A DNA stretch of 64,000 bases from assembly GCA_011316305.1 (NCBI GenBank), contig SAUG01000113.1, positions 173,871 to 237,870 on the forward strand. Direction: 5' to 3'. The notes under the pieces were generated by a model, which had not been told where the DNA came from, searched no databases, and saw only the letters and a list, made by a program, of their open reading frames with translations. Numbering within the stretch: the first letter of the stretch is position 1; every line of letters begins with the position of its first letter. The translations under genes were made by a program, and so were the position numbers. The stretch comes from Rusavskia elegans. Taxonomy: Eukaryota; Ascomycota; Lecanoromycetes; Teloschistales; Teloschistaceae. Shown here piece by piece: positions 1-64,000 of this stretch.

Positions 1-137
1 TATTCTCCTGGGTATCACGCTACATGTATATGCGCATAAGATACATATGTAAAGCACCTCTGCCCGCCCAACTCCTACGCTCAAACAGTCGTCGTGCCCG
101 TATTTTACAAGATGAAATGCAGTCCGCTCAACGCGTA

Positions 138-1621
138 TCAAAATTTATCCAGATTGAGTTGCGTGGTAACTTCCCACCGCTGGCCACCGCTTCCATAACC
201 GCCTCCGAGTCGATTCTTGATGAGACTCGTAACCCGATCGGTCAATTTCACCAATCCATCTTCCGTCCCACGAACTCGAAGCTTCAGGTTCGCCATGCAC
301 AGCCCGTAATGGACTTGCCAGAACCGCGCCTCCTCAATGCCGCTCACGGATGGATCGGTCTCGATATCTCGCATCACGTCCTGAATGCCATTTCCAGAAT
401 ACGACATGAGTAGCATGAACCCTAGAGTCTTTACCAGTCGGAAGCCGAGGACACACATCGATACGGCTATCGTTAGGGAAAGGAACCGATCCAGCCACAA
501 ATAGACTTGTATAGATAATAACGGGAGTAGCAGAAGCATCATGGAACATGAAATAGTCAGGAAATGCGAAGGGTTCGCCAGGATCGACGGCAAGGACTCG
601 ATGTAGGCGAATCGCATCACTTTGCCGATCCGAGCATGGTTCTTGAGAGCAAACGCCGATATCAAAGTAGAAATGATGGTGAGGAGTGAGGCGGTGTCGA
701 TCTCGCCAGGAGATATACGCTCCCCATGGTCGTGCACGTAGTGAGCCTCATGGCCCATGCTTTCGAGGACGTGCTCCAGATTGTGGGAGATCAAGTCCAT
801 GCCCATGAACAGCAGCAGGACCGACATTGCGAATCCAGCCAGCACTTCTGCACGCTCGAGACCAAAAGGATGCCGGATGCTAGATCGCTTCCAGACCTCG
901 AAGTTTCCGAGGACGTCGACGACCACGCACAGCATGGCGCCAAGGGAATCGAAGAGGATGAGATGTGAAAGCGCGGTGAGAGCCAACGACCCTTCGGCAC
1001 TCCATAGGGTATACGCTGCCACCATCATATGGCATATGCTCCACCAAAAGCGTGTGTTCTGTTCCCGTGACATGCTTTTCCTACACTCTTTCAAGGTTGG
1101 GACAGGCAATGAGTTGGGTAAGGCTAGAGGTGCTCGCGGGGCGGGCTCGAGGAATATCTGGTGGGAGACGCTACTGTGTTTGTATTTGTGTCCTCGTCTT
1201 TGGCCAACACTCTAGAGTGGAACAGTCAGATGGGATTCTGTGAGCGTTATAGGAGCAAGGGACATACTGATTTGGTGATTGGGGACTTGGCCAAGGTGGT
1301 GGACTGAAAGTTGAAGATACCTTTGCCATCATCGGAAATGCTACTTAGACTGCCAGCACTATTGGGGACCCTCATGCTGTACAAAGAGTTGGCGTCTAAG
1401 GGTGATAGAGGTGTAGGGTGGGCGGAGTAGGCATGAGCTGAGCTATAGCGGCCCACTGGGAAGTTCTCATCCATAGGTGAAAGTGATCTTGGGTCGAAAG
1501 CGGACTTGACAGGAGAGTTGACGTAGCCATCGAGCTCCAGGCCGTTGAGCATATCGCCCTGGCCTTCAGGGGGTGGAGTGGCTGATCTGGTTGGCGCGAT
1601 GATCGGTAGCTCCGAAGCCAT
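138..1621 (-). CDS. zrg17: Zrg17-like cation diffusion facilitator (zinc transporter subunit)
   Basis: Two exons on the minus strand, 1621-1268 and 1211-138, joined in phase 0 across a 56-nt intron (GTATGT...CTAG), give 475 residues. The first ~130 residues are polar and Ser/Pro-rich. The rest is a cation-efflux domain with several hydrophobic helices, the stretch HLILFDSLGA in an early helix and a His-rich loop (GHEAHYVHDHG). In yeast, Zrg17 pairs with Msc2 to bring zinc into the ER and early secretory pathway; the same role is inferred here. I do not see a clean HxxxD metal site in the later helix, which fits the Zrg17 partner-subunit type better than a self-sufficient CDF pump. Start chosen at MASELP because the upstream in-frame ATG at 1735 adds only unlikely residues. 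Divergent neighbour on the plus strand starts 339 bp away. Confidence 0.88.
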
Positions 1622-1960
1622 TGTTGGCCGTTCACTGCTTGATAGGATTAGTTGGATGCTGTTTACATTATAAATGACTGCAGTGGTAACAAGCTGTACT
1701 AGAAGTCGTGAAGTAAACACACAACGCTTTATCACCGTTGTTCAAGGGTTAATTGATTGTTCGGAGCCCCTATTTGCTATCGGCCGAGATTTAACCACTA
1801 GCAGGAAAACAAGCTTTTAAGCCTCATCTTCTTCGGAACCCCTGCACGCAACCGAGGGAACTGTGAACTCTCTTTCCCCAGGCCGACAGGAACGTCACCT
1901 ACGTAACCTTGTGAGCTGCTCGATGCACGAAAAGGTCGACAACAGCAACCATGAACAGCT
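1622..1960. promoter_or_regulatory. Divergent promoter between zrg17 and the PIG-Y-like gene
   Basis: A 339-bp spacer between two divergent start codons; it must hold both 5' UTRs and core promoters. On the plus-strand side an ATG at 1951 opens a 22-residue out-of-frame uORF (stop at 2019) that overlaps the main ATG at 1961. It has A at -3, so it may reduce or tune translation of the downstream gene. No other motif is clear. Confidence 0.5.
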
Positions 1961-3001
1961 ATGATACTGAGCGGAGACCGAGACAAGCCGAACGGAAATC
2001 CAACCTCGACTGGACATAAAAGAAGCATCTCCGGAGCGCTCTTGTCCAAACTCTCGTTTTCCTCGCCAAGTCAAGATGGCAGCGAGTCGCATGGCCCCTC
2101 CTCTTCAAACTCTCCAAGTCCTGCCCAAACCTCTCCACGGAGCCCCCGAGCAACGGGGGGAGCAATGGCAGCAGCACTAAAGCAAACCAAGACCCGGAAG
2201 CGAAAAGGATCTTTGCGCAAGACGGCCTTACTGGGCACTGGCCGCCTACGGACCGACCAGTCCACGAACAACAGCGAAGCCAACACGCAAGGTGGCGATA
2301 CCGTAAGCTCAGAAAGCTCATGCGAACCGCAATCATCAGAGGATCTACCAACACCTACCCCCATACCACCAAAAGTGCAGCCGCCGGTGCCCTGGGTGAG
2401 CCATCCAGTTCACGGAATCCTCCACAAGGCTCTCATCGAGCACACGCCCGCCGGAAAGTCGCTACAAAAATCGCCGACATTAAGTCCTGCACCGGATGAA
2501 GACGATATCCTTCATCCCAACCAGACTGCTCCTCCTTTAACAGCCCAGAAACTACCCATTCTCCCTGGCAAGGCATCTTTCTCATCGGGCTCTTCGACAT
2601 CCGATGGCTACTTCCCACCACAAGTCAGCGCCCTTCCTCGCAGGACCCGTCACAGTCCGAAATCCCCACTCTCCACGGTCGCGGCGGAAGCCATCTCGTC
2701 ACCCGAGGCATGGGATTATTCCGAGACGCGGTGGTGGGGCTGGGTCGTCCTGGTGGTGACGTGGGTCGTCTTCGTGGTAGGGATGGGTAGCTGTTTGGGG
2801 GTGTGGAGCTGGGCTTGGGATGTGGGAGAGACACCCAAAGCGCCCCCGGAGTTTGAAGATGATGCCACCCTTCCCATTGTCGGCTATTATCCTGCTCTGA
2901 TTATTCTGACGGGATTTATGGCGTGGGTGTGGGTTACGGTGGCTTGGGTGGGTATGAAGTATTTCAAGCATGCTAAGATGGGAGGAGAGGATGAAGTTTG
3001 A
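1961..3001 (+). CDS. PIG-Y/Eri1-like subunit of GPI-N-acetylglucosaminyltransferase (probable)
   Basis: Intronless, 346 residues. Residues 1-250 are low-complexity, rich in Ser, Pro and basic residues, and probably cytosolic and disordered. The C-terminal ~95 residues hold two hydrophobic segments (WWGWVVLVVTWVVFVVG and YYPALIILTGFMAW) and end with a pattern W-x2-V-x-W-V-G-M-K-Y-F-K-H. This resembles the C-terminal W-x-W-x-G-x-K-x-F-R-H of PIG-Y, the small membrane subunit of the enzyme that makes GlcNAc-PI, the first step of GPI-anchor synthesis at the ER. The match rests on topology and this short motif. The long N-terminal extension is unlike animal PIG-Y (about 71 residues) but such extensions are common in moulds. 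If wrong, it is an uncharacterised two-TM protein. Confidence 0.62.
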   Translation: MILSGDRDKPNGNPTSTGHKRSISGALLSKLSFSSPSQDGSESHGPSSSNSPSPAQTSPRSPRATGGAMAAALKQTKTRKRKGSLRKTALLGTGRLRTDQSTNNSEANTQGGDTVSSESSCEPQSSEDLPTPTPIPPKVQPPVPWVSHPVHGILHKALIEHTPAGKSLQKSPTLSPAPDEDDILHPNQTAPPLTAQKLPILPGKASFSSGSSTSDGYFPPQVSALPRRTRHSPKSPLSTVAAEAISSPEAWDYSETRWWGWVVLVVTWVVFVVGMGSCLGVWSWAWDVGETPKAPPEFEDDATLPIVGYYPALIILTGFMAWVWVTVAWVGMKYFKHAKMGGEDEV

Positions 3002-3327
3002 GAACAGTGTCTTATTGATATGTATGAATATACAAGGAGGCTCGAGTATGTGTTCATAAAAGGCCTTACTGCCGAATGATAGAAGTTGCAACCTCGATAC
3101 GTCGGGGAGCTAAATCCCTCGCAGCATTCGTCCAGTCACAAAGAACTAAGGTAGAAGTCTGTAGGTCGATGTTTAAGGCTTGGTGACTTATCAACTGGTC
3201 GATTTAATGAAACTTATCTCGAAATAACTATGTCTTACAATATAGAAAGCATGTACACCGAAAATCGATCCGTCGGAAAACACGCTCTATATCTGATATC
3301 GTCCGCGATAGGTAAATGTACTTTTCT
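3002..3327. other. Convergent intergenic spacer
   Basis: Spacer between the stop codons of the PIG-Y-like gene (+) and tel1 (-). It should carry both 3' UTRs and poly(A) sites. No gene, repeat or structured RNA seen. Confidence 0.6.
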
Positions 3328-6300
3328 TCAAGCATACGCAGCCCAACCTGTAACAATCAGCCTGTCAGCTCCGAGGATAGACTCCGTAGGGAATCAAATT
3401 ACTTACCTGCAAACAACAACGCCAAATTCCTCTCATCCGTCGCCTGCTGTATCAACTCATTCACCGTAGCCGTAACACTCAAACTCTTGCTCAACTTCTT
3501 CTTCACGACCGTCAACGCCCGATCCGCCTCCCCCGGTTCATTCTCCCCGCTCTTCGTCTTCTTACCACCCAACTCGTCTTCCTCACCATCGACCAGATTC
3601 CCGCCGGGGGCCTCGGTCTGCGCTTCCTGGAGTTTCTTAAGCCGCAAGGGGGATAGCGACCAGCTGTATAGGGGATCGTAGCGGAGTACATCGAGGATGG
3701 TCATGATGCTGTAAGATTCGTTTCGGAGGGCTTCCAATGTGAATTCGCAACATCGCCTGAAAACACCCTCGGTACTGGTGATGCCCATTCCGTCGACCAG
3801 ATCGCGCGTCAGGCGGAAGGGCACCACTTCCGGTACGGGCAGAATACGACCCTGCTCGAAGGCAATGCCCAGATCGATGTGCACCACTTCTCCCGTTTTT
3901 TCGTCGAGGAGGATGTTGTGCCCGTGACGGTCGCCGAGACCTAAGATGTGGCCGAGGATACTGATGGCAGCGGTGCTGCGCGTGTAGGCTAATCTTCTAT
4001 CAAACCAGTCGTCGGGGTTCTCGAAACGCTCCTGGAAGAAATAGCGGAGGACCGGGTGGAACTTTTCACAAACGCCTTTGTAGACTTTGATACGCTTTTC
4101 TGTGGATTGCGATTGGGCGTCGGCGATGGCTTTCCGGCAATTGGTGGGTTTGAGATCTTTAGGGAAAAGACGCTGGTGGGCAGGCATAAGGTAGTCGTGA
4201 AGGGGAATTGTATTGGAGACGAACTCGATAATACCGGATGTTGCGGTCAAGGGGAGCACTTTGTACGTTCGGATGCCCAGTTTGCGTTGACGGGTGGACC
4301 GCTGGGAGCAGAGCAGATTGCTGACTTGCTCAAAGACTTGCTCCATGATCGAATCCTGTCGGAGGTCGTCGTTGCCGGACTTGAACAGTTGTTTGTACTT
4401 TGTCCCGTCCGTTGCGATCGCAGTCACAATCTTAGGCATACTGATGCCCGAAGCAACGGAAAACTCTTGATTAAATTTCGCGATTCGAGGTACACTGCTG
4501 TAGTCAAGGTCCGCTCGAAGGTCGATCTTCATGGTCGGTGGAGGGATCCCCAGGTCACCGATATCCTGCCCAATCCTCTGACCGGTTGCTGACTTCCGCA
4601 AAGGTATCTTTGATCCTGGCTTGATCTTGGGGTCATCCAGTCTCTCCGCAGCAAACCGGATGAAAAGAATATTGGAATTATGTATAGCGATCCACGTGGG
4701 AGCAGACTTCGAACTCTTGACCTCTTCGACGATGCGGTTTGCTGCTCGGTTTCTCCCCATAGCGGCCTCGTCTCTTCCCCCTTTTGTTTTACTTCCGGCA
4801 AAAATTTGATACATGCCGTGGAAAGGATGTTCACGACAGATCCTGAATACTAGCGAAGCCAGGTGTTTCTGGAACGAGGTGTTCACGTCAAGCAGCCGCG
4901 ACGACCATTGATTCATCATTGAAACGAACTTCCTGCTTCCAACCTGGGCAATGTGACGCGCTACAGCAGCGTTGGCAATCTCGCTGTCGTAATGCTGAAG
5001 CCACAAGGCAGAGAAACGAAGGGCATCGTTGTCGTACTTGTCGCATGCCTTAAGAGCCAGGAGGTAGTTCTCGAGGCTCTGGCGTAGAAAAGCTTGCCGA
5101 TTGTCTCGTAGCCGTTGGAATTCTCTGTCATCCAGATCAAACCACGATTTGGCTTTGTTTCGATGCGACTTGAGGTTATCCTTGTCTTTTGACTGGGAAC
5201 CAGCAGACCTGATCATCCTGTCTAGGTCATGAACCTCCTCCTCCTTAGTCTGTCTGAGCTTCTGGATGCGCTCGAAATCCTCCAAACCATCAGGGTTCTG
5301 CAACTGCTGGTCGCAGAACGAAGCAAACTCATGGAAAACTTTGCCTGCTTCTGTGCCTTCAGAGACATCGTGTAGCTCTCTGATAGCTGGAACGAGATAT
5401 CGACTGATGATTTCATCCGGCTTTTCCAGCCTTGCCTCTGAGATTTGGTGACCCTAGCGTCTGTTAGCGAATGGAGAAGATATGTAACGTTACTTAGGTG
5501 TCCAATGTTTACCAATTTCGCCAGCAATTCGGGCTTACCGACATGTATTGCGTGCTTGCCTGAGTCGATGGTTGAATTCAGGTCTTGGAGCATCTTGATC
5601 GAAGCAGCCATTTCCCCTTGGTCCCAGAGCACACCAGCACTTTCGAATTGCACCGCGGCGCTGATGTTTATTCCAAGATCCTTACAAGGCTGTGTCAATT
5701 GATTGAGGTACGTTGCTGCAGCTAAAGCGTTCTGTAGGGCACCGTGACGCCGGCTCATTTGCGACGATGATAGCAAAGCGCGAGCCTCCATGGAGCGAGC
5801 GTCCCGGGATGAGATTCTAGTCATCTTTCGAAGGCTGCCGCTTTTACTTAAAGTGCTAAATAAGGTCTCGCGACAGGAGACGATACTCTCAACGTGATCA
5901 AAGCTAGTGTTGTTTAGCAAGTACAAGGGATTCCCAACTCGACAGGATGTTTACCTTTCGGTATACATCCAGTCCTCTCTTTCCTCGAACCGAAGCCAGA
6001 CATCCTCAAGTTGCTCCAAGTCACGGACGGAGCACAACTCATCTATTTCGGTGAGTATAGCGAGGGTTCCCAAGGTTTCATGTATGGATGAGCCCGTTAT
6101 ATCACCAGATCGAAGTAGGCCAATCGATTCTATCACTGCTCCGTCAATCACCTTGGTGAATGCATCTGAGTTCGGCGCGTTGTTGATACCCTGAAAAGCA
6201 TGAAAAGTTGAGCTTGCACTGTTCGCACCAGACACGGGGGCAGAAAGGTCCCACTGTTCAAGTTTCCTCGCAGTATTGAGCATCGTCCTTAGAGCGTTTT

Positions 6301-9300
6301 GGCTCAGGTTGGTCATTTTGCCGAGTAGCGATTGCGATAATCCGTTCAAGTCTAGAGTCTCCAGTGCTTGGATCATGCCTTCTTCGTCCATCTGCGTCGT
6401 TGCAGGGGAGTATCGGATCTGGCTGTCATAATGAGCTCCACGAAAGGAGAGACTCTTGAAACCGGCACGCTCGTACTCCAACCGAGCCATCATTGCAGAC
6501 AAGCTTGATGGTTGCTGGACGCCGTAGAAAGCATCTTGTTCATCGATACTCCGGTAGATTTGCAACAACAGATCCGTCGGCTCCTCAATCATGACAGCTG
6601 TAGACCGCCTAGATGCCTTAGCTATCTCACAGTAGCCGATGTCCAGAAACAGAAGAGCAGTCTTGAACATAGAACACCTCACAGCTGCCGATGCGGCTTG
6701 GTGATGGTCGATACTCAACCACTGGGATCGATCCGACTTGTTCGTCTCTTGGGGTAAAGGTTGTTTCCGAAGATAGACTATTGTTTTAATTAAAACGCGC
6801 GTATGTGGAACGTACTCGCTGCCTGTCATTTCGAAGAGCTTCTGACATGCTGTCGATAGAAGCGATCGAGCGGTCTGATGGCTTTTGGCCTGTCGTAGTA
6901 GAGTAAGATGCACGATGAACGGGAACAAGCGATCACAGATATCTTCGGACTCGGAAAGCAGACGTGGGAGTTCCGATAGTAACAGATCGTCCTTCGCTGT
7001 AAGTGCTAAAGCGACGCATAGATCTGATATCCAGCTTGGTGCGCTCCGGCCCTCAAAAGACTCTACCACATCCTCCAAATTGGTACTAGATGCTACAGCT
7101 GAATCTCGATGCGGACATTCGTAGGACCTCCAGAGTAAGCCGGCGACCACAGAAGAAGGCATTGATTCTTGGCATTCGACGAAGAGCTCCGAATCCTCTG
7201 CTCGATTCAAGACAAGCCTGAGAGTGTTCTCGATGGTACCGACCTGCTTACGGTTGTCGGTCAGGAGCATGGTGCACAGCGTTTTCAGAATACAGGACTG
7301 CGAAGTTGTGGACCCCAGTGTATCACGATCGTCGGATACCAAGTCTTCGAGGTCGGTATCAATTTCGAGAGTCATTCTTCTGTCGGCCACACCCGAAGAA
7401 GCATAAGCACGACCAAGGACACGGCCCGCCCAGAGCTGGAAGTCCATCCCATAGTCATTGCTCCGAACCATCTTGCCCAGTATAGGGGCGAATAAGGCAG
7501 CTTCGAAATCTGAGCCAAAGATGTCTTCGCGAAAGCTTGGAGGCTTTTCGAAGTTGGCACAGAGGAGGTGGAAGATTGACTCTCGTGACGGCTGATCCAA
7601 CAGATTTCTGCCCGAAACTTCGTCATCCAACAATTCGAAGAGAAGTTCGCTTTCATGGGTACCGTTGTGCGCGTTACCGTTGGCTCGAATTTGCCGTGCA
7701 GCCTCAAACAGTCGTTGGAAAGACATTGCAGCTGTCTCGGACAACGCTCCGGAACGATAGTTGATCATGTAAGTTCCCAACCAAGCATGAAAATTGGCCG
7801 CTTTGCTCATTATGGCTTTATGTTGACTCTCTTGGGTGGTACTCTCCTGGGATGAGCCAAGAAACGCCTTTAAGCTTGTCAAGGCGACAAGACCAAGGCC
7901 AGCGACGAACGTTGGTATCTCTTTGAGGTAGTGACTCCCGGCAGTAAGCAGATATTGGAAAATTCCTATGCAGTCTTCCGAGCAATGCGTATCTGTCAAG
8001 AAGGGACGAAGAGATTGCAGTGCCATTTCTATTGAATACTCCTGCAGTGCTGTCGTCCCAGCTACCGAAACTAGAATCCGCAATCTTCGGATGGTGGAAC
8101 AGGCATATTGAGATCCTAGCGCTGGGTGGAGGGTGTCAAGTAACCCGCGAAAGAGGTACACGTAGAGCGATTGTGACCAAATGGATTCGACTTCTTGATT
8201 TGTACGACGGCAGACATGAGCGATCTCGTCGAGCAGGCAACGGGCTTTGAAAAGAGGCTGCTGGTTGACCGGGAGAACTTCAGCCGAATGGGAGATGGAT
8301 TTCATCTCATGGTAACCCTTTCGGGCGTTTAGGTACGTTGGGTTGCTTTCCAAGGCCTTCTCAATACTCTTCTCGTCGGCTATGGTACGGAAGATTGTCA
8401 ACAGCACATCGTGAAAGTTAGCAATCACCAGAGCCGTGTAATTCTCTTTTCCGAGTATTTTACGAAGGCGTGCTTCAGCGCCCAGGGCCTGAGCGCTCTT
8501 TGAGGGCGGAACTGTAACGTCTTGGGCGATGCTATAGCCTGTGACTTTACCGATAGACTCCTGGATGATTTGATCAAAGGATTTTCCGAGCTCCCTGGCG
8601 AGCTGATTTCCCTGTTCCTCCTTTTGTCGCATCACAATCTGCCCTGCCACCTCGTCCTGAACATCAAGAAGTAGAGACTTCAGACTATCATAACCGAAAA
8701 TTGAGAAGGCAATCGAATTAACCGTCCCAGTTTCTAGCCAAGTGTACATTATTTGCGGAGCAAAAAGTCTGAATAGTTCTTGCGAGTTATGAAGATGCAA
8801 TGACTTCGAGACTTGACTCAAACACCATCGAGCATGGCCAGCCGATGCCGGCACAGCAGCTGGGATCTCGTAGATGTGATAGACACATCGGCGTAAAAGC
8901 GTTGGCCATGATTGTGCGAGACAGGAAAGGACGTGTAGTCGAAGTGCAATACCGTCCGGCCAGTTGGCTGCCGCTGGGAGCTTCCCAACAACATCCTCTA
9001 GAATCCCTTCATGTTCACTGAGGACGAACAGGCCAAATATCTCAGATAGGTTGTTGCCGACAGAGAACTTGACGTCAAGATTTCCTTGATCCAATACCTT
9101 GAACAATTGCGTCCTTGCTGACGAAATATCTAAGCTTGTGCCAAAGTCTGGGCTCGTTCGAATTAACCGTTGCAACAAGATCGACATACATATCAGGACA
9201 TGAGGCGAGGCGCGACGCATGTCCACTGCTAACGTGATAAACCAGGCGTAGGCCTCCATTGCAGCTTCCGATAGATCGCCACTGTCAGGATCAGTCCAGA

Positions 9301-12300
9301 GATCGACTAGGCCTGTCAGAACGTCCAAGGAAGTTCCCATTGCTAGCTCAGATCTTTCCAAAGTGTAAGGTCGCAATATGCTCTGCAGATAGAGGAGCAG
9401 AGCCGTAGCGTCTTCAGTGCCTACCAACACTTCAGACGCAAAGAGATCGCGGAAGAAGTACCTGCAGCAAATGAAGAATGACGGAGATAATGAAGTTACA
9501 TATTCAACGAATGTTCGTGTTATGACTGGACATGGATGATGCTGGTCAGATTGGTCTTCAGAGCTCGAAATGAAACAGAACTTAGCGGCAAGGGATCTCC
9601 GGAAGGTCATTGGATTTGACATCGCGGCTGCTGCGTTGTGCGAGAATGCGGTCATGACCGACTTATGCCTCCCGTTGCTTGCCTCCTGTTTGAAATCACC
9701 GTCAGACAACTCCTCGACTTCCTTCCCAGAGAGTTTATCGGAATCGTCGTGGGCACAAAGCTCACGCCAGAATTCCAGGTCTACTGCTCTCAGAAGAGAG
9801 ACAATCCCACGAAAGATGAGGCGTTTCCCTGAAAGAAGCTCTGCTATGCTCGGAGTGACTGCTGCGAAAGATTGAAAGACTCCCTCCAGGAGCATCGCCC
9901 TCTTTTGCGATGAGCCCACAAGGCCAAACACCATTGTTGCTAGTTTGCGAGTCGTTCCTTGTAGCTCACCATGTCTGCTGAAAGAGTGTGCATGATGGTG
10001 CGCTAGAGCTGAATAGCTGACTATGCAGAGTGTTGTGACAACGTTGACAGAATCGGGCATAAGCTGGGAAGTCTCTAACTCGTGCAGCAACGCAGTAATC
10101 TCCACGAGAAGAAAATCCAGAACTTTGACTGCTAATGCTTGTTTCTTTGGGCCAGTTAAAGCAATCTTCGAAGCGTCGTGCTTAAATGCTTTACCGAGAG
10201 TTGGAGATGAAGGCTGATTGTCATGATCTAATAGCAGATACTGTACAGTGACAAGATCTTCTACGCTTTTGTAGCGTGCTCGACCAAGGGCCCCAAGCAG
10301 CATAGCATGGGGAAGAGACGGGCCATGATATTCGTCCCCTATACATACTTCCAGTAACATCATTATACTATCGGCTGGACAATGCTGAGCGTTTCTCAGT
10401 GTGTGTCGGCGTTCCTGAATATAACCTGGCAAAAGTTAAGCCGAGCTTGTATCATGTTATAAGATATTGAACTTACTCGGTTTCCAACTATGAAATAACC
10501 AATTCAAGAAGCGTTCTGCTGTCTCCGCTGCCAGCACAGAATTGTCCTGGCCACGCTCAAGAGCTAAAAGTGAGCATAAGTTGAGTGTAGATTCGACGGA
10601 GTCCACGGGACCATTGAGCTCCATTGATGGGATCATGCCGTCGGCTATATCTGCAATGTCCATGTACCGAATGAGCCCTTTCTGAAGTATGACATACATC
10701 AAACGGCAAGCGGTTCTGCAAGTTGTGGTCAGAGTTAAATGCCGTGCTACGACTCGCCACACCTGAGTCCATAGACTGGTGAGGTTGGGATCGTGTGCAG
10801 TATTCTGTCCTGCAGCACTGAATAACTGTCAGCTCGGATCCGCTGCGCCAAAAACTGTTGTGGGAAGTTACCTTGTTATGGCAAGCATGGACCAGGAGCA
10901 CAAGGGGCTGTTTTTGTCCGAGACATGAGTCAGAATTGGTTCAACGTAGCCCTGTAAAGCGGCTGCCTCAAATTGGGCAATCTCAAACACAAAACATAGG
11001 ACTTGAAGTGCGTGTACCTTGTCAGGCAGCGTTGACATCTTCACCCGTCGAAACAATGTGGCAATTGGGTCTTCCCGTTTCCTTCGTTTTGTTGCGCGAC
11101 GAGAGCCTGCAGGATCGGCATGATCGTGTAAATGTTGACAGCGTAGATGTAGAATACTTGTAATAGACGCCGTCACACAAATCAAAGACCAAGACGCCTC
11201 GGCTTTGAGCGCGCCGAACCGTAAACGAAAAGCCCGAAGACTTAAGGGCTTTTCCTTCTGATGCTGATCAAAGGCTTCGGCCAGATCCAAGTCGTCGATT
11301 TGGAGTTGATCTCTATCGTGCCGTCGACAGTACTCTTCTCTCATGACTTCGAGCAGATCAAGAAGGTCTACCAATTGATCTTCCGAGTCACTAAAGTTCA
11401 GGTGTGGTAAGTATGGGTCTCCAAGGACTAAGGGAACCAGCATATGTTCTCTTAGGGACGGTGACTTGGTGGACCAATTCCGTCGGATGATTGGAACTAA
11501 ACCCTCAATGCTTCGCAAGGTCAAAGCCACATCACTAGTACAGATACGTGACAGAACGGTATTCATTGTCTCGAATGCGAGTTGCTGTACATGATCCTTG
11601 TGGGTGGACGACAAGAGAAAATTAAGTAGGGTTTCCACAAGTGTTTGCGCCTTCTCCAGCACTGGGCCATTCGATGTTGACACCAGATATTTCAGGCATG
11701 GAATAATATCCTCCGCTGGAACCGTCAGCTGTGAGGCTCTTTGTGAACGCAATGCATGGCTATTGGGACGCCCTATGACGGATGCAGAGCGGATGCTTGG
11801 GGTAGCTGAGCGATTCAGCCGACCTCCAGAAAAAGATGACGATTCGTAAACATCAAAACTACTGGCGATGCTGTCACTTGAGGTGTGGATAAGATCCTTC
11901 GTAGCTTGAATGCAGAAGTCTGCGAGCTCATACCATTCCTCGGCCGCCAGATGCTCTGGATGAGAAGGACATTCAAGGATTGTCCTCAAGGTCTTGAAAT
12001 ATTGTAAGGACAGAGGCTCCAGATAGGCGCCGTCAGCAGCCGGTAATGTCTGTGTAATGTGGTCCAACAGCGCCTTGACTGTTTTTCGACGCAATTTTGT
12101 GACGCCAACCTCGACCAGGATCCGGACTGCGTCTGCGCAAGCTGAAAGTCGGGAGGTGGCTTGACTTTTCTGCGAGCTGCCCTTTGCTTTCGAGTATGCT
12201 GAGCTGTCAACTTTGACAAGCTTGAAAAGGGCCTCGAGTATCTGGTGATAGGCTTTGTCGGACAGGACTTCACTACAAAGGCCTCCGTGAGTATCAATCA

Positions 12301-12532
12301 TGATGGGTTGCAAGAAGTGACATACATCTGTTGGCTACTTCTATTCTGCGCGAAGATATACTTCAGGTCTCGAAAACCTTCAGCGTAAATTACGAATTGC
12401 AATGAATGGGCCTACCAGCGATGGCTTCCGTTCGCTCCTTTATTGCGTTGGAGCGGATACGAGCTAACGGCAATGAGTATGTTTGTGCCCTCATAGGATG
12501 AACAACCTACTTAAGACATTCTCTATGTCCAT
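3328..12532 (-). CDS. tel1: Tel1/ATM-type serine/threonine protein kinase
   Basis: Nine exons give an uninterrupted 2930-residue protein: 12532-12511, 12463-12416, 12377-12326, 12272-10872, 10817-10477, 10425-5955, 5903-5513, 5453-3407 and 3347-3328. Exon lengths sum to 8793 nt, divisible by three, and every junction is in phase. The N-terminus has a TAN-like region ([11 protein letters not shown]). A long helical solenoid and FAT region follow, then a PI3K-like kinase at about residues 2480-2830 with the catalytic loop GLGDRHGHN (near residue 2748) and HIDLGIAF in place of DFG. The FATC end is [16 protein letters not shown], split by the last intron. Tel1 senses double-strand breaks through the MRX/MRN complex and acts in checkpoint signalling and telomere maintenance. 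The second intron is only 38 nt. Shares a 328-bp divergent promoter with nup192. Confidence 0.95.
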
Positions 12533-12860
12533 GGCTGCATCAGCCGGTCAAGGAATCAATAATTGAAGACAGCAGCCTGAGATCAGCCAGCGACTGTAGC
12601 CCAGACACGGAAATGATGACAGTACGTCCGATGACGGTGTGCGTCGACTGTGGAGACCTGCCATGTTCGACATATCCAGGTGCTCTACAGTCCACAGCAC
12701 GACAGAGCAGTATCAAAATGGAAGTGGTGTGTATACGATCTTTCGGTCTGGTGTGGGCTGATCAAAGCCAAGACAGACAAGCGCGATTGCCGATGGTCAT
12801 TGAATGTCTTCACGCGTTTTGCATCTAATATCATTGAAAGCTTGATACTCCGCGGATTCT
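12533..12860. promoter_or_regulatory. Bidirectional promoter of tel1 and nup192
   Basis: The 328 bp between the divergent ATGs of tel1 (12532) and nup192 (12861) must drive both genes. It holds no ORF longer than about 75 codons that looks real. I saw no TATA box or known factor site that I would defend. Confidence 0.5.
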
Positions 12861-15800
12861 ATGGAGGCTGAGGATGGGCTTGAGAGCCTACGGGCTTTAC
12901 ACCAGGACCTTGTAGCTCTTGAAGATGGCCAGCTACGCAACATCGACAAACTCTGTAATGAACTCAAGGCGCATGTCGAAGCCTTCAAGAACCTCCTGGA
13001 CCGGCCAACCAAGAGCGATACTAGCAGAAAGAAGGTCGAATCAGGTATTGCACAGCCATGATGCAGAAAAGCGATTGAGGGTGGTAGCTGATAGGGTCGA
13101 TGATGCTCAGGGACCATACAAATTGACGAGAGCGACTATGCTGTCAACAAAGAATTTCAAGAAAGTAGCATACAGCTTGCCGATGCACTTGATCTGGACG
13201 AATTGCGAGCTGCGGAGCTCTTGCTAGATGCTCAGGGTGACGCAGAGCTTTTGGGTCGTTCGACCATCATCTCTGCCGTCATCAATTACCACGAAAAGAG
13301 ACAATTTCTGTTAGAGTCCCTACGGATGCTTTTCAGGAATGCCGAAAATCCGGACAGCGAGGAAGTTCTACGGCATAAGCAGCTGGAGATCGTCGGCGAT
13401 ATACTTGAAGTCAAAGATGGGCCCGCCCGCAATGGGTCGCTATTCACCCGAAAATGTTTTAAAGCTATGGCGGACATTGAGAGATGGATTCAAGATCTCG
13501 CAGAACGTTATCAAGGGACCCTAGCTCTCGGCCAGTCGATGACGATTGAGTACGACGAAATCATGGCTTTCCAGCAATCAAGCTTGGCACAGCAGCACGA
13601 ATCTCTGGGAGCCATTGTCACGTACCTAGTCAAAGGAAGTTACACCAATATTGAGGATTTCTTCCAGCTTCTTCAACACCTGCCGACAATCGAGCGATGG
13701 AACCATATTCCCGTCCATTACGTGCCTGCGATTGCCGCCTTTACCTCACAGTATGGTTCGCCGGACAACGGTGGAAGTCTGCGGGAAGCAAGGATGCTCC
13801 ATAAAAGAATCATGGACGGTAGAGATTCTTCGCCATGGGCACTCCGAAACCTCCAGGCGGCTATGGTATCCTGGTGGCTGGCCGAGTACAGTGGATGGTA
13901 CCTGGAGCAACGCCTAGGGTCACCTGTACAAGGGGCAGACTTGGAAGCTGAGGCTCGGGCCCGTTCCGATGCATTTCTACAGGCTCTCAAAGATGGAGCT
14001 TTTCACTGCACGCTTTCGATTTGTTCCCAGGTCTACCCTGATGATATCCACGATCCTGCCAGGAATGGACTGACCGACTATCTGTTGCGTGATACTCCAC
14101 CACTCCCTACCGAAGCAGTGGAAACAAACGCGCTGTTCCGTGATCTCCTCCTGGAACAGATAGAGTGTTTCATCAACTCCTTCATCAGCAACATGCCGGA
14201 CACTCTCCGCCAATTCCAGATCAGTGAGGATGACCAGAGAAAGAAGATCCTGGGAGGCATACCTTCCCAACCTCGAAATACCTTATATGACCAAGACCTT
14301 GATCTAGAACGGTTTTTTGTGATAATCGCATATACATTTGATCAGCGGACGGAAGCTGCTGAGGCGTTCTGGGAAGACCCGGATAGCAATCTGTATGGAT
14401 TCCTTCAATGGGCATCGAAACGACAATCCACTCCACGCGTAGGTGCCTTCTGCGAGTTGCTGAGATCAATCTCGCGGGGCGAAGAATGTGCGACAGCTGC
14501 GCACAAGTTCTTGCTTGATCAGGGCAGTACAAAGACAGCTAGGATTCGAAGGTCAAGCTCCCTTAACTGGAGTCAGATTTTCAGTGAATTAAATCTATAT
14601 GCTGCGAAAATTCGAGAAACTCCTGGCTCCAGTCGGCCGCCCATTCGCTACGGAGGAAAATCCAACGCAGGTGACATTGACGAACCTGAGAGTGCGCTGA
14701 TGTTGGAATGCTACCTGAGACTTATGGCTCACATCTGCAAGGAGAGCTCAGAGGCAAGATCCTGGCTTTGGACTCATGAGACGTTCAGGTCACTTGAGGT
14801 GCTGTTTACTCTAGCGGATGTGTCTGTTCCTCCGCGATTGCAGGCATGTGCTATCGCTACTGTCGCAGCTATGCTCACGAACAAGACAGTGGAAACTAGC
14901 CTTTTCGTATGGAGTGCCATGGACCAGTGGGCCTCTAGTCCCACCTCCTCAATGCAGTCCATCTCCAGACCGGGCAAACCAATGACACCAATGATATGCA
15001 TGGAAGAGGTCACGTTCGAAGCTCTATCAAAAACTTTCGATCAAGCGAATGAATTTATAAATCTTCTACAAACTTTGGTGTCTCCTGGTGCCGATGAGAT
15101 TGGCTTGCACGACGCATTGCCCTTCCCCGAGCAATTGGGTAGCTCGTACCGCATGCCAGGAATTGAGCCATACATCGACTTCGCATTCGGCAAGATATTT
15201 GCTGCAAAGCCGCCAGTAGTAGAAGATCCAGTTCAATCCCGGCTGCTGACCAACAACGTCCTCAATTTTGCTACCACATGTCTGTCTGTATTCAACGAGA
15301 ATCTGGTAATCCTCGCAAACAGGTCTACTATTGCTGTTGATACGGCTATAGAGGCTTCTTCGCTCGACGCATATGCACGCCTTCATCCCTTTAGTCGAGT
15401 AATGGAATGGATGTTCAACGATGGCGTGCTAGCCGTTCTGTTCGCCGCCTCCAATCAAGACCTCAACGTGGTTGCTGCCGCTTCGCCCAATTCACCCATC
15501 GTTTTAACAGTGCTTCGATCCATCGAGGTCATGAATCGTATCCTAGACCTTCAATCAACCTATTTCGAGATCCTGAGGCCGCTGGTCAAGCTACAAACAA
15601 CTGGGCATCGACATCCGGTCCTCAACCCCACGCTTGCCTCCTTCGAAGACAGTGTTGCTACGAATCTGGACCTTGTGGTCAATCTTGGCCTCTACAGCGG
15701 TCTCGGCAATCAAGAACTTGCAATAAAATCACTCAAACTCCTGGAAAGGCTCTCAAGCTCCCGACGATTAAATGCATCCCTAACACCAGTCTCAAGGCAG

Positions 15801-18256
15801 CGGCCGAGTGGAAACCGACTTGTGGGCGTTCTGGAGCAGCACGGTGACCTGGAAAGGGTGAGAACCTCGTTTATACTAGGTTTACAGTACGATGATCGGG
15901 AGTTGGACTTGGGTCCTGGAGCCCCTGGTTGGACAATCAAGTCAGTCATGCTTGACTTCCTGAGCCATTGCTTGGCGGCGTTGCCAGATCGGCCGAATCT
16001 TGCACATGCCATTCTGGGGTTTGCCTGTACTGGTGCAACGTTGAGTATCGAGCCGGATGGTGCGTTTGCGAAAGGTGCCTCGTTATTCCATTCGATTGTC
16101 CGGATGGTAGCCGATTACCCTGATGGACTTGATAATGCTATACAATTGTGGTCGTCAAGCATCAGACAGAAGGCCATGCGAGTACTTTCAATTTTGCGAA
16201 CCTCGCCTTTGTCGTCTGTACTTACAATGGCTGAGTTACGAGCAGCAGACTTTCTGTTCGCGATGTTCCTGCGTCAGGCGGTGATTACCCCTGACACGAA
16301 TCTGGACGGTCTCTCCATTCGGGATGAAACCTTCATACAGACAGATTCACCCCTGGTCTTGGAGCAATATCTTGATCAACGATGTACTTTGCTGGAATAT
16401 GCCAGCTCGGAGCTACGACTCGTTGCTGCAGAAGGTGCTCCAACCCAAAAAGCAAGCATACTGTCTACCTTGTTCGGCTCAACAACCATGCTTGATGGTA
16501 CTCAGCTCCCCAATGTTCCAGTCTTCGAATTGCTGGATTTCCTAAGTGCCGACTTCTCAGCCCCTGTCCTTTCGCCAGTATCGAATCTTTTCACAGACTT
16601 GGACTTCACCGTCGCGCTTGATCCTCACGACGGGACTACCGGGGAAGCGACGCAGCTGCACCTGGTTGAGCAGTTGCTTGCATTGAAGCTGAACGAGGTA
16701 CGCAAGAGCGGCTATTTGGAGAATGCTCAAGATCAAGAAAACGCCTTGCTTGACGCCGAGGCTTTCATGGCGTTTTTCAGAACACAGAAAAACTTGCGGT
16801 CTTTGGAAGGGGTAAGGTTACGAACGCTGAAGGCGTGGTCGAATCTCCTGGCGCTTGCCATTGGCCACTGCGAACTAGACCAAGGTGGACGAGCATCTCT
16901 CGTCCTACAGGCATTGCAAACAGTCATGCCGAAACTGGAACGGTATGCCATCGAAAGCTCGCCAGAGGCTTTGGGTTTAGCGAAGCTAGTACAGACATTG
17001 TTCTTCCAAGTCGACTTGAAATCATCTGCCTTGGACCAAACCAAAGTCGCAGATTTAGCGGACGATAGATTCTTCAATATCTTTCGCACGTCCCTTAGAG
17101 CCATCAACGTGCCAGAAGGGGATATCAACCTGAGAGAAGCGCTTTACAACATCTGCTTCCGCTACCTCACCAGTATCGCAGATCCCAGCGGCTCGAAATC
17201 CCGTCAGCACAACATCAGCCAAACGGTCAAAACATCAGGAAAGAAAACCATCGATATCATCTGCGACGACGCCTACGGAGGAAGTGGAACCTGTCGCGCA
17301 TCCGCCGTGTTGTTTCTCGACGCTCTCACTGCAACAGCCGTCATCGAGAAATCAAGTTACATGATCGACTCACTTGCACGAACCAATTTCACTGTCGTTT
17401 TGGTGGAGGCTATCAGAGACGTCCCCAATGAGTTGCGAGATGCAGAACCTCAAGGTACTGACAAATTTCCCCTGCTATACTCTCACATCGATGATACTAA
17501 TCCCAGCAAAGATATCCCCCTTCTCCTCTCCTATTACAACAGCAAACTCTCCCTCCTCCTAACGCTCTCCCAAACCCGCCCTGGCGCCACCCAAGTCATA
17601 AACGCCGGCCTCTTCCAAACAATCCGCGACTCCGGCCTCTTTTCCGTCGACCCGGACCTAGGCATTTGTACGTCCTTCCTTCCTTTGCTCATTCCAATCC
17701 TTTCCCCTCTCCATACCCTATTAAACAGATCAACACCAACATCCCTGCGGTGTCATCTTTGCACATGAACTCATCCGGATAAATCTGCAGCAACCGCCGA
17801 CCCCACCGCAGCCGTCTCAAAATACTACGCGCTCCTCCTCGCCGTCATCCGCGTCATCGCCGCCGTGCTCGTGAGCCGCGGTCCACAGAACCAGCAAACC
17901 ATCGAACAGACGAAGCAGTTCCTGGCAGATAATCGGACCCTGGTCGTTTCGGTATTTAAACGGCAAGCAGGGATCGGGATAGGTGGAGCGAGCGTGTCTG
18001 CGTTGGGAGATGATGACTCGACGATGGGGAGGGTGGTGGAAGAGTTGGTGGAGCTGTTCGTGCTGTTGATGACGAGGACGGAGTTTATCGATGTGAGTAA
18101 ATTAACGTATTTCCCCTTTGAACTCTTTCCTCTCTCAATTTCTTTTGAGTTTATCCTGGTGAAAAGGGGATGTATGGCTGACGCGTTTGTTCGTTGGAAT
18201 GGTAGTTTGAGGACCAGCAGGATACCAAACGCCAGCGCAGGAAAGCATTTACTTGA
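12861..18256 (+). CDS. nup192: Nucleoporin Nup192 (Nup205 family)
   Basis: Exons 12861-13044, 13111-17667, 17791-18092 and 18206-18256 give 1697 residues, close to the 1683 of yeast Nup192; all junctions are in phase. The protein is an all-helical scaffold typical of the family. The first junction restores the conserved block around IQLADALDLDEL, the third exon carries KYYALLLAVIRVI...SRGPQNQQTIEQ, and the short last exon ends in a basic tail. Nup192 is a core scaffold of the nuclear pore inner ring, binding Nic96 and Pom152-linked subunits. The third intron is 123 nt; I chose it because it joins DPDLGI to the KYYALLL block with spacing like that of relatives. A split into two smaller introns with a mini-exon near 17729-17750 is possible. 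Convergent with the CofD-like gene. Confidence 0.93.
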
Positions 18257-18610
18257 ATTTTGACGTCGTCGAAAAGCTGGAGATCTAGCGAAACTTTTTT
18301 TTCCTGGATAGAAGCGGAATCCGGCCGTTACATGAGTCGAACAAAACATATACCCTTTGGCGTGACTCTATTCTGGTGTTGATGCCGATGCAGAGACCAG
18401 ACTCGTGATTGGAACAGGGATATTGAAGAAGACTGAGTTTGTGATTATATCGAATTAAGATTAAGGTGGCTGTTTTCCACTATGTAAGTCTACTAAAGCA
18501 ATGGGGGACACTTTTCCCAGGATGATTTGCGGCTTGATATCTGTTGACAATGCTCTCCAAAGACAGTCTACCACAGTGACACGCATGGTCTACTCATCCG
18601 CTTCCCTATC
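18257..18610. other. Convergent intergenic spacer
   Basis: 3' flanks of nup192 (+) and the CofD-like gene (-). Only plausible UTR sequence; no repeat or gene recognised. Confidence 0.55.
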
Positions 18611-20281
18611 TCAGCCCACCTCCAACGTATTCCTCCTACTCCTTTCCTTCCCATCTCTCTTCCCCAGAATAGCCCCTAAAGCCTGCCCCAACGCTTTCTC
18701 ATCATACCTCATCTTGCCATCCTCGCCTTTCCTCCCATATAGCCTCACGCTCTCGATGCCCCAGTTGGATAGTTTCTCACGGTCAACAAGTGGGGCGGTA
18801 GGGTGGTCGATATAGATTAGATGGGTGATGTATCGTTTCACTCGCATTTTCATATCTTCGTTGTCCATGATCTTAGACTCCATATCATCATGGACGACAG
18901 TAGTACCAGTGGCGGCACTATGATTCGGTAAAGGTCCGGTCAATGATGAAGAAGCATCACAACACCCCACCACCGCCTTCACGAAATCAATTCCTTCAAA
19001 TCCGCCCGTCTCTCGATCAAGACTACCGTTCAAAATCAAAATTTTAAATCTCGGCCCATTGGCGATGGCAGTGCCAATACCCATTAGTATGAGACTTGGT
19101 GCTAAGGACGTGTAAAGGGAAGCGATACTGTAGATGACGGTGTCGCTGGCTTGGATGGCGGCGACGGCTTTGGGGTTGGGGGAGGGGTGCATTTCTTGGC
19201 CGTAGGGGTTGATGTACCATATTCGCGAAATGGGGGCGGGGAGGGGCTGGTCAGCAGATTTCGAGATTTGGAGTTGGGAGGCTCGAAGGGTGGGGAGGGA
19301 GCCGGGGAGGGTGGCGTCTTCGATGGGATACGCGGTGACCAGGTGATGGTTTTGCACGGTGGGTTTCGAGCCGACAGGGGGAGGGAATGTTGCGGTTGCT
19401 GAGGGGTCCTCGGCGTTGCTGTTGCTGTGGATGGCTACGTTTGGTGATTCTGGCAGAGCGGTGGGAGCGCTGGGGTGACTGATGGCGGTTTCGCCGGTGA
19501 TAATTGTGCCATCCTCTAATCCGGCGGATATGTGGTGGGTGAAGTTCGAGACGATTGCGGGCAATACCGAGGTCCGTGATTCATCGACTCCGCCGATGAT
19601 TGCAAGGAGGTAGATTGCAGATTCGAAGCTCCCGGTCAATAGACGGGCACCGGTGAGGAAGAGATTGCCTATGGACGCAGACTGGAAATTGAACGTTGAG
19701 CTTGGGGGCCGGATACGTTTGAGGATTTCGAGATGTAAGTGGGAGAGAATGGAGCGGATGAGGAGAGCTTGAGGTGCGGGAATAGGGTGATAGAGGGGAG
19801 AAGTAAGGTTGAGTAGTGTGAGAAATTCAGCTGATGCTTGAACTGAAGATGAAGGTAGACGGTGATTGAAGAAGTGGAGGATCGGGGCATTAGTAAGAGG
19901 AATGAGGCGGACTAGACGGCCTGATGCGGATGTCAGTAGGAGCGTGATGACTTGAAAGACCACGATACGAGTGATGAGCGGGTGCATACGTAAGCATAGT
20001 CAGTATCTAAAATAAGAAATGTGATAGAGATATGGCATGTACACATACTATCGACCACATCTGGATGAAAAACAGGATGGGTATTTACTTCGAATGTCTC
20101 CTATGCCAGGACCGCCAAACACTCGAATGAGCTCGCTGGAAGAGCCTCCATTGTCACTGATAGGGATGATGTAGCTCAAGGTGCCATTGTTCCTTTCGAT
20201 CAGTTCATTGAAGACATCGACAAGACTGTTGGCGGCACTGCCGCCAGAAAAGACAACAATCTTTCGAGGAGTGGTGGTCAT
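18611..20281 (-). CDS. CofD/YvcK-like (UPF0052) protein
   Basis: Exons 20281-20089 and 19920-18611 with a 168-nt intron encode 500 residues. The N-terminus has the family phosphate/nucleotide-binding start KIVVFSGGSAANSLV, then PISDNGGSSSELIRVFGGPGIGDIRSRLVRLIP, which is rebuilt exactly across the splice. Later blocks include NLFLTGARLL, WYINPYGQEMHP and ASDTVIYSIASLYTSL. In archaea and actinobacteria CofD transfers a phospholactyl-type group in coenzyme F420 synthesis, and in Bacillus YvcK regulates cell-wall and carbon metabolism. The role of the fungal branch is not known. A Ser/Pro/Thr-rich insert of roughly 60-80 residues lies in the middle. The start codon is only 91 bp from the 8-bp target repeat of the big AT-rich element, so its upstream region was cut by that insertion. 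Confidence 0.85.
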
Positions 20282-20371
20282 TTCGAAGAATATGAGGAGA
20301 AAAGAGAACGAAAATAGCACTCTGATATGAGTTTACATGGTATTGACATTAAAGGTCTTGGGTGAAGATAG

Positions 20372-20379
20372 AAACTGAT
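20372..20379. repeat. Left 8-bp target-site duplication AAACTGAT
   Basis: AAACTGAT directly precedes the left terminal inverted repeat at 20380. The identical octamer directly follows the right inverted repeat at 47759-47766. Confidence 0.85.
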
Positions 20380-20429
20380 GGAGCCTTCTAACCGTGCCCC
20401 CCAACATGTCTGCGCGTGCCCCTCTGAGT
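20380..20429 (+). repeat. Left terminal inverted repeat of the 27.4-kb element
   Basis: Starts GGAGCCTTCTAACC, contains a run of six C and TCTGCGCGTGCCC. Almost identical to the reverse complement of 47709-47758. Not RIP-degraded, GC-rich. Confidence 0.8.
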
Positions 20430-21054
20430 TATAAACGCTGTGGCGCTGAGAAACGCGAGAGACGATACTTCTTTTAGTATAGAAGAATATAGTGGTGCCT
20501 AAGTTATATCCCGCCGGCGTCTTATCGTCGACGCTACTAATAGAACCCCGCTTTTCTATTTCTTTCTCTATTTCTTCTATTATTTTTTCTGTTCTATTTC
20601 TACTATCTTTTTTCTATAATTATATATTATATCTATCGTTTTTATCGCTTTTATCGCTTTAATTAACGTTATTAATTCTATCGATATAAAGTTTTTTCCA
20701 TTATTTAAAAAAATCTTCTATAAATTTTATTCGGAAATTATCAACGACGTTAGCGAATATATTAAGATTTTAAATTATATTATTATTACCGGCAGAAAAA
20801 TAATAAAAAATAATATTATTTTTAAAACAAAACTTAATTACAATCAAAATATTATTCGAAAAACGAAAAATTATAACTATTATAATAGTATTTTTATAAT
20901 ATATAATTAATATTTTAAAATTTATTATTATATAAATAATAATTAATAGAAAGTATTTATCTATTAATCGACAAAAAGAATTTATATAATAATTGATTTA
21001 TAATCGAATAAAAGTCAATAAAAAACTAATTTAAATAAAAAGTAATAAATATTA
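20430..21054. other. Subterminal and AT-rich sequence, no gene
   Basis: The first ~130 bp keep normal composition. From about 20560 the sequence turns AT-rich with almost no CpA or TpG. No ORF or named repeat is recognised, except that 20985-21072 starts a repeat also present near 33096. Confidence 0.5.
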
Positions 21055-21072
21055 AAAAGACGTTAAATATAT
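21055..21072. repeat. Left 18-bp target duplication of the SINE-like insertion
   Basis: AAAAGACGTTAAATATAT occurs here and again exactly at 21491-21508, bracketing 418 bp. Confidence 0.75.
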
Positions 21073-21490
21073 ACGATAAATCATTCGGATTTTTGATTAT
21101 CTTTTACGAATTAATACTAGAGGCACTAACCGATCAGATTACGTAATCTTTTGGTAAACAAATATTTTACCGCGAATTCAATTTTAGAATTCTCGAAGGA
21201 ACTAGATTTGGACTAAAACTCAGAGGGAAATCGTAATCTATTTAATTTTTTTAAAATTCAATTCTAATTCGATCGATTTATACGAATACGAAACGATCTA
21301 CTAAATAAACCTTCTATATAAAAACTCTATATAAAAATCGATTTAATCGATAGAAAAAACTCAAATATTGGTAGACCTTCGAAGGATTCGAATCCCCGAC
21401 CCGCCGGATTAACTCCGCTAATTCCGAAAAGAAACGTTGAATCCGTTAGGCCGCCAGGTCACGCAGCGTTGCTACTGCGCTATTCAGGCC
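21073..21490 (-). mobile_element. SINE-like retroposon with tRNA-type promoter
   Basis: A 418-bp insertion bracketed by an 18-bp direct repeat, inside a dispersed repeat whose other copy (33096-33310) lacks it. On the minus strand its 5' end carries a Pol III A-box-like TAGCGCAGTAG (21482-21472) and a B-box GGATTCGAATCC (21395-21384). Long variable target duplications plus an internal tRNA-like promoter are the marks of SINEs. It is less RIP-degraded at its tRNA-like head than in its body. The 3' end has no obvious poly(A). Confidence 0.65.
21374..21488 (-). other. tRNA-derived head (A and B boxes), not a functional tRNA
   Basis: Minus-strand GGCCTGAATAGCGCAGTAG starts like a tRNA D-arm, and the GGGGATTCGAATCC block looks like a T-arm with mismatches. 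The A-B gap is about 77 nt and no convincing cloverleaf forms, so this is a tRNA-related SINE head and not a working gene. Confidence 0.5.
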
Positions 21491-21508
21491 AAAAGACGTT
21501 AAATATAT

Positions 21509-22488
21509 TTAAAATTATAATAAGATTTTTTAAATAGATTTATATAATTTTAAAAGATTTTAATATAAAAGATTAATTGAATTTTTTATAAAATTTTTAT
21601 AATCGCTTCTATATATTAATATATTCGTTTAAAATTATTGTTTTTCTAAAAGATTTCTATTTAAAATTAAATTGAATTTATATATATATATATATATTCT
21701 ATTAACGTTATATATAGTAACGATTGTTATATTTTATATATAAAAAAATCTTTATAGTAAAAAGTTTATTCGTCAAACAATGTTTATAGCGTAGTTAATT
21801 ACTTTTATTTAATTATTTTTTTTTAATTCGCGATTACGAATTCTCTATTATCTAGTCTTTTTTCGACGTTATAAATAATTATAAATATCTAATATTTCCG
21901 CTATATCTATTTACTATACTACGAAATAATTATAAACAATTATTATCTCGGTTATATTTATTATATAATCTATATCTAATCGTTTCGCTAAACTATTAAA
22001 ATATTCTTTAATCTATATAGTTTTAAAAGAGTCGTTAGCTATATAGTCGCTAGCTAATACGCTAGCTATTACGGTTAAAAACTTTATTCGGTCGATTAAA
22101 TTAAAAAGAGATAGAAAATTCGAATAGCGCGTTTTAAAAATAATAAAAAAGAAATTTTTATCGAAGTTAAAATAGGTTGTTCTAATTATAACGAGATAGT
22201 CGACGTCCGTATAGATATATATAATTATTACGGATTTAAAAAAATACTATCGTCAAATTTAACTACGATATAACTATTAAGAAAATATATACGTATGTAA
22301 AAGATTTTAAATTTATATACTAGTAAAAAAAGACGATAACTACGAGATATATTTATCTATAAAAACTTCTATATTAAATTATCGATAGAAAAATACGTTA
22401 TATTATTAAATAAATTTAAATAAAAAATATAAAAAAAAATTATTTACGTTAATTAAATTATAAAATAAAATTTATTATCGTATATTCG
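21509..22488. other. AT-rich RIP-degraded sequence, nothing recognised
   Basis: After the end of repeat E copy 1 (about 21640) only degenerate AT-rich sequence with an AT dinucleotide run near 21680-21700. No protein remnant was identified. Confidence 0.4.
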
Positions 22489-22888
22489 ATATTGGTATAC
22501 TAACGTTTAATTTATTTATCGAACCATTAATTTATCGAATATTCAAATCAAAATAAATAAATTAAATTAAAATTATTATATTATCGATAATAAATATAAT
22601 ATTATTATTTTTCTTTTAATATTATATTTTTTTTATTTAAAATTTTTAATTAAATAGTTAAAATTTTTTAATATTAGAAACGAAAGCCGATTTAACGGAA
22701 TTTAATTATAATTTTATTTTTTATTTCTAATATTCTATAAATTTAATATATTATTTATCACGTTATAAAACTAGCGTTTTTATAAAATTGTTAGCTAAAA
22801 TTTCTATTTATTTAATTAATTTGTTTTGATTTTGATATCCGATAAACCAATGATTCGATAAATAAATCAAACGTTAATATACTAATAT
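22489..22888. mobile_element. About 400-bp MITE with long terminal inverted repeats
   Basis: About 75 bp at the left end (atattggtatactaacgttt...) is complementary to the right end (...aacgttaatatactaatat). The differences are mostly RIP-type transitions. A TGATATCCGATAAACCAATG-like block lies in the right arm. Another partial arm of the same family is near 46745-46810. No coding sequence; ends are approximate. Confidence 0.55.
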
Positions 22889-22924
22889 TAAATATATAGT
22901 AATAGAATTTATATTCCAGTTCAA

Positions 22925-23396
22925 TGTTATAGGGCTACCTGGAGGTCCTGGTATCTTCAAAGGTTGGTTGGACTTATTGGTATGTCTATAAACGGAGGTA
23001 CAACGGGTAATTACTTCAAGTTAATATAAAAACAAGTCAGTTTAATTGCTAGAGCAGTATATAGCGATAACTAATAAATTAAATACGAGCTATAAAGGCG
23101 TCGAGTTCAGAATCTATATAGATAATAAAATCCTCCTTTTTTTAGGTACCTTACTCGCTAAGATAACTGAGATAATCTTCTTTAGGTACCTTACTCGCTG
23201 AGATAACTAAGATAACCTTCCTTAAGTACCTTACTTACTAAAATAACTAAGATAACCTTTTTTAGGTACCTTATTTACTAAGATAACTAAAATAATAATA
23301 CCAAGTCCTTCCTATCTATCTAGGCGTAATAAAGAGTTCCGGTGCTATACTGAATACTACTGCGTTCCCGAAGTTACGCCGCGCGTGCTTATAACA
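22925..23396 (-). mobile_element. Solo LTR of the chromovirus D family
   Basis: 472 bp, TGTTATAGG at the left and ...CTTATAACA at the right, flanked by the target duplication TTCAA (22920-22924 and 23397-23401). Its reverse complement aligns with both LTRs of element D (33624-34073, 43743-44230). It keeps the TG...CA ends and many CpA/TpG sites, so it is younger or was less exposed to RIP than D. It arose by LTR-LTR recombination of a full element. Confidence 0.8.
23138..23297. repeat. Four 40-bp tandem repeats inside the solo LTR
   Basis: Units at 23138, 23178, 23218 and 23258, each of the form TTYTTTAGGTACCTTACTYG followed by ctRagataact. The D LTRs hold shorter arrays of a related unit, which explains their length differences (450, 488 and 472 bp). 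Confidence 0.75.
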
Positions 23397-23401
23397 TTCA
23401 A

Positions 23402-25499
23402 TTAACGTAAATAAAAATTCTATAGAATTTTAATTTAAATTTATTTATTAATATTACGTATTTTTCTACCGATAAATATACCTCGTAGTTATCGCTTCTT
23501 TCTTTTCTTTTTCTTTTATCAGTAATACAAGTCCAAAAATCTTTACGTACGTATATATTCCCGCAACTAAAATTTCTATAAAAGCGGTCTATCTAATATT
23601 ATTATTATTATTTTTTATTTTTTAGCGAAATTAATAACAATTTATATCTATATAATAGAAATTCGTTATATATTACGAACTGTTACTAATAAAGATTCGA
23701 ATAGTCTATATATTTATATATTAAAGTTATATTTTATAGCCGGAAAAAATCTATTTTATTATATAATTTTCATCGATATTATTATAATTATAAAGAATTC
23801 GATTTTCGTTAAACTAGTTTTTACGATTTTCTATAAAAATATTCGCTAGTTAATTCTATTATTAAATAATTTAGAACTATATTTCTAAAAGCTATAGCGG
23901 ATTAATCGATAATCGGTAAATAAAATATCGAAAAAAAAATATAATATAAAAATAAAATAGTATATTATATACAATAGTATATGATTTTATATAACGAATA
24001 TATCGTAAAATCTATTCGATTGAAATCTATTACTTTATAGTAGAAATAGTTATAAATTTTAAAAAATTTAATATCGTAAAAATAATATCCGATCGAATTA
24101 TAACGATAGCGAAATTGTTTAAATCTATACATTACTAATAGACGTAAATCAACTAAAATATTAATTATTTACAATTTCTAATTAATATATCCGTATTCGA
24201 TAAATACGAACTAAAATATCTAGCCGTAAATTTAATATAGAATTTAGTAATAAATTTATTAATATAGTTATTTTATTAAAAATAGAATCGACAATTAAAT
24301 CTATTACGAAATACTTTGATTTTTAAAAAGTAAAAACAATTCGAACTCTTTTAATTAATATATTTCGTAGATTTCGGAAAATTAAATTAAAGTTTATTTA
24401 TTTTATATATATTACGATAATTATAAATAATAGTAATATTAATAATAAAAAGTAATATTATAATATATTCGATAATAAATAAATATTATATTTTAAATAT
24501 TTAAATAAAATTTAGATTATTTAATATATTTAAAAAAAAATTAAATTATAATAGAAAGGATTTTTTTAATCTATATAATATACGTAGTAATAAAAATAGT
24601 ACTTTTAATTCTTTCTATTTTAATAGAAATATAGAATATATTATTTTATCTATAACGCTATTAACGATAAAAAGAATAGAACTATCGATTTAATTTTTTC
24701 TAAATAAAAATATATTCGATAGTATTATTATAAACGGTAATAGCTAATCCGTTATCGAAAATCTATAATAAATAAAAAACTTTATCGATAGCGAATATTT
24801 TAGAAAAAACGGTGAAATTATTATAGTTTTATATATTTATTAAAAAAGTCTTAAAGTTCTAAAAAAAATTTTTTATTTTTTTTTATTTTTTTATTTTTAT
24901 TTTTTTTATTTTTTATTTTTTTTTTTATTCTATCTTTTTATTTTTTTTTATTTTTTTATTTTTATTTTTTTTTTTTTTTATTTTTTTTTTATTCTATCTT
25001 TTTATTTTTTTTAAAATTCGTTTTAAATTTATTTTCGTTTATAGATACTTTATTATTTCTTTTTACTTTTTTTTATTATTAGATTAGATTTAAAAATTTT
25101 ATTTATTATTTTAAAACGATTAAATTAGAAATAACTATAGTTATTATATTATTTTTATTTATTATATATATTATTTCTCTTCGGTAAATTATTATTTTTA
25201 TTAAAATAAAGAATTATATTATAGTTTATTATTAAATTATTTAAACGTTTTTGTAAAAAATATCATATAAATAATTATTATATAAAAGTTTTTAATATTA
25301 TAAAAACGAATATACTAGCGAAATTTTTCTATTAAATTAAAAATAAAAGAATATATCTATAAAATATAATAATAAAATTATAAAATTTTTTTTACTTATT
25401 TACTATTTCTACTATTTTTTACTTTTTCGTTTAAATTAATATTTATATCTATTTATCGATCTATATTTTAATCTATTACTTTTAAATTAATTTCGTTTT
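23402..25499. other. AT-rich RIP-degraded sequence with a poly-T tract
   Basis: No gene or element could be named. 24863-25012 is an almost pure run of T4-12/A blocks that contains an internal duplication of about 75 bp (two copies of attctatctttttattttt). The rest may be older, unrecognisable transposon remains. Confidence 0.4.
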
Positions 25500-27222
25500 A
25501 AAATTATTACGTCTACGACTTTATAGAAATACTCTGGAAAATTAGCCAGTTAAACGGAACTAATTATCTATAGTTATCTATAGTTGCTATAGCCGATTTT
25601 TATAATAGGACTTTTAGCGGACGATTATCTATCGGTACTATCGACTACTTTTACTATATATATTATTTATTATTTCTATTAAATAACTTTTTTCGTTAAT
25701 CGTTAATATAATTATTAAATATCTTTAGTTATTTCTTTTTTTTTAAATACTTTTATAATAAAAATACCTCGTAATATCGTAACCGTACTTTTATAGCTAT
25801 ACGGAATTAATCGCGATAATTTATACTAGAACTCTTTTACTATTTAGTAGTTCGAACTACGTCTACGGCTATAGTTAGATTCGAATATAACGCCTTCTAA
25901 TATATAGAGATATTATATTTTAACGATCTATTATATTAGTTTTATTATTTCGTTCTATAAATCGAAACGATACTATTAAAACGGTAACGCCTAATATTTT
26001 TAAAAAAGATAAAATATCTTTAAAGCTATAGTCTATCTAAATAAATATCTACTTCGTATTATATATAAATTAGTTTTCTAATAAAGTAATTAAAATTCTA
26101 TTTATAATATTATTTTTAGAAAGGATAATCTTTAATTAAATATAAATCTATATAGAAAACTATTTTAATAATCCGGAAAATTAAAAAAAAGATAAAATAT
26201 TATAAATTTTCTATATCTTTAGTAATCTAATTATAGCTATTAAAGAAACCTTCGGAAATAATAATAAAAATAAAATAATAAAAAGAAAACTAATAGTTCT
26301 AAAATAATAAAAATCGATAACTATTTATACTATTTAGTTTAAAACGTTAGTTTATAAAACGGATTAGAAAAACTTAGTTCTAAAAATCTACTTCTATAAA
26401 AAAGCTCTATATAAAAATTAAAAAAACTATAATAGTAATTAAAAGCCTAGATTCGTTTACGTCTCTAATTAAATTTATAACCAAAATCGATACTAGATAG
26501 TATAAAATATATTTAGATAAATAGTCGTTTAGTAAAATAGAACCCGTTAAAAAATAATTTAAAAAAAATCTAATAGAATTCGATACTACCGAAAATAAAA
26601 AATTATAGACTAAAATTTATTATTTATACGGAAAGATAGGATATTTTAAAAAAAATTATCTAATTAAAAAGGTAAAAAGATAACTAAATACTAGTTTAAA
26701 GTAATAGAAAAATTATCCGAAAGAAAAACTAGAAAATATATAACTAAAAATTCGATGACTTGCTATAATAATAATTATCTTATCTATCTATCGGATAAAA
26801 AAAAGTTGGGATAATATTCTAAAAAATTAAAGAAAGCTAAAAAGAAACTAATATTAGAGTTTAAACCGTATAAAACGGAAAAATCTCTAACGGTAGCTTT
26901 TAAAATCGAAATAGAAAGTTATAAAATAATAGTTTTTATAAATAGAAAGAAAGAAAATAAAATTATAAAAAGACTATACGACTAGATTAAAGGATATCTC
27001 TAAAGATTAATCTAGTAAAATAATAGAATTATAAAAATCGAAATTAAAATAAAAAGCGAATTTATCGGAATATCGAATTTTATAATAATCGAAAGTTCTA
27101 GATAATACGTTATATTTAGAAACGAATAGAAAGAATTAATTTCTAGAATATTAATATAAAAAAATATAGTCGGAAAAAAAATAAAACTATAGATAATATA
27201 CTTTCTCGCGTATAAAAATCTT

Positions 27223-30200
27223 TATAACGTCCCTGTATATCAAAGGGCGTTACGTTCGAACCTAGCTACAGCCGTAGACGTAGTCCGAGCTACTAAATAG
27301 TAAGGGAGTCCTAGTATAGATTATTATAACTAATTCTATATACCCGCAGAGGTACGGTTATAATATTATAAGGTATCTTTATTATAAAGTAATTAAAAAG
27401 AAAATAGTAGAAACGTATTTAATAATTATATTAACGGCTAATAAAAGAAACTATCTATAGAAGTAATAAGCGATATATATAGTAAAAGTAGCCGTAAAGG
27501 CCGATAAATAGCCGTCTACTAAAAATCCTATCTAAAGGAGCGGCTATATCGGCTATAGGCAGCTATAAACGATTAGGCTCGTTTATTTAACTAATTTCCT
27601 TATAGAACTTCTATAGAGTCGTAGATATAATACGGCCCCCCCTATATCGCTTCTTACCTAGTATAAAAGCTATCTGCGGGGTATAAAAAGAGTATTTTTC
27701 CTTTTCTTTCTTTCTTTCCTTTATTATCTTTTAATATCTTTACTATACGTTCCCGAAGAGAAAATCGTTTAAAATCTTTTTATTATATTTAATTAAAAGA
27801 AGTTATAATATCTTTTCCTTATTTTCTATATATCCGTAATCCTTTAAAAAAGTATAAAGTCGAAGTTAATAGTAATATTTATAATAAATATACTCGGGTT
27901 TAGAAATTATATAATTTTCTAATATCTAATACTATTTATATATTACTTTTCTATTTCTTTTACTTTACTAACTTTTATAGGAAAGCGTTTTAAAGATAAA
28001 AAGAATAAATTCTATTTTAATATCGCTAGTATTTTTAATAAATATTCTAAAGTTTATTATTATATCGAGTCTTTTCTTAATTCCGAAAAGGAAATTTATA
28101 ATAAATACTTAATCTAGAAATCGGATCTCCGCCGGCTTTTTAGTAAATAAAAGTATTTTATTATTTATTATCGCGCTTTAGATAAACGTAAAAGTAATTT
28201 TATTATTTAGAAGTAACGCGTATTATTTCGGCTCGATAAATTTAATAATCCAGTCGCGTTCTACTCTTCTATTAGTTTTACGCTAGTCGCGTAAAAGGCT
28301 TCTATTAAATCGATATCTAGTTTTAGTTCGAATAATCTAGATTAAATTTTAAGAGATTTTAATTTTTCTTAACCTATAGAAAACGTAGAGCTTTAAAAAA
28401 GGTCTAACTAAAGGCTTTTTTACTTTTATTTTTTATAAATAGTTTATATATCTATATTATAAGTTATTTTAGGTTTCTTTAATAGTTCTACTAAATTTTA
28501 TTCTTTAGCGACTATTTCGTCCTATAATAACGAGGATAGATACTAATCGAATTTTTTATCTTTTAATTATATACTAAGTATCGGGTCCGGTATTCTTTTA
28601 TTCTAGTCTATTTAGTTCGGTTTATAGTATTCGATTTTTTTTTATAGTTTTAACTATATTTTAGTATATTTTTCTAACGTAGTCTATCTAAAACTATTAA
28701 ATTATTTTTCTACTTTTATTATATTTTTTAGTAAGTTACTAAAAGAGATAGTAGTAATCTTTCTAAATTTTTATATTCTAAACTTTTCCGCTTTTTTTAA
28801 AATTTTTATCTAATTCCTTAATATTATTATATTTTATTATAGAAACGACGTCTATTTCTTTATATAAAAGGTTTTTATAGGCTAGAATATATATTATTTA
28901 CGATTCTATTTTCTTATCTATAGTACTTTTTTCTATTAATCTTCCTAAAATTAATTCTTTTTACTTATTTTCTAGGATAATATAATTTCTCTAACTTTTA
29001 ATAATAGTAAAATTTATTATTTTAATTAATCTATTTTTTATTTTAATATCGATATCGAAGATTCTATTATCTTCTATTATCCGTTTATAGAAATATCCTT
29101 TAATTTTATTATAGAATCCTTTTATAACCTTATTATTTTCCTCTCTATTTACGAAAGCTATTATCTATTAACCTCCGATTTTGATTTTAAACGCTGCTAT
29201 AAAGGGTTTTTTAGTTTTATATAATTTAAAGTCGATTATTAGTTTTATTTTCTACGCTTTTCTTGGTTTTTTAGAATAATATCCTATCCTAACCTTATCC
29301 GATAGATAGATAGGGCAAGTATTATTATAGTAGGCTAACCAGCTTTTTACTATATATTCGTAGGATAATTTTTCTATTATTTTAAAAAAGTATTTAGTTA
29401 TTTTAATTACCTTTTTAATTAGGTAATTTCTTTTAAAGTATTCTATTTTTCTATATAAATAATAAATTTTAGTTTTCAATCCTTTAGTTTTAGTAGTATC
29501 GAGCTCTATTAGGTTTTTTCTAGGCTTTTTTTTAACAGGTCCTATTTTACTAAACGTTTACTTATCTAAATATATTTTATACTATTTAATATTAATCTTT
29601 ATCGTAAAGTTAATAAGTTTTACTAATAAATCTTATTTTTTAATTACTACTATAGCTTCCTTAACTTTTATCTAGAATCTTTTATAGAAATAGGCTTTTA
29701 AAATTAAATCTTCCTAGTCTATTTTATAAGCTAATATTTTAAACTAAGTAGCGTAGATAACTACCGACTTCTATTATTTTAGAATTATTAGTTTTCTTTC
29801 TATTACCCTATCTTTATTATTATTTCCGAAGGCTTCTTTTATAGCCGTAATAAGATTACCGAAGGTATAAAAGATCTATAATATTTTATCTTTTCTTTAT
29901 CTTTCTAGGTTATTAAAATAATCTTCTATTCGAAGCTATATTTAATTAAAAGTAACCTTTTCTAGATATAATATTATAAATAGAACTTTAATTACTTTAT
30001 TTAAAAATTAGTTTATATATAATACGAAGTAGATATTTATCTAAATAATCTATAGCTTTAAAGATTTTTTATTTCCTTTATAGATATTTAGTATTACTAC
30101 TTCAATAGTATCGCTTCGATTTATAGATCGGGATAATAAAACTAATATAGTAAGTTATTAAAATATAACGTTCCTATATATTAGAAGGTGTTATATTTAA

Positions 30201-30573
30201 GCCTAGCTATAGCCGTAGACGTAGTCCGAGCTACTAAATAGTAAAGGAATCTTAGTATAGGTTTTTATAACTAATTCTATATATCTATAAAGGTACGGTT
30301 ATAATACTATAAGGTATTTTTATTATAAAGTAATTAAAAAAAGAATAGTAGAAACGTATTTAATAATTATATTAACGGCTAACGAGAGAAACTATCTATA
30401 GAAGTAATAAGTAATATATATAGAAAAAGTAGCCGTAAAGGCCGATAAATAGCTATCTACTAAAAGTTCTATCTAGAAAAGCGACTATATCGGCTGTAGG
30501 CGGCTATAAGCGATTAGACTCGCTTGCTTGACTAGTTTCTTTATAGAACCTCTGTGGAATCGTAGACGTAACA
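27223..30573 (-). mobile_element. Element A: 3.35-kb gag-only LTR retrotransposon nested in B
   Basis: LTRs 27223-27632 and 30174-30573; target duplication ATCTT at 27218-27222 and 30574-30578. The termini are TATAACG...GTAACA, i.e. TG...CA with one RIP change. Coding sense is minus: a polypurine tract (reverse of cggcccccccta at 27633-27644) lies next to the 27.6-kb LTR and the gag remnant reads on the minus strand. Internal region is about 2.5 kb, too short for a full pol, and no polymerase motif is visible. Confidence 0.82.
29252..29479 (-). pseudogene. gag zinc-knuckle remnant of element A
   Basis: A 75-codon stretch still open by chance. It reads IYYLYRKIEYFKRNY, which is a CCHC zinc knuckle with the Cys and His positions turned to Tyr by RIP, followed by SWLAYYNNTCPIYLSDK and YYSKKPRK, the usual Trp/Cys/His-rich and basic gag tail. 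It is a fossil, not a gene. Confidence 0.7.
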
Positions 30574-31048
30574 ATCTTTTATATAAAAAATTAAATATTA
30601 TATTAAATACGAATTACGAATAGATTAAAGAAATCGATATTCTTTTTAAAAAAAGAGATAAAATATAGAAAATAAAGATCTGGAAAGAATATTACTATCT
30701 ACTAACGTAATTAATATTAAAATATTATAAAAATCAAAAAATAATCTAAATACTATAGATAGATAATATTAAAAAACTCTATCGGAATATTATTAAAAGT
30801 GTAGAAAAGATCGAATATAACTATATACTAGAACCAGATAAAGGAATCTCGAATTCTATATTAAACGTATAACCTAAAGACGAATAGTTTCAATTTTTAT
30901 TATTATAGGATAAAATAGTAGCTAAAAAATAAAAGTTAGCGGAAATTTTAGAAAATTTAGATATAATTTATAATAATAATATATAATTCGAAACGAATAT
31001 AGCGAAAGAAAAAAGAAATTTTTAATTAGATATTCTTTTATATACTTG

Positions 31049-31160
31049 TCGCTTTCAAAGGCTGAAAAAAATCAAATTCTTTCAGAAATCGAATCAAAAC
31101 CAAGAATCGATTTGATAGACGCCTTTTACGCGGCTGACGTAAAACCAACGGAGGAGTAAA
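31049..31160 (+). other. RIP-spared patch inside element B
   Basis: About 110 bp keeps CpA and TpG sites (ggctgacgtaaaaccaacgg) though both flanks of the same element are fully RIP-mutated. It aligns with the RIP-mutated equivalent in A (reverse complement of about 28290-28400). The plus-strand reading LSKAEKNQILSEIESKPRID is open. Confidence 0.55.
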
Positions 31161-32192
31161 ATATTACAAAATCGTTAAATTTATTAAAACGAAATAAAAC
31201 GCGTTATTTCTAAACGATAAAATTACTTTTATATTTATCTAAAGCGCGATAATAAGTAATAAAATACTTTTACTTTCTAAAAAGCCGGCGAAGATCCGAC
31301 TTTTAGATAAAATACTAATTACGAATTTTCTTTTTAGAATCTAGAAAGGATTCGATATAATAGCGGGCCTCGGAATATTTTTTAAAAATATTCGAAATAT
31401 CGGACCGAAGTTTATTCTTTTAATTTTTAAAATATTTTTCTATAGAAATTAATAAAAAATATAAACTAGAAGAAAAATATATAAATAGTATTAAAAATTA
31501 ATAAATTATAAAACTTCTAAGCCCGAATATATTTACTATAGATATTACTACCGACTTCGATTTTATATTCTTTTAAAAGATCTCGAAAATATAAAAAATA
31601 AAAAAAAGATATAATAGTATCGTTTAATTAAATATAACGAAAGGATTTTAATCGATTTCTCTTTTAAAAATATATAATAAAGATATTAAAGGAAAAAAAA
31701 AGAGAAATAGAATTAGAATCCTTTTATATTCTATAGAAGAGAAATATATTAGATAAAGAGCGCTATAGAAAAGGCCGTATTATATCTATAATTTTATAAA
31801 AGTATTCTAATAGATTAGCTAATTAAATAAAACTAATTATCTTTAGCCGTCTATAGCCGCTATAGCCGACCTTTATAATAGAGCTTTTAGCGGATAGTTA
31901 TCTATCGATACTATCGGCTATTTTTACTATATATATCGTTTATTACTTCTATTAAATAGCCTTTTTCGTTAGTCGTTAATATAATTATTAAATATCTTTA
32001 GTTATAATTTTTTTATTTACTTCTATAATAAAAATATCTTATAATATTATAATCGTACCTTTACGGCTATATAGAATTAGTCGCGATAATCTATACTAGG
32101 ATTCTTTTACTATTTAGTAGCTCGGAATACGTCTACGGCTATAGTTAAACTCGAATACAACGTTTTCTAATATATAGAAACGTTATAAAAAT

Positions 32193-33618
32193 TCGCGTAT
32201 TAATATTCGAATTTAGAAATTCTAACTAAATCCGATAAAACGAATTTAGTTTTAAAAACTCGTAGAAAATTCTATAAATAAATTTCGATTTTCTAAATAA
32301 AGACGTAGTTTTATATTATAATTATTTTTTAAATAATATTATATATATTTATTGAATATTTCGTATTTTATTTTCTATTTAGCTATTTTTAATTTATATT
32401 ATTTAATTCCGATATTATAAATAAATATTGTAATAATTAGATTTCTAAATTATATAAACGATTTAATAGAATATAAAACATATATTTGGATTATATAGTT
32501 GTATATAAATTCGAATATTAATTAATTCGGTCGCTAATAGTAAAAGCGGATATAAAAACGAATATAAATCTAGCGTAAAAATGTTTATATATATAAATAT
32601 TTCACATTTCTATAATTATAGAAAATCAGTTTGAAATTCTATAATACGGCGTTTAATATAGTAAATATAGACGTATTATTTTAAATATTTGGTTAGGATT
32701 GTATTAGCCTATCTATAGTTTAATATCTAAATCGTTTTAATAGATTAATAAAATTCCAAACTAGAAAGATAACAATTTTATTTCTAATTATAGAATTTCA
32801 AATATACTAATTTTTAATTATATCGAATTTCAATTTTCGTTTATCTATTTTAAATTTTTAAGTTTATATATTAAAAAAGAGATAAAAAATCTTTTAATAA
32901 AATATAGTTTCTTTCTAGTAGATTTAGTAAATTATATAGTTTTAAATAAATAGTAAATAATATATTAAAAGATCCGCTATAGAATTTTATACAGCTTTAT
33001 TATATTGTAAATAATTATATAAATAACGTTTTAATAATTATAAATATAGATATATATACTGCCGAGTTTACAACTATTATTCGATTTTAAAAGATTATAT
33101 AATAATTAATTTATAATCGAGTAAAAATATATAGAAAACTAATTTTATAAAAACTAGTAAATATTAAAGCAACGTTTAATTTATTTAGAATCACGCTAAA
33201 GTTTATAGAATATATATACGTAATTTTAGCGGGTTTCAGCGAGAAATATCGACTGATTTTTCTATAAAAATTTTATAATCGCTTTTATATATTGGTGATA
33301 TCCGAAATATTTTATATATATATCGATCTTTGATGTTTTAAAACTACGTTTCTATCACGTTAACGCTATAATAAAAAAAACTAAAAAGAAACGATCGAAT
33401 AGTTATTAATCAAATTAAAAACTAAAATAAATAAAAGAGAAAAAAAAATATATTATTACAGCGAAAAGTCTATATAATATAAAATAAAATATATATATAT
33501 AATTAATCGAACCTTTAAATTCTATATAATATTTTTTACGATATTTTAAAAAAATATATAAATAAAAATTTATTAAAAAAAGATTCGGATAATCGAATTA
33601 TTTTTTTCTTTTATTTAT
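32193..33618. other. AT-rich spacer between elements B and D, with repeat E copy 2
   Basis: 33096-33310 is repeat E without the SINE-like insertion (the empty-site allele). The rest keeps slightly more CpA/TpG than the elements on either side but shows no gene. Confidence 0.5.
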
Positions 33619-34219
33619 AAAAATGTTATAAACACAGGCGACGTACTTTAAAAAACGCGGTAATATTTAGTACAGCGCTGAATTCTCTATTACGTCTCGA
33701 CAGGCAGAGATATATAGGATAGCTAAATATTAGTACTAAAAAGTATCTTAATAGTTTTAGTAAATAAATACAATAAATACTTTAATTTTAGTAGTTTTAG
33801 TAAATAAATACTCTAAAATGGAACTGTTTTAATTATTTTAATTAGTAAATAATTTAAATAATAGAGGATTTCATTTATCTATATAAATTCCGAACTCGAT
33901 ACCTTTATAGCTCGTATTAAATTTATTAGTTATCGCTATATATGACTCTAGTAATTAACTAATTTATTTTTAATTAAATTTAAATAATTACCCGTTATAT
34001 CTCCGTTTATAGATATATTAATAAATTTAACTAACTTTTAGAAATACCAAACCTTCTAGATAGTTCTATAATATTTTAAATATCTTTAAAATATCTATCG
34101 TAGATTAATATTAAATTTCTAATTTAAATAACTCTAGCTCTATAGCGAAAAAGTCCGAACCTAAAAGAAAGGAAATCTAGATAAAAGACGATAGTAGTAA
34201 TAAAGAGATTAGTATTTCT

Positions 34220-37200
34220 TATAACGTCCTTGTATATTAAAGAGCGTTACGTTCGAGCCTAGCTATAGCCGTAGACGTAGTCCGAGCTACTAAATAATAA
34301 GGGAGTCCTAGTATAAATTATTATAACTAATCCTATATACCCGCAGAGATACGATTACGATATTATAAAGTATCTTTATTATAAAGTAATTAAAAAGAAA
34401 ATAGTAGATATATATTTAATAATTATATTAATAACTAACGAAAGAAACTATTTATAGGAGTAATAAACGATATATATAATAAAAGTAGCTATAAAAGCCG
34501 ATAGGTAGTCGTCTACTAAAAGTCCTATTAAAAAAAGCGGCTATAGCGGCTAAAAGCGGCTATAAATAATTAGATTTATTTATCTAACTAATCTTTCTAG
34601 GGAACCTCTATAGAATTATAGATATAATACGGCCTTCTCTATATTACTTTTTATTTAATATAAAAACTATCTGCGGGATATAAAAAGAATTTTCTCTTTT
34701 TTTTTTTTTTTCTTTTATTAATATCTTTATTATATATTTTCGAAAAGTAAATTAACTAAAATCTTTTTATCGTATCTAGTTAAAAGGAATTATAATATCT
34801 TTTCTTTATTTTCTATATACCTGTAATCTTTTAAAAGAATATAAAGTCGAGGTTAGTAGTAATATTTATAGTAAATATACTCGGGTTTAGAAATTATATA
34901 ATTTTATAATATCTAATACTATCTATATATTATTTTTTTATTTCTTTATTTCTATTTATTTTCGCAGGGAAGCGTTTTAAAAATAAAAAGAATAAATTTC
35001 GTTTTAATATCGCGGATATTTTTAATAAATATTCTAAAGTTTACTATCGTATTAAGTTTTTCTTTAATTTTAAAAAGGAAATTTATAATAAATATTTAAC
35101 CTAGAAATTAGATTTCTACCGACTTTTTAATAAATAAAAGTATTTTATTATCTATTATCGCGCTTTAAATAAATATAAAAGTAATTTTATTATTTAGAAG
35201 TAATATATACTTTTTCGGTTTAATAAATTTAATAATCTAGTTATATTTTACTTTTCTATTAGTTTTATACTAGCCGCGTAAAAAGCGTCTATTAAATTAA
35301 TATCTAGATTTAATTTAGATAATCTAGATTAAATTTTAAAAGATTTTAACTTCTTTTAACCTATAGGAAATATAGGGTTCTAAAGAAAATCTAGTAAAAA
35401 GTTTTTTTACTATTATCTTTCTATATTCCGGATTAAATATCTATATTATAAATTATTTCCGATTCCTTTAATAATTCTACTAAATTTTATTTTTTAGTAA
35501 CTATTTCGTCCTATAATAATAAAAACGAATACTAATTATATTCTTTATTTTTAAATTAAACGCTAAGTACTAGATCTAGTATTTCTTTATTTTAGTCTAT
35601 TTAGTTCGATTTATAGTATTCGATTTTATTTATAGCTTTTACTCTATTCTAGTATATCTTTCTAATATAGTTTATCTAAAGCTATTAGATTATTTTTCTA
35701 TTTTTATTATATTTTTCGGTAAATTATTATAGAAAGTAATAGTATTTTTTCTAAATTTTTATTTTCTAAACTTTTCCGCTTTCTTTAAATTTTTTATCTA
35801 AGTTTTTAATTTCTTTATAATTTATTATTAAAACGATATCTATTTTTTTATATAAGAGGTTTTTATAGACTAGAAAATATATTATTTATAGTTCTATTTT
35901 TTCTTAATAGTACTTTTTTCTATTAATTTTTCTAAAACCGATTCTTTCTATTTATTTTCTAAAATAATATAATTTCTCTAATTTTTAATTATAATAAAAT
36001 TTATTATTCTAATTAATCTATATTTTATTTTAACTTCGATATTAAAGATTCTATTATTATTTATTATTTTTTTATAGAAATATTCTTTAATTTTATTATA
36101 GAATCCTTTTATAACTTTATTATCTTTCTTTCTATTTATAAAAACTATTATTTATTAATTTACGATTTTAATTTTAAATACTACTATAAAGGATTTTTCG
36201 GTTTTATATAATTTAAAATCGATTATCGGCTTTATTTTTTATATATTTTTTAGTTTTTTAAAGTAATATTCTATCTTTTCTTTATCCGATAGATAGATAA
36301 GATAAATATTATTATAATAAGCTAACTAGCTTTTCGCTATATATTTATTAGATAATTCCTCTATTATTTTAAAAAAATATTTGGTTATTTTAGTTATTTC
36401 TTTAATTAGATAATTTTTTTTAAAGTATCCTATTTTTCTATATAAATAATAAGTTTTAGTTTTCGATTTTTTAGTTTTAATAGTATCGAATTCTATTAGA
36501 TTTCTTCTAGACTTTTTTTAGCGGGTTCTATTTTATTAAATATCTATTTATCTAAATATATTTTATACTATCTAGTATCGATCTTTATTATAAATTTAAA
36601 AAAATCTATTAATAATTCCGGCTTTTCGATTACTACTATAGTTTCTTTAATTTTTATCTAAAATCCTTTATAGAGGTAAACTTTTAAAATTAAGTCTTTC
36701 TAGTCTATTTTATAAACTAATATTTTAAACTAAATAGTATAGATAACTATCGATTTCTATTATTTTAGAACTATTAGTCTTTTATTTTTTATTCTATCTT
36801 TATTATTATTTCCGAAGGTTTCTTTTATAGCTATAATAAAATTATCGAAGATATAGAAAATCTATAATATTTTTTTTTTTTTTATCTTTCCGAGTTATCG
36901 AGATAATCTTCTATTTAAAGTTATACCTAATTAAAGGTAGCCTTTTCTAAATATAATATTATAAATAAAATTTTATCTATTTTGTTAGAAAATTAGTTTA
37001 TATATAATATAAAGTAGATATTTATCTAAATAATCTATAGCTTTAAAAATCTTTTATCTCTTTTATAGATATTAGATATTACTATTCTAATAGTATCGCT
37101 TCGATTTATAGGTCGGGATAATAAGACTAATATAGTAAATTATTAAAATATAACGTTTCTATATATTAGAAAGTATTATATTCGAGCCTAGCTATAGGGG

Positions 37201-37558
37201 TAAATATAGTCCGAGCTACTAAATAGTAAAGAAATCCTAGTATAAATTATTATTACTAATTTTATATATCTATAGAGATACGGTTACGATATTATAAAGT
37301 ATTTTTATTATAAAGTAATTAAAAAGAGAATAGTAGATATATATTTAATAATTATATTAACGACTAACGAAAGAAACTATTTATAGAAATAATAAGCGAT
37401 ATATATAGTAAAAGTAGCTATAAAGGCCGATAGATAGCCGTCTACTAAAAGTCTTATTAGAAAAGACGGCTATAGCGGCTAAAGGCGGCTATAAATAATT
37501 AGACTCGCTTGTTTAACCAATTTTTTTAGGGAACCTCTATGGAATCATGGACGTAATA
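34220..37558 (-). mobile_element. Element C: third copy of the 3.3-kb gag-only LTR family, inserted in D
   Basis: LTRs 34220-34629 and 37149-37558; target duplication TTTCT at 34215-34219 and 37559-37563. Collinear with A in the same orientation. More strongly RIP-mutated than A (even the ends are TATAACG...GTAATA). Sits between the left LTR and gag of D. Confidence 0.82.
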
Positions 37559-40500
37559 TTTCTACTACTAACTAACGCTTTTATAGTAATAAAATTAATA
37601 AACTCGACGAATATTATAGAAATTATAATAAATTCGAAAACTAGCTCGTATAATTAGATATATATTTTATATTCTATTCTATATCCGAAGAAAAAAAAAC
37701 GCTTTTTATCGTATTTTATTTATAAAAACGAGTTTAGTACTAGATAAAATCCTTCCTTCGCTAATATATAGATAATAAAAAAAATCGTAAACGTATTTTT
37801 ATATAGTTTATAAAATTTAAAAAAGCTATTTATAAAATCTTTAGAATTTTAAATAAAATTCTAACTATTAAATATTTTATTTAATACTTTTAATAAAAGA
37901 ATATAATATTTAACTACGCCGTATAATTTAAAAAATAGGTACTATTAATAGAGTAGAATAATAACGTTCTATACGTAATATTTAGACGAGAATTTAAAAA
38001 ATAAATAAAGAACGAATTTATATATAATAGTCGAGTATATAATATACTATATAATCTAATCGAGATATCTATCGACTTTAATAATAAACTATATAAAAGA
38101 GATATAGAAAAACGCTATAATAGCGGACTATAAAATAATACGGGACGTTATCCGGAACGAGTCTATAGAAGACTATAGCTAGATAAAAAAATCGGAAATA
38201 GCTACTACGAACCTATACTAATAGAGATAGATTCTATATAATAGCGATATAAAGGGAAAAATTCTAGAAATAATAAAAAAAATAAGAATTCTAAAATATA
38301 CTATAATTATAGTAAACTAGACTACTTTACGAAAGAGTATCGGTTAAACCAAATATAATAACGACAGTTTAACGCTACGCTAAAGAAATCTAAAAACTAG
38401 TAAAAAATAATTTTAGAAGATAATAATAATAGTTTTAAACCCTAGAAAACTAGTTTAAATAGAGAATTTATATTTATAAAGAACGATAAAATACTATAAA
38501 AAGCTATAATAAATAATATTTCGTTATAAATACTAATAAAATCTATTAAAAGGAGAGCCGTCTCTAAATAGAAGATTATAATAATAGAAAACGTTAAATC
38601 AATATACCTTTAGACCCTTTATAATAAAGAACTAGTAAAAGAGATATTTATAGTAATATATAAAGAATTTAAAAATATTTATAAAATATATTTTAACGAC
38701 GAATACCTAAAAGACGATTAGTAAAATAAAAAAATAAATAGTATTATTAATATAATAGAAAGAAAACTCGAAAGTAATACTTCTAGAAATAAAATTATTT
38801 CTAACCGATATTATAACGGAAAAACGTAATAATAGAAAATTAATATATACTTTTTGATTAGACTGTCTACTATAATAATAATTATAGAATTTATAAATCG
38901 GAAAAAAAAAGAGCCGGATAGTATCTATCGAAACTATACCGACGCGCTTTTATAATATCTATTAAAGTCGGAAAATATAATATTTATAACTATTCCGGAT
39001 ATAATATATATAGTAGATACGAATACTAGAAAAAATAATAAAAAAAAAATAGAACCTTTAATTAAAAATTCCATAGATATATTTTATAAATAGATTATAA
39101 AAATAAAAAATATAATAACGTAATCGATAATTTAAAAAAAAGTTAAAATCTTATAATAACGGATATATTATAAATATATAAGTTTTTAGCCCGGAAAAAA
39201 TAACTAAATTTAGCTAGCAATATATATATATTTAAAAAGTAAATAATCGTCGAAACTAATAATAGATTATAAAAGATTAAAGTATTTATCGATTTAGACG
39301 TAACCGGAAATTTTATATTAAAGGATTTAGCTAGAAGGAAAAGATTTCTTTAAATTAAAAAAAAGAATCTATATAATTTAATAGTTATCGATAGAAATAA
39401 AATATTAAATAGAAATAGAAGAATTATAGAAGAAATAATACTATTTTAAATAATAATTAATTAGTACTAGAAAGAAATTTAGTTCGATATTATTTATATA
39501 GCTAGCTACGAAATCGTATTTAAAATTTTTTAATTAAAAGATTATAATCTAGTAATAGATTAGGAAAAAAAAAATTTAGTTTTAAATAATATTTTTATAT
39601 AGAAAATATCTAGTCTATATTAGAGTAGAAATTTTAAATAGATAAAAAATAGAATATAAAACGCGAATTTATAGTTTTAAAAAAAGATAACTAAAAACTA
39701 ATTAGATCCGATTTATTAAATACCGGTAGAAATTAGCTAAATTAATAAAATAAAACTAGAAAAAAAAATTATAAATCTTTCTAGAATTCTATACTATTTA
39801 ATAAAAAGTTAATAGAAAATCTATTAAAAAGAGTTCTAGGTAAATATAAAAATTAGATAAATTTATTTCGGAAAAAAGTAACTATAAAAATATTATTTAA
39901 ATATTAATTATAGAATTATATTATTTTATTTAAACTAGATAAATAATCTATATTTAGATCTATCTATCTATTATCTTCGACGGAATTTAAAATATTTTAT
40001 AAATATCTAGACGAAAATATAAAAAAGAAATTTATTAGGAAATTTTAATTATTAATAGGATATCCGATCCTCTTTATATTTAAAAAGAACGGAATATTCC
40101 GTCTATATATCGACTATTAGAAGCTAAACGATATTATTATTAAAAACCGATATCTACTACTAAATATTAGTAAACTTTAAAATAGATTTTCTAAAATATA
40201 ATATTTTATAAAATTTAATCTTCGAAGAATATATAATTTTATATAGATAAAAGCCGGGAAAAAATAGAAAATAACTTTCCGAATAGAATACGATTATTAT
40301 AAATATATAATTATATTATTTGAATTTACGAACGTTCCGGTAATCTATTAGAATATAATTAATAATATATTTAGAAAAGATCTAGATATTTTTATTATTA
40401 CCTACTTCGATAATATTCTAATATTTTCTAAAATATTTAAAGAATATAAAAAATATATTAGTAAAGTTTTTAAATATCTAGAAAGGAAAGATTTACGCTT

Positions 40501-40852
40501 TAAACTAAAAAAATATAAATTCTATAAAAAAGAAATCGATTTTCTAAAATTTATTATTAAATATAATAGATTACGTATCGATTCTAATAAACTAAAAGCT
40601 ATTATAGAATAGAAAATACTAATAAATATTAAAAAAATATAAAACTTTTTTAGATTTATAAACTATAATTAAAAGTTTATAAAAAATTATTTTAAAAAAA
40701 CTTTCGCTTTTATAGCTTTAATAAAAGATACTATCGAATAGTATTAGAAAAAAAGAAAATAATAAATATTTAAAGATTTTAAAAGAAAATATATAAAAGA
40801 CCTAGTATTTAAAATATTTAATTAAAAGAAATTATTATAAATAGAAAATATA

Positions 40853-41454
40853 TCAGCGAATTCCAAAATAGATTTTCAGATTAGACCGGCTGACAGCCAT
40901 CTCAATCTAAATAATCCAAAAATCCAAATAATTCAAAAAGTAGATTTTCGATAGATTGGAGCTCTAATAGTATCTATAGTACGAAAATCTGCTTAATAAA
41001 TAGCCTAAAATAGAGTCTATATATAAACTAAAAATAAATCTATATAATTTAAATCGAAAATAAAATTTAGCGGCCGCCGCTAAAAGCGGGAATAATAGAA
41101 ATCGAATATCTATTTAATAAACTACGCTAGACCTAATCTAGTTAGATTCTAGTAAGGAAACCTAATATTTTCGATCTAGACGAAGCTAGCCTAGCGTTAT
41201 ATATAGGCGTATATAGGCCTACTAGCTACTAATAAGGATTTAAACGAGTTTAAAATCGAATCTCTAAATTTTCTTAGCCGTTTTAGCTGTTTAGCCGTCT
41301 TAGCCGTTTTAGCCGCGCAGCTACGCAGCTTCGGGTATACCCGAAACCGGCTAATAAGTCGCTTATAAGCCGGTTTTAGCCGTACCGGCTAAAAATCGGC
41401 TAAGACGGCTAAGACGGCTAAAACCGACTTTAAGCCGGTTTTGAGAAATGCTGA
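40853..41454. mobile_element. 602-bp DNA MITE inserted in the RNase H region of D
   Basis: Starts TCAGCGAATTCC and ends AAATGCTGA, so the termini are short inverted repeats (TCAGC). It is flanked by TATA on each side, and removing the insert plus one TATA restores the RNase H reading frame of D. The insert keeps CpA and TpG and has normal GC content, so it arrived after D was RIP-mutated. The left end includes GATTTTCAGATTAGACCGGC; the right third is a GC-rich set of inverted short repeats. No ORF. Confidence 0.75.
41277..41442. repeat. Inverted TTAGCCGT minisatellite in the MITE
   Basis: Copies of cttagccgt/gttttagccg on the left half are mirrored by cggctaaga/cggctaaaac on the right half around cgggtatacccg. 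The strand could fold into a long imperfect hairpin. Confidence 0.65.
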
Positions 41455-44235
41455 TATAAATTTATTAAATCTAGCTATAGATATATATCTTCTATAAAAG
41501 TATAATAGCAAATAGTATCCGATAGTATATATATTAAAGAAATTATCGCTAGTAAAATAGAATTACGATATCTATAATAAAAAACTACTAGCTATAGTAG
41601 TAGTACTAGAATAGTAGAAAGTATACGCCGAAAAATTATTAGAATTAATAATTTTTATAGATTATAAAAATCTTCTATACTTTATAATAATAAAATAACT
41701 TAATAGAAAATAAATATAATGGTTTAAACTCTTCGGTTAATATAAATTTAAAATATATTATATTTTAGATAAAGAAAATAGAAAAATAGATATTTTAAAT
41801 CGAAGAAATAATTATATAAAAATAAAAGATGTTTTTAATAATAGTATCTTTAAAATTAATAAAAATAGATTACTATTAATAAATTAATATAAACTAAATA
41901 TAATATTATATATATTCAAAAACGATTAAAAATAGTTTTCTATTAAAAAAAAAAACTAAAAATATTAGATAATTAAATCGATAAATATATTAAAAAGTAC
42001 TATAATAAAATACTATAAAAATACCTAGGCGTAATAAAAATAATATAACTTTTACGATAGTATTACTAGTTTTCTAATATAAAGTAATATATCGAAGTAT
42101 ATATTAAAAAATATTTTAGTTATTAATAAAATAAATATATTATATATATTCGTTATAGAAAGATTTAATATTAGAAACTACCGGATTTATTATAGAAAGA
42201 AATTATATTAGATTTTATTATTAAATTTCTAAATTCGAAAGACCCGATAATAAATATAAAATACGATTTAGTATTTAATATAATAGATAGATTTATAAAA
42301 TATATCTATATAATTCTATTTTAAAAAGACTTTATAGTAGAATAACTCGGATTTATTATTTTAGATCGATTATTTCGATACTATAGACTACCGGAAGTAT
42401 TAATAAATAATAGAAATAAATTTTTTACTTCGAACTATTAGAAAACCCTTATTTTTCTATTTAATATAAAGTTAAAAATATTAATAGCTTTCTATCCGAT
42501 AATAGATAGATAGATAGAATATATTTATCAGATTTTAGAATATTATCTAAGATATTATATTAATAACGTCTAGAATAATTAGATTTTATTTTTATTAATA
42601 GTACAATTAGTATTTAATATAAAAGAGTTAAATACGATAAAAAAATACCGTTCTATATCGATAATAGAAAAAATCCGAATTTATTTAAATAACCGCTATT
42701 ATATATATTAGCGGAATTAGTAATCTAAAAAGTCGATATTTAGAAAAAAATCTATAGAAATATTCTAAAGATATAGAAATATTTAGGTAATTACTAAAAT
42801 AAGAAATAAAAAATAGTACTTTAATTAAAAATAGAAAATAAAGTATATTTTTTTATAAAGAATCTAAAAATAAAAATTCCAAATAAAAAACTTAACTATA
42901 TTAAAATCGGACTATTTTTAATTAAAAAAATTAAAGGACTTTAGAATTTTAAATTTAATTTATCTAAAGACGTTATATTATATTCGATATTCTATATTTT
43001 TTTTTTAGAACTAGCCGATTTCGAAACGCCTTTATAATAGATATTTAACTTCGAAATATAAAAGGAAAATATCTTTATAGTCGATAAAATCCTATAATAA
43101 AAGGGTTAGAATTATCTAATTAAATAGAAAGATTATTCTATTTCGAAAAATATTTAGAAATTTAAAAAATATTTAGTAAACTACTAGAAGATTCTATAAT
43201 AGTTTTATTAAAAAAAGCTAAAAATATTATTAACTAGCCGAAATCGCTAGATAGAATAATCTATTCGGAAGCTATATCGATAAAAAAATTTAAATCGATA
43301 GACGAAAGCGGATCTACGGAAACCTTTTTTTATTCTAACTTTTTAATATTTTATAGCTTTTTATTAACTATAATACGCTGTTTTTCTTTAATATAATTTA
43401 ATTAATAAAATAGATATTATTACTTCGTATATACTTTATATAATTCCCTTTTTAACTTTTTACGTTTATTTTTAAGACGACGTTACTATATAGTATCTAA
43501 TAAAATAAAATTATAAAAGTAAATTTATTTTATATAACTAATATACTTTTCGGAACCTTCGCTAATATAATAGAGTTTTCCCGACTAGAAATAATTCCGA
43601 TAAAAACGTATAGTTAATATACCGATATCTAATAATAGGATTTTTTTATAATAATCTTTAGTTAATAATCTTTTCTTTTTACCTATAAGAAAGAAGGATA
43701 GAAGGTTTTTTTAAAATAAAAAATCTAAAGAAAGAACCTAGTATTATAAATACAGGCGGCGTACTTTAAAAAACGCGGTAGTATTTAGTATAATACTAGA
43801 TTTTCTATTAAATTTCGATAGGCAGGAATATATAGGATAGCTAAATATTAATACTAAAGAATATTTTATTAATTTTAATATATAAATACTATAAATACTT
43901 TAATTTCAGTAGTTTTAGTAAATAAATACTATAAGTACTTTAATTTTAGTAGTTTTAGTAAGTAAATACCCTAAAATTGAACTATTTTAGTTATATTAAT
44001 CAATAAATAATCTAAATAGTAGAGAATTTTATTTATTTATATAAATTTCGAACTCGATATTTTTATAGCTCGTATTTTATTTATTAGTTATTGCTATATA
44101 CTACTCTAGTAAATAACTGATTTATTTTTAATTAAATTTAAATAATTACTCGTTATATCTCCGTTTATTGATATACTAATAAATCTAACCAATCTTTGAA
44201 AATACCAGATCTTTCAGATAGCCTATAACAAAAAA

Positions 44236-47200
44236 ATTATTAAAAGTTTTTAATAATAATTATAAAGTTTTTTTTCCAGATTATATCGATAAATAATCGC
44301 TATTATCTTCTACTATCTTTATTTTAATATATTATAGTAATAAATATCTCTTTTATAATCGGCTACCATTTTTTAGAATATAAAAAATAAAAAGATTACA
44401 AATAGTTTTTAAAGGAATTTAGTTCGTTTTTAACGGAATAAAATATTTCTAATCTCTATATAACCGTTATCGATAAAGAATTCGGTTTTAATAATATTTT
44501 AGATACGATTTTTCTTTAATCGAAAATCTATATTTATATCTAATATTATAAAATAGATTTTAAAATAAAAATTAAAAAAGAATATCTATTTATATTATTC
44601 GTAGAAAGGTAATATTTTAAAAACTAGCCGAATTCGTTCTATTAATAATACTAACGAGTCCAAAATATTGTTTTCTATACTTTAATAAAGTAATAATATT
44701 ATAACTTTTATTAAATATTTAAAGACGAATATTCAAAAAAAAATTCTAAAATTAATTAATTATATCTACGATATCTAGTTCTTGATTTATACTAATGTAT
44801 TTACTTCTACAATATTAATCGTTTTATATACTAAAAAATTAATATAATTAGTCGAATAAACATCGACTATATAATATAAAAATACCGTTTGTTATCTTTT
44901 GAATATAATTTAAAAGCCGTTATAAACTAGTTTTTTTATTTTATTAAAAATTAAATTAGAAACTATAAAGTCGCTATTAATAAAAAGAAAAATTATCGCG
45001 ATTTTCATTATTATATTACTTTATTTTCGATTATTATCTTTTAAATTACGCTATATTCTTTTAAAAAAATATATAAATAATACGAAATAGATAAAATAAA
45101 ACGATAATATCGAAGCATTTTACCAAATTATAGAATTTTTAAACAAATGTAAAATTGATTACATAATTCAAAGTATAGAAAATATTACTATTATTTATTT
45201 AAAAAATATTAACTAATATTAGATTTGTAATTTTCGAAAATTTTATCGGAAAAACTTTTTATAGTTTAATTATAATAGAATTAAAAATGGTTTTAATAAC
45301 TTCGACGGCGATTTTATAATTAATTGTTTATTATATCAACAAATATATAATCCGTTTATAGTATTTTAAAATGAAAAAAACGTTCAGAATCGATCGAACC
45401 GGTTTGAACAAGATTATCTTATTTAGTAAACAGAGAAATTTTGATATATTCTAAAAACGTCTATTTTATCTATATTTAGAATTATAAAATTAAACTTTTT
45501 AAAGTTTAGTATCCGTTAGTTTCCGTTTAATAACGGGAAGCTTCTAGTTTACAAACTAGCCACGCTAGCGTTCTATAAATAGGATTTTTATAATCTACGT
45601 TAATAGTTTACTAGTATCGATATATTATAGAATACCAGTAGCTCTACTAGATAGAAGGATTTAGAATTTTTAAAAGATTTTTTTTTAAAATTTCAAAACT
45701 CGTTTAAAGCGTTTAAAGCGCTTATAAGCGCTTATAAACCAAAATCTTGCTCGTAGACGTTTATAAATAAAAGGCTTGTTCACGAGCGCTTTTATAACGC
45801 GCTAGACAGAATATAGGATCAGATCCGCTTATCAATTCAAATCTATTTAATTAATTTTAAACGGGGTCGATACTTTTGCTGATGTACTTTAAATTATTAA
45901 ACTTCGAATTAAATCAAATAAAAAAGAAAAAAAATTTATTACTATAAAATATCAATAAACTATAGAAAACAATATTCGAAAATTATTTTCTTTATTCGAA
46001 ATTATTAAAGCGAAAATTAATTTAAAAAATCGAAACCGAAATCGAAATAGTAAAAAAAAAATCGGGAATAATAGAGAGAAAAAAATACTTTAAAACGAAT
46101 TTCTTCTAATATTTATTACATCGGCGATATTATATATATTCGATTGTTTTCTACTTATTTTATAATCTTTTTGGTAAATTTAACGACTAGCGATAAAAAA
46201 TGAAATAAATATAAATAATATTTTATTATATTATATATATAATTACTAATAATTTCCAACGATAAACTTTTGATTATATTTATTTAAATATTTAAATTTC
46301 TTTTTCTCTTTTATACATTTTCGCTAGATCTATTTAAATCGTTAAATCTCTATTTATTCGACTATAATCTATTCGATAATCTTTTGATAATCAATTTTAA
46401 ATCTAGTATATAATTTTTTAATCTTTTATTTATTAATTTTTTCTTTATAGTAATTTTTCTTTCTATATTTTTCTATTATAAACTTCTTCGATCTTTTATT
46501 ATAGTAGTATTATCTATATATATAAAGGGTAAAAAAATAAAATTATCGATGACGAAAATACGAATACTAGAAAAAGAAATAAAAAAATCGAAAAAAAAAA
46601 TCGAACGAACGCAGGCTTTAAAAAAAAAAGCGGGAAATAAAAGAAAAAAGAAATAGAAATTTTATATTAGATATACTGTAGCAAATTTTTATAAAAAAAA
46701 AAATTTAAAATTTTTTTTAGAAAATATTTAGACGATAAAAAATAAATTTAATAATTTAATTAATTTATTTTGTTTTTAATATTCGATAAATTAATAATAT
46801 ATTAATATTAATTATATATATCGACAACGTCAGCGGCGATAGCGTTTTAGATAATAAAATTTAATCGACGAATGATTTGATATCGTATATATAATTAGAT
46901 AAAAAGTTTGTATATAGATTTTTAATAGTAGAATTTTTCTATATATCGAAACGAATTATTAACGATCGGTATTATTCGATTTACATAATTTTTATATTAT
47001 AGATTTTTTATAATATAATTATTTAGATATATTGATTTTTTATTGGCATTTCTAGAATTTTAATAATAACGTTAAAATTATTTAATATACGATTATAATA
47101 TAACAAAATAATAGTAAAATATCCGAAATATATTATAAAATTGAAATCTAATTTTGTATAACTATTAAACTAATCGTCGAATCGGATTTCGAATCTAAAT

Positions 47201-47708
47201 AAACTAATCCGATCCGATTCGAATCGAATTAAAAAATAGTCCGATCCGATCCGATTCGATTTCGATTTAATCTATTAAAACAATTAAATTCTAGTATAAA
47301 AATATAATTTTAATATAAAAGTTATATCTATTTATTTAAAAAACTTCAAGTCAATTAATTACGCTAGCTAGAAAAGTCCTAGTCTGATTAAATATATTAT
47401 TTAAATATATTACTTTTATATAAAATTAAATAATCGATTGATTATAATATTATATTATATATAGAAGGTTTTATAAATTAGATCGGATTTCCATCGGTTT
47501 TTATTCTATAATTCGATTCGACTTTCGGTTCTAATATTATCTAGAAACCGATCCGAACCGCGAACCGACTCGTTAAAATTCGGGTCGGGTTCCCGAAGTA
47601 CCGACGAGAATCCGACCCGAAGTAGCCAGTCTAATAACTACCTTACTAGCGAGATCGTCGGCGTATATATATATAGTACCTGCCGCGCGGTAGTATTATT
47701 ACTAAGGA
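44236..47708. other. AT-rich sequence between D and the right TIR
   Basis: Mostly RIP-degraded. Three items stand out. 45530-45900 is a patch with better GC and retained CpA, holding gtttaaagcg/gcttataagc repeats. 46745-46810 resembles one arm of the 22489-22888 MITE. 47160-47630 is rich in CCGATCCGATTCG-type short repeats. No gene recognised. Confidence 0.45.
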
Positions 47709-47758
47709 CTTAGGGTGGGCACGCGCAGATATGTTGGGGGGCACGGTTAGAAGGCTCC
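47709..47758 (-). repeat. Right terminal inverted repeat of the 27.4-kb element
   Basis: Read on the minus strand from 47758 it begins GGAGCCTTCTAACCGTGC and matches 20380-20422 at 42 of 43 positions. Confidence 0.8.
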
Positions 47759-47766
47759 AAACTGAT
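47759..47766. repeat. Right 8-bp target-site duplication AAACTGAT
   Basis: Same octamer as 20372-20379. The predicted empty site joins 20379 directly to 47767. Confidence 0.85.
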
Positions 47767-47950
47767 TCCGTTTACAGAAACTGTAACAATCCGTCTCATC
47801 GTAGGCGAGACCGAGTACGAATAACACACTACGTAACAGCTCATGCCTGTATGAAGAAGAGTTGCATCAATGCGTCGAAAACAACGATTTTCTTTTGCCA
47901 TCAGGTCTGGTGTAAGGTAAATAAGTTCGAGGTTGTACATATCGGGGAGC

Positions 47951-48599
47951 TGTTGCACACCACCGGTGGATAATCCTCCTCCATGGATCTATGTCTCCTT
48001 CCATGGATGACACTGCCATCGATGGAGGTACCCTATAGAGGAATCCACCAGCGAAGGTACCTCTATCCATAGAGGGTACACCTTAGATAACGTCAAGTAG
48101 TAAGGTTTTTCTTCGTATACTCATTTATTCTAGAGTACTATATAAATAATTACTCCTTAGCCTTACGCCTCTCTCTCTGCTGCCTCGTAAGCGGAGTTTT
48201 AAGCTCCCTACTATCCATATCGTTATCGTCGCTGTCGCCGTCGCCGCCGTCGCCGCCTTCCCCAGCGGTACCACCGCCTGCAATCTCCTCCCCAAGGACC
48301 CAAGCCCATCCCTTAGCCTTTCTACCTACCTATTCCGCTCCCTCCGCAATTTGTCGACGTTTGGTAAGAGGGGAAGGAGAAGCACTGTAATATCATCCAT
48401 CGACGGCGTGGTTTTATCTATCGATGGCGTGCTTCTTCTATGGATCGCGGCGGCCTTATTGGTAGATTCCTCTATAGGGCGCCTCTATCGACGGCGGCGT
48501 TATCTATAGAAGAAAACCTTCCTCCACCGGCGAAGATACGCTATCCATCGAAGGAGGCGTTGTTCCATGGATGAGGAAATCCACCCCTGGTATGCAACA
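47951..48599. mobile_element. 649-bp TIR element with a degenerate ORF end
   Basis: Ends are inverted: TGTTGCACACCACCGGTGGA at the left and, on the minus strand, TGTTGCATACCAGGGGTGGA at the right. Both arms carry repeated CCATGGAT/CCATCGATGG blocks. GAGC flanks both sides (47947-47950, 48600-48603), a possible 4-bp target duplication. On the minus strand 48395-48155 reads as the end of a coding region with a Gly/Asp-rich stretch and the terminus TRQQRERRKAKE, broken by one stop. It looks like an internal-deletion derivative of a larger transposon. Not RIP-saturated. Confidence 0.6.
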
Positions 48600-48603
48600 G
48601 AGC

Positions 48604-49116
48604 TAAGACGTCGATATATCAACCTTCGGTCTTGACTCCCCATTGGCCCACGTAATCTTAGATAGCGACAATTCTCAATGATTGATCCGGGGCATATTAT
48701 ATGAATAATCGGACGGTTACATAGATGACCAAGCTATACCACAACGACTAGGGCAACGCTCCCTCCCTGACTATCCATCACTCCAGAAGATTCATGTCAA
48801 GGATGCGAAGCGACCGGAAACCGGAGAAGAAGTCAAGCCAGAGACCAAATCCATCGTTGCACTGATAGACCCGAACACGGCCTTCCTTCCGTCAGGTCGG
48901 TGTAATCGTCTGGCGACAGACGCAGTTGTTGCTGCAAGAGCCCCTCTCATAGCTGTTCTGCATTTTCCAGACTGGGCCTGCGCCAGTGCAGATGATCTAT
49001 GAATGGGAAATCCTCTGTCAGCCATACCCATTTTCTGAACACATAAAGTTCGACGTAAAGAATACTGGTACCGGTGGATGAGGTGGGTCGATCCGCAGAG
49101 GGCAAGGGAGGAAAAT
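48604..49116. other. Intergenic sequence, no confident gene
   Basis: Normal base composition. Overlapping minus-strand ORFs exist, but only as possible 3' continuation of the small secreted-protein gene next to it. Confidence 0.4.
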
Positions 49117-49323
49117 TTACGACTGCGCGATCGTTCGCAGAGCAACTGGTTTTTCCCTTCTGGGCCGGACCGCAGCCGCTCCCAATGGATGCTTTCCTCC
49201 AATGCACTGGGCGCGGTCGTACAGCTCGGGGATCACCTCTGGGATCGCTTCAGGCAAAGCGAGGGCGGGGCTAACGGCCATCATAAGGGCGACGAGGACG
49301 GAGAGGAGGGTCTGGAGTTGCAT
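49117..49323 (-). CDS. Small secreted protein, 5' part (gene model incomplete or broken)
   Basis: 68-codon ORF starting with a clear signal peptide (MQLQTLLSVLVALMMAVSPALA), then acidic ELYDRAQC. The more natural continuation, with three cysteines in a short GC-x9-SC-like stretch, lies in the next frame (minus, about 49190-49120), and the present frame becomes Arg-rich and ends. Either a very short intron, a single-base frameshift or a sequencing error separates them. I do not recognise the family and give no function; small cysteine-rich secreted proteins are common in moulds. It lies about 1.5 kb from the right end of the large element. Confidence 0.45.
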   Translation of the reverse strand: MQLQTLLSVLVALMMAVSPALALPEAIPEVIPELYDRAQCIGGKHPLGAAAVRPRREKPVALRTIAQS

Positions 49324-50815
49324 GATCGGGTTGGATGTCTCTGTCGAAATGGGCTTTGGGTAGGTCTTCAGGTAGGATTGGAGAGGATTATTGATGGTGT
49401 AAAGATGTTGTGTCTTGTGAGATGGATCTGTCTCTTTTATAATCTTTGTCCCTTCACTCGCCCCTTGCTCGAAGCTTCGTTTTTGGAGTCATCTGGGGGG
49501 AGTCGGCTTGATGCCCGTCAGAACATCACTGCATTGCATCACAGAGTGATAGCGTTGCAAGGTAGGATCGTATGGTTGGGACTCATTTTGCTCTGAGGGT
49601 GAAAAATATACTTCGGACTATTACGCTGGGCAAGCAATGGTATCCTTCTCATCCGCCGTCCCCACTGTCTTACTGCAGAATTCTTCGCCTTTATTAGAGG
49701 TCGAGCCGTGTCGTATACGGCCGTGTGACTTGCAAAGCATCCAGCTTGAATCAAATCTTCAGATCGGGTCTCGAATGCTGTACCCGGTTGGACGACTTCC
49801 TGGTCCAGTATTCAGCGAAACGAGGAATGCTGTTAATGTACTGAACGAGCGAAGCAAAACGACAATAATTCCTAGTCGACTTTGCTAGAGAGGTTAGGCG
49901 CTCCCAGCAGACAGCGAATGAAGTGATTGGATTGATCTCAAGAGCCCTTCTGAACGATGACGGTAGCTGGCCGATTGGGCTGTCAACGGTGTGCTCTTTT
50001 CTTGAGGTTCGTGGTTGATCGATTGGTTGTACCTCGATTCCGGATCATGGGATCTTGTGCTTTCTCCATCTCTCTCGGGACACGCGAAACCACCCGAGAA
50101 GGCCTGACTGCATCGTAACTAAGAGCGGTGTCTACGTCTACTGTATGAAGAATGTGCTGTCGATCCTGGAAGCATGCAGCTGAATATGGACACCTCAAAG
50201 TTGCCTGACCGCAGGAACATGGAACACCCAAGGGGCATCCAATCGTTTCGTTAGACGAAATTGGGCTAAGCACCTATTAAGCACCCTGCAGCTTCAGTCA
50301 TCTGGACATCGAATATTGAAGCACGCTCGCGCAATGGTTATTCGAGCATAGAGAAGAACATCGTCATGCTGGGCGCGGGTGGGATAATGATGCAAGTCCA
50401 CATAGACCCTCTGTCGACGAATTGTGTATATTTCCTTGCCTAAGTGTCAATATCGGTGGGAAGCCACATTGATGATAATCGTAAAGGATGGAACAGCAAT
50501 GCTGGATCATATGGTTCACCCAGTAGCTCGGATATGATCCACGAGTGTGTAGGCTAATAATAGGAGGTCCGGGTGCGTTGCGTTATTGACGCTTGTCGAG
50601 TCTCCGATTTGGCTGGCAGTCGATGTATCGGATGCCCATCCCAACAGTCGAAGGGACAAACTAGCCATTGGCCTTGAAGACGACTTTCCAAGGGTACTCT
50701 CGATAGCTACCAGCGCATCAACCGAATTAGCGGAGCCATGACCGTTTCGGTTGAGCCCAGATTCAGCTTGGCGATCTTCTCTCTACTTCAATCTGCAGAT
50801 GCAAATGCGACTCGT
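49324..50815. other. 1.5-kb intergenic region, nothing defended
   Basis: Holds a few ORFs under 100 codons on both strands with no domain, signal peptide or plausible splice partner. Composition is normal and not RIP-mutated. Confidence 0.4.
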
Positions 50816-51421
50816 TCAAGTAGCTGTAGCGGACAGAGCTTGTGGCTCCTGAAGTCTCCCAAGTCTGAAAATAATCCAGATCGGTCTTCTGCCAGGTGCT
50901 TGACGTAGCCAGGCGTTGAAGAAGCCACAAAAGCCTTGCAAGGTGTACCCCATCATTGTGGTTGCAATTTCCGATGCGAGCTGTCGTGAGACTGGCCCGT
51001 CGAAGCTGACGACTTCGAATATCAAATCGAGCCTTCCATGTCCGGCCTCGTCTTGTATTGGCATATGTAGTCTGAGGGTGTCGCGCAGAAAATTATCCTC
51101 TGGCATCCAGGCAGTATTGGAGACTTGATTCTCTATCTCGGCCCAGAAATAGCAGAGGCTGAAGGCTACTGCCCATGATGGCTCGAGGGGAAAAAAGCTT
51201 TTATACCGAAGGCTTCGTCCACTACCGAGATATTGAAACCCGCGTCGGCCCAAGGATTTTGTTTGCTCGACCGCGATCGCCCCGGAGACCTTTATGTCAA
51301 TGGTTGTGCATGGGGACTCAAGACAGTTACTTGCTGGGATCGCAGTGGCCTGGAAACGTCCTGTCAAGGTAGATGCAAAGACAATGATCGAAAGCATTCG
51401 GTTATAAAAGTGATAGCGCAT
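50816..51421 (-). CDS. Uncharacterised protein with signal peptide
   Basis: Single open frame, 201 residues from MRYHFYNRMLSIIVFA; a further in-frame ATG at 51460 would add 13 polar residues and spoil the signal sequence. After a hydrophobic leader (about residues 8-25) comes a Cys pair (NCLESPC), then a mixed alpha/beta-looking region (FSLCYFWAEIENQVSNT, LDLIFEVVSFDG) and an Arg-rich C-terminus (APGRRPIWIIFRLGRL). No family recognised. Coding-like composition and a single long frame support it, but without homologues the exact start and the absence of introns are unsure. Confidence 0.5.
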   Translation of the reverse strand: MRYHFYNRMLSIIVFASTLTGRFQATAIPASNCLESPCTTIDIKVSGAIAVEQTKSLGRRGFQYLGSGRSLRYKSFFPLEPSWAVAFSLCYFWAEIENQVSNTAWMPEDNFLRDTLRLHMPIQDEAGHGRLDLIFEVVSFDGPVSRQLASEIATTMMGYTLQGFCGFFNAWLRQAPGRRPIWIIFRLGRLQEPQALSATAT

Positions 51422-51985
51422 GATATACCCTAAGGGGGTGCGCTTTGCATGGGCAAGCACACTGCGTTATACTGCGAAAGGATCTGCTACCAAGCGAGCT
51501 TGTCTGTGATCACCGGCGAGACATTTGAGACCAATTGTGCGTCTGCTACATTATTGGGAATTTTCTGGCCACCGATTAAAATGTTGGCCGCGTGCCATGG
51601 ATTGCTGCGCGAAAGCGCTTGTCGCGCTGAAGCACCAGTGGGTGCAGGAAGTTTATTACTCACCTGTACTCTTGTTGAGTGTTATTGGATCTGTTTGATT
51701 CGACATCGTTGGACAAGGCAACTCGAAAACATCAAGACAGATGAAGCATACCTGGTAAGGATGGTCGGCGGCTGGCATTACACAGGCCAGCCAGAGGTCC
51801 TCGACGTTGTGAAACCCATTGAGCAGGACTCGGAGAGCCGGGAGATGTCGTCCGGCTTGAGAATTCACGGGCTCAAGCCTGGACAGAGCTTCGATCAAGG
51901 GCAAGATCATTTGGCAGCCAGCGCATTGTTGGGGGTATCTTCCGGATGCATACAAATATTGGAAGGAACAGGATGAATACAGACG
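51422..51985. other. Spacer between the secreted protein and the Slx8-like gene
   Basis: Contains opposing ORFs of 175 (+, 51449-51976) and 99 (-, 51955-51656) codons; neither has a recognisable domain. The minus one reads more like protein (CAGCQMILPLIEALSRLEP) but lacks support. Also holds the 3' UTR of the Slx8-like gene. Confidence 0.35.
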
Positions 51986-53132
51986 TCAAGTTTTCGCTTT
52001 AGCTTTCCCTTTGGCCAGACTGCTCCTGGTGACACACTTGATCTCAAGCGGTATAACCTCACGCTTGTCTTTGCTCTTCTCTTTCGGCCTGGCCACCTTC
52101 TTGCGGCAGACAGGGCATTTCGAGGTCCCTTTGCCCGGCTCCCCTTGATTCTCTCCCGCAATGAGGGCTTCCATGATGCACGTGTGGCAGAACATATGGC
52201 CTGTGGACGGCGAGGTCTCATTCAGTATATTTAATCAAGCTGGTAGCATCGAATAGTGACTTACCACAGTGCGTAACACTCATGTCCGTCATCGGCTCCA
52301 TGCAGATGATACACTGTACGTTCGACAGTTTGATAGGAACATCCCCTTGTGGCCCTTGCTGCTCTTTAATTCTCGCTGCCGATTGCTGCTCCAACACCTT
52401 GGACAACCCTTCATCTCCATCAAGATCCACCAGATCCAAGTGCTCCACCTCTTCGTTTCCCCGTCCCAAGCCTGTATTCTCGAGCTTCGGTCGCTTGCCA
52501 TTGCGGGGTGGTGGGGATTCGGGGATCTCTCGGCCTGCTCCGGACGCTCTTCGCTTTCGTGTCAGTGTAGGCATGTCTGGGTGAGATGGAGCGTCGGCGG
52601 TGAGGTCAACGAAATAGTTGTCGCCGAAACTGTTGCTGAGGTCAAGATCGAGTTGACTGTTTTCAACGTTTTCAAGGTGGGGCCAGAAGTCGCTGTCGAA
52701 GAGAGAATCGTCGCCAAAGGGACCCCAGGAAAAGTCCGAAGCTGGGTGATCCGTCGAGGCCACATATGGCGCAAAGCTGTCTATTCCAGGTAGCTGGCGG
52801 GATGCATCAGGGTGTGGATTACGAGGTTCTGGCAACGATGGCGGATCGAAGTTGAAGCTTTCACGGCTTGGAAGATTGGACGGCGGTGTATTGGTTGCGG
52901 GCAGATTCTGGGGTTGATGGAGGTTCTGTCTTTGACATAAACACAACCTATTGTGAAAGTTGCAATGATTACTGGATGGGTGGTTCAGCGGGGCGGAAAC
53001 ATTATTCGTCGACGAGAAGGGATCCAATGAATGAGCCCACGAATATCCTTGGTTAGATGATGAGCTGTTGGAATGATGAGGCATCAATTGTTCCCAGTAA
53101 GGATTGTGTTGAGAGGGCCCGGATCCATCCAT
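51986..53132 (-). CDS. slx8: Slx8-like RING E3 (SUMO-targeted ubiquitin ligase)
   Basis: Exons 53132-52265 and 52200-51986, intron 64 nt (GTAAGT...CACAG), 360 residues. The N-terminal ~150 residues are Asn/Ser/Pro-rich and disordered. Two likely SUMO-interacting motifs follow: YFVDLTAD and HLDLVDLDGDE. A basic stretch (TRKRRASG, GKRPKL) may be a nuclear signal. The C-terminal RING runs CIICMEPM...THCGHMFCHTC...CPVCRKK, rebuilt exactly by the splice between THC and GH. In yeast, Slx8 works with Slx5 to ubiquitylate SUMO-modified nuclear proteins in genome stability; SIMs plus a C-terminal RING support the same class here. Divergent from mip1. Confidence 0.75.
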
Positions 53133-53529
53133 CGGTGCAAAGTCGTCCTTCGAGTTATGGCGGGCAAATCGAGGTGTCGAGGTATCGAGGTATCGAGGTA
53201 TCGAGGTACTATATGCAAGTCACGGTCCGCCCCAGGGGACGAGAGAAGAATACTTTTGCTCGAATCGAATGGCACATCAGAGGAGGCAGGATTGGGAAGG
53301 TTATTTAACGAGGAGCAAGAGCCCCATTAGGGTTCCTGGTCCTGGATGTGGCGGCTCACATGCGCGTGGTCATCATTGTGGGAGACGACGGAGCCGAAAA
53401 GCAGGGGTTCATCATTTGGAATTGGCGTCACTACTAGGTACTCTAATAAGTCGTTGGATTTTCACAGGAAAATCCAAACAAGCAGTCACTTCACTGGGTC
53501 ATGAAAGAGTTTTCGTCGCATCCTTGAGC
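53133..53529. promoter_or_regulatory. Divergent promoter of the Slx8-like gene and mip1
   Basis: 397 bp between the two start codons. Contains a tandem octamer array at 53170-53209; no other motif assigned. Confidence 0.45.
53170..53209 (+). repeat. Five tandem 8-bp repeats CGAGGTAT
   Basis: Units CGAGGTGT, CGAGGTAT (three times) and CGAGGTAC, head to tail, about 39-78 bp upstream of the Slx8-like ATG and 320 bp upstream of the mip1 ATG. Confidence 0.9.
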
Positions 53530-56500
53530 ATGCTTTGCTCTCGTTTGCAGAGCCATGTAAGACTTCGTTCTGCCTTGAATTCCAGACAGACCCGCGCCTC
53601 ATCCTGCAAACCTCTCACCTTCAGCACCACCAGCAAGCAATGTCAAGCTACACCGACCGGTGCAGTCGCGCATCGCGACCACATATCTCTCAATAGTAGG
53701 CTACTCCTGGTTTTCTTACAAAGAATTCCCGTGCTAAACCTCATGTTCCGCAGGACCTTCGACTCCACGGTTTAATCAGATCGGTGTTCAGCAGCTAAGC
53801 AGCCATGTACACCCTCAGATTTTCCCCGGACCGCCCACTATCCCGCCCCAGCATCTTGTCGACTTGAGTAAAGACCATCTCGAAAAGCATCAGCTTCTGG
53901 GGAAAAATCAAGACCATGCCGACCCTGTCGCTTTCGACCTTCCCCCTCTCCACGGTCAGACGCTGGACGAGCACTTCTTCAAGCTAGGGCGAGATGCGTC
54001 AGAACCTTGGCTCAGCCAGGCGCAAAGCTACTCAAGAATCGACCTGCCTCGACCTCCTCGAAAGTGGGTGAAGCAAAGTGGCTGGACCAAGTACAATCAA
54101 GATGGGACACACGAAGCCGTGGCAGCGCCCCAAGAGCAGATGCTTACTTTTGATACCGAAGTCATGTGGAGGGAAAGCTCCTACGCCGTCATGGCTTGTG
54201 CCGCAAGTCCCACCTCGTGGTATGCCTGGCTTTCGCCATGGCTTTTGGAAGAATCCAACACAGACCGCCACCTGATACCCTTGGGTGACGCGAGCAACGA
54301 ACGGATTGTAATTGGTCACAACATTGGCTACGACCGTGCTCGTATAGCGGAGGAGTACGACACTCGGCAATCTAAAAACTTCTTTTTGGATACAATGTCT
54401 TTGCACGTGGCTGTCAACGGGATGTGCTCCCGACAAAGGCCGACCTGGATGAAGCATAAGAAGAACCGGGACATGCGGGACAAGATCACCAACGAAAGCA
54501 ACTCGATCGAGCTTGTGGCTCTGCTGGAGAACAAGATGTTGACAGAGGAAGAGGAAGAGCTATGGGTTGGGCGAAGCTCCGTCAACTCTCTCCGAGATGT
54601 TGCCAAGTTCCACTGCAACGTGACCATTGACAAAGCTCAGCGAGACTCGTTTGGTGAATCGGACCGCGCAGGCATACAAGACAAGCTGGAGGAGCTTCTT
54701 GATTACTGTGCAGCAGATGTTTCGATAACACACCGTGTCTACAAAAAGGTGTTTCCTGCTTTTCTGGAGGTGTGTCCTCATCCAGTGAGCTTCGGTGCTT
54801 TGCGCCATCTGTCATCGGTCATCCTACCTGTTGATCAATCATGGAGATCCTACATCGAGAAAGCGGAATCGACCTACAGCCGGTTATCCAGGGATGTTGA
54901 AAAACGACTCCAGGATCTTGCCATGACGGCTCTCGAATCCAAAGATGACGCTGATCACTACAGCCAAGATCATTGGCTGCGGCAGCTTGACTGGTCTGGT
55001 CAGACCATCAAGATGGTTAAAGGGAAAAAAAAAGGGGATCCTCCCCGGCCTGCGGCACGGCAGAAAAAGCCAGGCATGCCGCAATGGTACAAAGATCTAT
55101 TTGCGACTAGTAGTGCGGAGGATATAAGTCTGACAGTCCGGACACGGATTGCACCGTTGTTGCTACGGTTATCTTGGGATGGGCATCCACTCGTGTGGTC
55201 CGACAAATATGGGTGGACTTTCAAAGTTCCCATTTCCTCTGCATCCCAGTACGACGACAAGCCGGTGACCACGTGTGACATGGCCGATGAGAAATATCTC
55301 GCTCTCAGGGATGATCGCCATCATCGATACTTCAAGCTTCCCCACAAGGACGGCCCGCAGGCTCGGTGTGCCAGCCCCTTAGCCAAAGGTTACCTACAAT
55401 ATTTTGAAAGCGGCGTACTTTCGTCTGAATACCCATATGCTAAAGAAGCTCTGGAGATGAATGCGTCCTGCTCCTACTGGATTAGTGCCCGAGACCGAAT
55501 TCGATCTCAGATGGCCGTCTACCAAGACGAGACACTCGGTGTATGGCAGTCTGAGCCCGGGAAAGGCTTGGGCTACATTCTTCCTCAGGTCATTCCTATG
55601 GGCACCATCACACGTCGGGCTGTGGAGAACACCTGGCTCACGGCCAGCAACGCCAAGCCGAACCGGGTCGGGTCGGAATTGAAGTCAATGATCAGAGCAC
55701 CTCCGGGCTATTGTTTTGTGGGCGCCGATGTTGACTCGCAGGAGCTGTGGATCGCTAGCCTCGTGGGTGACGCCCAGTTTCAGCTTCACGGTGGGAATGC
55801 CATTGGCTTCATGACGCTCGAAGGGACTAAGGCTGCGGGTACTGATCTGCACTCCAAGACGGCCAAGATCCTCGGGATATCTCGTAACGACGCCAAAGTA
55901 TTCAACTACGGGCGAATTTACGGGGCTGGCTTGAAATTTGCGTCCACTCTCCTTCGACAATTCAACCCTAATCTATCTGATAAGCAAACGAACGAGATCG
56001 CTTCCAGATTATACAAAGAAACCAAGGGCGCGAAAACGCTACGAAAAGCGTTGAAAGGACACTCGTTCTGGCGTGGCGGGACCGAGTCCTTGGTCTTCAA
56101 CCGGCTCGAAGAATTTGCCGAGCAGGAGCGTCCTCGCACGCCAGTCTTAGGCGCAGGTATCACGGAGGCCTTGATGCGTCGATTCATCAACAAGGGTGGC
56201 TTCATGACCTCTCGGATCAACTGGGCCATCCAATCGTCAGGGGTCGACTATCTTCACTTGCTCATCATATCGATGGATTATCTGATCCGGCGCTTCAACA
56301 TCGATGCACGACTAGCGATTACGGTGCATGACGAGATCCGATACATGGCCAAAGCGGACGACAAGTATCGAACAGCGATGGCTCTCCAAGTGGCCAATGT
56401 ATGGACTCGAGCCATGTTCTCCCAGCAAATGGGCATCAACGACCTGCCACAGTCATGTGCGTACTTCAGCGCGGTCGATATTGATCACGTGCTGCGCAAG

Positions 56501-57007
56501 GAGGTCGACATGGACTGCATCACCCCCAGTCATCCCAACAAGATCCCGCATGGGGAAAGTCTGAGCATGGAGCAATTGCTGGAGAAAGGTGACCAGGCGC
56601 TCCTCGACCCCTCAACGATTGCGCAAACCCCCCCACAGCTTGAGCGATACACGTACACACCACGAACGTCGGTCATGAGCGAGCTGCAGAGAAGCACGGA
56701 TATGACGTACCTCCGAGCCCAGCTGGCAGGCGACGACAAGGAGCTCCGTGAGCTTATCAAGGATGCCATGGGAAACACGGGGACCACCTCTAGCGCAGCG
56801 AAAGCGAATGCCCGAGGCAGAAAAAGCGGCAAGCAGGAGGACGAGAGAGTGCACTACGGGCAGGCTCAGGCAGCACGGTTGATGGAAAGGCCGTGGGACT
56901 ACCCGCACCGGTGGGAGCAGCCTCATGGATTCACTCCCGAGCGAAAAGGGGCAGCAGAATGGATGAAGACAGCCCCAGTACATCGACCGCGTCTGGCTGC
57001 AGCATAG
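53530..57007 (+). CDS. mip1: Mitochondrial DNA polymerase gamma, catalytic subunit
   Basis: Exons 53530-53695 and 53754-57007 (58-nt intron, branch GCTAAAC, acceptor CGCAG) give 1139 residues. The first exon encodes an Arg/Ser-rich leader without acidic residues up to the intron region, a mitochondrial presequence. 3'-5' exonuclease motifs: LTFDTE (about residue 185), GHNIGYDRARIAEEY (242) and YCAADVSITH (370). Family-A polymerase motifs: GADVDSQELWIAS (711), RNDAKVFNYGRIYGAG (767) and HDEIRYM (913). All catalytic acids are present. It replicates and proofreads mtDNA in the matrix. The C-terminal ~200 residues past motif C are the usual fungal extension. The start was chosen at the first ATG that joins in phase with the splice. 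Confidence 0.95.
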
Positions 57008-57839
57008 TCGTGAATGTTTCGACGGGACTCGAGGGGATGAATGTATGATATGTAACTGAGTCGTTCCAGCGAGGAGTCGGAGGTTTGGATATGGCAGTCT
57101 GGAGTGGACTGTCTGGTGGTAGACGGCGCTCAACTCGGGCCACAGTGTCTTGATGGTCTTGTATGCAGGAATTGGGCAATAATGAGCTGGAGGTCTGTAT
57201 ATACTCAGCAACATGGTTATTATTGGCTCCGTAGGAATATGGGTTGTCTGGTCTTGTTTGGTGAAGGAGATGAAGTGCAGGATTATTGAGGCTCGGGTGA
57301 GTGCAGGCTGCAGGCTGGATGGGATTTCCGTTGGAGGAATAGCTTCAGGCTTGTTGCCTGAAAAGGAGGCTGCAGGGTTCCCCAGGGTCCAGCCATGACT
57401 CGTTTCTGCGTGGCGTGCATGCGGCCGGATGCAAGTGTGCACCGATGCTGAGATGGGATTGGACGAGCGCAGGAGACCAGTCCCAAGTGGGTGGCTGGAT
57501 GCTGGGACAGAGCGGTGCCCGATGGCACCTTTTTAACTCGGTATTACTCCATTATTACTCGATTGAATTGACATTCCTCTGCTGGCCTCCGCACCCGTTC
57601 CCTATTCTGAATTCACGCCATCCATCATCGTCTGCTCATCCGGATCTTTGGTTCTTTCGCCAACTGACGGACCCACGTGAACCGAAATCATCCACAAACA
57701 ATGACTACTATTGTTATGCATCTTCCAACAATACTGATTGAGAACCTTCAATATTGGAAAGTACGACTCAGTCAATGCTTCCTTCCTCTTCAAAAGACTG
57801 CCCCACTGCGCTTCCCTTGCTCGCCTGTTGTTGACCATC
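57008..57839. other. Intergenic: mip1 3' flank and arrestin promoter
   Basis: 832 bp. An in-frame upstream ATG at 57738 would extend the next gene by 34 residues; I treat that part as 5' UTR. Nothing else recognised. Confidence 0.45.
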
Positions 57840-59186
57840 ATGCCCAGCCGAATCTTGCCCTTCGGACGCCACCCCTCTCACCGACCTGACACCAAGATCC
57901 GATCATCTCACTCCGATGAATTGACTGACCTGGACACTGGTGAACACAAGCTACATTCAGCAGCAATGGACTTCCTTCACTTCGGCTCCAAGGAGAAGCG
58001 CCAATCCAACTCGGGCCAAACCACACCCAAGAACAAAGGCAGTCCAAGAATCCCCCCCGCGAAACCGGCCAAGATTGAGATTCAAATGGAATCCCCGCCC
58101 TGCGTCTTCTATGGTGGCCCCAACTGCTCGGGTGCCCTGTTCTCTGGTCAATTGAAGCTCATTGTGACCGACTCCGAGGTCCGCTTGACTTCCATCAGCA
58201 TGCACCTCCGAGCCAACGCCGTTACAAAGAAGCCGGTGGGAAAGGACTGCCCAGACTGTATCAATAAGGTCACCACCCTGAAGTCCTGGAACTTCATCAC
58301 CGAGCCCACCACCTACGATCACGGTACCCACCAATTCCCTTTTTCCTATCTGCTGCCGGGACACCTGCCAGCCACCACCCACTGCTCCCTAGCCAAGATC
58401 GACTATGGCCTCGAAGTCAGCGCCGTCACCGCCCTGACAGACGTCATCGCCCACGAGCACCCTCTCCGGGTTCAACGAGCTATCCAGCCACCGCCAGAAA
58501 AGCAATCGCTCCGCATCTTTCCCCCTACAAACCTCACCGTCAATGTCATCCACACTCCGGTCATCCATCCTATCGGCTCCTTCCTCGTCCAATTCCGCAT
58601 GAACGGCATCGTGGAGAGACAGCAAACCACGCAAACCCGCTGGCGGATCAAAAAGCTCGACTGGCGCATCGACGAACACAGCAAGAACGTCTCTCCGGCC
58701 TGCCCCAAACACTGGAACAAAGTTGGCGGCGAGGGCAAAGGTCAGCAGCACGAAGAAATGCGCAACATTGGCAGTGAATCCATCAAAAAGGGTTGGAAGA
58801 CCGACTTCGACGCCGTCGGTGGCGGACAGATCGAACTCGAGTTCCCGGCCTCCATCCGACCAGGCGTGAATCCCGTGTGTGACGTCGAATCCCCGACGGG
58901 GCTCACGGTATGGCATCTATTGATCGTCGAGATCATTGTATCGGAAGAACATGTGAAGAACTCCGGCCATGGACATGCGGTGCCCACGGGAGCCGCGAGG
59001 GTGTTGAGGACGCAGTTCAAGGTCGTGGTGTCGGAGAGAGGAGGACTGGGGATCAGTTGGGACCAGGAGCAGCCGCCGATGTATGAGGATGTACCGCATA
59101 GTCCGCCAGGGTATGTGACGGATTATCTTGGGGAACTACCGACGCCACCAGATCAAGATTTGGAGGCAATGGGAAACCATCCATAA
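57840..59186 (+). CDS. ldb19: Ldb19/Art1-type arrestin-related trafficking adaptor
   Basis: Intronless, 448 residues from MPSRILPFGRHP; alternatives are ATGs at 57738 and 57966 (MDFLHFG), all in one frame. An arrestin N-domain follows the basic leader (IEIQMESPPCVFYGGPNCSG, LFSGQLKLIVTD), with the C-domain around SLRIFPPTNLTVNVIHTPV. Two PPxY-type boxes near the end, PPMY and SPPGY, would bind the WW domains of an Rsp5-type ubiquitin ligase. In yeast Ldb19/Art1 brings Rsp5 to plasma-membrane amino-acid permeases so that they are endocytosed. The family role is well known; the cargo here is unknown. Confidence 0.85.
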   Translation: MPSRILPFGRHPSHRPDTKIRSSHSDELTDLDTGEHKLHSAAMDFLHFGSKEKRQSNSGQTTPKNKGSPRIPPAKPAKIEIQMESPPCVFYGGPNCSGALFSGQLKLIVTDSEVRLTSISMHLRANAVTKKPVGKDCPDCINKVTTLKSWNFITEPTTYDHGTHQFPFSYLLPGHLPATTHCSLAKIDYGLEVSAVTALTDVIAHEHPLRVQRAIQPPPEKQSLRIFPPTNLTVNVIHTPVIHPIGSFLVQFRMNGIVERQQTTQTRWRIKKLDWRIDEHSKNVSPACPKHWNKVGGEGKGQQHEEMRNIGSESIKKGWKTDFDAVGGGQIELEFPASIRPGVNPVCDVESPTGLTVWHLLIVEIIVSEEHVKNSGHGHAVPTGAARVLRTQFKVVVSERGGLGISWDQEQPPMYEDVPHSPPGYVTDYLGELPTPPDQDLEAMGNHP

Positions 59187-60470
59187 TGTGGTCGTGGACT
59201 CCTCGATTACACCTTTCTTGCGATCTGGGCCGCCTGCATGGATCCATTACCATGTTGACGGCATCGGTCTGTGAAATCAGCATCTGCTCAGGGATTTCCG
59301 GTCATCATCATTAGGAAGCGAAGGCGTTTCTCACATTCGCTGTCCATTATTATTATTACACATCAAGCGAGCGTGCATGTTATGTCTTACCAGGTAATCA
59401 TGACACTCCTCGCTCTTCGATTCGGTCCAGGTGCCCTGGCATATGCTAACGACGACGACGAAAGCATTTGGTAAATTCACATATACCCCCCAGGCTTTTT
59501 GTGGTTTATTGGTAGCTAGCATATTTAGGAAATGCCAAATGTTATTCTACTTTTCCTGCTGTTACCCTCTTGCGATATGAGGTGCAGGGTTGATTTCGTT
59601 CCAGAGCTGGTGGTGTGGAGTGCATTTTTTTACTATATAGGACACATCGGTTCGTTCACCGTGACGGTTGCAAATACCGTATTCGTTCGTCGTCGTTGTA
59701 ACTTCGCCGTGCATCAGGTTCACCAAAGCGAAGAATACCTGGAAGCTTGCAAGTATTATACTTATCCATTTATACCCTAGACCAACCGGCAAAAGCTTTA
59801 CCCTTTCCCCACTGATCAAATGAGTACCAGGATCAGGATAATGGGAGGAGCGGAAAGGAAAGGAGAGGAGGGCAACAAACAACAAGAAGCAATAGAGATC
59901 GAACGACATCCGGCCGTCTTTTCAGAAAAGGGTGTCGTTTCGGGGGGATTTTCTCTGCTACTGACTGCCAAAGTACTGGATAATGACAGCAGGATCGAGA
60001 AAGAAAAATCCGACCCATATTCGTATATGTATATATTGCGATATTTGGCTTTTGGTACGCTGTAGCTCTGGAGATTTTTCTTCACTTAGAAGGGTTGTTT
60101 ACCTCACATCCTTGTTCCCAAGGAGCTTTTGGCTCGAAGGCAGCGAATTGGAGACTGTGACACATCCGACTTTGATATTGCGGAAACTATAGATCTAGCA
60201 AAAGGTATGTATGTACTTTAGGTAGCAGGAAAACAAATGCGCCGAACCGATCTGTGGCAATATCATTTTTCTTGGCGACACGTTGAGGCGACTCTTCTGT
60301 GATATTTGACCGGTTGTGCAGATCCGCACCGTTCATTATTGCTCGGTCACGGAGTCGGAGTTTCTTTGCCTCCTGCGGGTTTTGAGAAGTTAGTATTGCA
60401 CTCCACGGACCATCATGCTTTCGGTGTTTGGAAAAACTCACAGTCGTGATCCTGGTGATGCCTATCCCCC
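59187..60470. other. Intergenic region, no supported gene
   Basis: Several short ORFs (at most 115 codons) on both strands lack domains or splice support. 60410-60187 (minus) can be read as a last exon (EAKKLRLRDRAIMNGADLHN) after a well-formed intron (GTGAGT...CTAAC...CGCAG), possibly the end of the cysteine-rich gene upstream; unproven. Confidence 0.35.
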
Positions 60471-61100
60471 CTTGCGAACAACGTTGCAAGTCAGCACATG
60501 CGTGTAAAGGAGCGGGGGGGAAGGGATCAATGGGGGCCAGATTAAACCCCCACAATGGCTTTACTTACTTTTGGTTTACCAAGACAGGCATATCTTTGTT
60601 GCCTTGGACAAACAAATGCGAGCATCGTTTGAATTCACACATTGGATAGCAGCAGTCCTCGTCCTTTACGCAGTCCTCTGGTTCCAAAGTTAGCCTTGGA
60701 CCAACTCGTCTGGGGATCAGGCAGGATGGAAGACCTCCAAGACCGGCACACTGAGGGTCATCTTCGGTCAGAGCCTGACGATATCCTTTCGGCCTGCGGA
60801 GAACGTTGCAAGTCAGCGTATGCATAACAGGGATCAGTAGGAGAGCTGGCCCCTCAATAAGGGCCTTACTTACTTTTGCTTGACGTGGACGGGCTTATCT
60901 TTGGCGCCTTGGATGTTCGTCGGAGATACACATTGGTGGGTGGTCGGGTCACAATACCCATAGCAGCATTCATTAGTTTGGGAGCAGTAGTCTGGTTCCA
61001 TCATTAGCCTTGGGCACTATCGTCTGGGAGATCAGGTATGATGAAAGACCTTTCAGGTCTCGACACTGAGTATGAACGTCTCCGGTCATGCCGATGTCTG
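60470..61100 (-). repeat. Tandem duplication of a cysteine-rich exon plus intron (314-bp period)
   Basis: Two collinear copies on the minus strand. Each has a branch/acceptor-like GGCTAAY...GGAACCAG (near 61009-60992 and 60695-60678), a cysteine-rich stretch, the end CAAAAGTAAGTA, and ~60-75 bp later CTGACTTGCAACGTT with CGCAG or GCAAG. A degenerate third start follows at about 60470. The period between GGAACCAG blocks is 314 bp. Confidence 0.65.
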
Positions 61101-61225
61101 GATTGTTCCATCAGAGGAGAAAGTTTGAAAGCAAAGACGGGTGATGGACCAATCTCTAAATGACCTGGCAGAGCAATGGAAAATGCAGCAAAGAAAGCTG
61201 CGATCATCAAGATAGAGAGCTTCAT
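60571..61225 (-). pseudogene. Probable small secreted cysteine-rich protein gene(s), model unresolved
   Basis: A signal peptide (MKLSILMIAAFFAAFSIALPG, from 61225) is followed by two cysteine-rich modules on the same strand: one of form C-x6-CC-x3-C-x6-C (about 60990-60875) and one C-x5-CC-x3-C-x4-C (about 60670-60571). Each ends in a similar KDxPVxVxQK tail against a GTAAGTA donor. The spacing resembles compact disulfide-rich (knottin-like) folds; no function is claimed. The frame linking the signal peptide to the first module is not open without an intron I could not place, and the upstream part of module 1 is shifted by one base relative to module 2. It may be a two-module precursor, two adjacent genes, or a decaying gene. 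Confidence 0.4.
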
Positions 61226-62299
61226 ACTGAGATATTGTAAAAATTTCGAAAAGAGAAGTTTTCGGTTGTCGTGTCAGGGCAGCTTGATCTTTTGTTACGT
61301 GCCTTGGAGTTTGAAGGCTTGGAGGTGGGAGAAGTCGCCCTCAATTTGTAGACAACGGAAACGAGGCTTCGGAAAAGACTTAATCAGACGATGATGGCTC
61401 TGTACGGAGACACCCGGACAACATGTGTGTTTTCCTGCTGTAGTCAATTGCTTATGCACATCGGTAGCAGGCCCTGATGTGCTTAAAAGCATACATGTTC
61501 CCATGTAGAAGCTTTCGGATATTCTTGCTTCACTGACATCTATAGTCTGGGTACACGACATGAAGGTTGCCCCGCATGCACAGTATGTAGCATGAAGTAT
61601 TGATGCATCTGGCGATCCACACCCGAGATGTCATAAGCGGATGTCACGAAGACGCCCTGCATTGACTGAAAACAGCCCACGAGGCGTTGATCCATGCCTT
61701 TCAAATTCCCGAGTGTGGTTACACAGCCGTCGAGTCGCTGGGCGTAACCATGAAAGGTTGGGCCAGCCGACAGACGCCTGCATCGTGCAGAGCGTGCTGA
61801 ACCATGGCCTGGATCCGAATCCGCAGATCCAAAGCCTCTGTTGAGACGAACAACATGACATGCATTGCACAGTACAGGACAGAGTTCGGATATCCAGTCA
61901 TACCTCTAAGAACCTTTTTTGCTGCTGCATCAGATCGTGAGCTCCAGGCAGGCTTGCTTGGAGAGCTCGAGTTACGCGTCAGCTTGTGGCTCCGAGCGTC
62001 TCCACTGGAGGTGATGTTCATTATTGCATCACGATATAAGCCCGGAACGCATCTGTCGAGCCGACGACCAGTTGACCGAAGACACGTTCCGAGATATACG
62101 CGTCACCTGCAGTCCGGAAGACTGGTGCTCTCACAGATATTCTGTGGCGCCAGCGACCTGAGCGGCTTGAATGTACGAAGTTCTCTGAACGCTCGTCTTC
62201 TCGAATTCACCTCCGTTGATACATGTCCGTATGCGGTCTAGCGTTTTCTCTGCCGCGTCGGCTGTTGCCTCTGATTGGCTTTGCCGGTGTTTTAACGAC
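61226..62299. other. Intergenic region, no supported gene
   Basis: Normal composition. The longest ORF (61804-62241, +) has no domain or signal and poor protein character. Confidence 0.4.
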
Positions 62300-62308
62300 A
62301 CGCATAAC
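62300..62308. repeat. 9-bp target-site duplication ACGCATAAC (left copy)
   Basis: Identical to 62788-62796 on the other side of the MITE. Confidence 0.85.
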
Positions 62309-62787
62309 CGTTATGTCTTCGGGGCGCAAGAACCCATCGCAAGACCTTAGCGGCCGCAAGAATCCCCTACCTTTCTAAGCAGATACAACCCTAATAACTA
62401 GGATTTATAAAAATTATTAATAGTATATCCTCTAGAACTCTATCCGTCTAATAGATCTGCCTCTTTAGAATTCTTACTTTTCTACTGTACAGCTGGGCCT
62501 TGGGGTAAGCCGGGGCTAAGGAGAGGGACTTCGGAAATCTTGGCTGTTTTTGCGGCTCTGCTCTGCTAAAACTATCGATTTAACAGCGCTTTACGATTTA
62601 ATAACGACCCTACGGTCGTATCTTATTAAGAATCGTACAATCGAGTACTTTCGTTAGGTCCTGTAGATTGCACTTACTAGAATCTTTATAGGATATAGTA
62701 TTGGTGGTTTGCTGTATTACAGTTGGTGGGGGATTCTTGCGGCCGCTAAGGTCTTGCGATGGGTTCTTGCGCCCCGAAGACATAACG
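62309..62787. mobile_element. 479-bp Mutator-like MITE with ~62-bp TIRs
   Basis: Both ends read CGTTATGTCTTCGGGGCGCA inward. The inverted repeats run about 62 bp, include GCGGCCGC, and differ at one position. Flanked by the 9-bp duplication ACGCATAAC. Long TIRs with a 9-bp TSD are the signature of Mutator-like elements. Internal ~355 bp has no ORF. The near-identical TIRs suggest recent insertion; no RIP-type changes are seen in the TIRs. Confidence 0.82.
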
Positions 62788-62796
62788 ACGCATAAC

Positions 62797-63434
62797 GTAT
62801 TAGGGACATGTCGAATCTCGATCATGTGGCACATTTTCTGCATTTTCATGCCAGACACCCATCTCGAACTCTCTCTTTGGATCTGCCGATGAATGGCCAT
62901 TTCGATTCCATTCCCAGGTGGCTTTCTTCATCTTTGTGGAACCTCCACGTCAGGCAACTTCTCCACTCGTAGTAATTGACGAATATGCAATAATGCCATG
63001 CTGGAACCAAAAACGTCCTGGCGATTGACTGGAGAGGTTTTGCAGCTGCCGAGATCTGACTGTAACTTGAAGACATGAATTGACGTTTTTCCTCTAGAGA
63101 AGGGGGTGGGTCTGATTAATTGAGACTGATGGGAGTTTGATATGGGCCACGTTTTGTCTACGGCGGGAAGAGGAATTGCATATGCGAGCCTTTCCGTGGT
63201 GCATCGAGTATTGATCGATTGTATTTTACCTTGTACGCCATGTAGTCCTGGAAACATCAAAGGAAGCTCCGGGTCCTTTTCATAGATCTCAATATTTACT
63301 CTCCACTCAATGATCAGTGTGATATATTTACGAGCAATCTCTTTTCAGACCACGAAACAAAGAGAAAGAATCTAATCCCCGTCCAAACATTGATTTCTTT
63401 GCAGCCATCAACTCATCACCCACCAACCTATCAA
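62797..63434. other. Intergenic region, no supported gene
   Basis: No domain, repeat or convincing ORF; may hold the 3' part of the minus-strand ORF that follows if that gene has more exons. Confidence 0.35.
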
Positions 63435-63740
63435 TCAAGCAAGATACCCGGCAAGACACTCCCACCCCACAAGCCGCCATACCTCGGCTTTGAATTTGTT
63501 AACGATATCCTCCCTGCTGATACCAGCCCAGTCTTCGATGCCAAATCGGTTTGGGGCATGCGGGCCCCGGAGTGCGGATTTGAACAGGGTTGTGCTGGAG
63601 GGACCGAAGATGAGTGTGAGGATTGTGGATTGGAGGGGTTGGGAGCGGAGGAGCGGCGAATGAGGATGAGGGAGTGGAGGAGGAAGTGGAGTAGTAGTTT
63701 CTGGTGGAGCGCTAATGGTGGTGGTTTGGGAGTCATCCAT
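63435..63740 (-). CDS. Hypothetical protein, possibly partial
   Basis: 101 residues from MDDSQTTT. A Pro/Thr/His-rich first third is followed by a more ordered part (STILTLIFGPSSTTLF, FGIEDWAGISREDIVNKFKA, VWRLVGWECLAGYL). The open frame reaches further upstream to 63998, near the window edge. A donor-like GGGTATCT lies at the stop, so a further exon is possible. The opposite strand also has a 199-codon ORF; I prefer the minus strand because its hydrophobic and charged residues look protein-like. Family unknown. Confidence 0.3.
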   Translation of the reverse strand: MDDSQTTTISAPPETTTPLPPPLPHPHSPLLRSQPLQSTILTLIFGPSSTTLFKSALRGPHAPNRFGIEDWAGISREDIVNKFKAEVWRLVGWECLAGYLA

Positions 63741-64000
63741 GTTGATTCCAGCCGACAGGAAGCAAGCTGTGCTTTTCTCAAGGAGGAGGATCAAATACGG
63801 AGCCTGCCTTTCCTTTTCCTTCCTCTTTCTCGCTCTTCCTTCTTCTTCCCTTTTCCGCTTCTGCGAGTTATCATTTTGATGGGCCCCGGAATGCATAATT
63901 GGGTTTTCGTCCCCACTATTACGGAGCCATGCCTCATCGTCCTCGCCGAAAACGAAAGTTTTCAGGACCTCGCTGATTCTTTGGAGTAGGAAAAACATCC

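Follow-up and report, generated by a model that had tools for sequence, protein, structure and literature searches.

A probable Mutator-like transposon at the base of a 27-kb RIP-affected block of nested insertions in Rusavskia elegans

The Mutator-like element (MULE) Hop1 of Fusarium oxysporum has been reported to be active. RIP is a fungal process that mutates repeated DNA, and giant cargo transposons, such as Starship, possess a captain recombinase and move their cargo as a unit. According to the part of PMC3441728 that deals with these elements (section 11), Hop1 and the VdMULEs of Verticillium dahliae share the terminal consensus GGNAA, the terminal inverted repeats (TIRs) of the VdMULEs are 53–86 bp long, and VdMULE1-3 have lengths of 3.4–3.6 kb, with an 8-bp target duplication recorded for one element. 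Coding MULEs of maize and rice contain nested elements, which in maize are mostly LTR retrotransposons: in the relevant sections of PMC3903597, over a third of the candidates carry insertions, on average one or two per affected element. On a larger scale, the genomes of Ascomycota contain large RIP-affected regions, as described in part of PMC7882544.

We analyzed a window of 64,000 nt from Rusavskia elegans (assembly GCA_011316305.1, contig SAUG01000113.1, positions 173,871 to 237,870) that contains an AT-rich block bounded by the TIRs of a single transposon, denoted element A (Table 1). The best protein relatives come from lichen fungi of the Teloschistaceae. As a probable MULE of an ascomycete with TIRs that start with GG, element A resembles both Hop1 and VdMULE1-3, and its transposase relic matches PF10551, the MULE domain of the latter, below the Pfam cut-off. 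However, its TIRs comprise only 42 bp and start with GGAGC, which does not match GGNAA. Furthermore, element A shows RIP-type damage, whereas the passages of PMC3441728 on Verticillium cut-and-paste elements report no clear RIP bias, and, unlike VdMULE1-3, it is split by about 13 insertions. Interruption by other elements is shared with the plant MULEs, but about 13 insertions and a roughly eight-fold growth contrast with the one or two insertions cited above. The block resembles the large RIP-affected regions as a RIP-mutated stretch well above 4 kb; unlike these regions, as far as PMC7882544 describes them, it retains intact transposon ends, which make it possible to trace the block back to a single founding insertion.

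Table 1. Features of the block, with positions in the window.
Feature	Position	Strand	Remarks
Left target-site duplication AAACTGAT	20372..20379	.	8 bp, exact match to right copy
Left TIR of element A	20380..20421	+	alignment; related TIRs elsewhere in genome
Left remnant of element A	20422..20981	+	subterminal region common to short copies, then AT-rich damaged DNA
Insertion X	20982..33295	+	ends approximate; ~5.5-kb family elsewhere; carries further insertions
SINE-like insertion in X	21073..21490	-	long direct repeat AAAAGACGTTAAATATAT on either side; strand and tRNA-like B box by eye only
LINE/SINE-like repeat, A-rich end	21640..22566	+	11-bp target duplication TTAAAATTATT
Second copy of LINE/SINE-like repeat, short, inverted	22808..23566	-	13-bp duplication CTAAAATTTCTAT; holds solo LTR
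Solo LTR (TG...CA)	22925..23396	-	5-bp duplication TTCAA; resembles LTRs of Y
LTR element E3	25505..32187	-	~3.35 kb net; 5-bp duplication AAAAT; split by E1
LTR element E1 within E3	27223..30573	+	LTRs ~410 bp; 5-bp duplication ATCTT
Dispersed repeat, ~220 bp	32423..32646	.	breaks right piece of X
LTR element Y (TG...CA)	33624..44230	+	LTRs ~0.45-0.49 kb; 5-bp duplication AAAAA, low complexity; carries E2 and TA-type MITE
LTR element E2 within Y	34220..37558	+	5-bp duplication TTTCT
Tc1/mariner-type MITE within Y	40848..41458	.	TATCAGC ends beside TA; boundaries +-3; typed by eye
Element A DNA right of Y, with transposase relic	44236..45331	+	repeat and domain searches
Probable MULE transposase domain relic, with stop codons	44292..44555	+	Pfam and home-made profile
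TA-type MITE in element A	45332..45886	.	41 other long matches, 77-88%
Element A DNA	45889..47157	+	part matches C27; possible small repeats around 46733-46800 and 46899-47042
Abundant MITE-like repeat	47166..47633	.	duplication ATAACTAT/ATAACTAC, 7/8
Right subterminal remnant of element A	47642..47716	+	comparison with short copies
Right TIR of element A	47717..47758	-	alignment with left TIR
Right target-site duplication AAACTGAT	47759..47766	.	8 bp, exact

Alignment of the left edge with the reverse complement of the right edge, as proposed in the initial annotation of this DNA, yielded TIRs that are identical at 41 of 42 positions (28 matches, a mismatch at position 29 and 13 further matches, where the match ends) and open with GGAGCC. 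The 42/43 match given previously can be obtained by adding the T that adjoins each TIR, which is part of the duplication; the 8-bp duplication itself was confirmed as exact at both edges. From outer TIR to outer TIR, element A now spans 27,379 bp. The 28-bp start of the TIR (up to 3 mismatches) occurred at 2 places in the window and in none of 100 shuffles. The GC content is about 0.2 inside the block and about 0.5 outside, and CpA and TpG reach only 0.16 and 0.14 of expectation inside, compared with 1.09 and 1.12 outside. This depletion is the signature of RIP. The TIRs had been placed exactly at both composition breaks, but about 200 bp at either end of the block are still GC-rich; those at the right end are partly another repeat.

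In the 44-Mb genome, the TIR family of element A occurs at 53 places, whereas a reversed control pattern gave 0 and 2. Among the listed places, 17 convergent TIR pairs were counted, 16 of which are 239–1421 bp long (one completed from a separate pattern search); 20 of the 53 places are unpaired. For the 12 short copies that were read, the 8-bp duplication is exact in eight, matches at 7/8 positions in two, and at 6/8 and 5/8 in one each. The TIR is thus not an unrelated dispersed repeat that never occurs in pairs with 8-bp duplications, which would have contradicted the initial annotation. Paired TIRs with 8-bp duplications, here and in the short copies, show that the block is bounded by a single, real TIR element. 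Past the TIR, the left subterminal region outscored all 200 shuffles in 7 of 12 short copies and the right one in 1 of 12. A stricter search with the 23-bp TIR start (up to 2 mismatches) found only 5 places, with the three outside the window unpaired, and an 18-bp pattern with 3 mismatches gave no excess over the control (27 versus 25).

Eleven of the 12 short copies have a GC content of 0.47–0.52, and their (CA+TG)/(AC+GT) index ranges from 0.56 to 1.29, with most copies below the window flanks (1.1–1.5). We therefore rejected the idea that the short copies are untouched by RIP: they are mildly depleted, though far less than the inserts of the block. The C37 copy (1421 bp, GC 0.30, index 0.58) is a member of the TIR family with AT-rich DNA inside. 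No second long pair of these TIRs was recognized in the assembly, and no other element with both these TIRs and a transposase was found in the loci that were read. Six single TIRs (C166, C135, C32, C202, C217 and C169) were considered as ends of other long elements and rejected: the 20–40 kb read at each contained no partner end with a matching duplication. At the fetched loci, matches to a MULE profile (see below) lie 34 kb (C166) and more than 12 kb (C169) away from a single TIR.

About 24 kb of the block is later material, comprising some 13 insertions, eight of which have their own exact target duplications. The nested LTR elements, SINE/LINE-like repeats and MITEs with duplications bear out the description of the block as a landing pad for such elements. 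Insertion X is in two pieces (20982–24667 and 32192–33295); 24668–25504, between the left piece and E3, is assigned to no element. Elsewhere, near-complete copies of the left piece lie at 7 places and of the right piece at 11. The ends of X showed no convincing target duplication, and the 9-bp repeat AAAAAGAAT was dropped as a candidate since X runs on to about 33295. The dispersed repeat in the right piece of X has no direct repeats of at least 7 bp at its ends, and 33296–33623, between X and Y, is only loosely assigned. A relative of the Tc1/mariner-type MITE sits in the MULE on C166 described below. Left of about 20975, no other matches were found among the 40 of 1831 candidates that were scored.

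Without the insertions, the residue of element A amounts to 3,094–3,422 bp, calculated by coordinates only from unjoined pieces. The relic in this residue matches the Pfam MULE domain PF10551 with 20.7 bits (E 5.8e-4) at best, below the curated cut-off of 27.6 bits; depending on how TAG is read and how long the piece is, the score lies between 12.9 and 20.7 bits. Two unrelated families reached E 0.0047 (ETRAMP) and 0.0083 (MJ0548_N) in the same scans, and these were taken as chance matches, as were weak matches to MutH, LZ3wCH, Peptidase_S49_N, Phage_TAC_18, GAGA_bind, COesterase and VirB3. Because such E-values arise by chance, Pfam alone is insufficient for assigning the relic to the MULEs. 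However, a profile built from seven further MULE relics in this genome scored the relic at 35.9 bits (E 9.3e-11), compared with 0.9 bits for the second-best place in the six frames of the block and 6.2 bits for the best of 3000 codon shuffles. The relic was absent among the ten candidates listed in a genome-wide PF10551 search, a protein search with it returned 298 candidates, none at E <= 1, and no N-terminal domain was recognized. Further along, 46193–46741 has a match in C27 that follows a MULE relic there at collinear spacing: from the same codon to the start of the next match there are 1166 bp in element A (net of the nested MITE) and 1157 bp in C27. The segment 45890–47157 has three long matches, and only that in C27 adjoins a listed MULE relic. 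As a positive control, a damaged MULE at C166:66234-70082 (105 bits, scored with the same home-made profile only) has TIRs of about 96 bp that start with GGGAA and an exact 8-bp duplication TTAAAGTA, that is, the same TIR and duplication design as element A.

Duplications of 8 bp fit hAT and KDZ transposons as well as MULEs, and the initial annotation had pointed to the former two without naming a family. We consider it extremely unlikely that the TIR element belongs to either. MULE is the only transposase family that Pfam listed in the residue frames scanned (which took in one of the three minus frames of 20380–20981, but not 47642–47758); these frames yielded no KDZ transposase domain and no hAT transposase or dimerisation domain, although RIP damage lowers the sensitivity of the scans, and the start GGAGCC is unlike hAT ends. 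MULEs, in turn, are characterized by outward-facing TIRs that are more than 75% identical, transposase sequence between them and, in the relevant part of PMC3903597, target duplications of 8–11 bp directly outside the TIRs. Element A has AAACTGAT in this position, TIRs with 41/42 identity, and a relic that matches the seven-relic profile and is followed by the segment collinear with C27. Together, the relic, the collinearity and the design of the C166 MULE suggest that the TIR family is most likely Mutator-like. Among the papers listed in text searches, none dealt in its title or in the opening of its abstract with MULEs of Teloschistaceae or with this TIR family.

Our initial idea, a MITE of about 0.5 kb split by insertions, was demoted once the residue revealed the MULE relic. 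Its revised form, in which the outer element is a non-autonomous MITE of this size and the relic stems from a separate MULE that inserted along with the other repeats, is unlikely. Sixteen of the 17 TIR pairs are short, the C37 copy holds AT-rich DNA, the left end of element A resembles the MITE C26 along about 360 bp, with low identity, and elsewhere no element with these TIRs and a MULE gene was found. However, no other TIRs with an 8-bp duplication surround the relic above the shuffle level: among 29 pairs of exact 8-mers that enclose 44292–44555 with at least 15/20 inverted matches, that of element A reaches 20/20, and the two runners-up reach 17/20, a value also seen in 2 of 30 shuffles (a mild control that mixes block and flanks, with a mean of 3.4 such pairs). 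In addition, the residue, by coordinates, has the size given for the Verticillium MULEs in PMC3441728, and the second MULE, on C166, shows the same design. A giant 27-kb TIR element that moved as one unit with its cargo could account for the intact TIRs and the exact duplication, but X, Y and the E elements are members of families that recur elsewhere. Because the contents are separate insertions with their own duplications, and the other TIR pairs do not exceed 1421 bp, such a giant mobile unit is unsupported and its probability is minute. Thus, the earlier view of the block as one insertion holds for the bounding element, but not for its contents.

We conclude that element A is very probably an old MULE of about 3.1–3.4 kb that was damaged by RIP and swollen by insertions. 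It would have entered upstream of a CofD-like gene (18611–19987), 384 bp from the start codon, duplicating 8 bp of the target; the TIRs and duplication are observed, and the cut-and-paste entry is presumed from knowledge of the family. RIP would then have damaged the transposase gene, and about 13 elements (X, three LTR elements of about 3.35 kb, one longer LTR element, a solo LTR, SINE/LINE-like repeats and MITEs) would have inserted into element A and into one another, in an order read from their nested boundaries. The AT-richness of the block would stem from RIP of the inserted repeats, while the TIRs remained intact; TIRs of the same family also bound the short copies (MITEs), with near-normal GC content and less depletion of RIP targets than the block. 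With its transposase broken, element A is probably immobile by itself. Since RIP mutated the interior but left both TIRs intact, the whole 27-kb nest could still be excised by a MULE transposase acting in trans, a scenario that we regard as highly improbable.

The block is a known kind of structure that is unusually readable. It displays, layer by layer, how a 27-kb RIP-silenced island can grow from the insertion of one ordinary DNA transposon next to a gene, with the ends of the founder intact and the relative order of the later, nested insertions readable. The TIR family of this likely lichen fungus, which comprises short copies together with what is probably their damaged MULE parent, is useful for annotation and for studying why RIP hits short copies and the ends of elements less. 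If excision in trans did occur, an island of RIP-silenced heterochromatin would be mobile cargo, and such islands could arise in this way at new gene-rich sites.

The AT-rich block at 20372..47766 is bounded by the ends of a single founder transposon, here termed element A. As the initial annotation had proposed, matching inverted repeats and an 8-bp target duplication, AAACTGAT, are present at both edges of the block. The two terminal inverted repeats (TIRs) are identical at 41 of 42 positions and span 27,379 bp in total; when up to 3 mismatches are allowed, the window has two occurrences of the first 28 bp of this repeat (TIR-A), and 100 shuffles have none. A CofD family gene lies to the left of the block, and the duplication starts 384 bp upstream of its start codon. 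The best relatives listed for its product come from Teloschistaceae lichen fungi, namely Calogaya (80% identity, whole length) and Xanthoria (82% identity over 95%, and 94% over 57% for one partial protein).

The whole 44.16-Mb assembly (217 contigs) was searched for TIR-A. A generalised pattern with at most 3 mismatches was found at 53 places (25 forward, 28 reverse), and its reversed control at 0 and 2. A shorter, 18-bp pattern with 3 mismatches was no better than its control (27 vs 25). The list of places, with one pair completed by a separate search, contains 17 convergent pairs, that of the window at 27,379 bp and 16 others of 239-1421 bp, and leaves 20 of the 53 places without a partner. 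The count of pairs leaves out two unpaired ends, each lying to the right (by 5.5 kb on C215, by 12.6 kb on C149) of a forward TIR that already has a close partner of its own. The TIR subtype of the window is rarer: within 2 mismatches, its first 23 bp were found at 5 places, three of which lie outside the window and are unpaired across the stretches read. Among the 12 of 16 short pairs that were read, the 8-bp duplication is exact in eight, 7/8 in two, 6/8 in one and 5/8 in one. The left subterminal region of element A beats all 200 shuffles in likeness to 7 of the 12 short copies, the right one against a single copy only. The 1421-bp copy (C37:6882-8302, exact duplication ATCTGATC) has taken up an AT-rich insert, which contains a direct repeat, and may reflect on a small scale the process that built the block. 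At C217:13903 onward, a single TIR-A end borders some 12 kb of AT-rich DNA in which E-type LTR elements abound; no second end was found within 19 kb.

Features in and beside the block (window coordinates)
Feature	Position	Location	Duplication or other detail
CofD family gene (PF01933)	18611-19987	left of block	
Target duplication of element A	20372-20379 and 47759-47766	around A	AAACTGAT
Left TIR	20380-20421	element A	
Right TIR	47717-47758	element A	
X	20982 to ~33295	in A	~5.5 kb elsewhere
SINE-like element		in X	
Two LINE/SINE-like repeats		in X	11 and 13 bp
~220-bp repeat		in X	
Solo LTR	22925-23396	in one LINE/SINE-like copy	TTCAA
LTR element E3	25505-32187	between two pieces of X	AAAAT
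E1 (LTR element)	27223-30573	in E3	ATCTT
LTR element Y	33624-44230	in A	AAAAA
E2 (LTR element)	34220-37558	in Y	TTTCT
Tc1-type MITE	40848-41458	in Y	
TA-type MITE	45332-45886	in A	ends TATCAACAAA/CATCAGCAAA; 41 other long matches, 77-88% identity
Abundant MITE-like repeat	47166-47633	in A	7/8

The nesting order was derived from self-comparison of the block, genome searches with its pieces and inspection of the boundaries. Altogether, there are 13 insertions, eight with exact duplications of at least 5 bp, one with 7/8 and two of the TA type; for X and the 220-bp repeat, boundary inspection revealed no duplication. Because the search for duplications extended up to 14 bases from each boundary, a 5-bp duplication can be a chance match; those of the LTR elements adjoin TG/CA-type ends (TA where changed by RIP, the fungal process that mutates repeated DNA). 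X belongs to an unclassified family, other copies of which have similar ends, and lacks about 3 kb of the middle that those copies have. The solo LTR contains a 40-bp tandem repeat (TTAGGTACCTTACT...) at 23142-23295. The inverted ends of the abundant MITE-like repeat (1166 first-look candidates, the best 40 scored), TAGACTGG/TAAACTAA, are imperfect, its duplication is of 8 bp, and it is perhaps hAT-like. All family sizes are lower bounds, because the searches score the best candidates only. The stretch 24668-25504 was assigned to none of these elements.

Within the block, GC is about 0.2 and CpA/TpG about 0.15 of expectation, both being normal outside, which indicates strong RIP. The RIP-target index is 0.05-0.45 for most of the block versus 1.1-1.5 in the flanks. 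Short TIR-A copies are mildly depleted (0.56-1.29), with a GC of 0.47-0.52 except for the 1421-bp copy (0.30); their shortness, like that of the ends, may have limited the damage.

By coordinates, the residue between the TIRs comprises 3,094 bp (3,422 bp if 33296-33623, a loosely assigned stretch, is included) and is most likely a Mutator-like element (MULE). To the right of Y, one forward frame matches the MULE transposase domain PF10551 with 12.9 bits (TAG read as Q) or 19.0 bits (TAG as W), and with 20.7 bits (E 5.8e-4) on a shorter piece, in every run below the curated cut-off of 27.6 bits. Pfam alone is insufficient, as these scans also gave E 0.005-0.008 for two unrelated families. The relic was absent from the ten candidates of the genome-wide PF10551 search, and a protein search with it gave no match. 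In a further test, a profile built from the seven of these ten relics that exceeded the Pfam cut-off scored 35.9 bits (E 9.3e-11) on the frame, versus 0.9 bits for the next-best place in six frames of the block and at most 6.2 bits in 3000 codon shuffles. By eye, the expected C, W and H are replaced by Y, stop and Y, consistent with RIP. In addition, 46193-46741 matches C27:131163-131739, downstream of the MULE relic C27:132852-133103. This match starts 1166 bp from the aligned domain codon in element A, without the nested MITE, and 1157 bp from it in C27; judging by this spacing, both sides of the MITE at 45332-45886 probably belong to one MULE gene. The part 45890-47157 is not wholly unique, with matches on C27 (65%), C173 (67%) and C113 (62%). 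Near 46733-46800, matches of about 40-95 bp are numerous, and near 46899-47042 there are a few, so that both places may hold further small repeats.

Alternatively, the founder may have been a MITE into which a MULE inserted separately. In the fetched loci, the profile revealed no further element combining TIR-A ends and a MULE domain, a result that favours a MITE: its matches at C166:68810-69112 and C169:548122-549510 lie 34 kb and more than 12 kb, respectively, from the TIR there. Against this, no other pair of TIRs and duplication around the relic rises above shuffle level, and we consider a MITE founder unlikely. A point against the MULE reading is that the termini of element A (GGAGC) do not fit the GGNAA of Hop1 and the VdMULEs; Verticillium MULEs measure 3.4-3.6 kb, and an 8-bp duplication is given for one of them (PMC3441728). 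In maize and rice, more than a third of candidate coding MULEs carry nested insertions, on average one or two per affected element (PMC3903597). The damaged MULE at C166:66234-70082 (3849 bp, 105 bits with the profile) represents another family of this genome; its TIRs start with GGGAAGG and are about 96 bp long, its 8-bp duplication, TTAAAGTA, is exact, and a relative of the Tc1-type MITE is inserted in it. It shows that a MULE in this genome can have an 8-bp duplication and intact ends. The two profile matches at C169:548122-549510 (17 and 61 bits) lie in an AT-rich block, where a search for TIRs with an 8-bp duplication found none.

With element A as a MULE, the founder would have entered by cut-and-paste via a MULE transposase, and RIP would have acted while copies existed. 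Later elements would then have accumulated, since the site was by then silent and under no selection. RIP-affected regions of more than 4 kb are a described category (PMC7882544). The block is of a known kind, and it is unusual in how fully it can be read.
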